64,000 nucleotides of DNA, from NCBI GenBank assembly GCA_017506865.1, contig JAFCMP010000547.1:248001-312000 (forward strand), given 5' to 3'. Numbering within the stretch: position 1 is the first letter of the stretch; each line of letters starts with the position of its first letter. The translations under genes and the position numbers were made by a program. The DNA is from Tribonema minus (Eukaryota; Sar; Xanthophyceae; Tribonematales; Tribonemataceae). The notes below the pieces were generated by a model. It searched no databases, had not been told where the DNA came from, and worked only from the letters and a program-made list of their open reading frames with translations. This document shows, piece by piece, positions 1-64,000 of the stretch.

Positions 1-492
1 CATTCTAGACCTGTGGTCTGACGATCCGTTAGCCAGCCAGTAAGTCAAACTAGTTGGGAGAGAATGCTGAGCCAGCATCGCGCGGCCAGGAATGTCCGGA
101 GCTCTGAACATCGCTAGCCGTAAACGCTCACAACACCACACAAGTTCAAGGTCCGGTGTCAGTGGATTCCTCAGCGGATTGCACAAGAACCGCATGATCG
201 CTGGGCGGCAGGCAGTCAATGAGGCGCTGGCTGCGCATCCGGTGAGGACACTGAGGGTGGAAGCTGCACTCAAAGACACGGAATGACTGCAGGACGACAA
301 CACACGTGAAGGGTCCGCCGGCGGGTACGTAGCTTGGCAAACCACAGCCAAGGACCACCAGAGCCAGCAGACGCCTGCCATGACTAGAATTACATGCAGA
401 GGACGTGAATGATGCTGCCGGCACCAGCAGTGGAAGCTGCATCTGTGAAAGCCGTGCATTTGTATGATTGGAAGAAAACGGCACACACCCAC

Positions 493-598
493 CGATCACA
501 GTGCCTAGTTTCGCCTCCTCCTCGGCGGCCAGGGCGCCGCAGCTGCAGCAGGCGGCCACAGCTGCCACCGCGCATGCTTTTCTCACAAAGCCCACCAT
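493..598 (-). CDS. ER Hsp70 chaperone (BiP/GRP78-like), first exon only, partial
   Basis: ATG at 598 opens a hydrophobic signal peptide (MVGFVRKACAVAAVAA... CGALA) followed by EEEAKLGTVIG. That is the usual start of mature BiP, which continues IDLGTTYS. A GT donor (gtgggtgtg) falls after the first base of the Gly codon, so the exon ends at 493 in phase 1. The next exon, which should begin with the ATPase phosphate-1 loop, is not found in positions 1-492 and should lie beyond the left edge. Known of the family: ER-lumenal Hsp70 that folds secretory proteins. The identification rests on about 36 residues, so a relic exon cannot be excluded. Confidence 0.55.
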
Positions 599-740
599 CG
601 CTGCTGCTCTCTGTGTTTGGTGCAGAGAAGAGTGAGGCGGATGGAGGGCTCGAGGAGGCACTGGGAAGCCTGCTAGAGCATCCACGTGTTCGTCATCTGA
701 TTGGAGCGAAGGAAGTCAGTGCTCATGTTCGAGAACAGAG

Positions 741-1317
741 TTGTTAAGGGGTTTTTAGCTTCTAGACTCTAGAACTCGTTGTTTTTTGAGGTGCATAATG
801 AGGGTTGTCATGGATGAGTGCATAATGAGGGCTCCATGGCAACGTACCTTGGTAATGGCAGGTTGCATTCATCCAGGAATTGCAAAGTGGTGAGCATCAA
901 GCAGCAAAATGGCGCCAGCAAGAATCACCCATGGTGACGCACTGCATGTGGAGCAATTCCGCACAAGTGCAGCACAGATTCACACTTTTTCATCGGTGCA
1001 CCTTTGCATGACACATGCCTCTGTGGCTCATGTTTGTCATTGCCAACATGGACTGAGATCAACCACGTTTCAGCAAGAACACTAAGACTTTCCTAGGCTT
1101 TCCCCTGGACACAGATCAATCAGCTCAATTTGAGTCAATGACTAAGAGACAACCCCCCCTAACTATCAACTAGGTACTTTGTTGCGACGTTGGCCCTGGC
1201 ATTCTAGCACATCCCCATACATGGGTACACTCAGGTGGACCTGATGCTTCAACTGCTGTGGATTTGTGCACCTTGTGCTTGAAGGCTGCCCGAGTCGTAG
1301 ATGCAAATGATGGCATG
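741..1317. other. Intergenic; upstream flank of the BiP-like exon
   Basis: No credible coding exon is seen on either strand. It includes an imperfect short direct repeat (a phrase ending in 'gcataatgagggt/gct' near 795-830). It would hold the promoter of the minus-strand BiP-like gene. Confidence 0.4.
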
Positions 1318-1318
1318 C

Positions 1319-1430
1319 TGTACTCTGTACTTTTTATTGATTCTCGCTCAGGGCGCGAAAAAGCCAAGATGATTGGCATCTAGCTGTAAGGAATCTACAT
1401 GTCGTATGACAGTCTGAAAGTGTCGCAACG
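1319..1430 (-). mobile_element. Non-LTR retrotransposon, 3'-end fragment C
   Basis: About 110 bp matching the element's 3' untranslated end: the 'gacagtctgaaagtg' block, the 'cgcgaaaaagcc' block and an A-rich AATAAA-containing tail (read on minus). It is truncated at its 5' side and abuts fragment B head to tail at 1430/1431. Confidence 0.75.
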
Positions 1431-1617
1431 ACTCTGTACTTTTTATTAATTCTCGCTCAGGGCGCGAAAAAGCCCAGATGATTGGCATCTAGCTGTAAGG
1501 AATCTACATGTCGTATGACAGTCTGAAAGTGTCGCAACGACAACCACTCAAACGCCGCCGCCGCCAAATGGCATCTCGGGGTCCTCCCCTACGTCCTCCT
1601 CCATGTGCCCCCCCCCC
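1431..1617 (-). mobile_element. Non-LTR retrotransposon, 3'-end fragment B
   Basis: A second tandem copy of the element's 3' end, truncated in a different place: inside the poly-G stretch just before the ORF end. It keeps the last codons of the ORF, the 3' UTR and the AATAAA-type tail, and joins fragment A directly at 1617/1618. The short word ACTCTGTAC is present at each junction. Confidence 0.75.
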
Positions 1618-2672
1618 ACTCTGTACTTTTTATTAATTCTCGCTCAGGGCGCGAAAAAGCCCAGATGATTGGCATCTAGCTGTCAGGAATCTACATGTCG
1701 AATGACAGTCTGAAAGTGTCGCAACGACAACCACTCAAACGCCGCCGCCGCCAAATGGCATCTCGGGGTCCTCCCCTACGTCCTCCTCCATGTGCCCCCC
1801 CCCCTGGATTCTGCCATGTGTGTCATGACACGGCCAGAGTACGCCATGTGGAGCGCTGCCGACAGTGCCGAGCGTAAGCGCGCCAGGGCGAAGCCCTTGA
1901 GAGCTTTAGGGCGCGCTCCTCCGGGCACTGACATCCTGCTGGCATACTCCGTCGCCACAGCCTCCAGCAGCTTCCGCCCCTGCTCCCCGATGCTGCCAAA
2001 TGACCCCATTGCCAAAGTGGCAAGTTTGTAGCAGTTCTGATCATAATGATCAGAATAGTGGGTAGTCTTGGCGGCCTCTTGGTCGCAGCAGCATCGCTCG
2101 GGGTCTGCTGCAGTCTTCGCCGCCCGCGACGCCACCTGTGCCTTGAAGCAGGTAACGTCCACCATGAGCGGTAGGTGGCGTGTCGGGTCGTCGTAGCCGG
2201 TCACCGGGAAGGCGTCGGCAGGCAGCACGATGTCCATCCTGCGACTCCCTGGCGGCCCGGCGGACCCCAGAAACGGCGTGTAGTCCTCGTCCACCAGTCC
2301 CGTTTTGAGGTATTGCCGCAGGATGCGCTGCGTGGCCCTCTTGACGCTATTGTGGACGATGGTGTCGTGCGCCTTGACGCGTGGCGCTTGACACAGCCGT
2401 GCATGCAGGGTGCCGCCCGGCGACTTCCCGCACAGCCCGTCTGCTCCTCTACTCCGATGGCGCGCTTGACGGCCAGCTGCCAGGATAGGCCATCGAACGA
2501 AGCCGTTGTGGAGTACATGGGCTCGTTGAGGAATGCCATGCCGATCGAGTGCATGTGGTGCTGCGACCGGATCGAGCAAGTGCTTGCGTGCGTTGCGTGC
2601 CCTTCGGCAGCTGTTGCAGGTCCGCCTCCACCTTATCTGCAAGCTTGGTAGCGACGGCATCTGCAAGCGCAC
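1618..2672 (-). mobile_element. Non-LTR (LINE-type) retrotransposon, degenerate C-terminal part of the RT ORF plus 3' end
   Basis: The minus strand encodes the region that follows the reverse transcriptase domain in LINE proteins. A broken stretch (SIGMAFLNEP) resembles the conserved post-RT 'GAxAWL...P' block. A Cys/His segment (HDTIVHNSV) and the terminal motif ...MDIVLP...LMVDVTCF...KTTHYSDHYDQ...GSFGSIGEQG follow. That last block is in one 298-residue frame, but upstream homology jumps among three frames, so the copy is inactive. Copies with the same C-terminus lie at 17.9-18.3 kb and 62.9-63.4 kb. The 5' boundary is unclear and may reach 3.5 kb. Clade not assigned; nested 3' ends recall algal Zepp elements. 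Confidence 0.75.
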
Positions 2673-3555
2673 TCTGATTGGGGCGCTTCAGGCTACACTG
2701 CAACTGCAGAGCACTGGCGGCAAGTACGCAAGCAGCATCCGCACCAGTGCCACCACCTGCTGTCGGCCGCAGCGGCGGCTGCTGCGTAGGTGGTTGCTGC
2801 TGCAGTGGCGTTAGCGCTGGTGGCAGTATATGTTCCAGCTTGTCACCTGTTGCTGCACGTAGGGATGCGGCAGCTGTGGCGATCGTCCGCATGAGGGGCA
2901 GGCGCGCCACCTCTGCTGCTGCTGCGCCTTGTAGCATTGCTGGTGTGGAACGCGCAGCGCCTGCATTGACGGCTGCCGCTGCTGCGTGCGCTGGTGCTGC
3001 AGCTGCGCCGCCTGCCGTTGCTGCTGCTGCCAGTGGTGTTGCTGCTGCCGCAGGTGTTGGTGCAGCACCTGCCGCATTGGCCGCTGCCACCGCCATTGCC
3101 GCTGTCGCAGCCGGCACGGTTGCGGCGCCGCCTGCCGACGCTGCTCCTGTTGCAGGTGCTGCAGCAGCCCTTAGGCTAGTAGGGCCTGGAGCAGCTGTGT
3201 TGCCTATGCCCGCAGCAGCTGCTGTTGATGCTGCAGTTAGTGATGCCGCCGAGGCCACTTGAGGTGCAACATGTGCTGCCGCTGCTGCAGCAGCCTCTGA
3301 TGCTGGAGCAGCTGCTGCTGCCGCCGCTGCTGCTGCCGCCGGAGTAGCTGCGCCGTGCGCCGCCGCTGCTGCTGCCGCTGGTGCCGCCTGTGCTGCCGCC
3401 GCGGCCCCTGATCCAGCGGCAGCTGCGTCGTGTGTTGCCGGAATGGCTGCGCCATAAGCGCGGCCTGCCGCTGATGCAGTTGCCGCTGCCGGAGCGGTCG
3501 CGCCTCCACTGGCAACCGCCGCTGCCGCTGTAACAGTTGCCGCTGTACATGTCAC
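2673..3555 (-). repeat. Alanine-coding GCN triplet-rich low-complexity tract upstream of the LINE
   Basis: A 368-residue minus-strand frame (3555 to 2449) is more than half alanine, coded by GCT/GCC/GCA/GCG runs, and is also open on the opposite strand. Towards 2.7 kb it becomes more normal (LKRPNQSALADAVATKLADK) and runs into the broken LINE frame. It could be part of the element's 5' ORF swollen by triplet expansion, or unrelated low-complexity DNA. No domain was recognised. Confidence 0.35.
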
Positions 3556-4421
3556 AAGCTCTCACGTCTTTGCCGTGCAGCTGCAGCTTCCGGAAGCAGT
3601 TCACAACACACAATAACACATCATGCGAGGCGTCATGTAAAGTAGCACCGACATGCAACCACAAGTACACCGCACAGGCGGCAGGAGCACAACAAGAGAC
3701 CATGCAGCATTTGGTTGCAACCAATGTCATTGGTGTGGCGTGCATTGATGGAAAACAAGACACAGTAAGGAATGCGATGAACGGTGGTCTGGCGCCATTT
3801 AGGCACTGAGCCTGCCCCACAAATCAGGCATGGAGCCCCTCGAAAAAGCATGCAAATGGAAGGTGGTGTGGGGCGCAAGGGGGGAAGGCACAACGGCCCC
3901 ATTCTCGCCGCATTCACCCCCTGCGCTTGAGCCCATCACACGGGCAACTGGTGGCAACGCACTACAACACGTTTTCAGCTACCCTACACACGCATTTCCC
4001 CGGTTGCCAGCCTCGCTATTGTATTGCATTCGCTCCCAATTGGCTCCTCTCGACAATGCTGCCGTTTCTTGTACTCCGATCTCACAATGGTGGCCGCGGA
4101 GGCAGCCGCAAGCCTAGATAAAAAACGCCTTGCCGAACGGCCGCACCCTAGCTTGAGGGCTAGGGCTAGCCAATTGCTCGCCCGACTTGATGCGCCGCGG
4201 CGACCCTGACATACTGGTCCTGCTTTAACGAATCCCTCTGCTGTCGTGCTACTGTCGCTCCGCGCGATTGAAAAGTCGCCCGTCCGAGAACGGACGCCGA
4301 CAATATGTGTGTGGTGATGATGGGCTGAGGCGCGTGCGCGCGCGAGCACGGCCGCAGCGCCAAATGCTTCAAGTTGTAGTGTGCGTACTACCGCAAATGT
4401 CCGTGTGCGTACGCGCGCGCC
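3556..4421. other. Intergenic, no gene recognised
   Basis: Lies between the LINE and the stop codon of the ABCG gene. No frame shows family motifs. It includes the 3' flank of the ABCG gene. Confidence 0.4.
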
Positions 4422-7400
4422 CTAGTACTTGAGGAAGCGCACGCCGAGGTAGGCGAGGAACCGCGCAAAGAAGATGTAGAACACCAGGATTCCCGCACAC
4501 GCCCCCATGGTCCTGTAAAGGGGGACAGATGGCAGGTGTGGAGGTGCAAGTGAGCCTTCCTTGTAGTGCGCAGGAGCGAGGGTTACTTTCAAATCCAAAG
4601 TAGAAACATTTTTGAAATATTGCTGCAAAGAGGCAAATGCAAGCTAAGATTGGTGCGGCTGTCATGCACAGAGCGCTTTGTGTGCGTGAAGCAGCAGTGC
4701 GGCGCTCCCTGACTTCCTCCCCACCAAGACACAGGCACATCAAAGCCACCTTTCTGCAACAGCATTTATACAAGTACCCATCAGAAAAGTGATGCCAGAC
4801 AAACGTTCGCCAGCGATGGCTTGACGCAAAAGGTGCCCAACTCAAACCCCCAGAGTCCTCCCAGCTTCGCATCAAACTCTGCAGTGAAGCAGCGATGCCA
4901 GTTCCACTTTCACTCCTGCCTCGTTGATCACTTCATGCAACTATGCATATACTTCAATGCGTACGTCGCTGAGCACTGCTGCCAGCATCAACAGGCGCTC
5001 ACCAGTTCTCCATGCCCTGTGACTCCAGGAAGGCGTTGCCGTTGGGGATGGGGCACTGCCACATCCATCTCCTCTATACACTTCAAAACATACATCACTG
5101 AGCACTGCTGCCAACATCAGCGGGCGCTCACCAGTTCTCCATGCCCTGGGACTCGAGGAAGGCGTCGCCGTTGGGGATGGGGCACTGCGTGATGCCGTTC
5201 ACGTCTATCTCCTCTATAAACTTCAATACGTACATCACTAAACACTGCTGCCAACATCAACAGGCGCTCACCAGTTCTCCATGCCCTGGGACTCGAGGAA
5301 GGCGTCGCCGTTGGGGATGGGGCACTGCGTGATGCCACCCACGTCTATCTCCTCCTCCGGCGTGCACGTCAGCGTCAGCCCGTGATTCTCGTTGAGCGAC
5401 ACGCCGACGTAGCAGTACTTGACGTACTGCGCAGCAGCACAGTGAGGAGCGTCACAGGCGGCAGAAAGAGTTAGCGCGTCGTCGGCGCACGCGCACATGC
5501 ACGCCATGGGGTCTAGAAGTGCCAAAATCGGCCATATGGCTGCGGTATGCCTGTGAGCATGTGGTTCTCGTTCAGCGCGCTGACGTAGCAATTGGCGCAC
5601 TGCGCAGCGCATGTGGTGTAAGAAATGGTCAGTTTGGCCGTGTCACGTGAGCACAAGCCATGTGCGAGAGGCGCAGAGAGTGTCAGTCCGGCGGTGTCGC
5701 AAGGCATGGGTACAATAGCGCCAAAGTCAGCCACGTGATCGTGGTGTGCCTCTGAAGTTGTGGTTCGTGTTGCTGGACAAGCCGATGCAGTACTTGAAGT
5801 AGCACAGGGGGAGCGTCACAGGCGTCACATGTTCCGCCCACCAGCGGGCCGTTGAGCCAGACAACGCACACATTGTACTTGAAAGCCCTCGTAACGATAT
5901 GCAATACGCATTCGCAACGAGATGGGGCAGGTATGTACTTTCTGCAGCAGCGCTCACTGACAGGGCATCGAGCCAGACAAACTACACATTTGCATGCCAC
6001 TACTGCACAGTGCGTATGCGCAACTGGAATGGGGCAGGTATGTACGCTCTGCAGCAGCGCTCACCGACAGCGCGTCGAGCCAGACGAAGTACCCCGGCGT
6101 GTTGGCGGGCGACAGAAAGAAAGCGCCAAACAGGCGGCAGATCTCCAGCATGAATGGCAGAACCGTGACGGACAGGTCCGTGGTGCGGCAGAATGCGGAA
6201 ACCAGCAGCGCGAGCGACGTTGCCGCAAGGGAACACAGGACCATGAAGGCCATGAAGATGAAGCTGCAAGGGGAGGGGGGGGGGGGGGGGGGGGAGAGCG
6301 GGGGGAGACTGGTGAGGAATTGACGATCCATGCGCACTTTTGCTGTAGTGTTGATGCAGATGTAGTGTGCGGTACTGAGGAGCGGCATTTTGGGGAGTGC
6401 AGCTGGTGCAATCGTGCATATGCGTGCACGGTGTGCACGCAGGGTGCAGCGTAGTGACAGACAGGAGCTGCTGGAACCTGCCTGACACAGAGTGACCCTT
6501 CTGACGCGCAACCGTCCATCACAGACATGTGCATATCCTGTACGCAAAGTTCAACCGAGTCAAGTTCAAGTGATGCCACACTGCCAGTGCGAGAGCGCCA
6601 GAGGGCAGTACAGCCCAGGCTGCTAGTGCTGCGGTGCAGACCCCGCGTGAGCCACTTACAACTTGCTGGCTTCGTTCTGCAGGCCAATGAGGAAGTAGAC
6701 GATGCAGGTGAAGAGGATGGGCAGGATGATCTGCATCACGGTCTCCGCCAGCACCTTGGCCATGAAGTACGCCGAAGCTGCAGCACGCAAGCACCGGGCG
6801 ACACTTGGTGAGGGGAGCGCATGCATAGCTGAAGTTCAAAAAGGCGTTGCCGTTGCTCACAACAGACGAGCACACTGTGGTTGAGCAGGTGTAATGGAAC
6901 GGGGGCGTGCACTGCTGACAATGTGGATAAATGTACAGCGGAGCAAGTACAAGTGGGTATATGTCGCAGGTCAGGAGTACCGGCATGTTTTAAAATGCAA
7001 CCAGCATGGGTCAAGAAGCAAATTGCCTGGTGGAGTCCGAGCAAGCAATCACAGGCGAAACGCTGCAGAATGACAGTATGAGCGGTGAGCATTAGTGGGA
7101 AAACGCAATGCAACTCGGCGGCGGCAGCAGGCCGCCACAGGCACCAACAACACAAACATGCCTGCCATCATGTGACAGTGCCTCTACATGATTGAGCAGA
7201 TGGGCAATGCACATGCGTGCGCTATCTACAAGCGGTTTGCCAGCGGGCAATGTGCTGACACGCGGTCGTGCGGGAAATGCAGGCAGCGTACACTATAGGG
7301 GGGTAAGGCGTATAGCGGGGAGTCACAGGCCAACTGGTGCACAACAACATGCAGCAGTGGTGCTCACAACTGAGCAGTACAGTGCTGCTTTAAAAAACTA

Positions 7401-10400
7401 AGCAGGCTGCGATGGAGACAACCCTCATTTTGTAGAATCAACTTCAATCATGAACTTACTGTAGTAGGTGCCCGCAGCGCGCTCCCTGAGCGACAGCATT
7501 CTCTCGCCGGGGAAGCTGTTGATGGTGGACAGGGCACTGAACAGACCCTGTTGCGGCAGAATACAACATGCGCACACGCAGCGATATCATTACATGATTG
7601 GACGTGCACATGCAGCGATACACTTACGTACTTGGATGTACCTCAACGTACACATGTGCACATGTACATGAATCCAGTCATCTGACTGTGGGGAACAACA
7701 GCCCGGCTCTGAGCACACGGAGCATACATGTATGCGTATATGGATGAAAGGTGGTTCTTGCTGCAGTGGCCGTGGAGCGTTGACACTGATGGACTGTAAT
7801 GTAAAGGTCAGCCCCTTACCGCTACGTGAATTCTGTAGCTGACACTAGCCATGGCAGACAAAAACCAGTTGCTTGCTACTAACATCGCAAGCACATGCGA
7901 CCGAGGCACCTGCACCCTGCAAAAAAACAAAGTTCAAATTGTAACTTTCATACCTGATTGATGACGCAGAAGAAGAGCACGGGCTTGCGCAGCGTGACAG
8001 ACTTCTGGTCGGTCCCAATGTCGTAGAATGCAAAGCCGATGAGGATCGCCATAATGCAGACCTGGCAAGACGCAATGACAAAGAGAAGCGCTTTGAAAGG
8101 GGTCCAATAAGGTGGCAGGACTACGGTAGAACAGCAGTAAGACGTATGCTGCGGTGTATCACACCATGTGTACATTGGCTCATGCAAACTGGCACAGCCC
8201 AGCGAAGCGCGCGCTATTATCAGGGCACCATCCTACAGAAACTCAGTTACAAATGAGCTGTTGCCGCGACCAGAGCAAATCACGATAGCAGGGGCCAGCC
8301 TTGCAAAACTGGCGAGGGGCCGGAGTACACATGGTGATGACATGGCCAGATGTCCCTCCCACAACACTGCACGCAGGTGCCACACGCCCTTTCCCCCAGC
8401 ATCACGTTCAGAAATGTGTTGAAGTCAACGTTGAAGTTGCAGCAGCACGCCAAGCACGCGTACGCTTGCCAATCTTTCTAAGCACGCACGGGCCTTTGAG
8501 CACCTCACGCACATGTGATACCGCCACTTGACAGAGCGATGCATGTATGCGCGTGCCGCGCCGCACCACCGACCTGGGTGATTTGCGTGATCATCATGAA
8601 CCGCTTCTGCGTCTGATCCCTGAGCACTTCATACACGTGCAACACCGCCATTTGACAGAGCGATGCATGCACGCGCGCCGCGCCGCATCACAACCTACCT
8701 GGGTGACTTGCGTGATCATCATGAGTGCCACCAACCCGCGCGACTTGCGCGGTCATCATGAACGCCACCCACCTGAGTGATCTGCGTGATCATCATGAAG
8801 CGCTTCCGCGACTGGTCCTTGAGGGAGCGCTCCAGCAGTACGGTGAACTGGTGCCACCACGACGTGGTCTCGCGCTGCTGCAGGCGCGGCTTGTCGACGC
8901 CGTGGTGCAGGTCAAAGTGCGGCCGCGTGAAGCGCAGGTGCAGGTCGTTCTCCACGTCCAGGTCCTGTGGCGCGGGGCAGGCGAGTGAGTATGCGTGCGA
9001 GTCAGAGTCACGGCAGTTGGTTCTGTGAGACGACGCATGAGAGCGGCCGCGTGAAGCGCAGGTGCAGGTCGTTCTCCACGTCCAGGTCCTGTCAGGTGAA
9101 TATTTGTGCGATTCAAAGTCACGAATCAGAGTCAGAGTCATGTGGGTGTGGTGCAGTTGAGTACGCGAGTCAGAGTCACGCATGGAGCGCAGGTGCAGGT
9201 CGTTCTCTAGACGGCGATGGAGTCTATGAGTCGAAGTCACGAGTGTCCGGCCGTGTGAAGCGCAGGTGCAAGCCATTTTCTCCACATCTATGTCGTGGTT
9301 CAGAGTCAAGTGAGGGAGATCCGCATCTGCATGCACAAATCCTGCCGCAGCAGCGGACTGAAACAGGTGGTGCCGCAAACGACGCGTCAATGCAAGTCAG
9401 AGTCAATATGGCGTACAAGCAGGACCTGATGTGCAGCGCACACATAGCGTTGGTACAAATTGGCATGAACAATGACTCATGACTCACCATCAGCGAGTGA
9501 CTCGAGTCGGTGCGCGTCATGGAGATGCTGTCCAGCAGGTGGTCGGCAGGGTTGGTGAGGGGGGCTGCAGAAGACATGAGGGTCACAGCACACAGCAACT
9601 GGTCAGCGACGCGGTGATCCTTGTACACTACATCTGGAGCCTGGCAGAATGCACAAGCACATCAGCTGCTTGCCGCATGTACATGAGGTAGGACAGCGCA
9701 TACGCATAAGATGCTTTCTGTTACACCGACAAACATGACACCCACTGACAGCACCAAACACCAGCAGCATTGATAACATCAACAGCAGTGATTGAGGCAC
9801 ACTGCTACAGCTGCAGCACAAGTACAAGAGAGCACACATGAACCGTATGCTTTCACTATAATGCATCGTGTATACCTGCACTTCCAAGTGCATGGCACTC
9901 ACAACATAGGTATGAACGGACGCGCACGCCTTGTGCGCCAGCCCTCGGCCACACTGCACAATCGATACATACATACACGAGCATATACTTTGAGGTATAT
10001 ATTCTTCTACACGCCAGCGCCCCGCGCGCGCGGCCCATGACCACACAGACCCTGTGCATACATTCAGCAATACTGCTACATACATAGAAGTGTCTGTATG
10101 TATGGCACTCACGGCATGGGTAGCCCGTCTGCTCGAAGAACGCGAGCGCCTCGCGTGCAGGCCCTGGTACGCTGCACCATCGATACATACATACATGACC
10201 ATACATGTACCTAAAAATATATACTCTATACGAGCACCTCGAGGGGCCGTGTCATACATTCGGCAATACCGCATCTATTTATTTATGAGTTTATGTAGTG
10301 CACTCACGGCATGGGTAGCCCGAGGGTCGAAGAACGCGAGCGCCTCGCGCGCGGGCCCCTGGTACGCTGCACCTTGGACAAATACACAACCATACATGAC

Positions 10401-13400
10401 TTCAAGTCGGTCCTGCTGAGGGAGTATATACTTCAAAGTATATGTATATGGCACTCACGGCATGGGTAGCCCGTCTGCTCGAAGAACGCGAGCGCCTCGC
10501 GCGCGGGCCCCTGGTATGCAATGTCGCCCGCCTTGAGGAGGATGAGGTTGTCAAAGAGGCTGTAGATCTTGCTCTGCGGCTGGTGGATCGTGCACACGAC
10601 GGTGCACGTCTCGCTGATCTCGCGCAGGATGTTGCACAGCATGAGCGCCGTCACCGAGTCCAGCCCGGACGTGGGCTCGTCTGCGATACATACGGTAACA
10701 GACACAGTAGTATGCACAGAAGTCATCAGCCGGGCGCAAGTGTAGTCCACATGATCACTGGTGAAGCAAGCGGTGTTCCGATCGATGCGCGGTCGACAGG
10801 TATGGAGAGACGCACGGCATGAGGACTGTCACATTGTGCAATTATGACGCGGTTGCATAGCATGAGCGCTGTCACCGAGTCGAGGCCGGACGTGGGCTCG
10901 TCTGCGATACATACCAATAGGCAACAGAAATGCACATAGAAAGTCAGCCCAGGCGCAAGTGCAGACTGCTACTCGCCGCTGACGCAATAGGTGTTGAATC
11001 AAAACGTGGACGGCGAGTGCGGAGAGATGCACAGCATGAGCGCTGTCACATTGTAAAATCATGACTGCGTAATGGCAAAATACGCGCACACACTCGTATA
11101 AGTTCTGACGCAGGAGGCACGGTGCGGCAGTGATTAAGTTGCAAAGCCTGCACCAGAAGACTTTGGTATATTGTAGAAGTAAAGCTGATGCGCTCGCCCT
11201 AGCAGCGTATGCAAAACGCTTGCAAGAATGTGCAGAGCAGGAATTCAGGATGCTGGTTCCACTACATCGTGACGAAGTTGGTGCTAGCACCGGTTGAGCC
11301 AGTGTTGCAATGCGGCGCACAGACGCACTGCTTTGCAGATATGGCGATGTCAAGATCTGTCAAAGGATATGGCACCATAACACCATTGCATAGCACCCTG
11401 AGAAGCCACCAACACCATGGACCAAAATCATGTCACCCCTGATACACCAAAGCCTACAGCCTTGTAGTTGAAGAGTCTACGCATGTGGCAGAGAGTTACC
11501 CAATCGCGTCATGATTCAGCAATCTCACAACATCGCTCTTCTGGCACGTGAACTACGCTTGCTGACAATGTCTTTGATATTAACCAGATCGTGATGTTTA
11601 CAACGTCTCGATGTTTAAAATAGGTCTTCTGGATGACTGCCACGCGCCGCTGTCATCAAAACTTTAAGCTGCGCATTGTGCGCACGCACTGAGTTCTGCA
11701 GAGGCAAGCTTGCCGGTGCAGGCGTTGCTGACCATCCAATTAGCAGACGTGAATGCAACAAGAGATCGAACGACTTAACCACTGCTGGCAAGTGACCATG
11801 CAGTCCTGGCTAGTGCACGTTTTCTCAAGCACTACTCAGGACAAACCCCAGTCTACCCCTAAACCTAACCCTAGCCCTAAGCTCACCCAGGAACAGCAGC
11901 TTGGGCTCCACCAGCAGCTCCAACCCCACACTCAGGCGCTTCCTCTCGCCGCCAGATATTCCCTTCCGCAGCGGCGTGCCTACGATGGTGTGCCTCGCAT
12001 GCTCAAGGCCCATCTGCTGCAGCACTCTGTCCACGCGCACCTGCACAAACCACAGTATGTAGACCACACGCACACAGCACCAGTTTGTGAATACAGGAGA
12101 AAACCCTTGGCAGCATGGCCGCGGCGGTGTCACCATGAAGGTGTGAAGCATGTGCATTCCCAACTGCAAGTGGCGGCGAAGTGCACACACTGTTGTATCG
12201 GAGTACTGGACGACCACGATTCTGCATGACGACACTGCAAGGTGCAGTGAAGCGCGATGAAGTTCTGCGGTTGTTGCAAACCTCAACATCAATCGTCAAG
12301 AGTTCAACTTCAATGACCGCCAGTTCTCAACACGCTTCAAACAGCGACAAGGTTTGCACTCTGTGCCGCATGACGCTGCACATTCCGTGACCTGTACCCG
12401 GTGGACAGTAATTGTACTCAGCTGCCCATGCAGGCCAGGGCACACCATCATAAGAAGTTGTGCGCCATTTGTCAATGTCACACTATCAACTGAAGATGGG
12501 CGCAGGGCAGGACTATTGCCATTTGCCGATAGAGGGCACATCACCAACACATGGCAACCATGCACGTGGGTGCTCGAGCAGGGAATGAGCAAATGTGCAC
12601 TGACATCAGCTGCGGTTGTGCTGACGCTGCTACCTGCACGACTGTGCTGGTGCCGCAGCTACTAAACCCTGCTTGATTATGTCATCAAGCACTGATAAAA
12701 CCATATCCTGAAGTCCCGTAATGCACCATCATCAAACCACCCTACGGCTGTATCCATTGGCAACAGCGCATGTGTGCGCGCAAAAATCGAGGTGCGGCAA
12801 TGAAATCCTGACCAGACCAAGCTGCAGACGCGACCTCCCCTATTCAACTGCCGAGCAGCATTGTGCATACGCGCAGATGGACACTGTGCCATTTGTTCAA
12901 CGCGGATGGCGTACCTTGCGCATGGCGTCGGTCTTGTCTTGAGGGCAGCGCAGGCGTGCGGTGTAGTCGAGCGTCTCCTCACAGGTCAGGTTACCGTTGA
13001 GCAGGTCGTCTTGCATCACGTAGCCTGACATTCTCTTGAGCTCGGCTGTGGGGCGCAGCAGCGGGAAAATGTGCACATGCGTGCCAGGTGAGTGCTGCGA
13101 CCTTGTGTCTTTGTTCTGTCCACCAGGCACCAAAGTGCAGTGAGGGGAGTTGGAGTGAACCAACTTGTTGCAAATGAGTCGTTAGAGCGACACGTGGCAA
13201 GAATCGGAGCAACTAGCTACTAGCAGGTCCACAGGTCTGGTACATGGCCGCACTGATGAGGTATGCAGATGATTGAGGGGGCACCGCAGTTCTGAACATA
13301 ACTCTGCAGAACAGTGCTTAGCACTGGCACAACAACGCCAATTGAAGCACGGGCTTTGCCACGACAACTCGCAAGTGCATGCATCCCCAAGGTCACCGCG

Positions 13401-14209
13401 AGAGCGCATTGTGGTCTGTGCCAACTACACTCACCGTTGTCGTATGAACGGCCATTGAGACGCAGGTCGCCAGAGACGCTGACGGCGCGGTCGAGACGCA
13501 GAGCCAAAGTGTTCAAGAGGGTACTCTTGCCGGAGCCTGAATGAACAGAGACAAGACACACAACAGTCGATCTTGTCAGCAAAGAGGGCGGTGAACGCAT
13601 GAGATAAGGTAACAACTCGTTGTTTGTAAACATTTCCGGCCAGGTAGAACACCGCAGATTCAAATGTCTCGCTCGAGTGTCGATTGGCTAGCATACAAAG
13701 GAAAGGAGAGATCATCAGAAGCGCAGGCTGCATTGCAAAAAACTTACAGCCAGCTCTTATTGGACTGCACTAGCTTTTGTAGCCAAGCAGTAGCCAAACA
13801 ACACCTCACATGTACAAAGAGAGCGGGTACCGGTCAAGTCAAACCGCACGGTTGCGTGCATGTAGCTCACAATGCCGACAGGCAGTTATGAAACATGCTC
13901 GAACAAAAAGCGCAGATGTGGCTTACCGCTGGGACCCATGCACGCCCAGAAACCTCCCCTCATCTGACCGCTGATGCCCTTCAACAGCACCTGGTTGCGG
14001 GCCTTGGCAGTCACCACCAGGTCCTTGAAGGTGAGGATGGCGGGATTGTCGGTGCGGGACCGGATGGAGGACGTGTCGTCGTCCACGCTCTCTTGCAGCC
14101 CACCCAGCACGTTGGCGGTGAGAGGCCGGCGCATGGTCAGGTCTTCGCCATCTTGGCCGGCCCTGAGGGTGAGCTGGTTGGCCTGCTCGAGGTCTGCTGT
14201 AGCTGCCAT
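4422..14209 (-). CDS. ABCG-family (White/Brown complex) half-transporter, 13 exons, 639 aa
   Basis: Membrane ABC exporter for lipids, sterols or other hydrophobic compounds; substrate unknown. Exons: 14209-13927, 13536-13435, 13045-12915, 12040-11887, 10680-10459, 9564-9488, 8964-8773, 8061-7954, 7547-7460, 6777-6660, 6263-6065, 5426-5272, 4512-4422. All introns are GT-AG and phases agree throughout. The nucleotide-binding domain comes first, as is typical of ABCG: Walker A GPSGSGKST (92-100, split by intron 1), signature ISGGE (200-204), Walker B LLFLDEP (D224-E225, split by intron 4), H-loop His256, then GYPCPPLTNPADHLLD. The membrane domain follows with about six hydrophobic helices (exons 8-13) and a Cys-containing loop in exon 12. 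The length fits a half-transporter that would dimerise. Several introns carry partial copies of neighbouring exon ends. Confidence 0.93.
4985..5205 (-). repeat. Two echo copies of the 3' end of ABCG exon 12
   Basis: The block gcgctcaccagttctccatg at 5264 contains the true donor of exon 12. It recurs at about 5124 and 4995, each time with roughly 60 bp of exon sequence and the same GTGAGC donor. The outer copy has more substitutions. Spacing is 129-140 bp. Confidence 0.85.
5545..5820 (-). repeat. Echo copies of the 5' end of ABCG exon 12
   Basis: Degraded copies of the exon 12 start (VKYCYVGVSLNENHG region) are seen at about 5545-5610 and 5750-5815, on the acceptor side of the true exon (acceptor before 5426). 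Exon 12 therefore has echoes on both flanks. Confidence 0.65.
5825..5990 (-). repeat. Echo copies of the 3' end of ABCG exon 11
   Basis: The last 20-30 bases of exon 11 (coding WLDALS) with its donor and about 40 bp of intron are repeated at about 5930-5990, and more weakly at about 5830-5875. Confidence 0.7.
6275..6294 (-). repeat. Poly-C (sense) polypyrimidine tract of ABCG intron 10
   Basis: Twenty consecutive G on the plus strand, read as C in the transcript, lie about 10 bases upstream of the exon 11 acceptor (ccccttgcag). The tract serves as the polypyrimidine stretch. Confidence 0.8.
8555..8770 (-). repeat. Echo copies of the 3' end of ABCG exon 7
   Basis: The exon 7 end (FMMITQITQ plus donor) recurs downstream of its true donor at about 8735-8768, 8693-8730 and 8566-8615. 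Each copy keeps a 'gatcatcatgaa'-type core. Confidence 0.75.
9040..9300 (-). repeat. Echo copies of the 5' end of ABCG exon 7
   Basis: The exon 7 start (DLDVENDLHLRFTRP) recurs upstream of the true acceptor at about 9045-9093, 9185-9213 and 9248-9298. Similarity falls with distance. Together with 8555-8770, exon 7 is flanked by echoes on both sides. Confidence 0.8.
9885..10375 (-). repeat. Three echo copies of the 3' end of ABCG exon 5
   Basis: The sequence coding GPAREALAFFEQTGYPC and its GTGAGT donor (true copy at 10459-10520) recurs at about 10300-10365, 10095-10170 and 9890-9960. The innermost two are close to identical to the true exon end; the outermost is heavily mutated. Confidence 0.85.
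10845..10910 (-). repeat. Echo copy of the 5' end of ABCG exon 5 (Walker B/D-loop)
   Basis: The intron contains a second acceptor-plus-exon start coding DEPTSGLDSVTALMLCN, about 220 bp upstream of the true exon 5. The copy runs out after the Asn codon, so only the true exon continues into ILREISE. Confidence 0.85.
11852..11880 (-). repeat. Short telomere-like TTAGGG array in ABCG intron 4
   Basis: Degenerate CCCTAA units on plus (TTAGGG on the sense strand), only a few bases downstream of the exon 4 donor at 11887. Confidence 0.7.
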
Positions 14210-14452
14210 GGTGATTGGCGAGCAGCGACGCTGCGAAGATGCGAAGACTACCTTACCAACGAGATTTCAAGCTCCCTTGACTGTGCTCTGTGTGCTGTTG
14301 TACCTCGTGAGCTGGAGAGCAGGCACAAACGGGCGAAGAAGTGAGTTGTTTTGGCTTCTAAGGTCTGTGGTGGCCTAGGAAGAGCAGACAGGAGGCAATT
14401 TTGTGTGCAATGCTGCTATTTGCTCCACTGCCTCCTGCTAGTACCTGCTCTG

Positions 14453-15091
14453 CCGCCGTGTGATGTGTGAGGGCAGCGAAGGCTTCGAATGACAAAAAAG
14501 CAAATCGTCGTCGGGCTGCGCTCTTACGCAGGTCCAGCCAATCAAATTGCGCATCCAGGAGGCTCATAGAGAACGTTCCCAGAAGAACCGCCATTTTGAA
14601 CCGCCACCCGAGACTGACAACATTTTGACCCAGGTTAATGTTTTTGAGTGTGAGAGGTCTGGGTTGGCGATTGGGTGTGCGTCGTTGATGCCGTTGGGCA
14701 TGCGGAGATGGCGAGATCATCATGTGCGACTCGGAGCACGGTCCCTTCTGCGCAACCCACACGATGATGTCATCCAGTCACCACCGTCACCTCCAAGTTG
14801 GCTCGTCAGAGGCGGGTGGGGTGTGCTTGTTGCGGTGCGCCAGGTGACCGAAGTTGACACCATTGCTAGCCTCAGAGCTCAGGCACACTGCAGATCACCA
14901 GCACTTTGCGAGGACAAGGCATTTTGTTTTAGAAGACAGTAGTTGCCTTTGTGACCATCACAAAAAGTAAGGCATGTGGCTGTCTGTAGAAGTAGAAGTT
15001 CATCGTCTGTGTTCATCTGTGTGCATGCGTCCGAGCCATTGTTTCTTTCGCATTGCCTTGCCTTACGTGCTGCCCGTAGGGCAATACCTAC
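14453..15091. repeat. Direct repeat, left copy (putative LTR)
   Basis: Matches 17243-17852 except for small indels, for example around 14725-14735. It lies 244 bp upstream of the ABCG start codon and so may contribute to that gene's upstream region. Confidence 0.8.
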
Positions 15092-15708
15092 AAACACGTC
15101 TCTTGTCGACACACAAATCACCACTATCGATAGACTGTGGCTGCATTCGTCCAGTATTGCTTCCAAAGCTTGGGGTGCATGCTATAAAAACCACCGTCTG
15201 CCAGTGAGCAGGCTGGCTACCAGGAGAGCATATCACCAGGGAGCTCTGCATACCGCAAGATGCGATGTGATCTCTGGCCTGCCACACAAGGATCAAGGTG
15301 GACGGCCGGGGAAAAGCAGCAGTGTGGACGTTCTGGCGCCATCGGCGCTTCTGGCTGAAAAAGAGATTCAGCAGGGACAGTATCATCAAGCTCAGCTGTC
15401 GAAGCAGATGAGCGCACTACTTGCACAGCAGAGGGAGCAGATTTGATCAGGTATTGAACAGCAAGCACGGCTGGATAGCCTGAGGTTCAATTAGCCACAT
15501 TAGCCGCCGCACGCGCCGCAGCCAGCATAGCAGCCACCACGACAGTGATGAGGGCGGCGGCAGCGGCGGAGGCGGCGGCAACAGCGGCCGCAACCCCCGC
15601 GGCCGCCTCTGCAGCGGCGGCGGCGGCAGCAACGGCGGCCATGGAAGCAGCGGTGGCGACAGCGGCGACGACGGTCACAGCACCGGTGGATTCAGGGACG
15701 GCGGCAGC

Positions 15709-16900
15709 TTGAGTAAACGCTCGACGCTGCAGGGAGCACGAGGAGCGCCACGAATCTGGTCACTGCAGGTCGGGCAGCCGGCGCAGCAGCCACAGCGAGC
15801 CAACGCCGACGCCGTACTTTCTCATGCGCCTCTACAACGACTGTGGCATAGTCGGCCCCTCGATGGCTACAGCCCATCGCACGCTGGACACGAAGAAGCT
15901 GGCGCAAGCACCAAAGCTCTGGGGTGCCAAGCGCGTCGGCGCCAACTGGCAGCACCAAGATATCGCTCAGTGGGTGGCGGAGCTGCACCAGTTCCTTCAG
16001 CCTTCGGCAGCGCCGACGTGTGCGCAGTGATGCGCGTCGGCCTGTTGCTGCATACAGGCGCGGTGGTCGACGGCGCTGTCATTGACACCGGCTCGGGCAC
16101 GGCAGTATGAGTCTGTGAGGACGTGCTCGCCAGCATCGATAATGCTGCAGATGGCGCTGCCACTGGCACGGTCTGGTACACGCCAGTGCTCGGCGCGGCG
16201 ACACAGGTTGCTGACCCGCAAGGGTATGTACGACATATGTCATGGAGCGCGTCAAACGGTGCGGCGCTCAGCCGTAACCACTTGGTACCTGTACCACAAT
16301 GTCATGAGGGCCATTTGGTGGCAGTGATCTAGATCTAGGACCGCTGCTCAGCGGCGGAACGACGATGTCTACGTGCACGCAGACGTGTGCCTGGGCGACA
16401 CCACGGCCACCACGGCGGTACAGGACAGCATCGCCTCCTGGGGCCAGCGGGACATCACGACGGAGGTCGCAGCGCTCCACACCTCTGCAGTGACCACACT
16501 ACGGCTGCAAGGCTCGTATAGTATACACGCCTCAAGGTAGCGGCGCTACGTCTACCTGGACGGCAGTGCATACGAGCCAGCAGGAGCTGGCACACAGGTG
16601 GTGCAGCAGGGTGAGGCGGAATACGTTCTTGTGTGCGTCCTACCGGCGGAGGGGGGACGCGCATCAATTTGGAAGCTGCTCGACTCACTGGCACCACGCT
16701 TCTCACCAGACAGCGACAGTGATACAGATGGAGCAACTGCGGCTCAGCGATCATCTTTTCAGCACAATGCAGTGTGCTTCGATCATGGTGCTGTCCATCG
16801 TCACGGTAACCATAGCTGGAGGCAAAGCGTGCATGCCACGTACCGCGGCGGCGCAGCAGCTTCATGGGGACAGCGGCGCACATGCAGCGCACGGTGGTAG
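15709..16900 (+). pseudogene. Degenerate coding remnant inside the LTR-like element
   Basis: Coding-like segments occur in shifting plus frames: YFLMRLYNDCGIVGPSMATA ... WGAKRVGANWQHQDIAQWV (15815-16020), then ADVCAVMRVGLLLHTGAVVD, then VWYTPVLGAATQVADPQGYV (16160-16240), DDVYVHADVCLGDTTATTAV (16360-16420) and RYVYLDGSAYEPAGAGTQVV (16540-16600). They look like pieces of one frame-broken gene. I do not recognise the family; nothing resembles gag, pol or a host gene I know. Confidence 0.35.
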
Positions 16901-17242
16901 CGCGGCGGCGGCGCCGCTGCGCAGCGAAAGCAGTGGCGCATGAGCTGCGCACGGCGGCAATGTCGCGGCGGCAATGCAGCTGGGCGAGGGCAGCGGCGCA
17001 CGCGAAGCGCGCGTGGCAGCGCACATGCGACACGTGGTGGTGGCGCCGCGGCAGCGCCGCAGCTCAGCGCCCCGGTCAGCAGTGCACGTGCAGCGCTCGG
17101 CAACGGCGCACGCGCAGCGCTTGGCAACGGCGGCGGCGTGCGCGCCGCGGCGGCGTTGCAGCTTGGCGAGGGCAGCAGCGCACGCGTGGCGCCACTGCAC
17201 GCGGTGGGAGCGCCGCGGCGCTGCTACACTACCTGCACTGGC

Positions 17243-17852
17243 CGCCGCCGTGTGATGTGTGAGGGCAGCGAAGGCTTAGAAAGACAAAAAAGCAAATCGT
17301 CGTCGGGCTGCGCTCTTACGCAGGTCCAGCCAATCAAATTGCGCATCCAGGAGGCTCATAGAGAACGTTCCCAGAAGAACCGCCATTTTGAACCGCCACC
17401 CGAGACTGACAACATTTTGACCCAGGTTAATGTTTTTGAGTGTGAGAGGTCTGGGTTGGCGATTGGGTGTGCGTCATTGATGCCGTTGGGCATGCGGAGA
17501 TGGCGAGATCATCATGCAAGCAGGTCCCTTCTGCGCAACCCAAACGATGATGTCATCCAGTCACCACCGTCACCTCCAAGTTGGCTCGTCAGAGGCGGGT
17601 GGAGTGTGCTTGTTGCGGTGCGCCAGGTGACCGAAGTTGACACCATTGCTAGCCTCAGAGCTCAGGCACACTGCAGATCACTAGCACTTTGCGAGGACAA
17701 GGCATTCTGTTTTAGAAGACAGTAGTTGCCTTTGTGACCATCACAATACTAATGGCATGTGCGAATAGGCAGTTGATCGCCTGTGCTGCATGCGGTCGAG
17801 CCATTGTTTCTTTCGCATTGCCTTGCCTTACGCGCTGCCCGTAGGGCAATAC
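17243..17852. repeat. Direct repeat, right copy (putative LTR)
   Basis: Right-hand partner of 14453-15091. A LINE 3' end begins about 15 bp after it, so the two elements are adjacent. Confidence 0.8.
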
Positions 17853-17868
17853 AACAAGCACTTCATAT

Positions 17869-18314
17869 TAATTCTCGCTCAGGGCGCGAAAAAGCCCAGA
17901 TGATTGGCATCTAGCTGTAAGGAATCTACATGTCGTATGACAGTCTGAAAGTGTCGCAACGACAACCACTCAAACGCCGCCGCCGCCAAATGGCATCTCG
18001 GGGTCCTCCCCTACGTCCTCCTCCATGTGCCCCCCCCGCCTGGATTCTGCCATGTGTGTCATGACACGGCCAGAGTACGCCATGTGGAGCGCTGCCGACA
18101 GTGCCGAGCGTAAGCGCGCCAGGGCGATGCCCTTGAGAGCTTTAGGGCGCGCTCCTCCGGGCACTGACATCCTGCTGGCATACTCCGTCGCCACAGCCTC
18201 CAGCAGCTTCCGCCCCTGCTCCCCGATGCTGCCAAATGACCCTATTGCCAAAGTGGCAAGTTTGTAGCAATTCTGATCATAATGACCAGAATAGTGGGTA
18301 GTCTTGGCGGCCTC
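17869..18314 (-). mobile_element. Non-LTR retrotransposon, 5'-truncated copy
   Basis: The minus strand keeps the last ORF segment (KTTHYSGHYDQNCYKLATLA ... MPFGGGGV stop) and the 3' UTR. It joins unrelated DNA at 18314. Short similar words flank both ends (caacaagcacttc near 17850; caacaagtactcttc near 18313) and may be an imperfect target-site duplication. Confidence 0.8.
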
Positions 18315-19778
18315 AACAAGTACTCTTCTTGCTGATGTGCGCATAGACAAGTTCATTATGCGTGTGATGTTGTCGTCATGATGATATCAACAGCGAAGAT
18401 GAGAAAACGGCACAGTGATACATGTGTGATATCACATCATGTATGTGACATTCATGTACAATGATATACTGAACTTGCAGGAATTTGGCCCTGTAGCTCT
18501 CTGTGTGCGTCCGCCATAATGACGTGATGTCATACAGGTGAACATAGTGACGCATCTGCTGATGACTCGCATTGACGATTACCATTCAACTCATCTACCA
18601 ACGAGAACGATACAGTACCCTGCGTGCGTGAGCATGCAAGCCAGAAGGCATTGCCAGAGCGTGCATAAATGTGCAAATTTCTGTGATGCCTAATAAATCA
18701 TTCATGAATCCACGTACTTCCTTCCCTTTAAAAAAAACAAAAAAGTTTTCTGTACACATCTTGAAAAGTGCCTTGAGGTTCCCTATGATGTTCAAAAAAA
18801 CAAAAACAATGACAGAGCTTCTTTTGAACAATTCCTCCTGTGCTCAGTCGGACATCGCCATGAACAGTGTTGTCAACTCTAAGATTTGCAGCGTGCATGT
18901 GATAAGCGTGCCTAATCCATGTGGCACTCAGCCGCATATATGCAGACGACTGTGTGGCAATGATTTGCGCCCGCAAGAACAGGATGTGTCATGAGCAACA
19001 AATGTACAGCCAAATGTTGAAGCCATGCGAGCCGATCATAAAGCACGCAAAATGAGCTGCACCAAAGGCAGGTGCACAAAGACAGTAAACACCGCCCACT
19101 GGTCTCGTTTGTACAGAGTGGATTGAAGAGGGGGCACCCGACAGCAGCCGAGCCTGCACACACAACAGCCGCAACTTGCACACAGCCGCCCACCTATACA
19201 GAGTTGCAACACCGCTCAGTACGCTCCCCGTCATCCCTGCGAACACGCAGCACTGGCGCAGGTGGCACCCGCCCCGCTAGCAGCACACGCACACACACGC
19301 GCAACGCATATGCATGTATGCACGCCAGTTGAGCACTGCCGTGCCCTCTCCACACATCCAAGTACGATCCGCGCCGCCGCAGCTACAGCCAAAACTATGG
19401 CGTCGGCGCGATACGCAGTACCGGCGCCGCTACTGCCATGCCGTAGAGCGCAGGGTGGGGAGGAGCCCGCATAATAATGTCGCGCGACGCTACACGTTAC
19501 AACACTGGGGGTACCTTGAGCGAATGAAAGGGGCTGCTAGCCCCCCACCCCCGCCCCCGCGGCGGAACATGGGGGGAGGGGGGGGGTGGGGTAGCCACAC
19601 ACACGCGCGCAGTTGGGGAATGGTTGGGTAGGGGAAGGGTGGCGGGGTGGCTTTGTTCGGTATGCCGAACAGAAGCCATTCTGTGAAATGGTGCATAATG
19701 GTGGTGGTGGCGGTGGTGGTGGCTCAGCCTGCACGTGTTGTGGCGTTTGGAGCTGAATCGCGGCTCCAGATGGGGGGT
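18315..19778. other. Gene-poor spacer between the LINE fragment and glutamine synthetase
   Basis: No coding exon recognised. It includes A-rich runs (18728-18745, 18795-18812), a G-rich tract (about 19550-19590) in the glutamine synthetase 3' flank, and a short palindrome (GTTCGG-TATG-CCGAAC, about 19657-19672). Confidence 0.4.
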
Positions 19779-22700
19779 TTAGTCGAGGAGGGTGGTCTGG
19801 ATGATCATGCCAGTTACCACGTAGGGGTCCATGTTGGAGGCGGGGCGCCTGTCCTCAAAGTACCCGCACCCCTCCTCCTCCACCTGCGCAGGTTAGCATA
19901 CATGGGAGTGCAAGCAGTGGTGAGCGCTGCTGGCCATAAACAAACTTGTCACCTCGAGCTCTACGATCTACTTATTCGTTGCCGTAAACAAAGTGCAAGC
20001 GGAGGCGAGCGCTGTGGAAGGGCCATTTGCGGAAAGCTTCGTTCGGTGATGGTTTGACGTCAGGTATCTCTGGTACGTTCAACTTCATGATAGTATTTCA
20101 AGAAGAACAAAACGGTTTAATGTACCGATTCCCTGGAACCAGGTTCGCAGGAAGCTGCAGCACCATGCAAACAGGTGCAACTGATAACTTCAGTAGAACA
20201 CAAATGCCTCTAAGGGCAACAGGAAGCTGCAGGACCATGCAAACACATACCCTTGAGTCCTTATAAGTAGAAGTATGTTTATGGATGCCTCCAAGGGCAA
20301 CAACCATGCCAATGAAATGTGGTCACCGATTACTCCTGCAGCTGTCCTCCAGTGTGTGTGGCCACAAGTGACACCGTGAGCAATAAAGCAAATAAATACA
20401 GTTTGCAGAATTGTCACGAGGGCCTACTGCACAGGCACCACCAGTGCAAGTGGAACCTGTGCAAACTGTGCATGCATTCGCTACCTAAGCAGCAGCCAGC
20501 ACCTCAAACGCTGAGTGACAGCAAATGATGACAACCTGGCGGCCATTTCGCACTCTCCCACTCAAACACTGAATGCTCTGCAGCGTCAAATCAACTACTT
20601 TACTAACACCTCACAGGTGATGTCAAGTGGAGCCCAAGTCAGTTGCTACTACGACTTGCATACTTCGAAGCACATTCTTTGTCGACGAGAGCACAGACAC
20701 CTCAAGATTGAGCTCTTCAAAACAAAAGTTATCTTTCTACTTTCACCAAGCCGGCGATGCACACGCTCGCTCGATCATGCCGACTTGCTGCCAGCGTCTA
20801 CATGTGATAATTTGGTCATGCAGTCAAGGGGAGCGTCACCACCACCGAGAAGATGGAGCCCCGCGCATGCTCACGCACCAAACAAAAACAACCAACTGCC
20901 AATGTCCTGCAGCATCAAAGCAACTGCAACGACTGACGTGCCGCTCATGTTGAAGTCGTCGGAAGACAACATGCACGCAGTCGCTGTGACAAGGAATGCC
21001 GCCGCCTTACAGATTACCGTGAGCACTGCTACGCGTTTTACTTCTGCCGGACAACGGCGGAACTGCGGAGGCAAAAATGCAGCTGCACGCCCCAAGCGCC
21101 AGAAATAGGGTCCCCGTTAGGGTTAGAGGTTAGAGTCAGGTTCAAAAGTGCAACGCCCATTTGGGCAGCAACAAGACAATTCTGTGTGATTTTTTGTTTA
21201 CCTGGCGGCCAATGCGGATGCTCGCACCGCGGTTCGCCACGCCGTATGAGAACTGCGAGATGGACGCAGTCTCGTGCCTGCCAGTGAGGCGCCTCTCGTT
21301 GCCCTCACCGTACGCCTTGATGTGCTGCATTGAGAAAATGAGTGTGTGGGGTGCAAGGCACAAGGTGAGCATCGCTAGGGGCTTGACTGCCAGGCGCAAA
21401 GCAACGTGAAGTTGGTGAACTTCAACACGGGTGATGATGTTATATCTCGTTGCCCTCCCCGTATGCCTTGATGTGCTGCACGTTTTTCTTGTTCAAGTGG
21501 GAAAGTGAGAGAGGGGTGCGAGGCGCGAGGTGAGCATCAACTGCCAGGCGCAAAGCAACATGAAGTGCTTCCGCGCGATGGTTAACTTCAACAGCAGTAA
21601 TGATGATGTGTCTCATTGCCCTCGCCATAAGTGGGAAAGTGAGAGAGGGGTGCGAGGCGCGAGGTGAGCATCAACTGCCAGGCGCAAAGCAACATGAAGT
21701 GCTTCCGCGCGATGGTTAACTTCAACAGCAGTAATGATGATGTGTCTCATTGCCCTCGCCATACGCCTTGATGTGCTGCAGTGAGAGAGTGTGAGTAGGG
21801 TGCAGGGCATGCGATGAGCATCGTTGCACTGTACCAGGGGCTTGACTGTCAAGCCGCAGGGCAGCGTGAAGTGCGCATTGAGTGGTGGTGAACTTCAGCA
21901 CTCATTGCCCTCGTTGTACGCCCTGTGATATGCTGCACAAATTTTGTTTTTCAAGTGGGAAAGTGAGAGAGGGGTGCAAGGTGCGAGGTCAGCATCGCTA
22001 GGGGCTTGACTGCTTCTGTGTGATGGTGAACTTCAACAGGGGTGGTGATGATATGTCTCGTTGCCCTCCCCGTATGCCTTGATGAGCTGCACAAATGTTG
22101 TTTTTCGAGTGGGAAAGTGAGAGCGGAGGTGCAAGGCGCGAGGTGAGCATCGCTAGAGGCTTGATTGCCAGTCGCAAAGCAACATGAAGTGCTTCTGCTT
22201 CTGCATGATGGTGAACTTCAACACGGGTGATGATGATATGTCTCGTTGCCCTCGCGGCACGCCTTGATGTGCTGCACAGATTTTGTTTGGTAGGAAAGTG
22301 AGCGTGGGGTGCAAGGCACACGGTGAGCATCGCTGCAGTGTACCAGGGGGCTTGACTGCCAAGCCGCAAAGCATTGTGAACTGCGCTTCTGAGTTATGGT
22401 GGACTTCAACAGCTTTCTTGGCCAGCTTTCTTAATGGCCTCAGTGATCTTGGCGTAAGCCGCCGGGGTTTGCGCATGAACTTCAACAATGTGCAAAACTT
22501 CAACAAGTGACACTCCCCACGGAACGCGCCCACCCCCAGCACCACCGCCCTCACCTGCTCGTGCTTCTTGGCCAGCTTCTCAATGGCCTTAATGATCTTG
22601 GCGTAGCCCCCGGGATTGCGCATGGGCTCCGTGTAACTTCAACACTTGCAAAACCTCAACAATTGCACAAATTCAATCAGCGGCACCACCAACGGACCGC

Positions 22701-25700
22701 GCTCCCCCAGCAACGAGCGTAATAGAACCCGGTGAGGCTGGCTCATTTTGCAGGTCTTGCGCTCTCACCTGCTCGTGCTTCTTGCCCAGCTTCTCAATCG
22801 CCTCGATGATCTTGGCGTAGCCCCCGGGGTTGCGCATGGGCTCCGTGGAGTAGTTGGTGTGGCAGCCCGCGCCGTTCCAATCCCCGGGGATGGGCTTGGG
22901 GTCGAGCGAGACGATGACGCCAAACAGCTCGCACACGCGCTGGAGCAGGTAGCGCGACACCCAGAGGTCATCGCCGGCCGTGATGCCGACGCACGGGCCC
23001 ACCTGTGTTTATAGGGCATGGACACATGACACACGAAGCATGTTTGTGTCATGTTACGCAGATTTTGAGTGAGTGCACATGCACTCGAAGGGACATGTAC
23101 TGTAGCGCGAGAACAAGAGGGTGTCGCCGGCCGTGATGCCGACGCACGGGCCCACCAGTGTTGAGAGTGCATGGACACGCGTGACGTCAGTGACGTTCAC
23201 GCTGGGCGGCGTGGTCCTCTTCAAGTCCTCTGCGGCAGCAGTGCTCAATGCAGGGGTACATATTTGCAGCAGCGCTCAGACCCTGCAGCAGCAGCGCTCA
23301 CTTGGTATTTCCACTGGCCGGGCACGACCTTGCCATTAGTACCTGAGCAGTGTAAATCCTCTGCTGCAACAGCGCTCAACAGTTACATATCTGCAGCAAC
23401 GCTCAAAACCCTGCAGCAGCGCTCACCCACCTGGTACTCCCACTGGCCGGGCATGACCTCGCCGTTGGTGCCAGAGATCTTGACACCCGCGAAGAGGCAC
23501 GCCTTGTAGTGCGCCTCCATGATGTGGCGGCCAAACGCGTTCTCCTTGCCAATGGCGCAGTAGTAGGGGCCCTGGGGGCCGGGGTACCCCCCCTTGGGCC
23601 AGCCGAAGGGGGTCACGCCATCCGCCTCAAACAGGGTGTACCTGCGCGTGTGCAAAACCAGTGCAGCAGCCGCATAGGGTTAGCAGGTGGCGAGTTGCAC
23701 AAACGAGTGGTCTGCGGTCAATTGCGGGTGATGCGGTGCCCGCCTTGCTGCCAAAAGCTGCAGCCAAAACGCCTCTCCCTGCTGCACCCATCAATCACAG
23801 AATACAAACTCGTGGCCACAGAGATGGTATTGTAGAGGTGCGGCATTCGCGCGCCAACATGGTAAGCCGTGGCACTGCAATCACTCCTGCTGGATGTCAG
23901 ACCACTAGTCTAGCACACAATTGCGCACTGACAAGTTCCTGGCATCATTGCCAGAACTCTGGCCAGTTGCTGCGCAACGCGTGCCCATTCATTGCAAGCA
24001 CTTGACGATCGCATCATGCAATGACTAAAGCGGCGTTCATGCACCGCAAGAGACTTGTGTTTTGCGCACGTTCTAAAACGGCATGACATCCACTGCTTCT
24101 CGATGACGGACTATGAGTGCACAAAGGTAAACAAGTGCTTAGGCTTCTTGTAATCAAGCAACTTCAAAAGCGGCACTCACGCGCACGACACTCACTCCTG
24201 CTCCATGCTTAATCACCTTTCAGCAGCTGCATAATTCATGATTGCAAGGACTTCAACTGTTCCATCTTCATGCCAGGATGGGCGCAGCAGTTTACTGCAC
24301 AGCTGGACCTGCCTACCCTTGCCCTAGCGCCCATTTGCCACACCAAACATGCAGCGCACACACTCCTGCTCACCGCAGGAAGTGCTCGCACACATGTGCA
24401 GGCACTTCTCAGCCACCTTGTTGCCAAATCCTACACCAATGCAGCGCACACGCTCCCGCTCTACGCAGAACTCCTCGCACACAAGCGCACTGCAGAGGCT
24501 TCGTCAGTCGCCATGCAACTTCAACATCAACTTCAACAGCGCCGCGCGGCACTCACTCCTGCTCGATGCCGAACCACGGGATCTCCTTCTCCGCCTCCTG
24601 GCACGCCTTGGCGCACGCGAGGCGCGTGTTGTTGTCAATGGGCGTCCCGTCCGGCTTGTAACAGTCGCACAGCGCCATGATGTTGTCACCCCCGCGGAAT
24701 GGGTCGGCGTACACGGCCTGCGGGTAGATGATCACCTCAGAGTCGTCGCCCGGGGCCTGGCCGGTGGAGGACCCGTCAAAGTTCCACTTCGGCCTGCATG
24801 AAGTTGAAGTTTGAAAATGACAGCGCAGGGTCAGCAGATGATCAGGTTGGGGCCGGTAGGGCGTTGGTGGTGCGTCTGTCTCTAGAAGGAAACGGGTTTC
24901 ACTTGTGGGGGTAAATTGCGGTGCAAATTGATGTGAAGGGAGGGTCCGGCTTGGTGGATGCACTACCTCAGCTTGTGTGATGATGCAAGGTACTTCAGCG
25001 TGCATGCAGCTCCCTCAGGGTTGAGCACAACAGGTAGCAGCTACCACTATACTTGCAGGTCCTCCCACAAGTCTAGACCTGCTGGCAAGCATTGCTGGCA
25101 CAGCCGCTGCCGCCGCCGCAACAGGACCTTCTTCGCTGCCTGGCCTCAGACTGAAACCAGCAAGCACCAAGGTCGAGATGCAGATGTATGTAGGCATGGG
25201 CTCATACTTTTCTCAAGTCGCCAGGGGTAGTGCATTTGCCATCGTCATTGGCTTACGGGAGGCTTCACAGCAAATTAGTGCTGAGATGTAGGATGTACTA
25301 CACTGGCATTCGTAGTGATGGTGAAAATGAGCATCTTCACAAGGTCAGAGCATAGGGTTTACACTACAGCCTGGGTGCAGGAAATGGCAACTAGAGAACT
25401 CATGTGCGCCCGCTTTGTGAATCCTCCAAAGAACATAGTGGCGTGCATGGTAGGCAGCATGGCGCAACTTGCAGAAGATGAGCACTTCCTACAACTGTGT
25501 GGGGTCAGCACTAGCCCCAAAACATCTGACAGCAGCACGTGCTGTCAGATGTCAGCAGCATGCGCACACTGAATGCGTGCGCAAACAAGTCTCTGAGGCA
25601 AATCAATTGAGTCAGTTGGGAGTGGTCAGCAAGGCTGTACATGCACGTGTACCGCTGCAAAATGAAATCGCCAAATGCCACAAATACACGTCAGCAGCAA

Positions 25701-27384
25701 AGGCACGGTTTGGTCGTCAGCACGAGAGGCTGATGGTCTGTCCAAACATTGTGTTTTTTGAAAGTCAGTCTTCCTGGTATTTACTGCCACCTTTGTTCCC
25801 TAGGGCAATCCAACACTAGCCGCAGTCTGCCGCGCCAACACACACCTGACCTCGCAGACAACCGCAGCTCGAGTTGTGGGTGCGATCCACATCCAACAGA
25901 AAAAAAAACAGTGCTCTGCAAGTCCGTGCAAAGCACCAGCTTCGCGCTCATGTACGACAAGAGGCTGGCGATGACCAGAGGTAATGAATTTGAGTACACA
26001 GCAGATTTTTATTGGTTGCCACTTGTGGTCCTGGCTGATGGCTGCAACCCCTGATGGGCTTCATCTCCAATCAGACAATCACAAGACGTTTGAAACAAAA
26101 AGTTGCTGCTCAGTGGACGACTCACCTACTAAGCTTTGAACAAGCGACACTAGCGTAACAAACTACCGATGTTATATCTAGCCGAAAACAGCCATTCAAG
26201 CGTTCGTCACCTTTATGGCAGCGTTTCTCAGTCTAGAGGCCTCATATTTAAACATGAGACCTCGATGAGTGGCAATCAGCTGGCAACTTGACCCCCTGGG
26301 GCTACAGCATGCGATGGGCGCTCCATCCATGCCCAATGTCGCACTGATAAATCAATTCTTTCAGTTTTTATGTTGTTTTGTGCAACGTTGTGAAGAGTGA
26401 TCCAGTCCTAATGGGCTTGTGATGCAACGATGCCTTGTAGGAGAAAGAGATTAAGAGGGCTCCATCAGAACGAGGTGCCCACAAATAGCTGAGGCTTGCT
26501 GGTTAGCGTCTTACGTGTGAGACAGATAAGTATCAGGCACCTCCACAGAAAAAAGCCTCACTACACACGAACTCACAAAGTGGGTCAGTCTAATATCATC
26601 CGTAGGTGGCTGCATGTCAAGGGGGCGAGGGGTTTAAAAAAGTGACACGCTTACGGAGTGGGCCGGGACGATGGCGGTGATGTTCATGATGCTTGAAGAT
26701 GCGGCCACCGTGAGATACTCGGCGCTGCTGTAATACTTGCATGAACACCGCTGTGCTGGTATTTTGTTCTGCTGACGTTTGGCGTTACGACTCTGAAAAG
26801 CACCGACACTCAAGGAAACACCTCACTGCTGATGAATGGGAGAGCCAGCATGCATCAGCCTTGTCGCTGATGTTCAGCGCAAAGTGTCAGGTTGGCGCCG
26901 AGCACAAGCGTCGTGCGCATTTGCATGTCACAAAGTGAGGTGTTCACAAGTCAACACGAGTGAAAGGGAGCACTCACAGGTCGCTGGGCTTGTAGCCGCC
27001 CTCCTTGTAAGGCATAGTGCGCGTCTTGCACCGCAAGTCCTGGCCTGACCCTCCGATCCAGCTGCATGCACACACCAGACCCCAACAACACAGAAATAAA
27101 GAGGTGAGAGATCTGGGCTCGCTCGTACGTCGGAAAGATTCAGCCGCGAGGCCGGCACAGCAGCAGCGAACGCAGGATAGACGGCAATGACCTCAGCACC
27201 AGCGCTGACACAGCGCCAGCAGTGCTGGAGAGTATGGGGTGGCGGAGGCACACGCACTCGCGACAAAAACACCGAGCTCTCACATGTACTCCACCATAAT
27301 GAAGCCCTTCTGGTCCAGCGTCTTGAAGCTTTCCAGGATGGCATCGGAGAGCTCCGTGTGCTGGCTGAACAGGTTGTTAGGCAT
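19779..27384 (-). CDS. Glutamine synthetase type II, 7 coding exons, 364 aa
   Basis: Condenses glutamate and ammonia to glutamine using ATP. Exons: 27384-27284, 27061-26978, 24793-24557, 23641-23431, 23002-22769, 21324-21202, 19883-19779; all GT-AG and in phase. GSII hallmarks in order: [34 protein letters not shown], the metal-binding [25 protein letters not shown]-like substrate region, ATP-site [49 protein letters not shown] and the C-terminus [20 protein letters not shown]. The length fits family II. The first Met (27384) sits in a good context and leaves no presequence, but the frame stays open upstream across a possible acceptor (27420), so a further 5' exon encoding a plastid presequence is possible. 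Introns 4 and 5 hold echo arrays. Confidence 0.95.
21116..21140 (+). repeat. Short telomere-like array in the last glutamine synthetase intron
   Basis: Imperfect TTAGGG units on plus (antisense to the host gene). Confidence 0.55.
21430..22285 (-). repeat. Array of about six echo copies of the 5' end of glutamine synthetase exon 6
   Basis: The exon 6 start ([10 protein letters not shown]) with its acceptor recurs in intron 5 near 21445-21482, 21600-21625, 21740-21785, 21900-21940, 22050-22095 and 22235-22275. Each unit also carries intron sequence with 'gtgggaaagtgagag' and 'aacttcaacacgggtgatga'. Period is roughly 130-170 bp. Two neighbouring units (21501-21630 and 21632-21762) are practically identical, showing recent expansion. 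Confidence 0.9.
22415..22645 (-). repeat. Echo copies of the 3' end of glutamine synthetase exon 5
   Basis: The sequence coding [20 protein letters not shown] and KKHEQ with the donor recurs at about 22557-22636 (well kept) and 22420-22485 (degraded), downstream of the true donor at 22769. Confidence 0.9.
23100..23165 (-). repeat. Echo copy of the 5' end of glutamine synthetase exon 5
   Basis: About 55 bp coding [10 protein letters not shown], preceded by an AG, is repeated 110-150 bp upstream of the true acceptor of exon 5 (before 23002). Confidence 0.85.
23300..23350 (-). repeat. Echo copy of the 3' end of glutamine synthetase exon 4
   Basis: A degraded copy of the end of exon 4 (region coding [13 protein letters not shown]) lies about 100 bp downstream of the true donor at 23431. 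The CAG/CGCTCA-rich intron next to it is also repeated. Confidence 0.7.
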
Positions 27385-27557
27385 GGTGGCTGGTGCGGTG
27401 TTTGCTCCTGTGCTGGCTGCAGAAGTGAAAAGTGAGAAAGTGAACAACTTTTTAAACTTTTTAAAGTGGCAGTGCTCGAGTACAACTGCCAAAAAACAGA
27501 TCAAGACGGTGGCTGCTGCTCCCGGTCTGAATTATACCGCAGCAGCGTGCGCAGACA
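27385..27557. promoter_or_regulatory. Divergent promoter region, glutamine synthetase / methyltransferase
   Basis: Only 173 bp separate the two start codons. The interval holds T-rich words (tttttaaactttttaaag, about 27449-27466) and an AATTATACC word. A shared bidirectional promoter is inferred from spacing alone. If a 5' UTR intron of glutamine synthetase exists, its upstream exon would overlap the other gene. Confidence 0.5.
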
Positions 27558-29500
27558 ATGGCGATGGCCAGCAAAAACAGGTTTCTGGTCAGAAATCCTG
27601 AGGTGAGTCCCCACAAGAGCTGAAACTTTGATCACGACCCCCGAGCATCAGCATCATCAGCCAAGACATCTCATTTGCTGCCTTGCTGTGAATCTGCAGA
27701 AAGGAGATTTGAATCAGTACTGGTACAGCAAAGGCACCATAGAAGCACTCGTTTTGGAGGTGGTGGAGTTCGGTGGCGAAGGCACGGCGTTTCTTAGCAC
27801 ACCCAGCATCTACTTCTCTACACCTGCAGAGATTCGACAAAAATGCAAGGTTTTTGATGTGAGTGCAATGTGCATGCAAGCAAGCACATGAATCGATGGC
27901 TGCTCATTTATGAATAGGTATTAAAGTGTGAACACTGTATACATACTGTAGGATGGGACACCGTCACCCCTGGGATGTTGTCATTCGCAGCATCAGAGGA
28001 CAAGAAACAAGCACCCCATGCTGATTGGCCTTCTCCTGGTCGCCAGAGGCCCTGTCGATGCAGGGTGCTGCACATGTTGTCGGGCAGCGTGCACATGCCA
28101 TATGCTCTGTTGCCGGCAACTGAGGGCCCTGTTTGGATGCGCTACCTTGCGGCGGCGCATTCAACAGTGCTTCAGAACGTCAGGTTGCTGGTCCTTTGCA
28201 GCAAACGCATGTATCAAACGCGCTGAACGTAGCTGCGAGGGCGTGCTCACATCTGCCTCAGAGAGTACATTCTGCAACAGATATGCATCTTGTGCTGATA
28301 CACAGGCGTACGTAAACCTTTTGAATCACATGACACAGCTCATGCCGTCTGTCGTGTTGGCTTGCATACATGCATGCCTGTTGCCGGCTGGGGGTCGTTG
28401 TTGGCGGTGCTGACTCTGTTTTCATGAGGTGACTTTTCAAACACTTATGCTTCGTCACAGATTGATACAGCTTGGAAGAAGGATCCCGGCTTTGTATACT
28501 TCGACTTCAACAAGCTGGACGATGTGCCTGCGGATTTACATGGAACATTTGCTATGGTGGTCATAGATCCGCCTTTCATCATGAGGGAGGTGTGGGAAGC
28601 ATATGCCATGGCAAGTACATAGTCTAACGTATGCTTGATCTGCAAGTACTTGAAATCACTACCCGCTCACGAGATGGATCTCTTGGTCGGCATGCAGTGA
28701 GAGGGAAAGTGCGTAGTGCACAATGCTGAAGCTGTGGGCTGTGATTTGATTGACCAACAGGGCTGGCAAATGCAGCCAGGGGGGCGTGCCCCCCTCCTCC
28801 CCTCCCCCCTCCCATGTACTCGCTTGCGACGGTCAATCGGGTTACCATGGCATTAAATGCCGCTTGACGGGCGTCCTGGCCGTTTACATCACTCTGGGAT
28901 TGTTCATCCTTGCCTGCATTCTTATCATTTGCCTTTGCCACTTGTGTTGCTGATGAGGTGGGCCGCAAAACCCCTACCTGCTGGCATTCGTGCGAGCAAC
29001 GCATACCTACCCTTTGCATACCGACCATGCATCAGGGTCTAGGGCTTTGTGTAACTACTGTACCTCGCCAGGTTCGAGTGCGCTACTTGTTGCAACTGCC
29101 ACCCGAGGCGAGGTGGTTGGAGATTGGCAGATTTGCAGTGTAGTTATGCTCCACAATTTGACCTTGCAGACCATACATAAAATATGCAATTCCTCTCTGA
29201 AGTAGATGTGAAGGCGAGCAGTTATTACAGCACTACAACTGCTCCTTCGCCTACCACGGGCACGCCATGCCTGCTTGTTCTCAGGCTGCGCGTTTACTAC
29301 TTCAACCGGGCGGCAAGATCCTGGCTACTACGATAGCAGAAAACGAAGAGTTAATGGCTGAGCTCCTGGACGTCAAGCCTTGCGTATTTAAGCCGTCAAT
29401 ACCTCATCTGGTGTACCAGTATAAGCTGTACACAAACTACGATTCGCCCAATCTCAATCAGAGAAATCCAGAGATTCCAGAGGACCACGATGGGGCGTAA
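27558..29500 (+). CDS. N6-adenine/EEF1A lysine methyltransferase family (PF10237-like), 4 exons, 189 aa
   Basis: Predicted S-adenosylmethionine-dependent methyltransferase of the N6AMT2/EEF1AKMT1/Efm5 group, whose characterised members methylate a lysine of elongation factor 1A. Exons: 27558-27602, 27700-27858, 28461-28610, 29285-29500. Motifs: NRFLVRNPE at the start, NQYWYSKGTIEAL, AFLSTPSIYF, catalytic DPPF in MVVIDPPFIMREVWEAY, and a tail with KILATTIAENEEL and PSIPHLVYQYKLYTNYD. The third intron uses a GC donor (ATG|GCAAGT); splicing there gives the continuous WEAYAM-AARLLLQPGGKI. The adjacent GT donor (GTACAT) would break the frame. Length is near the family's usual 200-230 aa. Substrate not determinable from sequence. 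Confidence 0.85.
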
Positions 29501-30445
29501 ATATGATCGTTAAACTTTGCAGTTCTATGCTCTTATGCGGCGCCACGTTGGTGGTGCCACATCTGATGTTTTTTTAGTGGTGCTGTTGTCAAGCGTTTCA
29601 TCAGTGACTCAGGCAGGTCAATGGCATTCATAAAGTCACATGTGCATGTGAATTACTCCATGCAAGTCAAGGACTCAGTCTCTGACTCAGTGATTTGCTC
29701 AAGAGCAGGTGTTGATGAGTTGCTTAGGAGGCGCGAAGCCACGCGGTGGTATAGCAAGCATTGTGAGACATGAACGCACCATGTGCCCACTGCTTCTGCA
29801 AACACACTACAGTAGCAGTTGAATTTGGGTGCCACTTTGAGCAGCCATAGGCAAAGTGACATACATGCAGTGCTATGTGTCCTGACTGTTGCAATCACTG
29901 GTGGCTGTTGCAATCACTGGTGACATCGCTCTGTTGAGGGCCAGACAAAATGAAGGCAGTTAAAATGTCTGTCCTTGAAGAAATCACTGATGACATCGCC
30001 AAGCTGAGGGCCAGTCACAAGTGAAAGCTGAAGAAAAAAAGAAAAAATCGTCATCATTAAAAAAAAATGTCGTGTCATTGCACACTGCAGCAACGCTCAA
30101 CGCCGCCAATCTGGGGTTACATATCTGCACCACGTGGCAACTTGAGGATGGCGTGTTCGCAAAGTTGAGCAAGTGCTTAGTGGGTGCTGCATAAATGACG
30201 GGAAACACATGCGTGACGCATTCATTGTCAATGAGGCGTTCCCCTCCTCATGCAAGCGATAGGGGCGCTCGCCCCATCAACCCGCTCCGCACCACGACCG
30301 GCATGTGCGACGGCAGCAGCTTCAATCGCTTAAGGTGCACGCGCGCACACGCAGGCGGCAGCGGAGCAGAGAGCGTTGGCTGCAAATACCATGCTTTTGT
30401 GCCATGATGCGGGCTGTTGCTTATGGGCGAACAACAGCCAAGTTG
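29501..30445. other. Convergent intergenic spacer
   Basis: The methyltransferase and the photolyase-hydrolase gene end tail to tail here. No gene recognised. It contains an A-rich patch (about 30035-30067). Confidence 0.45.
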
Positions 30446-33400
30446 TTATGGATTGCTCATCACGACCTCCTGTTTTGTGCTCGCTGACTCGGACTGGGAC
30501 CCCTGAGTGTGCTTGCGCGTGAAGGCTGCTATCGCTGCGCACACCTCCTCTGCCATCTCGTCCTGAGGGCTGCACACACACACACAAACAAACAGGGAAA
30601 CCACATGAACAATTTTAAGCTCCAGGCTTACACACGTATCGCATGCTAATCATACTTCTAACCCCAACCCGAACCCTAGGTACGAAGGCAAATGTCAGAT
30701 GGCAATGGCACAAGTCACAGTTCACTCGCAATGGACACCTCACAAATGGCTAGTGACGAGCACTCTGATGAATTGCAACTCAAAAGAGGTTCAATTTATC
30801 GCAGCAACTGCGGACGCAGTGTCATCAAAGGCGCAGGCTGCAAGTCACAGCGGCGACTGCTTCACATACTTCATCAATCGTTATGCAACAGGACACCAGC
30901 CGTTGTGGGCTCAAGAAGGCCTACCGCGGATGCGGTTGCGAATAAGCAATGATGCTGCTACAGCTTGATGACCGCTGGCATAGGTTTTGAGCTTCACGAG
31001 CAGTCTATGTAAGATCGGCTGCAGCGCAGCAGCGACGCAAAAGCTCGATGCTATATGCACGGTAAGGAAGGCTGAATGAGGCGGGAGGTGCCGCAGCAGC
31101 AACAGTATGTGTAGCGGATGCGGCGGAAACGGCGAGGGGGACTTACCAGTGTCCTCCTTGTATTGGCACCACCTCCACAGCCCTGAGAAGCACAACACAA
31201 ACCACACAGGCAGTGAAGTACGGGAATGAATCATGTTGCTTGTACACACGCGTACTGCGCGCGGAAAGCGCTGGCTTGCAGCACTGCTCAACGCAAAGGC
31301 GCAGACCCTAGCAGCGCCTGGTGACAACACTCGCTAAGACGTCTGCCAGTTCCGAAAGACGATAATCTTCGTTAAGACTTCACATCCTGCTTGGAGTATG
31401 CACTGCCCGCAGGCACGCAGTTACAATGAGCTGGTGGCACGGGGACTCACACAAAAAGGACTAGTGTCTTCCATCTGACCTGAAAGATGTACCTTCACGC
31501 ACAACAAAATCACATTCATGCAATTCATACGTTTACAACGTACTTCATGAAAGCGTTGCACAGGCGAGTCGGTACGTAAGTGCGCGAGCTGAAGCGCTGA
31601 AACCAGCAACCCACTGTGTCGGTGGCTAGCATCGGCGGTTGCTTCAGGCCCTACGCAGTGAAGGCTCATTGGCTAGCATGATGCAAGGATCAGCACCCCT
31701 GGCACCCTGCGAGCGTCACCGGTAGCTGGTCATGTTGCTGGCGCAAGCGGCAGCATCGTGTGTCACGACGCAGAGGTGATGGACAGGCGGCAGCGCACTC
31801 TGTTGTGTGTACCTGGGAGTGTACTGTATGTGTACATTGAGCAGCGCGGTGGCGCTGACTCTGACAGCTCGCAGCTAGGGCCCCTGCGGTGTATTTGGAG
31901 CGCTGCTGCACAGATGAGGCATTAGTCGCACAAGCGCCGGCACTGCGTGTCACGACGCAGAGGTGATGGGCAGGCGGCAGGCAGCGCAGTGTTGTGCGTA
32001 CTCTGACTGCACTGTATGTGGATCGTTGAGCAGCGCGGCGGCAACAAGATACTGCTACTAAAACAATGAATACTCACTCGTAAGCCTCCTGAAACTGCTC
32101 GACGCGCTCCTTTGTGCGTCATTCAGGGGGTCCAGCAGCCCCTGCGCGACCAGCACTGTTGTGTGTACTCTGAGTGTACTGTGTGTGGATCGTTGACCAG
32201 CGCGGCAGCGACTGCTGTTACTGTGTACATGTCTTATACCCTATAAACCGACAAGTACGCACAAGCCGCGAATCAAACAGTGAGTACTCACTCGTAAGCC
32301 TCCTGGAACTGCTTGACGCGCGCCTTGGCGTCATTAAGGGGGTCCAGCAGCCCCTGTGCCACCAGCACGGGCCCGCCGAACTTGGCGAGCATTTCATTGG
32401 CGCTGCGCGAGTAGGGCAGCTTGGCGCCCGCATTGAAGATGCCCAGCGCGCCGGGGTCCTTGCTGTCGCGCAGGATGTTGTCCGCCAGACCGCCGTCGAC
32501 GCGCTCCGGCCTCTGCGGCGTCAAAGCGCAGCAACAGACGAAGGTGAAAGACGCAAAAGCGCATTGACGAGCTGGCGATGCCGCTGAAGCACTTGAAGTT
32601 TGTATTGAGGTACAGGATGGCGCAGGGAGGAGCTGGCGACGCGCGGCTACAGTATACGTTGCGGTACAGAATTCGCAAGGTCGTCGTCAACGCGCTCCGG
32701 CCTCTGCAGCATGAGCGCATGAACACGAGGTAAATTGAGGGCACATGCTGAGCTCATGAAGTGTATGTTGAAGTTCAGGATCTTGTCCGCCCGCCGTCAA
32801 TGCGCTCCGGCCTCTGTGGCATCAAAGCGCTGCAGCAGACGGTGAATGAAAGGCACACGCGCACGGACACGATAAGCGGCTGAGTTCAAAGAAGTTGAAG
32901 TGTATATTGAAGTACAGGAAAGTCCGCAAGGCCGTCGTCAACGCGCTCCGGCCTCTGCGGCGTCCGCATACTAGCAGGAGGTCAATAGCAGGCAGCAGGA
33001 GATCAAAGGCGAGCCCTCATTCGCAAAGCGGCCTCACTCACCACCGGGTAGAGCGACTTGCACGTCTGCCGGATGCGCCCCTGCAGGCCCGCGAAGATGA
33101 CAGTGCTGATCGCGCTGAGCACTGCGTTGGGCGGCGCGCTGTACGGCGCCAGCTTCTGCGTGAGCGTCGCTTCTTCAACTGTGACGCCCCCGAACTTCTT
33201 CTTCTCGGCGATGAGGTCTGCGGGCGTCAGCAGGCGCCCTGCGTCGGCGCAGGGAGACAGGGGACTTGTTGAGCACTGATGACCAGCGTATTGCGCTACT
33301 GCACGCTGCGGTTACGATGTCGATGAAAGCTCGGAACGTAGCGCGCAGGGCAACGAGGAGCCTTTTGTCCAAGTCCAATGCGCTGCGCGCACACGCATGA

Positions 33401-36400
33401 CGTGTGTGCGGGTACCGGGAGGGGGGGGGCGCAGCCTGCACATTCTGAGCACTGACACAGCAGCTTTTGACGTCAATGCTCAGCTGTCTGTGACGCCGCC
33501 GAGAGCGGCGCGCGCTTGCGAGATTGAGCGCATGACTAGTGGCAGCATGGTCAGGCAGGGCTTTGAGCACCAAAATACCATTCCAGCACTATTTGTTGGG
33601 TATGTGCGAGCTGCCAACGGTTGAGCACTGCTTTGGCAACTGCCGTGCCCTCATCATTTTGATATGCATAGAGGAGCGCACTTGGCAGCGCCTAGCTCAG
33701 CACATCTTGAGGTCGGGTCCTATTAAGCAGTGACACACCTGTTCGCGCAGGCTCTGCGTCCCATTTATCGATAGTCACTTCAAGCAACACGCACAATCTT
33801 GCAGCCGCGACTCTTGTGTCTGCTCGGGTCCTGTAGTTTAACACATCTGGCCCGGTGATGAGTTTTATGCTCTCAGCCCTCATCAGGTCTACTGTGGTGC
33901 CAGATGAACACCTTTGCCATTTGTGCTGTGGCTAACCCTAATTTTAACCCAAATCCTAACCCTAACCGCCGCATTCTCCTTGATCAGCAAGTAGTCACCT
34001 GTACTACCATGCAACTTACCTGTACTACCATGCAACACTCGCCAGCCAAGTGCAATGAACAGGGTCCTGATTTGTGGATTAAGTAAAACTGTTGCTATCG
34101 CTCCTCTCAAGCCAGTGCTGTCACGCTGCATTCTTGCAAAGACCTGCAGCATACTGCACCCCACGTCCACGCTGGTTCACAGTACGTTGTGTACTTTTGC
34201 TTTAAGGCGGAAACCCCATACTATGTAGGTGTGCTAGAGCGTATCCAGTCCTGCTCTGTAGTGTTAGAGTACAAGTTCTGTCAAGTCTGCGGAGGTTCCG
34301 ACTTCATTATTGAATGCGCCAAATTTGTCAAAGCGAATTATATCTCACCAGCGCTATTGAGCAGCACAATGCCCTGGCAGAGCCCCGGAGTGTCGGCCGC
34401 TGTGCCCATGCTGGTGTAACCGCCAATGGAGTTGCCCGCCACAAAGAAGGGCGTCTTCACGATCTGCAGGCCAAAATCTCGAACGCAATCGCTCCACGTA
34501 TATTGGCTAATGAGGCACGCAGCAGACAAGGACATACACAGAGTCAGAGTCAGAGCCGGCTTTTGTCGACGCGCAGTGGATGTGCCAGGACACCAGCATC
34601 AAATACGCGTACGTCTAAGTTCACATGTATTCGACGTGGTGCTGCAAGGGTGGCGCACCCGCACGACCATCTGCTGAAGTATTATGCAACTTGAAGCAAC
34701 AAGACTAGGTGAAACAGCATGCAGCGGTGGCGCGACTTTATTAGTGACAAGCACTGTGGCTGCAGCGCAAGCGGCAGGCAGGGCGCGCATCAAAAGCAGC
34801 ACGCTGTTGACACGCGCACATAGCGGGGCAATGGAGCTTCGGAGTGACCTGCTCTATGGTATCTCCATCTGCTGCATTTGCGAGCGCCGCCAAAGTTCAA
34901 GATGCAGTTTGATGCTTGGCGCAATGGCGATGTATCCATAGCGCGGCCTGAGTCTTTTCAAGGCTGTCGCAACGCTCATGAGGAGGTGCAGTTGCTTGTT
35001 ACGGAGAAGAATAACATTAAAAGTACACGTGAGGATCTGCCCAGATAAGAGCTGTGTAAGCTACAAAATGGTGCCTGGGCACCGTGGTGAGTTGTCAGCT
35101 TGACACTTGCAGTAGTCGCCAGCACTCTGCGCAGCAAAAGCCGCGTGAGACACTGGATGGCATGACATTAATGCCAGCCATGTCTTACAACCCTAACCCT
35201 AACCCTAACCCCAACCCTAACCCAGCCATATCGAACAAGAACGGCCACAAACTGTGTATAGACAACCGCATACCCACCTCAGCGCAGCTGCTTGTCTAGT
35301 GACCCGCGCTGCGGCCGCACACTTGTGACGGCGCACGCGGCCCACCAATGAGATACCACTTCAAGTGCAAGCTTCAAGCTCCAATAGTGTATTCCTGGTG
35401 AAACTATGCCTCAGCGAGCGGGACCGCCACCGCCGAAGAGATGCATCAACTTTTGTTTCAATGTGAACTTCAACTTCTGTCTTCCCACCTCAATGTGACA
35501 GCAGTGGCGCTGTGCCCAATACCCCAGCAGGTCCAGCACAATCAGGCGGCGCGTGCCAACATGATATGATCTGAGTTCACCTTCAACCACCAAATTGGCA
35601 AAAAATCCATGAGTTACACTACAGAGTCACCTGCACGGTAGCGGCGGCTTTCCGCGGTGCCCAGCCCCCAAGCATGGCCGACCGCAGGAAGGCGGCATGA
35701 TGCACCTTCAATTGAAACTTCAACTTCAACAACGCCTGCCGCCCCGCTCACCTGTACGTCGTCAGCGGCGCTTGGCGCTGTGCCAGAATCCCAGCAGGTC
35801 GAGCGCAAACAGGCGGTGCGTGGCGCACTGACACCTCAACTTCAACTCTACCTTTTAACTTCAATTCACCTGTACGTGAGCGGCGGCTTGGCGCTGTGCC
35901 CGAACCCCAGCAGGTCGATCGCGAACAGGCGGTGCGTGGCGCGCAGCTCCGACTCAAAGCAGCGCGCCCACTGATCCGCGCTGCCGCCAAACCCGTGCAC
36001 CATCACCAGCGCCGGAGCGCTCGCGTCACCGACTCGCCCGCCCTCCGCGTAGCGGCACAGCCAGCCGTTCCAGCGCCAGTACTTGGCGGTGAAGGGCGGC
36101 GGCGGCGCTGAGCCGCTGACTCGTGTCAGCGTGTCGCGCCGCGCCAGGACTTCGTGCCACTCGTGCGCGCGCGCGGCGGCCGCCGCCCAGCACGTGAGCG
36201 GGCGCTGTACGGACCAGTAGTTGGGCGCGTAGCCTGAGCGCGCGGGGGGGCAGGGAGCGGAGCGTCACAAAAAGCTGAAATTTGAGGTGACTGCTGACAA
36301 TGTGCGTTGAAGTATAGAAAAGTGCGCATGCGGCAGCCGCAGCCCAGCACGTGAGCGGGCGCTGCACGGACCAGTAGTTGGGCGCGCAGCCTGCGCGGGG

Positions 36401-39400
36401 AGCGTCACGTGTTCTTGAGTTTGAGGTGATCATGACGTGTGCCTTGAAGTATAGAGAAGTGAGTATGTGACGGCGGCCGCCCAACACGTGAGCGGGCGCT
36501 GCACAGACCAGTAGTCGGGCGCATAGCCTAATGCGCGCAGGGGGTGGGGAGCGAAGTGCGACAACGTGAAGTTTCGAGGTGATTGCGACGAGCGCAGTGC
36601 GGGTGGTGCTGACGTGTGTGCATTGAAGTACAGTGAAGTGTGGCTCCTGGAAAGCCCGAGCTGCTGGCACGCGCTTTGAAGTCTAGCGATGTGTCTGCCC
36701 CGCATGGCCGTGACCCAGAACTGCTGAGCATCACTGGTTGAGGCTGCAGTTGCTGGCGTAGCTGGTGCACACAGAGCAGCAGCACAGGTTGACACTGGGC
36801 TTGAGAAGGCAAGATGGTGGCGGCAGAAGCAGTGGCGTTCAACTGTTACAGCAAGTTGCTGGCATCATTGAGAGTCTTGCCTCATGCCAGCCTCCCGGAT
36901 GATACAGCGATGATACAGCGGTGCTAGTACCAGTCGTTGAATGAGACGTGACCGCCGTCAGCCCCCCCTGCGCGCCGCACGCACACATTGAGCGCTGACG
37001 CGCCCCTTCCTAACCCTAGCCCTAGCCCCACAGCCAGTCAAGGCGCGCTGCGCAGAGAGCTCGCGCGCCGTGATGAACTGTGACTTCGGCAGTGCCTTTG
37101 CGGTTGGCCGCGCATCGAACCCGACAGATTCTACTTCACTACAGTACTGCTGCCCTGAACAACTCAATCAGTCCGGACTTTAATCAGCCAAGTCCAACAG
37201 ATTCTGTATAGATTCGGTGCCCTTGTCACCTTGCTGCTGTCTGCGCATCAAACCCGACAGATTCTGTACAGATTCTGTGCCCTGAGGTCCCAACAGGCGC
37301 GTCATTAATCAGCGCACCTTTTTGGCGCGCGACCATGAGTCTTCGGGGGCTGATGCAGCCCAGTGCGAGAGCCATGCCAAAGGCCCTGGTGAAGACCTCC
37401 CCCGGCGCTAGGCCGCCGACCCCCCTGCGCACACAGGAGGCGAAATGGCGGTATCAGCGCCGGGGAGTGTGTCAGTGTACTTTGCAAAGTGTGAAGGGAG
37501 ACTTTGTGCTGAAGCCTTGCACCCACAGCACATGCTGTCACAAGCCTGTGCTGTCGGCGTATGTACTTCAATGTGAAGTGTGCTGGTTGAAACACTGCAG
37601 ACGTGCCACTCCTGCTACAAGGCAACAGAGAGCTCAAACAGATGCGTGGCGCGTAAGTGCCGTGCATCAGCGGTACAAGTGACGTGCTAGCGCACGCGCT
37701 TTGTGAAGGACAGACCTAACCCTAACCCTAAGGTAGCACCACCACAGATGTCTGGCGGGTGCCGCCAGGCGTAAGTGCCTTGTGTAAGTGCTACGAGTGA
37801 CGGTGGAAGCATCGGCACGCGCAGTGTGAAGGACAGACCGGTTGTGAGCACGTTGCTGACGTGCGTCGGCGGCACAAGCGACGTGCTAGCATCAGCACGC
37901 GCTTTGTGAAAGACAGAGTGGGTTTGATCGCGTAACTGATCCGTCAGGCTGCATGCCCTGGTACTGAGAAGTGCACGGAAATGGACCATGGTTTTAACCA
38001 CACAGCTTTGGCTCGCTGTGCCCTACGCGGAACACCTGCATGCTGAGCACTGCCACTCATGCATTACAGCATACCTACCCAGTGGCACAGCACCGCTCGG
38101 CAGCTTCATCTGGAGCCTTGGCTCATGGTGTGGCTTTGAGCAGTACACCTATTGCCACCGCCTAAACCCTCTGCAATGCATGCTACTGCTTCTGGTCAGA
38201 CAGTAAAGGCAGACAATGAGGTCGACCTTTGCAGTTGTCTTGCAAGGACTCGAGGTTAACAGCACAATTAAAATGCTCATCAGGGCATGCCTGTGCATAA
38301 TGAAACACGATCACGGCTTCTATGCAGCAGTTACAAACAGTTACATACACGCAGCAGCTGCAGCGCGGCATTCATGGCCTGCTGCTCTCGATTGCTGTCA
38401 TCCTGCGCGCACTTGGCGGCTTGCGCATGACAGTCACCAATGAGCACCTACTTGGCAGCGACAAGACGCATCGCGACTGTGCTGTAGACATTACTTCTTT
38501 ATATGACGATTTGCAAATGGCGATGACCCACCAGCACCTACTTGCTTGGCAACAATAGCGCACCTGCGTCTGCTCTGCACACGCCCGCCTTCAAATTGCA
38601 ATTGTCGCAAATCATGATCTGGTTTCCGACTTGTCGCAAATCATGATCTGGTTTCCGACTTTGCCAATACTGACCAGCACCTACTTGGCAGCAATGAGAC
38701 ACGTACTAGGGTTAGGGTTCAGGTCAAGCATTGACCCTACCCGTTACCTGAGAAGAGCTGCAGACACGTCTGCGCAACGTTTTGAACCTAACTCTTCAAC
38801 ATTCCTAAAAGCACTTACTTTGCGGCGACAATGCGCTTAACAGCGGCGCTCTCCAGCCCCGGCCGCGCCAGCACCCCCCCCTCCTGCGCCCCCTCCTGCG
38901 TACCCAACTTCAACTCCTCCCTGAAGAGCTCCTGCCCAAACGCAAGCTCTCCCTCCATGACATAGCGATCCAGCATCGCCAGCGCGGAGCTCTCGCCGAA
39001 GCCGGGGCGGCACAGGGTGTGCGTGCCGAATGACGGCGGCGCATCCCGCAGCGCCGCACCCAGGGGCCCTTGGCAGGCGCTGTCAAATGAGGAACAGAGG
39101 GGGCGCGTCACTTCTTGAAGTCGAAACGAATGATAAGTGGTGGTGTATATGAGGGCCGAATGACAACGGCGCATCTCGCAGCGCCCTTTGCGCTGGTAGT
39201 GGAGGGAACACAACTGGGGATGTCACTTCTTGCAGTTGACTAAAAGCGGATAATGTTAACTTGTAAACCGAAGTGGGACAGTAAGGCACAGTGGGTTCTG
39301 CAGGGGATTTGATTGTTGTTTGTCGACCGAAAACTTGAGGAGTGATTTTGCGGCAAGACAGTTGTCTATCGCCAGCGTGCACCCGGTCTCACATAGTGAC

Positions 39401-40488
39401 AATGGCGACCAGCCTGGCGACTAGCGGGTCCCCCCAGAGCAGGGTCACCTGCGCCGCTTTCACATAGCACACGAGACTCTGTATCTATGTCTCATGTTTA
39501 CGGCTAACGCCTTCACACCTCTTTATGACATGTCAACCCTGGCAGTACACTTCATGCCGATGCAGCATTCACCTCAACGCAAGACGCAGACTCCCGGTAA
39601 GGGGCAGCGCTAAGTTAGGCGCGCAACCTCGCCCTTTCACGCCAATGTCAACTCGCACCCGCATGCCTACCTACACCAACTGCCACCCGCAGCTTCAACT
39701 ACAACTCCCCCCACACACCGACCTGGCCAGCACCTCCTCTATGCGCGGCATCCACCGACTTCCACCACAACTTCAACTACAACCCCCACCCCCCCACACC
39801 CACCTTGCCAGCACCTCCTCTATACCCGGCATCTCCCCCGCCGCCACCCCCACCAGCAACCCCCCCAGCGCCCGCCGCAGCGGCGCCGTTCACTTCGTGC
39901 CGATGCAACATCCACCTCAACACAAGACGCCGACCCCCGGTTACAATTACGGTTAGGGTCAGGCACGCCACCTCGCCCGCTCACGCCAACACCAGCTGGC
40001 ACCCGCATGCCCAACATCAACTTGCGCCCACAACTTCAATTTCAACTTCAACTCACCTGGCCAGCACCTCCTCTATGCGCGGCATCTCCCCCGCCGCCAC
40101 CCCCTCCGGCAGCTCCCCCAGCGCGCCCCGCAGCGGCGTCGCCGCCGGCGCGCACAGCGGCAGATCCCGCGTCGCCGCGTCGAAATTCTCGTAGCTCCAG
40201 AACAGGTCGTCGGGCACGGGGTGCTCGCCGCGCAGCCGCATGCGCCACGTGTTCAACTTCAACTCTGGAAGTGCGGCGCCGAGCGCGCGCCGCACCGCCG
40301 CCGCCTCCGCGCGCAGCGCCGCCGCCGGGGAGTCGCAGTGGGAGATGGCGGCAGCGGCGGCGGCGGCAGCGACGGCGGGCACATGCTCTGCGGAGGTGCC
40401 GATGCGCACGACGAGGTCGCTGCCGAGGGCGCGCAGGCTCGACTTCAAGTCCGCGACGGCGTAGTACAGGTGCGCGGCCTGTGTGTGC

Positions 40489-40519
<31 letters not shown>

Positions 40520-41965
40520 CGCGCGGCGGTCGGTCGGGGGTGGAGATGGTGTGGGGCGATGCGCGGTTATTGCTGGAGATGCGGGTAGCGCTTGGTAGCG
40601 CAGTGGCACGCGGTCTGGGTGACTCTAAGGTGCCATGAGCATTCAGCAGAAGTTCGGCACATGCTTGCAAGTGGATTGGTCGACGACGGACCATGCAGAC
40701 AATGCCAAGGCCGTTTAAGCGTAAAAGGGTTCGCCGAGATGAAGAGCGTGGCATACGTGCCACCACATGTGTGTGATATGGGCTCCAACATGCAGCGCTG
40801 CAGAACATTAGGCGCTGGTGACTGGGCTTCTGTCTGGCTACTGCTTGAAGCGCATCATGAGAGGCGTCTCTGAGTGTCGCCTGTGATCGCGACTCGCAAC
40901 CGTTGATTCCGTTTCACAGATGAAGGCGCACAAGAAGTAACCACAGCTATGCAAGTAGAGGCTAGGGTCTGATGTACATGCCGCGTCGTTTGAGTGGTTG
41001 TCATTGGGGCACTTCCAAACTGATAATTGACATGTAGCTTCCGTACAGCAAGCTTGGATACCATTCATCTGGCTTTTTCGCGCCCTGAGTGAGAATACAT
41101 CAAAAGTACATACCGCTGTTGGGCCTTCCGCCGCCAGGACATCCGTGTCAAAAACGAACATCGGCACCATCCGCGACCCAGCAGCCACCGCTGATACTAG
41201 GCCATCATGGTCGTGGGTGCGCTGCAGAATTGACAAACAAACAAAGACATGCTTGAGTTGAACATGAACAAAGAGCACTGTAAGGACAATACTGCAAGGT
41301 CGCACCAGCATGCACTGGAGGAGCACAGTCTCAATGTGACAGTGCGATCCGTTCTGTTGACAGCAGGTTGCGTATAGCTCACAATGTCCGAGCCTCACAT
41401 CCAGCAGCAGCACATGCAAGGCACAGACAGCTGGTGAACTGGCGTTGCGCAACTCTCTTACCAGGTACAGGAGGACGATGATTCAAAAGTCATGCTGTCA
41501 TGGGCGCGAACATGACATGAAATGCTACGAATCATTCAAAAAGTGGTGATACTGGGAGCAGACATGAACACAAAAAATTAAATCATGATGCAACAAACAG
41601 CTGCGCCAGAATGTAGGAATCGCGCTTTACAGAATGTAGGAACCGCGCTTTCCACTGTTCAGCTTGTTGCAAAATCATGCGTAACCAAAATTTCGCTGTG
41701 CACACACTGAAGATGAGTCTGCAGCAGCTTCAAGACTCTTACGCATTTTCAAGTTTATGCTACTTACCAGGTCGCATGCGGTGTACCACACCACGGCCGT
41801 GTCCTGCATGCACAGCGCAGATCTCGATGCATGACGTCGACGAGCAGCGACGCCCTGTTGGCGTGGCTGCAGGAGGCCGCGTGAGGTCAGCGCTGTTGAT
41901 ACGAATGCCTGGCCACCCAGCACATGCCAGCACGCGCACAGCGCCACCACCCCTCCACCACGCAT
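30446..41965 (-). CDS. Photolyase N-terminal domain fused to an alpha/beta hydrolase, probably plastid-targeted, 11 exons, 731 aa
   Basis: Exons: 41965-41768, 41221-41114, 40478-40057, 39079-38819, 37424-37318, 36233-35870, 34506-34349, 33238-33042, 32512-32292, 31182-31147 (36 nt), 30569-30446; all GT-AG and in phase. The presequence MRGGGVVALCACWHVLGGQAF has a hydrophobic core ending at GQ-AFVSTA, resembling the heterokont plastid cleavage motif. Residues about 55-330 form the photolyase/cryptochrome antenna domain (VVWYTACDLRTHDHDGLVSA, MVPMFVFDTDVL, YAVADLKSSLRALGSDLVVR). No FAD-binding photolyase domain follows. The hydrolase has oxyanion HGFGG (445-449), nucleophile GNSIGG (Ser513), Asp662 in LLDPLND and His690 in GGHC, so the triad is complete. 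The same domain order is, from memory, that of plant proteins such as Arabidopsis At4g25290. Activity unknown. Confidence 0.9.
31760..32215 (-). repeat. Tandem intron repeats plus exon 9 3'-end echo (photolyase-hydrolase gene)
   Basis: A degraded copy of the end of exon 9 (coding QFQEAYE region, 32088-32155) is followed by three copies of an intron block with 'tgttgtgtgtac...gtgtactgt...gcagcgcgg' at about 31798, 31988 and 32157. Two copies of 'gtgtcacgacgcagaggtgatgg' are seen near 31759 and 31946. Period is about 170-190 bp. Confidence 0.75.
32680..32970 (-). repeat. Three echo copies of the 5' end of exon 9 (photolyase-hydrolase gene)
   Basis: The exon start coding RPERVDGG with its AG (gcgctccggcctctgc on plus) recurs at about 32690, 32803 and 32940, upstream of the true acceptor of exon 9 (32512). 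The spacer between copies is TTGAAG-rich intron. Confidence 0.85.
33931..33968 (-). repeat. Telomere-like array in photolyase-hydrolase intron 7
   Basis: Imperfect CCCTAA units on plus, TTAGGG on the sense strand. Confidence 0.7.
35189..35223 (-). repeat. Telomere-like array in photolyase-hydrolase intron 6
   Basis: About five and a half CCCTAA units with one variant; the longest intronic array in the window, TTAGGG on the sense strand. Confidence 0.85.
35500..35840 (-). repeat. Three echo copies of the 3' end of exon 6 (photolyase-hydrolase gene)
   Basis: The exon end coding RLFAIDLLGFGHSAKPPLTY and its donor recurs at about 35745-35830 (best), 35628-35690 and 35505-35555. Similarity mostly falls with distance. 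TTCAAC-rich intron lies between copies. Confidence 0.88.
36335..36545 (-). repeat. Two echo copies of the 5' end of exon 6 (photolyase-hydrolase gene)
   Basis: The exon start coding YAPNYWSVQRPLTCWAAAA with its AG recurs at about 36335-36400 and 36475-36545, upstream of the true acceptor (36233). Confidence 0.88.
37714..37732 (-). repeat. Telomere-like array in photolyase-hydrolase intron 4
   Basis: Three CCCTAA units on plus. Confidence 0.65.
38602..38660. repeat. Tandem 29-bp duplication
   Basis: Two adjacent copies of a 29-bp unit containing 'cgcaaatcatgatctggttt', in intron 4 of the photolyase-hydrolase gene. Confidence 0.9.
39140..39215 (-). repeat. Echo copy of the 5' end of exon 4 (photolyase-hydrolase gene)
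   Basis: Copies the exon 4 start (region coding GAALRDAPPSFG) about 120 bp upstream of the true acceptor at 39079, including the flanking intron word 'gtcacttcttg'. Confidence 0.75.
39540..39980 (-). repeat. Echo copies of the 3' end of exon 3 (photolyase-hydrolase gene)
   Basis: The exon 3 end (coding GEMPRIEEVLA) with its donor recurs at about 39797-39895 and 39722-39755. The intron block between (a 'tcacttc-tgccgatgca' word and following 'cacctcaac' word) is itself repeated at about 39545-39650 and 39885-39980. Confidence 0.82.
40489..40514 (-). repeat. Poly-C (sense) polypyrimidine tract of photolyase intron 2
   Basis: Twenty-six consecutive G on plus (C in the transcript), ending about 9 bases before the exon 3 acceptor (gcacacacag). 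Confidence 0.85.
40980..41112 (+). mobile_element. Old non-LTR retrotransposon 3'-end fragment touching a splice donor
   Basis: A diverged copy of the element's ORF end (gtttgagtggttgtc), 3' UTR (acatgtag-ttcc) and tail (ctttttcgcgccctgag). Its last bases, AGTACATAC on plus, read on minus as GTATGTACT, the donor of exon 2 of the photolyase-hydrolase gene (exon ends at 41114). Confidence 0.75.
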
Positions 41966-42578
41966 CGGGCCTGTGACAACTTCAAAAAACTGCAACTTCA
42001 AACTGTCTTCTGACGTTGTTGAAGTTGTCGTTCTGTTGATTGAAAAGGGCAGCACCATGTCAGATCACCGGCCAAAAGTCTCAAAGCAAATACGAGTGTC
42101 GTGGCTCGCGCGTGTCGCTGGAGATTTTTTCATTAATCTGAACTGCAACTTCAACTATTTGCACTCCATATATATCACTTGGCCTGCAAAGCCTCCTGTT
42201 ACCACGGTGACGACCTTGAACTTGACATTGACGTAAGTGGTGCGCATGCTGCCCTGACATGATGTATGTATGCATATATGTGCATGGCGTGTCATGTCAT
42301 CACCCTCGTCATCGTCATGTCATATCCCATGAAACCGTCTTGCCTGATGCAGTTCACATGCTGGCATTGTCACTTTGCGCCCCCCACCCCCGTCACGCAA
42401 TTGAAGTGAAACTAGCAGACGAGCAGCACGCCAATCGTGCAGTGAATCATGTGGTGGCAAACGCATTGCAGCACAACCTAGACGCACTGTCCCAAGCCAA
42501 AAAAATCACATCATATTTATGGCCCTACTGCTATCCATTTGTACACACTAGCATCACGTCGCCTGGTGATGGCAGCCG
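41966..42578. other. Intergenic, upstream of the photolyase-hydrolase gene
   Basis: No exon recognised. The photolyase frame is open upstream to 42058 from an in-frame GTG, so the start could lie further 5', but the Met at 41965 directly precedes the signal-like segment. Confidence 0.4.
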
Positions 42579-44551
42579 CTATGCAGAGGTCTTTTCCTCG
42601 AGTGACGCCAACACGTGCTGGTGGTACACGAGGCTGGTCTTGACAGAGTTGGCCTCCTGAAGCTTGCCGAAACCGCGCTTGTAGGGCATCAAGCGCTGCG
42701 AATACCGCTCCATAAGCGCCTCGCTCTGACGGCAAACGAGTTTCGCAGGGAGATGAAGAGGATCAGACAATGTAGACACAGCAGCATGGGTGTGTTCAAA
42801 TTGGTGCGCGATATCAAGTCCAGGCTGTCACTTTTGACATCCATGCACAATGGCGTGATAAGACTGTGCCGAAGCCCAAGACATCAAATATGACGTGTGC
42901 TCTGCACAGGTGTGAGATCAGCTCAAGTTACCGTTTGTGGCGCACGAGGAATGGGTATTGCTTACATACAGCATGCGCAAAGCATGGACCGCCAGCATTG
43001 AGGCTACAACATGCCTGTATGCATGGGCTTTCGAGACTGCAAAGCACAATTGAGATCCGCGTCTATGCGTGCCACGGCGGTGATGTTACTCGTGCATTGT
43101 TCTGCTCGCGGGGCTGCCTGTGGAACGCAATGAGCTGCTAGTTCATGCTGCGAAAAGAGGCACACAGTACCACGCAACAGAACACCCGCTTCGCGTGGCG
43201 CTCTGCGTCAACATGGACACAAACGCTATAGCACGGACAAATCTGCACAGGAGAGTGTGGCACGACTCACTTCATGTCATCGCTCAACGAGCATCACGGC
43301 ACGCTACAATGGCCTGCTGCGAGTACCTGCGCGTGACTGAATTGTTGCAATGAAAAGACTGCAGGAACACTCCACACAGCCAGCCTCTCTTGAAGCCCTA
43401 ACACAAACCGAGGTCATGGGTACCGGAGCATGTGACCATGCTATCGGTGCGCGCCATCACTAGCCTGACGCGGCGGCCTCTGACGGCAGCGGAGAGTCAG
43501 TTTCTTGTGAAGTTGAAAATTGACATGTGCAGCACCGCGCTGACGCAATCGCTGCAATCTTCCTGCCATCCCGTACAGAAGCAGAGGTACGGGCAAAAGC
43601 TGAGGTATGGGGTATGCATGGCATGTGGAGATACATACCTGCCACCACTTGTCTGGGTGTGAGGGAAGGCTGTGCACGTGCACCGACGCCTTTCGGAACG
43701 TCTCGCTCTTTTCCAGGCGCTCCTTGAAAGCAGCGTCTCTCTCCGCCTGCGTCTCCATGCCGCCCAGCAGCCACTGCGCGATTACGTTCTGCGCAGCGCG
43801 GCATAATGGGAGAAGGCGCAGCAATGTGAATGTCATGTGCGAATGCCATAAAAGAGGCCCAGCTCGATGCGAATTTCATGTGCGCATGTCAAGAATGTCG
43901 GGCAACAGCTACAACGGCTGGGCTGAAAGCGCCTGTCACTCTCATGTGGATGAAGAAGTGGTCATGAAGCTGGCCAGCTGCAGTGCCACAAGCACTCCTT
44001 ACCGGGATGCTGCGGTGTGCATGCCCTGTGCGATAAGAAGGGCCATAGGTCACGCGCGCACGGCGCACATCAGCGTGCCGATCACCGGTGTTGCAGCGCT
44101 TATCCTTCTGCCTTGGAGTTTCAGGTGACTGCCATCAACACTGTTGCTGATCGCCTACGTATCACCCCTACCAGGCAGCCCGAGAGTTGTGCTTCTGCAG
44201 ACACTCGTTGCTCCTAGACGAGTGGTGGGGTTTGAAAAAACTATTTGCATGTTATGGTCCAACGAAATGCTGCAGCATCTTGCATGCGTTTTTGGTAAAA
44301 AGTCACTCTGTCAGACTTCGTCGGGGATGATGCTGAAGCTCGACAACATACTCATGCACAAAGGTGAGGCAAGCTTGCATGGTGTCAGAGTTAAAAATGC
44401 AGACCGCGTCGCGCTGCAACGTTGCAACTTCAATAAGCACTCAGACAGGTTGATCGTGTACTAGCCTGCAAAAAATTGTAATCGACGTTGAGTCTTACTG
44501 TTTTGCAGCGTGCTGACAGAATAGCGAGACCTGTTGACCACTCACCGACAT
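42579..44551 (-). CDS. Conserved-looking 100-aa protein of unknown function, 3 exons
   Basis: Exons: 44551-44546 (Met-Ser only), 43788-43639, 42725-42579; GT-AG and in phase 0 throughout. The protein starts MSNVIAQWLLGGMETQAERD, then charged FKERLEKSETFRK, SLPSHPDKWWQ, and ends LVYHQHVLASLEEKTSA. It is rich in Lys/Glu, predicted mostly helical, with no signal peptide or clear membrane segment. I do not recognise the family; a small subunit of a larger complex is possible but not shown. The first coding exon holds two codons, which makes the start less certain: the frame is also open 5' of the ATG to an AG at about 44608. Head to head with the ankyrin gene. Confidence 0.6.
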
Positions 44552-44809
44552 GGCGACCAGCAAAAAGCGCTTGCGCTCCCCTTCCACTCCCTGCTGCTCC
44601 TCACACTGTCAGCGAAAAACATGAAGGACGCTAATAAGGTGCTGAAGCTTCTGTTTTCGAGAGTCCATCTATTTAGAGCTTAGAACTTCAAGCTAGTGTT
44701 GCAGATTTGTAATTTGATGCGTTGACCGAAGCTACAGCAGGCCTAGGCTTTCAAAGGCTAGACAAATTGCCATATACTCTTGTCGAGACCTTGCTGTGCC
44801 GTAAGCATC
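44552..44809. promoter_or_regulatory. Divergent promoter region, small gene / ankyrin gene
   Basis: 258 bp between opposing start codons. A role as shared promoter is inferred from position only. Confidence 0.4.
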
Positions 44810-46108
44810 ATGGCAGACGATCCGATCTTCAGTGTCGCCCCCTTTTTTCTAGCCTTCCTGCCTCCGACGCTAATGACCAGAAGCACGTGCCACGCCTTCC
44901 ACGATGTGCTAGAGCATGGTCCTGCACCTCGGAAGTACCAAACCGTGGCGGCGGATGCTGTTGGCAGCACCAGCCTTGTTCTGTGGGCAGTGCAGAACGG
45001 CATGGACGTCGCCGTGGCGCAGACCTCGTGCATTCGCATGGGCGATATGGGAGCATTACTTCAGCTCCGCAGCACACACGCGACAGAATTGCTGCCACGG
45101 CACGCCGAAATGGCTGCCGAGCGGGGACATCTGCAGCTCGTGCAGTGGCTTCGACGGCAGTGCCGCTATCAATTAGCGGGTACGTCTTTGTGCAGAGTCG
45201 CTGCCCGAGGTGGTCAGCTTGAGGTGCTGCAGTGGCTGCGCCGGGTCGGCAGCGCCTGGGACGCAACCATACCCAGTACTGCAGCGGCAGTCGGGCATCT
45301 TGCGGTGCTGCAGTGGGCCGGCGCGCCAACGCCTGTCCATGCGATAGAAACGCGTGCAGAGAAGCTGCCAGCAATGGGTGCCTTGACGTACTGCAGTGGG
45401 CGCGCGCCAACGGTTGCCTCTGGGATAGCGACACGTGCACGTTCGCTGCATCAAACAGGCACCTTGCGGTTTTGCAGTGGGCTCGCGCCAACGGGTGCCC
45501 GTGGGACAGGTTCACGACCGCAAATGCTGCAGAAGGAGGTCACCTTGCGGTGCTGCAGTGGGCGCATGCTAATGGGTGCCCCTGGGCTGCATGCACATGC
45601 TCATTCGCGGCACGCGGCGGACATCTCCATGTCCTACAGTGGGCGCGGTCCAACGGGTGTCCCCGGAACGGGTGGACATGGCGCACAGGCTGCAAACCAA
45701 GGGCACCTTCACGTGCTGCAGTGGGCGCGCGCCAACGGTTGCCCATGGGATGAGAATACATGCAGCCATGCTGCGGGGTGGGGGCAGCTTCAGGCGCTGC
45801 AGTGGGCGCGCGCCAATGGGTGCCCCTGGGACGAGGAGACGTGCAGCTTGGCTGCGCATACCGGTTATCTGCCGATCCTGCAGTGGGCTCGTGCCAACGG
45901 CTGTCCCTGGGACAGTAAAACCATTTCCCTTGCCAAGGACAACGGGCAGCGGCATGTGGTGAAGTGGGCACGAGCCAATGGATGCCCCGAGCCCATGGGC
46001 TCCATGTACAGCACCGGTTCTAGCGAGGAGTACGAGGACTCCGATGCTGGCTCTGACGCGCCTGATGATGACGAGCAGGACTTCAGCGATGAGGACATGA
46101 GCGATTAG
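44810..46108 (+). CDS. Ankyrin-type repeat protein with a frame-swapped middle, intronless, 432 aa
   Basis: The start at 44810 (MADDPIFSVAPFFLAFLPPT) is preferred over an upstream in-frame Met at 44780 that adds ten residues. The N-terminal part resembles an F-box-like leader. Repeats of about 27-28 residues follow, with the core LQWARANGCPWDE-TCS-AA--GHL, typical of heterokont and giant-virus ankyrin proteins. The C-terminus is acidic (DSDAGSDAPDDDEQDFSDED). From about 45316 to 45680 the open frame no longer codes repeats; the repeats are in another frame there (ANGCLWDSDTCTFAASNRHL). A 2-base insertion near 45316 and a 1-base insertion near 45679 explain this and restore the frame. About 120 residues are therefore scrambled. 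Probable protein-interaction role; partner unknown. Confidence 0.8.
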   Translation: MADDPIFSVAPFFLAFLPPTLMTRSTCHAFHDVLEHGPAPRKYQTVAADAVGSTSLVLWAVQNGMDVAVAQTSCIRMGDMGALLQLRSTHATELLPRHAEMAAERGHLQLVQWLRRQCRYQLAGTSLCRVAARGGQLEVLQWLRRVGSAWDATIPSTAAAVGHLAVLQWAGAPTPVHAIETRAEKLPAMGALTYCSGRAPTVASGIATRARSLHQTGTLRFCSGLAPTGARGTGSRPQMLQKEVTLRCCSGRMLMGAPGLHAHAHSRHAADISMSYSGRGPTGVPGTGGHGAQAANQGHLHVLQWARANGCPWDENTCSHAAGWGQLQALQWARANGCPWDEETCSLAAHTGYLPILQWARANGCPWDSKTISLAKDNGQRHVVKWARANGCPEPMGSMYSTGSSEEYEDSDAGSDAPDDDEQDFSDEDMSD

Positions 46109-48651
46109 GGCATTGTGAGCTCCGGCCAGGATAGCAAGCTCGGGCTCTGGTGAGTAGCAGATGCATAGGTCTGGGTCACGGTGCTGCCGTATGTGTGGCA
46201 TGGTAGGTCAGCGCGTGCGTCTTTGAGTTGGCTCGCCTGCTTCATTTATGATGCAGGGCTTGCGTATCTCTTTGCAATCAATGAACGTGACGCATAGGTG
46301 CTTGCAGCACTTACAGTCGAATTGTGTTGAGTTCTGCTGCTTGTGCTTCTGCTCAGCTGTTGCCGCTTCTGCTTCTGGTGGTGCTGCCTCTGATGCCGCT
46401 GTCACGGGTACTGGGGTGGCGCATATGCCATTGGTAACAGCCTTTATTGCAGTGCGTCCAGACAATGGCATAGTGGGCTGCGTCAGCTGAGCGTGGTGCT
46501 GCTGCGACTTGCATCCCGATGTAGGTACAGTACAACATGCATCCGCCACGCGCACCGGTGCATGTCTTGACCTCGCTGCCAGTGCTATTGACCCAAGGGG
46601 GATCGGGCATGAAAGTTTCGCGCACAAAACCACAATGATGATGAGCATCGCTGGACGTGCGAGAAGAAGGTGCAAGTTCGCTTTGCGCGCAAACTACTGC
46701 CTTCAACTACTTGCAAAACTGCCATTGATTGATTGCAATCGCTGATAGTCTAGGTAGCACGAAGTCGCCACCAATTTATTGGCCACTTGCTCCATCAGCG
46801 ACACGGTGTCACTGTCACAGTCTCTATGGTGCATGTGGCAACGGCAGAAGCGTGGGCACATGCAAGCAATCGATCAGGTGGTTGGCTCCAAGATGTTTCT
46901 TCAACACGCAAGCAGGAGACGCCAGGCTGAGCATACAATTAATGTGTCTGCTTTCAATTGCTATGTGTATTCGGTATGCAGCAAGACCAGTACAGTCTAG
47001 ACCGCAACAAGCTGTAGCGCGCTCAAACAGTCGCTGGTGCGGCGCCCAGTGAGGCATATACAGAACTTACAAAAAACTAAGAACAAAGTGTGTGAGAAGG
47101 GCGCTAATAAGGTGCTGCGCTGCAGCAGGTTGCCATTTTTCATGAATTCACTGTTGGTGTTTGCACCCGAGTTGCGATTGTCTGGACTAATGTCTGAGCC
47201 ATTGCCTGATTTATAGGGGGATGGCAGTGCAGACATACCAACGAGTTGACCTGGTTGTAGTGTGCTGGTTACACACTGCTGCGAATGTCAACTGCAGACA
47301 AAGTTGCTACCAAAGTCTATACTTTGTCACAAGGTGCATCTATGCTGATTGACGACCATACTTTACACATCATGTGGAATTGCGACATGACAACTAACGC
47401 TCTTGCCTTCCCTTTCTGGTACGCAACTTCAGACAAAAGCTTTGCAGTATGCATAAAATGCGCCAACGGCTCGGCAAAGCAGGGCGCAGTGGCAAGCAAA
47501 CAGAAAAGCACCAGGCACCACTGATACAGGCAGATGATGAGTTTCTATGTACATATGACTTAAACCTGCTGATAGAAAGAACCTGCCCTGCGAGCAAAAG
47601 CCTGCAAGCTCATGGTGTCAAAATATATATGGCTTGTCGATTATACGGTCATGCCAGGGGGTGCGTGATGCTGTGATGGCCAGGCTAACCTCTACCTTAA
47701 GTAACGTGTGACCCTGCGTACATGGGATGTACAGTGTGCACTGCCGCTGGCAACTAAACCACTAGATCATCATCGGGGTACACTTGGTTGGACGGGTGGG
47801 GTACCGCTGGCGGCACGCCGTTCCTGCAGTCGGCAGCAGCAGCGGCAGCAGTAGCAGCGTACAAGCATCAACGAGGGCACGTCAGTGGCTGCTGATCGTT
47901 ATGTCAGCGCAGTCCATGCATGTACATGAGGCCTGTGAGTACAAGACGACACCTGCCAGTACCCTGACATTGCAAGCATATGGCCATGTGTCAGCGCAAG
48001 CTCGTTGTATCCCTTGCGGAAGTTTGGCAGGACCATGAAGGTGGGCAACAGGTATTGGCCAGCATGCCCATGCTATGCCCGTTACATGCTGCAGACACAA
48101 TGACAGCCCCGTTGTGAGTACACTTTGCGCGCGCACAGGCATGGCATATCATGTATGTGATGCATTCGGGTCAATCAGCCAGCCACACAGTGGCACGGGA
48201 AACAGAAGAAGGTGCCTGCGCGCAGCGCAGTGTACATCACCTGACGACGCCCGACATGCCTTGAAGTGCAATTTGCACGAACACAAACCTTGAGGTGTGT
48301 GTGACCCTTGACCGTGTTTCTGCGTGATGCTGTTGACATGCTGACAATGAGCTGATGCAACGGAAATTGCTTAGCCGTCAACAACATGCAGCACTACTCA
48401 TCCTAGCAAAAGCACGCCCATACACATACTCTGTTGTAAATTCAAAGGAGAGGACGCCTCGTGCTGCAAGAACAGGAAATGACATGGCAGTAGCAGTGCA
48501 CTGTCACTGCCATCCATATGTGGATCGAACTTGAGTCGGCCCCGAGTTACAACTTCAACATGTCAAGCATGCCTATTCTTGAAGTAGCATCTTGAGAAGG
48601 CTGGGGTCAAGATGTCATAATTACAGTTTGGCACTTTGGGTACCATTCCAC
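46109..48651. other. Gene-poor spacer between the ankyrin and plastid membrane protein genes
   Basis: No exon with family motifs was found on either strand. Several frames of 60-150 codons are open, none convincing. The 3' UTR of the plastid membrane protein gene would lie at the right end, reading leftwards. Confidence 0.4.
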
Positions 48652-50813
48652 TTACATAGTCCTGTAACAAAAACAAAGTGCTAGCAGTATTGTAACATGT
48701 TGCGCCACTCACACAGGGAGCTCCACGTCCCTGAAGCGTGACGCGCCATCGCTGATGCCCCCCGTCATCCCCACGTTGATCATGAACGCCAGCAGCACTG
48801 CTATCAGCGCCCCGCCCACCACAAACACCTGCGCACGCGCATCACAGCGAGGGAAGGTGAAGCTGCCAGTCAGATCCACGTACACTGCTACCAGTCAGTG
48901 CCCTGGGTCTGAATTCGGCGCCTGCAGGCCACCCGCATTGCGCCAAGACGTGTGCATGGTCAAGGTCGCTTGGGCGCAAGCAGCATGCTCCTTGAGCAGG
49001 TGTACGTGATGAATAGAGGGTGAAGCTGGCGTGCCTGTTGCAATGTGCACGTACAAATCTAACACGTCGAGACCAGGCTGAGTTCTACATAGTTTTAGCT
49101 CACGTAAGGCATGTAGTCATAGGATCATAAGGCACCAATGGGGAACTTGATGACGGAGCCCGCAAGCACCCAGATGGCCCAGCGCCACAGACTGTAGAGG
49201 CTGCGTAGATTGCATGACATGTATTGTACAAAAATCTGCCCCCTACAAAGCAAGCTGCCGCAAGCAGGGTTGACAAATACGGTCGATTCTCTGTCATACA
49301 TACGGTATATACGTATACCGCCCGCGAAGCCATACGCAACACGGTTGCTGCAAACTTCAACTTGAAGTTCACATTCATGTTGAACTTCCTCTTTATTTTT
49401 GCCGTGGTGCGTGAGGGCTGTGTGCGGTTGCCGAGCATGGTTTTGCTTGTCGAGCACGAGCTGCGCGCTTCATGTTGTATATGATTCCTCAATGCAGGCA
49501 TTGTACCACCATCTGTGCTCTGTATCCCAGCTGCGCTGCCTTGCGGGGTACTGCTTGCCGGCACCGGTCCGTATATTCGTCCTGGCGGGATTCATAAGTA
49601 CGCTCATACAATATAAACGGCTCATACGGCGTAGGCCGTAAGTGTCAACCCTGGCCGCAAGCAGCTGGCTGATGCAATTGTCAACCACATTGGCTTGCAG
49701 GTCCAGCAGAAGCGTGGTGCTGCTGTTGGTGCAACTGCTTTCAACAAGCAGCGCATATACATATAAAGCGTCAATACTTTGCCAAATTCATACCTGTTGC
49801 ATGTGAGGACGTCCACGATCACAGCCTTGCACCACTACATGCTAGACGCACAGTGTGGTCCACACAAAACCATTGATGTGATGCTGTCACACAGAGCCTT
49901 GGGTCCACTGCAGGCTCAGTTCTGATTCAAGTGGTTCATGCAAGGCTGTGAATGCTGACAAATCTACCGTGCGTATCCTGTCATTTTGCATTCAGCACCT
50001 GTAAATCATGTACCAGCACTACAACAGCACCGCGTGGATGGTTGACACCATGAGCTGCTACTGCTGCCTTTCAATCGGGCCTTTCTCTTCACAGTCGAAG
50101 TACGATAATAGTGCCACATGAAAATGTACGCGCGTGCCGCTTGCCTGATCAAAAGCGACAGCCTCCACCAGCTGCTCCTCCTTCTCGATGATCCTCCGCC
50201 TCGCATCCTTCAGTTGTGGGGAGTCCTCGTCCAGTCTGAAACCGCCATCTGCCTCCCCGGCTCGCGAGACCCGCCCGCTGGCATCAATCTCCGTGTATGT
50301 GTAGCCCTCCTCTTTGTTACCAGTCACGATGATCTCCTTGCGCCCAGCAAAGGCTGGCCTGGAAACTGGCGGAGGTGGTGGCGGTTCTACTGCTCGGGCG
50401 CTGTCGTCGCTGCCGCTGTCGCCGTTGCCCATCTCTTTTTGCTTGGCAGCCCACGCACCGTCCCAGTCCACCGGCGCATTACTGCCGCCGGCTGCTTCCG
50501 CTGAGGCACCTGCGTCGGCACCGCTTTCACTCGAGGGGGGAGAAGATCGCTCTGCAAGCTCATCGACATCCGCGTCTTCGTCACCACTCATTGACGCCAT
50601 TCGCAGCCGGGTCCTTGCGCGATGATGAAAGACAGCATTCCTGCTGCTACATCCGGCTTTTAGGCACTGAGGTGCTGCGTAGGTGGTAGGTGGCCTCAGT
50701 AAGAACGATGAAGATCCTGACAGGATCCTAGATTGAAAGGCATCCACAAGATACACGCAAGCCACCAGGAGCATCCCACGGACGCCCACTGGTATTCTGT
50801 GAGCATGCGTCAT
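48652..50813 (-). CDS. Putative plastid membrane protein, 5 exons, 307 codons, with one in-frame TGA
   Basis: Exons: 50813-50145, 49825-49794 (32 nt), 49200-49104, 48828-48713, 48661-48652; phases agree at every junction. The presequence (IPVGVRGMLLVACVYLVDAF) is a signal peptide ending at DAFQS, like the heterokont ASAFAP motif, followed by a basic Ser-rich stretch. A long acidic, Ser/Gly-rich and proline-rich hydrophilic region comes next, then KEIIVTGNKEEGYTYTEIDA and a helix IIEKEEQLVEAVAFDQ. Two hydrophobic helices end the protein (WRWAIWVLAGSVIKFPIGAL; VFVVGGALIAVLLAFMINVG). Intron 1 has a GC donor (CAG|GCAAGC). Codon 259 is TGA (49127-49125), between the two helices. Either it is a nonsense mutation, a recoded codon, or the junction is mis-modelled. 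Family not recognised. Confidence 0.6.
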
Positions 50814-50987
50814 GTCCTGCTGCAAGGAGCGCACTCCTTGATGCCAACGAAGCCAGTGTGGTGATTGTCGTCGTGATAGAGCCAAAACAAGTCGGTTCGG
50901 GAAGTAACACTGCTGAAACACCTCAATTAGGCTGGTGTTGTTCAGCGAGAGCTATGTAGGAACTAAGCCGACGGCGCGTGTGACTGG
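50814..50987. promoter_or_regulatory. Divergent promoter region, plastid membrane protein / DnaJ
   Basis: 174 bp between opposing start codons, nearly the same as the glutamine synthetase/methyltransferase pair. No core promoter element is clear. Confidence 0.45.
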
Positions 50988-53900
50988 ATGAAGACACATG
51001 TGAGAGCTGTCTTCTGCTCCGCTGCGCTGCTGCTGAATCGCGCCGCCCACGCCAACGCGACCGGCGGTGGCAGCAGCAGCAACTGGCTGTTCTCACTGCC
51101 TCCGAGGGACCCTGCCCTGTACGATGAGCTGGGAGTATCGCCCACTGCTAGCAAGAACGAGATCAGACGGGTGCGTGACTGGTGGCTTTATGATCTGATT
51201 GTTCGTCACCAGCGAGGTGCCTTCTGTCTTATGGCACTATGCTCGCTCGCAACTGGGTTCCTGAAAGTGCCAGTTGGGATGTCTCGCTGACACTGTGTTG
51301 GCCCTGATGCTGACTGATGTTAATTTCTGCTGCAGGCTTACTTGAAACTAGCGGTCTCATGTCATCCCGACAAGGCGGGCGCAGACGAGGTAAGCCAAAA
51401 TGAGCATTGTCGCAACACGCTCCACGTGGCCGAAATGTCGGATGAAGTGGCTTGTGGAGTATTTCCTGCAATTCTGCTTCACTGCAGATTGTACGCTTCA
51501 ATGAGATGTCTTCTGCTCACATTTTTGTTGCTGACGGTAGAGGACCATTGAAGTTTAGCTGCGTCACCGGTCGACCGCACGCTGCTCTCTTTCCCAGCTC
51601 ATTACTTACTTCATTCCATGATCTTTGCATGTATGATTTCAAAGGCGTCGGAGCAATCACGCAATGAAATTAGGCCTTTCTGACAAACCTGACACTGAGT
51701 GTGCCTTGACTGCTGAGCCATTCCAAAACTCCAATCCTGTGACTGTCGCCAAACTGAATGAGCTTTGAATGCCAAATCAGTAGTCGGCACCACACTGACC
51801 TTCACTATGTCTCCATCGCTCACGCCATTGACCTACAGGATCGGTTTAAGCGTGTGGCAGAGGCGTACCAGGTGCTGCAGGACGATGCCGCGCGGGCCGC
51901 ATATCACACATACGGGCTGGAGCAAACCAGCGATATGGATCCTCATGGTGAGACAATCCAACCATTTTCATGAAATCTTGCAGGCACAGCTGTGCCCAGA
52001 GCTAGGGACTCTAGCAGGACTAGGGAACGCCGTTTTCTTGCGGGCACGAACTCGTTCACACACGGAATCAACGCTTATGTCAGTTGTCGATTGCTGGCTG
52101 CCATCAGGCGTCGACGCAAACTTAGCATCCTTGATGAGGTGCTTGCTGTCAGTTGTCAGACGGAGGACTGTTTTGCACGTAATGTGAAGCATATGCCAAT
52201 GGAATGCCGGCGTGAGCCACTGATGCCAAGGCAGGGAGCGCGTTGTGGCAGTCATGCTGCTGCATTGGTCATGGCGATTTGCATGAATTCAGCTTCCGGT
52301 CAGGGTGCGGGTTAGAGTTGTGCAGCCACAGGGCTGCTCATGAGCAGAACTTTGTGTCCTAAGTTGCTGGGCCTTTGATAGTGGGTTCTGTAGGACGCAT
52401 CGCATTTTGCGAAGCAGTGTTGTTGTGAGTCTGCGCACATGGCTCAGCTTGCGCGCCAGTTCAAGGAGCTGGACTTGCGGCGCGTGCGCTGCATTGATAT
52501 AATGAGCATTGAATCACAGCGAACCCGTGGTTCTTCAGATAACTGTTGCCGTTCCGGGGAGGTGCTGATCTGCCACTGTTCCTATACCCTCACCCCTACC
52601 CCCCCCCCCCCCCCCCCCCCGGCAGATCACTACAGGTTTGGGCCCCTCGGGCCCGTGTTGGACCCCCACGAGGTGTTCCGACTCTACGTCGGCGGCGGAA
52701 AGTTCCAGCAAATCATCGGCGATCTGGCGCCGAAAAACGCGGACCTGCCCGCAGAGGACGGCGCGCACGGCGACTGGGACGTCTATGCCCCTTCGGCGAG
52801 CCCTTCACGCTCAAAGGGCAGTGTGGAGGCGCAGCGCGACGCGCGGGCGCGGCAGTTGGCGGAAGCGCTCCTGGCGAAGCTGGAGGTGTACGTGGGGGGG
52901 GACGTGGGGGGGTTCGAGCGCGCGGCGTGGGCGGAGGCGCTGGCGCTGCGGCCCGAGGTGCGTCATCCGTTGAAGTTGCATTTGTACTTCTACTCTCTCG
53001 CCATTTGTGCGTCATGAGCTTTGTGGACCCATGGGGCGCGAATGAGCGCGCGGTGTGGGCGGCCCGAGGTCCGTTGTCCGTTGAAGTTGCACTTGAAGTT
53101 TTACACTTTAGTCATGTTCGCGCCGTGAGGTCTGTAGGCGCACTAAGAGCACATGAGCTTGCAGCATGGGCAGAGCTGCTGGCGTTGCGGCCCAATGTGC
53201 GTTGCCGTTGAAGTTGGCCTTGAACTTGTATATTGGTCGCATCATGCGCTTTGTAGGCCTATGAGGCTCTCTTTGGAGGTAAATGTCCAACAGTACTCTC
53301 AGGCGTACTCAACTCATGAGGGAGGAAAATGTTGCACCAGGTTCTAAAAGGCAATGCAGTTGCGCAGAATAGCGCTACAGTAGGGACTCTGGCAGCAGCA
53401 CCTTTTTGGATTGTAGCAGTGGCAACAACAACAGCAGTACGACAGCAGCAGTGTGGACCAGCACTTCTTGGCAGCAGCAGCAGCAGCATCAGAGCCTGCA
53501 GCAGTGTGACCACAGTGCTCAGCCACTGGTGTGACCACAGTGCTCAGCCGCTGCCATACAGCAGCTGCCACTGCTGTGCGGCAGCTGCTGCTGCTGCTGC
53601 TGCTGCTGCTGAGGGCTGCTGGCCCTGCTGAATCAGAGAAGTGAGAAATGCGCAATGAACATCTGAAGTAGTACGCGAGGCTTGGCTTCGCATCGCTCCT
53701 AAGCAGTGTCCGGATGGCGATCTGTATGTAAGGGGATAGCGGTGTGAACTGGAATCAGGTGTCCCAAGCACAATACATTCGTATGGATGCGTGTATACTG
53801 ACGTGTCCAATGAGTTAATCCTTAATTCTTGCCGTTCCATGCGCGCGGAAATGCAAATCACACATTGGGTTTGGTCGCGACTGGCTTACACTAGTGTGAA

Positions 53901-56900
53901 CATCGTCTGGGTTGAAGTACATTCTGTTAAGGTCTTTCAAGTACGCTATGAGCTGGGTCAGAAACGAATGTGTCCTTTGCATAGTATGCACGCAAAGTTA
54001 CAAGTGCCAATGTTGCCCAATATCTTCATGCTGAGATTGGGGAAGATTTAAAAAGCAAACCTGGCGTTCAGCAAGCTGTAATGCCGCCCTTTAAAGGAGC
54101 AGCAACTGAGCTCATACATTATAAATATGAGAAACCATACAATCGAATATGATATGCTCTTTCACTTGCCTCTGTAATATGTAATAATACGTATGGCAGC
54201 ATGCCTCTCAGAATACGAACAGCACTCCGCTGCTCAGTACCCACCTACCATCCCCAGCAATTTGAATGTTTGTATGGCCTCATTGAAGTATGCAGCCTTG
54301 ACGTACAGCGCTGAGCATTGCTGGAGGTCACGCTTGAATGAAGGCCACTTATCAGCGTTACCAATGCCCGCCATTGTGGCGGATGTCATTGTTGCACAGC
54401 TTTATTCTGAGCAGTGTCGTCTGCTGCAGTGAACTCGCTGCAGGCCTTTGAGCACTGACATGCATCACTCTATCAGCAAGGTAATGCGTGCTGTGTCTGT
54501 CATCAGAAGAGGGGATTTCTGTTTTTCCTTCATGGGCTTCTGTATGTACTTCTATGCAAGAACAGCACTTCACCATCAGCACTTCATCAATACCTGCAAC
54601 CCTGAGAAATGTCTTGTCTCATGTCCATCATTCCTGTGTGTTGCCCGCTGCGGCCGCTTCTTCTCTCAACCATCTTCAACAATGGTGCAGTCACTGGGTC
54701 CCGAGATCCTGAGCTCGGTGGGCTACGTGTGAGTGATGCTACCAATACCTACCTACCGGTAGTGCTGATGCATGCACGCATTGCGCTTTGATGGCTGATA
54801 AGATAAATCAAAAGACTTGTATACAGTGGTTGCGCTAGTAGCATGGGGTTTTGTAATAGGGGTAGGGTCATAGCCTGCAGTCCGGATCTTGCGCTCTAGC
54901 AGCATGCACAGTCGTCGTTCGTTTTATGTGCCGTCAGTGCTGATGTGGTCATAGCCATATATTAAGGGTTAGGGTTAGGTTATGGCCACATATTGATCAC
55001 TGATTCATGCGTTATCATAAGCACCCATTGCTGGCGCATCATACTTTCAAGAAGCTTTTGATATAGAAGACGCCTCATTACAGACGAGCACCGGCTGCTG
55101 AGCGGTTTTGCGATGGGCTTTGCAGATTGTTGAAATATAATGCACTTAGTTGTGGCATTTACGTCATGCACTTTATCAAGTTTCCTGTACCTGCACTTTC
55201 ATTTGCTGCATGTCATGATGCTGACATTGTGACGTCTGGCTCCGTGTGCTGCGTTGCGCACTTGAAGTTGTTGCAGGCTACTGCTTGAAGTTGCAGTGTA
55301 TACTTCATCATGGATACATACACACACACTACATCATCGCCACTTGAGCAGCAGATGCGCCCGGTGCGCCCGGTGATGAAACATGAGTAGGCCGTACGTA
55401 CCTACCCTGGTAGCAACGCTCATCACTGCAGACGGCACTGTCGTTGTCGTCGACGCGCACAAGCGCACAACTCACTCGGACGCGGCAACAAACAGCCCAT
55501 GTTTCTCAGGTATACAAAAGCGCAACGCTCAGCACTGCGGACGGCGTCATTTGGCGCATGTTGTGTACAGCAACACAATGTCATGTAAATAAAACAGCTT
55601 TTATTGGGGGTGCGGCCACTGCGCAAACATCGTTTCTTTTTTTAGGTTCAATCAAACAAAAAACGGTTACTTGCTAGACAAAGATAATATTATAACAGAT
55701 GGTTATCCCGTTTTTGACACTGATGTGTAGAGTCTTTACTCACAAGTACATCTATATTAGTGTAAATAATGGGACTCACACACCGCATCATACATACCGT
55801 ATGCTGTGTTCTCCAGGTATACAAACTATGGACATAGGACGGCCGGCAAGCTGGCGGGGGGTCCTCTGCGGGCGGCGGCAATTCAGGGACAGTTGAACTT
55901 CTATGCGGAGCGAGCCAGCACGCTGCGCAATCTGGCGGCAGCAGCATCGACCAGCACCGGGCTCATGCTGAAGCTCAAAATCAGGGGCAGGTGCGCAACT
56001 TCAACTTGAGCACTAGGTGCACGTGCGCCATGTGGTAGACGCGCTGTGTGTGGCATTCACGCCGTTGTGAGAGTTTGGGTGTGAGGTCGCTGATAACCTA
56101 GGGTTAGGGTTATGGTAGTGCCCAATGTCAGGGACACGTGCACGTTCATAACACTGGTGATACTGCTGGTCGTGCGCTCTGTAGGTGGTGGCAACCTTAT
56201 GCTGTTGTTCTGTTGCTGGCCACTGACCTCATGTTGACTCGGAAAAAAGGGGGGACAGGTACGCGCCTTCAAATACCGCTACATGTACAGTTTTGTCTAA
56301 ACACAGGATGTGCTTTGCATTGCGTTCATGCGCTGTTGCATTATGACTGTCGCTGACACGACAGCCGCTTAATGGCCAGCAAGCGCTGGTGCCCATATAC
56401 CTTGAAGTAATTGCATGCATACGCATACGCACGCATGGCATTTACATGGTATGGAAACGAATCCAACGATTGTAGAGCTTCAGGCGACAAGGTGTGCTTG
56501 GCCGTCAAATTGAATGCCTTCCACTGGTAATCGTGGTCGCCGCTGCCGCGGCAATTGTATATTTTGTTATGTAGACTCATGTGGCCATGGGTTTCATCAT
56601 TGTGTCAAGGCCACCGAGGCGCAGCTGCACTGATGTTTTCCATACGACTCTCCACAGTCAGATGCGACACAAACATCTCCAGCAAGTCTCATCGAGCTCA
56701 TCATTGGAGCAAGCTGTTGTTTAGAGGTTGATTTCTGAGTCAAAATAGCATTGTCCATGAATCCACGGCCACAAGAATGCGCGCTTCATTCAGCACGTGT
56801 TTGCTGTAACTGCACATCAGGCGATCATGATTACACAACTCTATTGCCTTGTCTCAACGCGCAGCAAGAATACTGAGCGGCAAGGGCCAACGCAATGGCT

Positions 56901-59900
56901 GAAGAGGGGGGGCGCCCGCGGGGGCTCTGCCCCCCAAACCGGTTCCGCAACGCCCACAGCCGGCGATGCAGAGGACGTGGCCATGATTGGCAGTGCCCTG
57001 TGGAAGGTCCACAGGTCAGCTCGTATGCATTGCAACAATAGCATTGGCATGTTTCAGTGCTGTGCTTAACGGTGGTCAGAAGTAGGGTTGGGGTTAGGGT
57101 TAGGGCTAGCTGACCCCCAGACCGGTTTCGCGAAGCCCACCGCCGGCGATGCAGAGGACGTCGCCATGATTGGCAGCGCTCTGTGGAAGGTCCACGGGTC
57201 AGTTTGCATGCATGTTGGCTAGGTCAAAGCGTATTTTTGAAGTTTATTTCTGAGTCCCCCGTTTGTGGTGGACTGCATGCTCGGAATCGAGCACACTCAC
57301 CACATGCGCCACAAATACGCCCTTTACGCAGCATGGTATATGTTGAGGTTTGCTCAAGACGTATTCTTGATTGCTAGATACGTCCCAAATACGCCATATG
57401 TGTGTGGCCAAGTACGTTTTCGTGCAAACCTGATGTTGACAGATGCACAGTAGTGGCATGCTGCTGAGATGGAGGTACTGCGTTCTGAAGTGCACAGGGC
57501 TGTCGCTACACAATCCCGAGGTGCTCAATACAGATGACCACATGTTGTCTTCAGGGAGCCTCCGCAACTTTGGCACGTTCCCTCGACTCTTGCGAGTACC
57601 CCTGTTTCAATTTCAACTTGTGTAGCAGTGCTCGTCGGTCCCATGCGAATCACCTCTCAGACAGCCTGCATTCACGCGTTGGGTGTAGCAGCACACATAC
57701 CAGCCGTTGCTGGCATGCCAGCTGCAAGTCCAGTTATGATTGTCAACTCAACGTCAACAATCCTAACTGCAAGCGCCGTCACCACCTTACTACGCCTGCC
57801 ATTTGCGCCACACCGCGAACCTGCGTGTCCTCTGCGCATACTCGAATTTCCTCAATCTTTGAAGTAAATTGCTCACTTGCGGGTCAACCCAGGGCCACCT
57901 CGCGCACTTCATAGCATTTCATGTCAGCGTGGGTCGCAGCTGCCTGATTAACAAAAGTCTTTTTGGCTAAAGTGGATATGGTGGTACTGTTTGACTCGTG
58001 GCCAATTGCTGCAGCAGCGGCGACCACGGTTCTTGATGGAAGGCACTTGCGGCTCACCATCCCTTGTCACTTAGAGAGCTCTACAATCTTTTGATTCGTT
58101 CTCATTAACCTGAACTTACTGATCCGCGTTGACTGCAACATGGGCTGCAACGCCATGACATGCTGCAGATTATCAGTACAGGGGCGCTCAAGCCTCTCGC
58201 ATACAAAAGTTAAAGTGTGTTTTCAGGCGCGATGCACGTGCCGGGGCGCCACCTCGCATACTTCTTCAAGTGTTGCTCTTCAGCGCGCAACTCAACTTCA
58301 ACAACCTCAACACACACACCGTGTCATCTCAACCATGCCATGACGCACTGCAGATTATCAGTAGAGGGGCGCGTGCGCCGCGCTTGTAAGCTGGCGCTGC
58401 GCGACGAGAGGGTGCCCCTGGAGGTGCGGAGGCTGCGGGCTGAAGCACTGGTGAGCACTGCTGCTGTTTGTTGGGCGCTGCTGTGTGCTGGATCTGACCT
58501 CAATGCAAAGTTGTCTTGTGCATGTGCACTTGAAAACAGATACACCATTGATATGAACAGCACACAACCCTGGTAGAGGTGCGGAGGCTGCGGGCAGAAG
58601 CACAGGTGAGCGCTGCTGCTGTTTGGCGGGCGATGCTGCCGTCTGCTAACTTCAACACAGAAATTCACTGCACACGTGCAATCTCAAACGGCGCAGACAG
58701 TGTAACGTGCGCAGCCACTGCAACATCAACAACACCCACCCTGATGGAGGTGCGGACGCTTCGTGCAGCGCTGCTGGTGCGGGGCACTAATACCAGCACC
58801 TGCCGTCCTGTCAGCGCATACGTCATCCTGGCCCAACAGTGGACAAGGCTTTGGGCTACTTTAGCTTGACCAGTGCATGTGCACAGTACTGCGCATAATT
58901 TATTAAAATATAAACTGGAGGTAGTCGTAACCCCACATTCAGGACGCGTGAATCCGAACAATCACTGTGGGGACACACCACACATCAATATTCACCATGT
59001 TGCCCTGCACCCATGAGTGTGTATCAGAGTGTTTACTGAGGGGTAGGTACGGGTATGCAACCTGACCTGCAAGACAGCAGCACTCTTTTCTTCATCCCGG
59101 TTATTCTGTTTCCAACACAAGCAATGGGGTCGTTGTGGGCACATGTCAGTGCAGCATGGCTCAACTGCAAAGCTAGCTACTGAATCAAGGCATTGTGTTG
59201 CTGGTAGTTTGGCCATGTCAAGTGTCATGTCAGAGTAGCTGCGCAGTGCGGCAAAGTGGCATTAGGGTCAGGGACAGGGTTAGGGTTCGTGCTCACTAGA
59301 TCATCAATTCTCACTGCCAAAGGTAGACGTGCAGGTGGCCTGCAGCAGCAGAAGAGCGTCGCCGATCGCATGCAGTGTGAGCGCTGCATTGTTGAGCACT
59401 CGCAACGTGTCTTTCAGATATGCTCATGCAATATGTACATGTTCCGTTTCTTGATGCACGACCACCTTCTCTCATGCATGCACAGCTGCACGCTAGGAAC
59501 GCAATACTTGTACTTTTTATCAATTCTCGCTCAGGGCGCGAAAAAGCCCAGATGATTGGCATCTAGCTGTAAGGAATCTACATGTCGTATGACAGTACAT
59601 CAACTCCGGTGGGCACGATAACACAGAATTATTGCACTTATGTGTCTAGTCGCCCCATTGCTGCAAATGTATATGGCACTTCATGCATTTGAATGGCGTG
59701 CTAAGCCCTTCTACAGCCAACCTGACTCTGCAATATCGTCGCTTTGCGTGCAGGTACGACTCGGGGAGATCTACAGCAGCTGCGCCAGGGGTGGCCAGCC
59801 AGTACATACACATCCACCTGCCACAGACTTTCCATTTACATATGCAGACCCAATCGATGGCGCGCATGGGCCACAGCCGCCAGCAGATTGGTCAGAACCA

Positions 59901-59906
59901 CAATGA
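50988..59906 (+). CDS. DnaJ (Hsp40) co-chaperone with DnaJ-X domain, Caj1/Djp1 type, 9 exons, 429 aa
   Basis: Exons: 50988-51170, 51336-51389, 51839-51947, 52626-52957, 54691-54728 (38 nt), 55817-55990, 56865-57014, 58354-58450, 59754-59906; all GT-AG and in phase. The J domain (about 42-105) has LYDELGVSPTASKNEIRRAY, the HPD triad at 71-73 and RVAEAYQVLQDDAARAAYHT. The DnaJ-X domain follows (DPHEVFRLYVGGGKFQQIIG, LAEALLAKLEVYVGG, LGPEILSSVGYVYTNYGHRT, AMIGSALWKVHR, RRACKLALRDERVP, LRAEALVRLGEIYS). No Gly/Phe or zinc-finger region, so it is a class III J protein expected to stimulate an Hsp70 ATPase. Its first 24 residues look like a signal sequence (VFCSAALLL); location uncertain. Echo copies of the ends of exons 4, 7 and 8 lie in the following introns. 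Confidence 0.9.
52599..52620 (+). repeat. Poly-C polypyrimidine tract of DnaJ intron 3
   Basis: Twenty-two consecutive C directly before the exon 4 acceptor (ggcag). Confidence 0.9.
53030..53215 (+). repeat. Two echo copies of the 3' end of DnaJ exon 4
   Basis: The exon end coding FERAAWAEALALRPE with its gtgcgt donor and the 'ccgttgaagttg' intron start recurs at about 53038-53090 and 53150-53215. Confidence 0.85.
53470..53612 (+). repeat. CAG/CTG trinucleotide repeats in DnaJ intron 4
   Basis: Short CAG runs (about 53473-53507) and a GCT run (about 53583-53611). Confidence 0.85.
54963..54982 (+). repeat. Telomere-like array in DnaJ intron 5
   Basis: Three TTAGGG-type units on the sense strand. 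Confidence 0.65.
57082..57110 (+). repeat. Telomere-like array in DnaJ intron 7
   Basis: Four TTAGGG-type units, one variant, on the sense strand, lying between the true exon 7 end and its echo copy. Confidence 0.7.
57120..57200 (+). repeat. Echo copy of the 3' end of DnaJ exon 7
   Basis: About 75 bp coding AGDAEDVAMIGSALWKVH plus a gtcagt donor, close to the true exon end at 57014 with few substitutions. Splicing from it instead of the true exon would give an almost identical protein, so it is a candidate alternative exon, although it lacks a clear acceptor. Confidence 0.85.
58135..58290 (+). repeat. Echo copy of the intron/exon start of DnaJ exon 8
   Basis: The block 'catgctgcagattatcagta-agggg' at about 58158-58185 mirrors the true acceptor region of exon 8 (58345-58375). 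This region is also copied at 62.7-63.8 kb. Confidence 0.75.
58570..58780 (+). repeat. Two echo copies of the 3' end of DnaJ exon 8
   Basis: The exon end coding EVRRLRAEAL with a donor recurs at about 58574-58605 (well kept) and 58746-58776 (degraded). Confidence 0.85.
59261..59288 (+). repeat. Telomere-like array in DnaJ intron 8
   Basis: Imperfect TTAGGG units on the sense strand, about 220 bp upstream of a LINE tail fragment. Confidence 0.6.
59509..59596 (-). mobile_element. Non-LTR retrotransposon, 3'-end fragment in DnaJ intron 8
   Basis: About 88 bp of the element's 3' UTR and tail in antisense orientation to DnaJ. It is truncated after 'gtcgtatgacagt'. Confidence 0.85.
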
Positions 59907-60335
59907 CACATCGTTGCGAATGATTTTGACGATCGCGAGCACGCTGGTTCATTGATGCCGTGCACTATACGTGTGGAGCGTTACCTGGCACATGAGTCGG
60001 TAATGGCACAGTAGCTGCTGCCTGCGACTTTGCTGATCAGTGTTGACCGGTATACATTGGAACATGTGAGCTGGCTGGCTGCGAATGATGTGATTTTCTA
60101 CCCATCGCAGACTCGCACGGTTGCATTGACAATGTGTCCGTAGTTGAGTCACCACGATAGTGATGACATCATGATCCAGGCGTTCTGCCAACGCAATGCT
60201 GTGAGCTATCACTGGCAACCGTATACTGTAGAAGAGGTGGCTACACGAGCTGCAACTAGTAGCAGTAGCGGATTATTCTTGCCCACCGAAGAATAAAAGT
60301 TTCGTTTCGCCGGGAGAGGCAGAGTGGCGCTCGAT
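59907..60335. other. Intergenic spacer, DnaJ to ATPase
   Basis: Head-to-tail spacer of 429 bp, no gene recognised. It holds the DnaJ 3' end and the ATPase promoter. Confidence 0.45.
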
Positions 60336-62487
60336 ATGGCTTGGAGAAGCATGGCTGTGCTCTGCGCTGCCATTTCTGAGGCTGACGGCTTTTTACCAGC
60401 AGCTTGGGTGGGGGCGCGGGTTGGAATGGTGCCATCCACGACATCGCAGAGTTTCGGGGTGCGCCTCCACGCTTTCCCTTGGACAAAGGTGAGCCAGGCT
60501 AAAGCCTGGGCTTTCGCTGTTTTCGCGCCCATTCTGATGTCAACAGCACAAGGGCCTGTAGTCGGGGTGTTCTATGCATCGCTACTTGCACATGTGCAAC
60601 TGCGCGCGCGATGGATGCACCTTCCTCCGCGCCTCTTGAAACTGGGTGACAACGATACGATTCGGGACTGCAGGATACCCATGATGTCGTCACCTCTGGA
60701 ATTGGAGCTGTGGCGAGCTTGGGTCCAGTGATTCAGGCTGGGCTGGGCATTCTTGGCAAAGACAACGCCAAGGCCGCAGACAAAATGGCGAGTGCGGTAG
60801 ACGGCATCGACAGCACTCTCGCGCTGAACCAGGCGCTGGACGGCGATGAGCTGCTGCAGCGCGACTGCTTTGCCGAGTTCAATGCTACAGTGAACTTGGC
60901 GAGGAGCAATAGGCACAACCCATCACTGCTGGTGTACGGCGCACGGGGTGTCGGCAAGACAAGTATCGTCGAGGCAGCCTTGCAGGTAAAACTTGAGAGT
61001 TGTTTATCTGCACGGAACAGCGCAACTTGGCTACGATGACGCGCATACCCTGTGTTGACACAGCCGCCGTTTTGAGGTTAGGTGTGAACTGGGTAGCAAG
61101 TTGAATCAGCATCGGGGGATATTCTGGCTGACAACATCATGATGACAGAGAACTGTAGTCATGTGATGTTGTTGCTGTGAATGGCATGTGCGCAGTACGA
61201 CAAAGCTCGGCGCATGTGCTGCCGAGGACGTGCAGTGCCCGCATGCAGGTGCTCCAATCAGGCCGTACTGCAGGACATGATGGCACCGGTTGCAAGGCAT
61301 GACTTTTGAGCAGTGTTCATTGTCAACAGGAAGCTGCACAAAGACATGGCAGACCTTACTGCAGGACATGACCAAGAACCATCGTGGGCTTTTTAAGAAC
61401 CATCATGGGCTTTTTGGTATCATGCTGCAAGCCATCACTCTAGAGCCGTTCACGCCACGGATCCGGTTTGCATCAAGAACCATACTCATCCTTCTGGCTT
61501 TGCTCGCTTTCACAGGGTACAGCTGGCGTGCTGGGCATGTCCTACCATGGCAACGGCACGGACTTGGAGCAGCGCCTGGAAGAGCTGGTGTTGGACGCGG
61601 GCGGACTCTCCGACAATGCAGCGACGGGGCGCGTTGGATACCGCCTGCGCGCCATCTTGACTTTCTACCAGAAGGTGTACAAGCGCCGACCCGTCTTCGT
61701 CATCGACATCAACTCCAACATGGAGCCGGCAGCGCTCAGCGAGCTACTGCTGGCGGCCAAGCAGCTGGGGTTCCAGGAGAAGCTGGCCACGTTCGTTTTT
61801 GTCGTGTCAGCATCCAGGAGCGCCCTGGGCCTGCCCGTCGGCATCAGCCAGTCCCGAGTGCGCGGGTACCGAGCGCCGGACTTCACCAGAGATGAGGCGC
61901 TTGCGTACCTCGCCAAGCACCTGCGCGCCTTCCCTGAGCTGGCAGAGTTTGTGGTGCAGCAGGTTGGGACGCGTGCCATGGATCTGGTGGAGCTGTGCGA
62001 CGGGTGCTGCGACGCGGAGTCAGAGACGGAGTGTAGGGCACGGGTGGAGGCTTTGAGGGCAAAGCGCATCAGGGATGTGCGGTTTGCGCTGCGCGGCTTT
62101 GTTGGCATTGCCAAGAAAAATGAGGCTTTTGGAGAGAAGGCAGGTCTTGCGTTCTTCGAGACGCAGCTTGCAGCCCACGGCGACGATGCAGCGCTTGCGC
62201 GCACTCGTGTGCTGGACGATGACGTGCTTACTGATGACCATGCGGCTGAGGCGTTTGGGTTTGAAGAGCCTGCGCTGCTGCTCTCAGCACTTGCCGAGTA
62301 TCACGCGTTTGAGATTGACCCGTTCGATCACACGATCAGCATGCAGTCGCATTGCATGCAGATGGCACTCCAGCAGTACCTGCAAGCTGTTGCCTCCAGT
62401 GCGGCTGACACAAGTGAGCCCAGCTGCGTAGGCATCGTCAAAGGCGGCGAGCTTTGTGCTGCCCTGTCAGTAGGTCACTGTCTATGA
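60336..62487 (+). CDS. P-loop (AAA+/archaeal-type ATPase-like) protein with N-terminal presequence, 3 exons, 478 aa
   Basis: Exons: 60336-60488, 60674-60985, 61516-62487; GT-AG, all phase 0. Walker A GARGVGKT (140-147), Walker B VFVIDI (Asp219), a sensor-like strand FVFVVSAS, then ARFTRDEALAYL-type helical lid (RAPDFTRDEALAYLAKHL) and a helical C-terminus. This order resembles the ATPase_2 (PF01637) group of STAND/AAA+ ATPases, but the match is by motif only. The N-terminus has a hydrophobic stretch (SMAVLCAAIS) and then EADGFLPAAW; the F-x-P could be a heterokont plastid cleavage motif, so plastid targeting is possible. No adjoining effector domain is visible. Substrate and partner unknown. 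Confidence 0.8.
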
Positions 62488-62734
62488 TTTCACAGAAGCA
62501 CGCACGCGCTCACACACAATTGCACATATTGCGCTTCCATTCTTGTGTACAAGTTGTGTTGTTGTTGTTTTCGTTGTCTGTTTCATGTTGCACTTGCGTT
62601 GTGAACATGCATGGTGATGGTGACAATGAATGGTCAAGAAGTTGGCATGCCGCCGCTTCAGGCCTGTGACGCGCACATTGGCATTGGCTGGCATTATTTA
62701 CTTTGGTATACGAAAGGCATGCTAAACTTCAACC

Positions 62735-63770
62735 ACTGTTCCGTGTTGACTGCAACATGGGCTGCGACGCCATGACATGCTGCAGATTATCAGCAGAGGT
62801 GCGCGCAAGCCCCTCGCATACTATGTATGTACTAACCTGACCTCAACCCTAAGTAGTACATCGCGCTTAGGGTTAGGGTTAGGGTTAGGTGACCGGCTAC
62901 GACGACCCGACACGCCACCTACCGCTCATGGTGGACGTTACCTGCTTCGAGGCACAGGTGGCGTCGCGGGCGGCGAAGACTGCAGCAGACCCCGAGCGAT
63001 GCTGCCGCGACCAAGAGGCCGCCAAGACTACCCACTATTCTGGTCATTATGATCAGAATTGCTACAAACTTGCCACTTTGGCAATAGGGTCATTTGGCAG
63101 CATCGGGGAGCAGGGGCGGAAGCTGCTGGAGGCTGTGGCGACGGAGTATGCCAGCAGGATGTCAGTGCCCGGAGGAGCGCGCCCTACAGCTCTCAAGGGC
63201 ACCGCCCTGGCGCGCTTACGCTCGGCACTGTCGGCAGCGCTCCACATGGCGTACTCTGGCCGTGTCATGACACACATGGCAGAATCCAGGGGGGGGGGGC
63301 ACATGGAGGAGGACATAGGGGAGGACCCCGAGATGCCATTTGGCGGCGGCGGCGTTTGAGTGGTTGTCGTTGCGACACTTTCAGACTGTCATACGACATG
63401 TAGATTCCCTACAGCTAGATGCCAATCATCTGGGCTTTTTCGCGCCCTGAGCGAGAATTAATAAAAAGTACATCGCGCCCTGAGCGAGAATTAATAAAAA
63501 GTACATCGCGCCCTGAGCGAGAATTAATAAAAAGTACATCGCGCCCTGAGCGAGAATAAATAAAAAGTACATTGAGCTAAAGTGTGTTTTCAGGCACGAC
63601 ACACGTGCCGGAATGCCACCTTGCATACTTCAAGTGTTGCACTTCAGCGTGCAACTCAACATCAACAATGACAACTCGCTGTAATCAGTTCAGCTTTGAC
63701 ATGCCATGATGCACTGCAGATCGGAAGGACGCGTTCGTCGCGTGCGAGCTGGCGCTGCGCGACAAGAGGA
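62735..63770 (+). repeat. Displaced copy of DnaJ intron 7/exon 8 start, interrupted by a LINE
   Basis: 62735-62821 matches about 58120-58205 and 63578-63770 matches about 58213-58410. The two halves are contiguous in the DnaJ intron, where they provide an empty-site reference. The copy includes a damaged exon 8 start (GCGTTCGTCGCGTGCGAGC...). It lies 4.5 kb downstream of its source, beyond the ATPase gene. Confidence 0.85.
62822..63577 (+). mobile_element. Non-LTR retrotransposon, 5'-truncated copy with telomeric repeats at the 5' junction
   Basis: The insertion begins with about 45 bp of other sequence and four TTAGGG units (62866-62888). The element follows at once with its last 156 codons (VTGYDDPTRHLPLMVDVTCF ... 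MPFGGGGV stop at 63359), its 3' UTR, and a tail of four 33-bp tandem units starting at 63441, 63474, 63507 and 63540, each with AATAAA or a variant. This is the best-preserved copy of the C-terminal ORF in the window. Confidence 0.88.
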
Positions 63771-64000
63771 TGCTGTTGATGAGACGACTTCTGCTATCGT
63801 TCGATGCACGGCGGTATGGCCTGATCAGTCTTATGCGCTGAACTTACCCTAATGCCAACATTTTTCTCCATTCTGAGCCTTCACGACGGTCGGCACCTGC
63901 TTTCAGCAGCTATGTTGCAGCGAAACGCGAGTGTATGCATGATTTTTGTTGTCATCTGATACTTGCATCCTTGCTTGAAGCAGCTATGTTTACAGCGAAA
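63771..64000. other. Right edge, nothing recognised
   Basis: No coding exon or repeat was identified. A short word (cagctatgtt-cagcgaaa) occurs twice, near 63909 and 63982. Confidence 0.4.

What the first reader, a model, noticed from the sequence alone, without database searches (positions are those of the whole stretch)
4985..58780. Exon-end echo arrays: tandem partial copies of exon edges and splice sites inside neighbouring introns
In at least four genes (ABCG, glutamine synthetase, photolyase-hydrolase, DnaJ) the last or first 20-90 bases of exons, together with the splice site and some intron, are repeated one to six times outward into the intron. Copies usually decay with distance. Some exons (ABCG 5, 7 and 12; GS exon 5; hydrolase exons 4, 6 and 9; DnaJ exon 8) have echoes on both sides. 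Copies never include a whole exon. This would lengthen introns and fill them with decoy splice sites. It resembles the published tandem-duplication model of intron gain, but here the arrays appear to be ongoing and gene-wide.
Basis: seen in the sequence. Interest (0 to 1): 0.9.

Follow-up and report, generated by a model that had tools for sequence, protein, structure and literature searches.

The report
Duplicated exon ends inside algal introns
In the yellow-green alga Tribonema minus, short tandem duplications have repeatedly copied the edge of an exon with its splice site into the next intron, where the copies decay as decoys; they form a readable record of how introns grow and can mislead gene prediction.

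Summary
The window is Tribonema minus nuclear DNA. The echoes are real: in 13 modelled genes (four here, nine elsewhere in the genome) 49 of 196 exon-intron junctions have copies in the adjoining intron, 97 in all; controls gave 0 of 196 on the reverse strand and 0 of 196 in another gene's introns. Copies take a median 49 nt of exon, at most 62% of it, and repeat about every 150 bp. GT/AG is intact in 37 of the 39 copies that span the site, yet none of four transcript-derived ABCG proteins is joined at an echo, while the public ABCG model has three exons on echoes. Copies decay like neutral DNA and mostly arose separately in ABCG paralogs. Best explanation: frequent 100-250 bp tandem duplications, tolerated when they straddle one exon end because the original site is still used. 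How far exon ends are targeted is open: raw odds are about sevenfold over uniform placement, but with exons masked 19 of 46 arrays abut a junction against 27% expected, p = 0.026. No new intron was seen to arise this way.

The parts
4978..5191 (-). Two donor-side echoes of ABCG exon 12 (5426-5272): 5107-5191 (83/85) and 4978-5059 (78/82); tandem unit about 140 bp
5272..5426 (-). ABCG exon 12 (source of donor and acceptor echoes)
   Evidence: splice alignment of transcript-derived proteins
5553..5608 (-). Acceptor-side echo of ABCG exon 12 (48/56)
5933..5985 (-). Donor-side echo of ABCG exon 11 (6263-6065), 46/53
8566..8724 (-). Two donor-side echoes of ABCG exon 7 (8964-8773): 8693-8724 (28/32), 8566-8624 (51/59)
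9040..9297 (-). Three acceptor-side echoes of ABCG exon 7: 9040-9092 (52/53), 9179-9207 (27/29), 9245-9297 (42/51); the first overlaps an exon (9088-9035) of the public protein P0001 that the transcript-derived proteins lack
10088..10364 (-). Two donor-side echoes of ABCG exon 5 (10680-10459): 10288-10364 (72/77), 10088-10169 (76/80); both overlap exons of P0001 (10366-10308, 10149-10113)
10852..10914 (-). Acceptor-side echo of ABCG exon 5 (59/63)
21445..22276 (-). Four acceptor-side echoes of glutamine synthetase exon 6 (21324-21202), inside an array that also holds a 134-bp identical tandem pair (21495-21763)
22415..22614 (-). Two donor-side echoes of GS exon 5 (23002-22769): 22546-22614 (64/69), 22415-22466 (44/50)
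23102..23178 (-). Acceptor-side echo of GS exon 5 (67/77)
23280..23347 (-). Donor-side echo of GS exon 4 (23641-23431), 55/68
24182..24216 (-). Weak donor-side echo of GS exon 3 (24793-24557), 35 bp, 83%; below the score cut
32061..32139 (-). Donor-side echo of photolyase-hydrolase exon 9 (32512-32292), 71/77
32674..32964 (-). Three acceptor-side echoes of hydrolase exon 9
35505..35813 (-). Three donor-side echoes of hydrolase exon 6 (36233-35870)
36331..36544 (-). Two acceptor-side echoes of hydrolase exon 6
39155..39185 (-). Acceptor-side echo of hydrolase exon 4 (39079-38819), 28/31
39721..39858 (-). Two donor-side echoes of hydrolase exon 3 (40478-40057)
53059..53216 (+). Two donor-side echoes of DnaJ exon 4 (52626-52957)
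57138..57213 (+). Donor-side echo of DnaJ exon 7 (56865-57014), 68/76
58152..58187 (+). Acceptor-side echo of DnaJ exon 8 (58362-58450), 32/36
58576..58625 (+). Donor-side echo of DnaJ exon 8, 47/50 (a weaker further copy at 58725-58768)

Best explanation
Tribonema minus keeps making head-to-tail tandem duplications of about 100-250 bp in its genes. When the duplicated piece straddles a single exon-intron boundary the gene keeps working: the exon keeps its own splice site, and the extra copy (exon edge, splice site, adjoining intron) becomes part of the intron. Repetition builds arrays, lengthens introns and adds decoy splice sites; the copies then decay as neutral DNA. Duplications inside an exon, or of a whole exon, would change the protein and were not seen in six models. 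Shown: the arrays, their geometry, their neutral decay, their separate origin in paralogs at most shared junctions and, for ABCG, that transcript-derived proteins are not joined at echoes. Inferred: the mutational route (for example repair of staggered breaks by fill-in and end joining, or replication slippage) and the selection step. Likely but not settled: a moderate extra bias of duplication towards exon ends.
For: 49 of 196 junctions echoed, in 10 of 13 genes; controls 0 of 196 (reverse complement) and 0 of 196 (one 1.3-kb stretch of another gene per junction); successive spacing median 148, 10-90% 104-255. Of 57 exon-touching pairs in six models 53 reach the facing exon end, 0 contain a whole exon, 0 are exonic on both sides. 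Differences by codon position .073/.059/.138 and 26 of 27 exonic-part indels not multiples of three: echo unconstrained, exon constrained. At three junctions shared by ABCG paralogs each echo is most like its own exon end (81-98%; 65-87% to the others), with two near-ties. None of P0002, P0003, P0004, P0006 is joined at an echo. Tandem duplication is a known outcome of repairing breaks with protruding ends (passages of PMC5730883).
Against: No duplication was caught in the act; no reads, population or sister-species DNA were available. About a third of boundaries between copies in the first 11 genes have an AACTTCAA-type motif nearby (27 of 79) and some, by eye, telomere-like stretches, which plain duplication does not explain. 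Uniform duplication alone predicts 24% exon-anchored arrays (39% with a twofold visibility advantage) where 42 of 61 were seen, so the simplest version is incomplete. Three of 13 genes have no echo at the cut used.
Confidence: 0.75

Rival explanations
1. Exon ends are targeted: something at exon-intron boundaries (transcription-linked breaks, the GC step, nucleosome edges, splicing-linked structures) makes duplication several-fold likelier there.
For: 42 of 61 arrays in eight genes are exon-anchored against 24% expected under uniform placement (p 3e-13), 39% with a twofold visibility bonus (p 3e-6), 49% with threefold (p 0.0015); in the four genes outside the window 22 of 36. Successive spacing peaks near 150 bp with none under 60, though that search could hardly see units under about 40 nt. 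Exon 11's donor was duplicated separately in three paralogs.
Against: With exons masked, 19 of 46 arrays abut a junction against 27% expected, p 0.026. Among arrays of at least 90% identity the excess is weak: 12 of 19, p 0.03 at twofold and 0.16 at threefold; outside the window 8 of 14. Array boundaries are my clustering choice, and arrays are not independent.
Confidence: 0.3
2. Echoes are functional, for instance as alternative exons, alternative splice sites or regulatory decoys kept by selection.
For: GT/AG intact in 37 of the 39 echoes (of 75) that span the site by 6 nt; the public ABCG model has three exons on echoes.
Against: 26 of 27 indels in the exonic part break frame and first and second codon positions diverge; about 34 of 39 intact dinucleotides are expected from neutral divergence alone (my estimate rates); none of four transcript-derived ABCG proteins is joined at one.
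Confidence: 0.06
3. A mobile element or introner-like insertion with long target-site duplications made the copies, with the AACTTCAA-rich stretches as its remains.
For: Motif within 45 nt of 27 of 79 inter-copy boundaries against 341 of 3950 control positions in the first 11 genes.
Against: Not replicated in two further genes (2 of 22 against 212 of 5234, p 0.22); the CCT3 exon 6 array, read by eye, shows none at its boundaries; no shared inserted sequence was noticed, though none was sought systematically.
Confidence: 0.08
4. Assembly artefact (collapsed haplotypes or misjoined repeats).
For: Tandem arrays are a common place for assembly errors; no reads were available here.
Against: The window's contig is 1.86 Mb long; copies show graded, codon-position-structured divergence in unlinked genes, which misassembly would not be expected to produce.
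Confidence: 0.03

Closest known systems
Intron gain by tandem duplication of exonic sequence with a proto-splice site
   Same: Tandem duplication inside a gene that includes splice-site sequence; one copy becomes intronic (Drosophila cases, PMC2891723, abstract and passages shown; potato RdRp case, PMC4974935, listing and start of abstract)
   Different: Here the duplicated piece straddles an EXISTING exon-intron border, so no intron is created and an old intron grows; it is found on a quarter of the junctions sampled.
Tandem duplication by repair of staggered breaks
   Same: Head-to-tail direct repeats, possible repeated rounds, sometimes with inserts (PMC5730883, passages shown; Schiml et al. 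2016 seen only as cited there)
   Different: The mechanism is not shown here; the engineered protrusion in that study was 46 nt, units here are about 150 bp.
Tandem exon duplication / mutually exclusive exons (recalled)
   Same: Exon sequence repeated in a neighbouring intron
   Different: No whole exon, frame not kept, not in the ABCG transcript-derived proteins.
Introner elements (recalled)
   Same: Introns filled with repeated sequence carrying splice sites
   Different: Copies are local and gene-specific as far as sampled, not a dispersed family.

Membership tests
Tandem-duplication intron gain | Tandem duplication including splice-site sequence | tested here: met
Tandem-duplication intron gain | A new intron arises between two exonic copies | tested here: not met
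   0 of 103 repeat pairs in six models have both copies exonic; the search looked only beside known junctions and so is no test of this
Tandem-duplication intron gain | Intron present in one relative and absent in another, with exon-like ends | tested here: inconclusive
   GS intron 3 is absent from the paralog, whose exon is 448 = 237+211 nt; its ends do not look like exon copies by eye, although it holds a weak echo of exon 3; no statistic run
Introner elements | Similar copies dispersed in introns of many genes | tested here: not met
   0 of 196 junction queries hit one 1.3-kb stretch of another gene each (a small sample); 2 of 96 window ABCG donor queries hit stretches of the paralog on C53, where homologous echoes are expected
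Tandem exon duplication / alternative exons | Whole exon duplicated with frame kept | tested here: not met
   0 of 57 exon-touching pairs contain a whole exon; 26 of 27 indels break frame
Tandem exon duplication / alternative exons | Use in mature transcripts | tested here: not met
   ABCG only: four transcript-derived proteins; other genes not tested
Repair-type tandem duplication | Head-to-tail direct copies, no inverted copies | tested here: met
   reverse-complement control 0 of 196; inverted repeats near zero
Repair-type tandem duplication | Junction microhomology or filler in fresh events | not tested
   junctions are diverged; needs strain comparison

The most novel reading that the evidence does not exclude
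Exon-intron boundaries are themselves hotspots of a nucleosome-sized tandem-duplication process in this lineage, so that introns grow outward from their exons and splice-site arrays are continually renewed, giving raw material for shifts of intron position.
Probability: 0.28. Interest if true: 0.8.

Novelty: new variant of a known kind. Interest (0 to 1): 0.6.

Why it matters
How introns lengthen and acquire competing splice sites is usually inferred from old, blurred sequence. Here a quarter of sampled junctions carry recent, datable duplications of the splice site itself, a natural experiment on how the spliceosome tells a true site from nearby near-copies and on the rate of intron growth. 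It also warns that gene models in this genome can contain false exons made of echoes, as seen in ABCG.

Tried and rejected
AACTTCAA as a universal breakpoint mark: associated in the first 11 genes, not replicated in the two ABCG paralogs, so not claimed. The genome-wide pattern count (746 + 735) has no useful control, because the reversed pattern belongs to the same microsatellite. Base composition as predictor of echoes: no clear trend by eye. A sliding BLAST profile timed out and was replaced by an ungapped scan. Controls that are not clean negatives: exon-interior windows 13 of 125, which overlap long echoes, and intron windows at least 300 nt from exons 111 of 834, searched on both sides and mixing echo-to-echo matches with true intron-only arrays. 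In one search intron positions 90-330 nt out show 10-17% (the copies themselves), and farther positions mostly 6-17%, up to 24% in small bins. Window ABCG donor queries hit 2 of 96 intron stretches of the paralog on C53.

Rows dropped before counting: micro-exons placed by the aligner in the hydrolase, DnaJ and CCT_L022 models, and junctions of partial CCT models judged uncertain (CCT_L023 donor 3573 and acceptor 4365; ends of incomplete segments in CCT_L025 and CCT_L026). Two hydrolase junction positions were corrected by one base. Echo counts depend on the cut: 33 of 142 junctions, 38 of 142, 37 of 142. The PF00118 search pointed to about ten genes; six were fetched, before their repeats were seen.
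Full report
Source. The window is G000:C544:248001-312000 in an assembly of 158,181,000 bases and 554 contigs. Its ABCG protein matches P0001, named Tribonema minus, on a contig of the same length, 1,859,316. Four records named only as TRINITY transcripts in EukProt (P0002, P0003, P0004 and the shorter P0006), 99% identical over the part they cover, serve as transcript evidence; their species and strain are not stated in the output.

Gene models. ABCG (13 exons), glutamine synthetase (7), a photolyase-hydrolase fusion (11) and a DnaJ-like gene (8 modelled) were placed in the window by splice-aware alignment, together with a GS paralog on C41 (6 exons), CCT3 (9 exons; 100% identical to the public protein P0121) and five partial CCT genes. 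Two ABCG paralogs on C53 and C56 were added later. The hydrolase, DnaJ, GS and partial CCT templates were assembled by me from reading frames, so their exon ends are less certain than those of ABCG and CCT3. Aligner micro-exons and uncertain junctions were dropped as listed under Tried and rejected.

The echoes are real and not by chance. An ungapped scan over 142 junctions shows local direct repeats at 12-20% of positions in the 60 exon bases next to a junction and 3-4% at 60-150 bases into the exon; intron positions 90-330 nt out, where the copies lie, show 10-17%, and inverted repeats are near zero. Of 103 repeat pairs in six models, 57 touch an exon in one copy; 53 of these reach the exon end that faces the copy (35 of 37 with the echo downstream, 18 of 20 with it upstream), none contains a whole exon and none is exonic on both sides. 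Circular shifts gave a mean of 14.8 and a maximum of 39 in 2000. With gapped alignments 49 of 196 junctions in 13 genes have echoes (97 copies), against 0 of 196 on the reverse complement and 0 of 196 in a stretch of another gene. Outside the window the figure is 28 of 125 junctions in nine genes, six of which have at least one echo; GSpar, CCT_L022 and CCT_L026 have none at this cut.

Geometry. The exonic part has a median of 49 nt, a maximum of 135 nt and at most 62% of its exon (79 records). Successive copies are 148 bp apart (median; 10-90% 104-255), none under 60, though units under about 40 nt would hardly be seen by that search.

Decay. On the exonic part the nearest copy is more identical than the farthest in 16 of 20 multi-copy arrays, although the pooled correlation is weak and whole-alignment identity shows the opposite, 8 against 14. 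Differences between echo and exon fall at .073.059 and .138 per site in codon positions 1, 2 and 3, and 26 of 27 indels in the exonic part are not multiples of three (75 echoes). That is what a freely decaying echo facing a protein-constrained exon should show: about 6-7% change in the echo plus about as much silent change in the exon (inference). GT/AG is intact in 37 of the 39 echoes that span the site by 6 nt, close to the roughly 34 expected from neutral divergence (my estimate).

Separate origin. Three ABCG paralogs (76-82% identical in coding sequence) have echoes on 7 of 24, 10 of 28 and 2 of 26 junctions. At the three junctions where at least two of them have echoes, each echo resembles its own exon most; exon 11's donor was clearly duplicated separately in all three. 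For the C53 acceptor echoes of exon 5 the own-exon lead over C56 is small (0.85 against 0.85, 0.81 against 0.79), so an origin before the C53-C56 split is not excluded there. The GS paralog, 82-89% like the window's exons, has no echo, only a 152-bp intron-internal tandem pair.

Splicing. P0002 and P0003 align with the 13 modelled exons; P0006 begins inside intron 4 and P0004 stops just inside intron 12; none is joined at an echo. The public model P0001 has three additional exons, 10366-10308, 10149-10113 and 9088-9035, each overlapping an echo. Exon definition would explain why acceptor echoes, which come first in the transcript, are passed over: they have no donor behind them (inference; not tested).

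Is the exon end targeted? In eight models 42 arrays are anchored on an exon and 19 lie wholly in introns (outside the window 22 and 14), against 24% anchored under uniform placement of viable duplications. For arrays of at least 90% identity the excess is weaker, 12 against 7 (outside the window 8 against 6). A test free of exon conservation, with exons masked, gives 19 of 46 arrays abutting a junction against 27% expected, p 0.026, though several of the 27 others look like inner parts of exon-anchored arrays. I conclude that ordinary tandem duplication plus selection and visibility explains most of the pattern, and that a moderate mutational preference for exon ends is likely but unproven.

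Comparison with what is known. Tandem duplication as a source of new introns is in print (PMC2891723, abstract and passages; PMC4974935, listing and start of abstract), as is tandem duplication from breaks with protruding ends (PMC5730883, passages). I found no description of genome-wide arrays of duplicated exon-intron boundaries in the listings of eight full-text searches; the library mostly lacks subscription journals, and no Tribonema genome paper was among the listed results.

Noticed in passing
window 21418-22640, 35716-40260, 52970-53210 and elsewhere; L018 1-3065: The motif AACTTCAA/TTGAAGTT occurs 48-49 times in the 64-kb window where about 2 would be expected (my estimate), 43 of 67 times as TTGAAGTT in gene sense over the 11 gene spans, and 29 times in the 3 kb of L018, which looks like a satellite array; AACTTCAACTTCAAC occurs 1,481 times in the genome. 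It is enriched near echo boundaries in 11 genes but not in two further ones.
   Followed up: partly
window 11860-11885, 33934-33967, 35189-35223, 57083-57106 and others: Short telomere-like TTAGGG/CCCTAA tracts lie inside introns, one directly after the ABCG exon 4 donor and one between DnaJ exon 7 and its echo (read by eye); possibly marks of break repair.
   Followed up: no
window 24556-23642; C41:367675-368122 (L007, L008 joined): GS intron 3 (915 bp) is precisely absent from the GS paralog, whose exon is 448 = 237+211 nt: a clean intron gain or loss.
   Followed up: partly
window 13536-12915; C53 (L029) and C56 (L027, L028): ABCG intron 2 sits 19 nt further upstream in the window gene (exons 102/131) than in both paralogs (121/112), and both paralogs have an intron within the window's exon 5 (181+41 against 222): intron positions are moving.
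   Followed up: no
window 29886, 33997, 38602, 41607, 53504, 61374: Six two-copy tandem duplications of 19-29 bp with 95-100% matches lie in introns or between genes, none at a modelled exon end: a separate, shorter class.
   Followed up: no
window 1322-2240, 14442-15100, 17230-18310, 62892-63313, 63440-63572: Repeated element-like sequence, in tandem and dispersed copies, part of it around TCGCGCCCTGAGCGAGAATTAATAAAAAGTACA.
   Followed up: no
window 30446-41803: The photolyase-hydrolase fusion gene found 12 relatives at E <= 1e-60 among 8000 scored candidates, several from brown algae and their relatives, but no record named Tribonema; the public annotation may have split or missed it.
   Followed up: no
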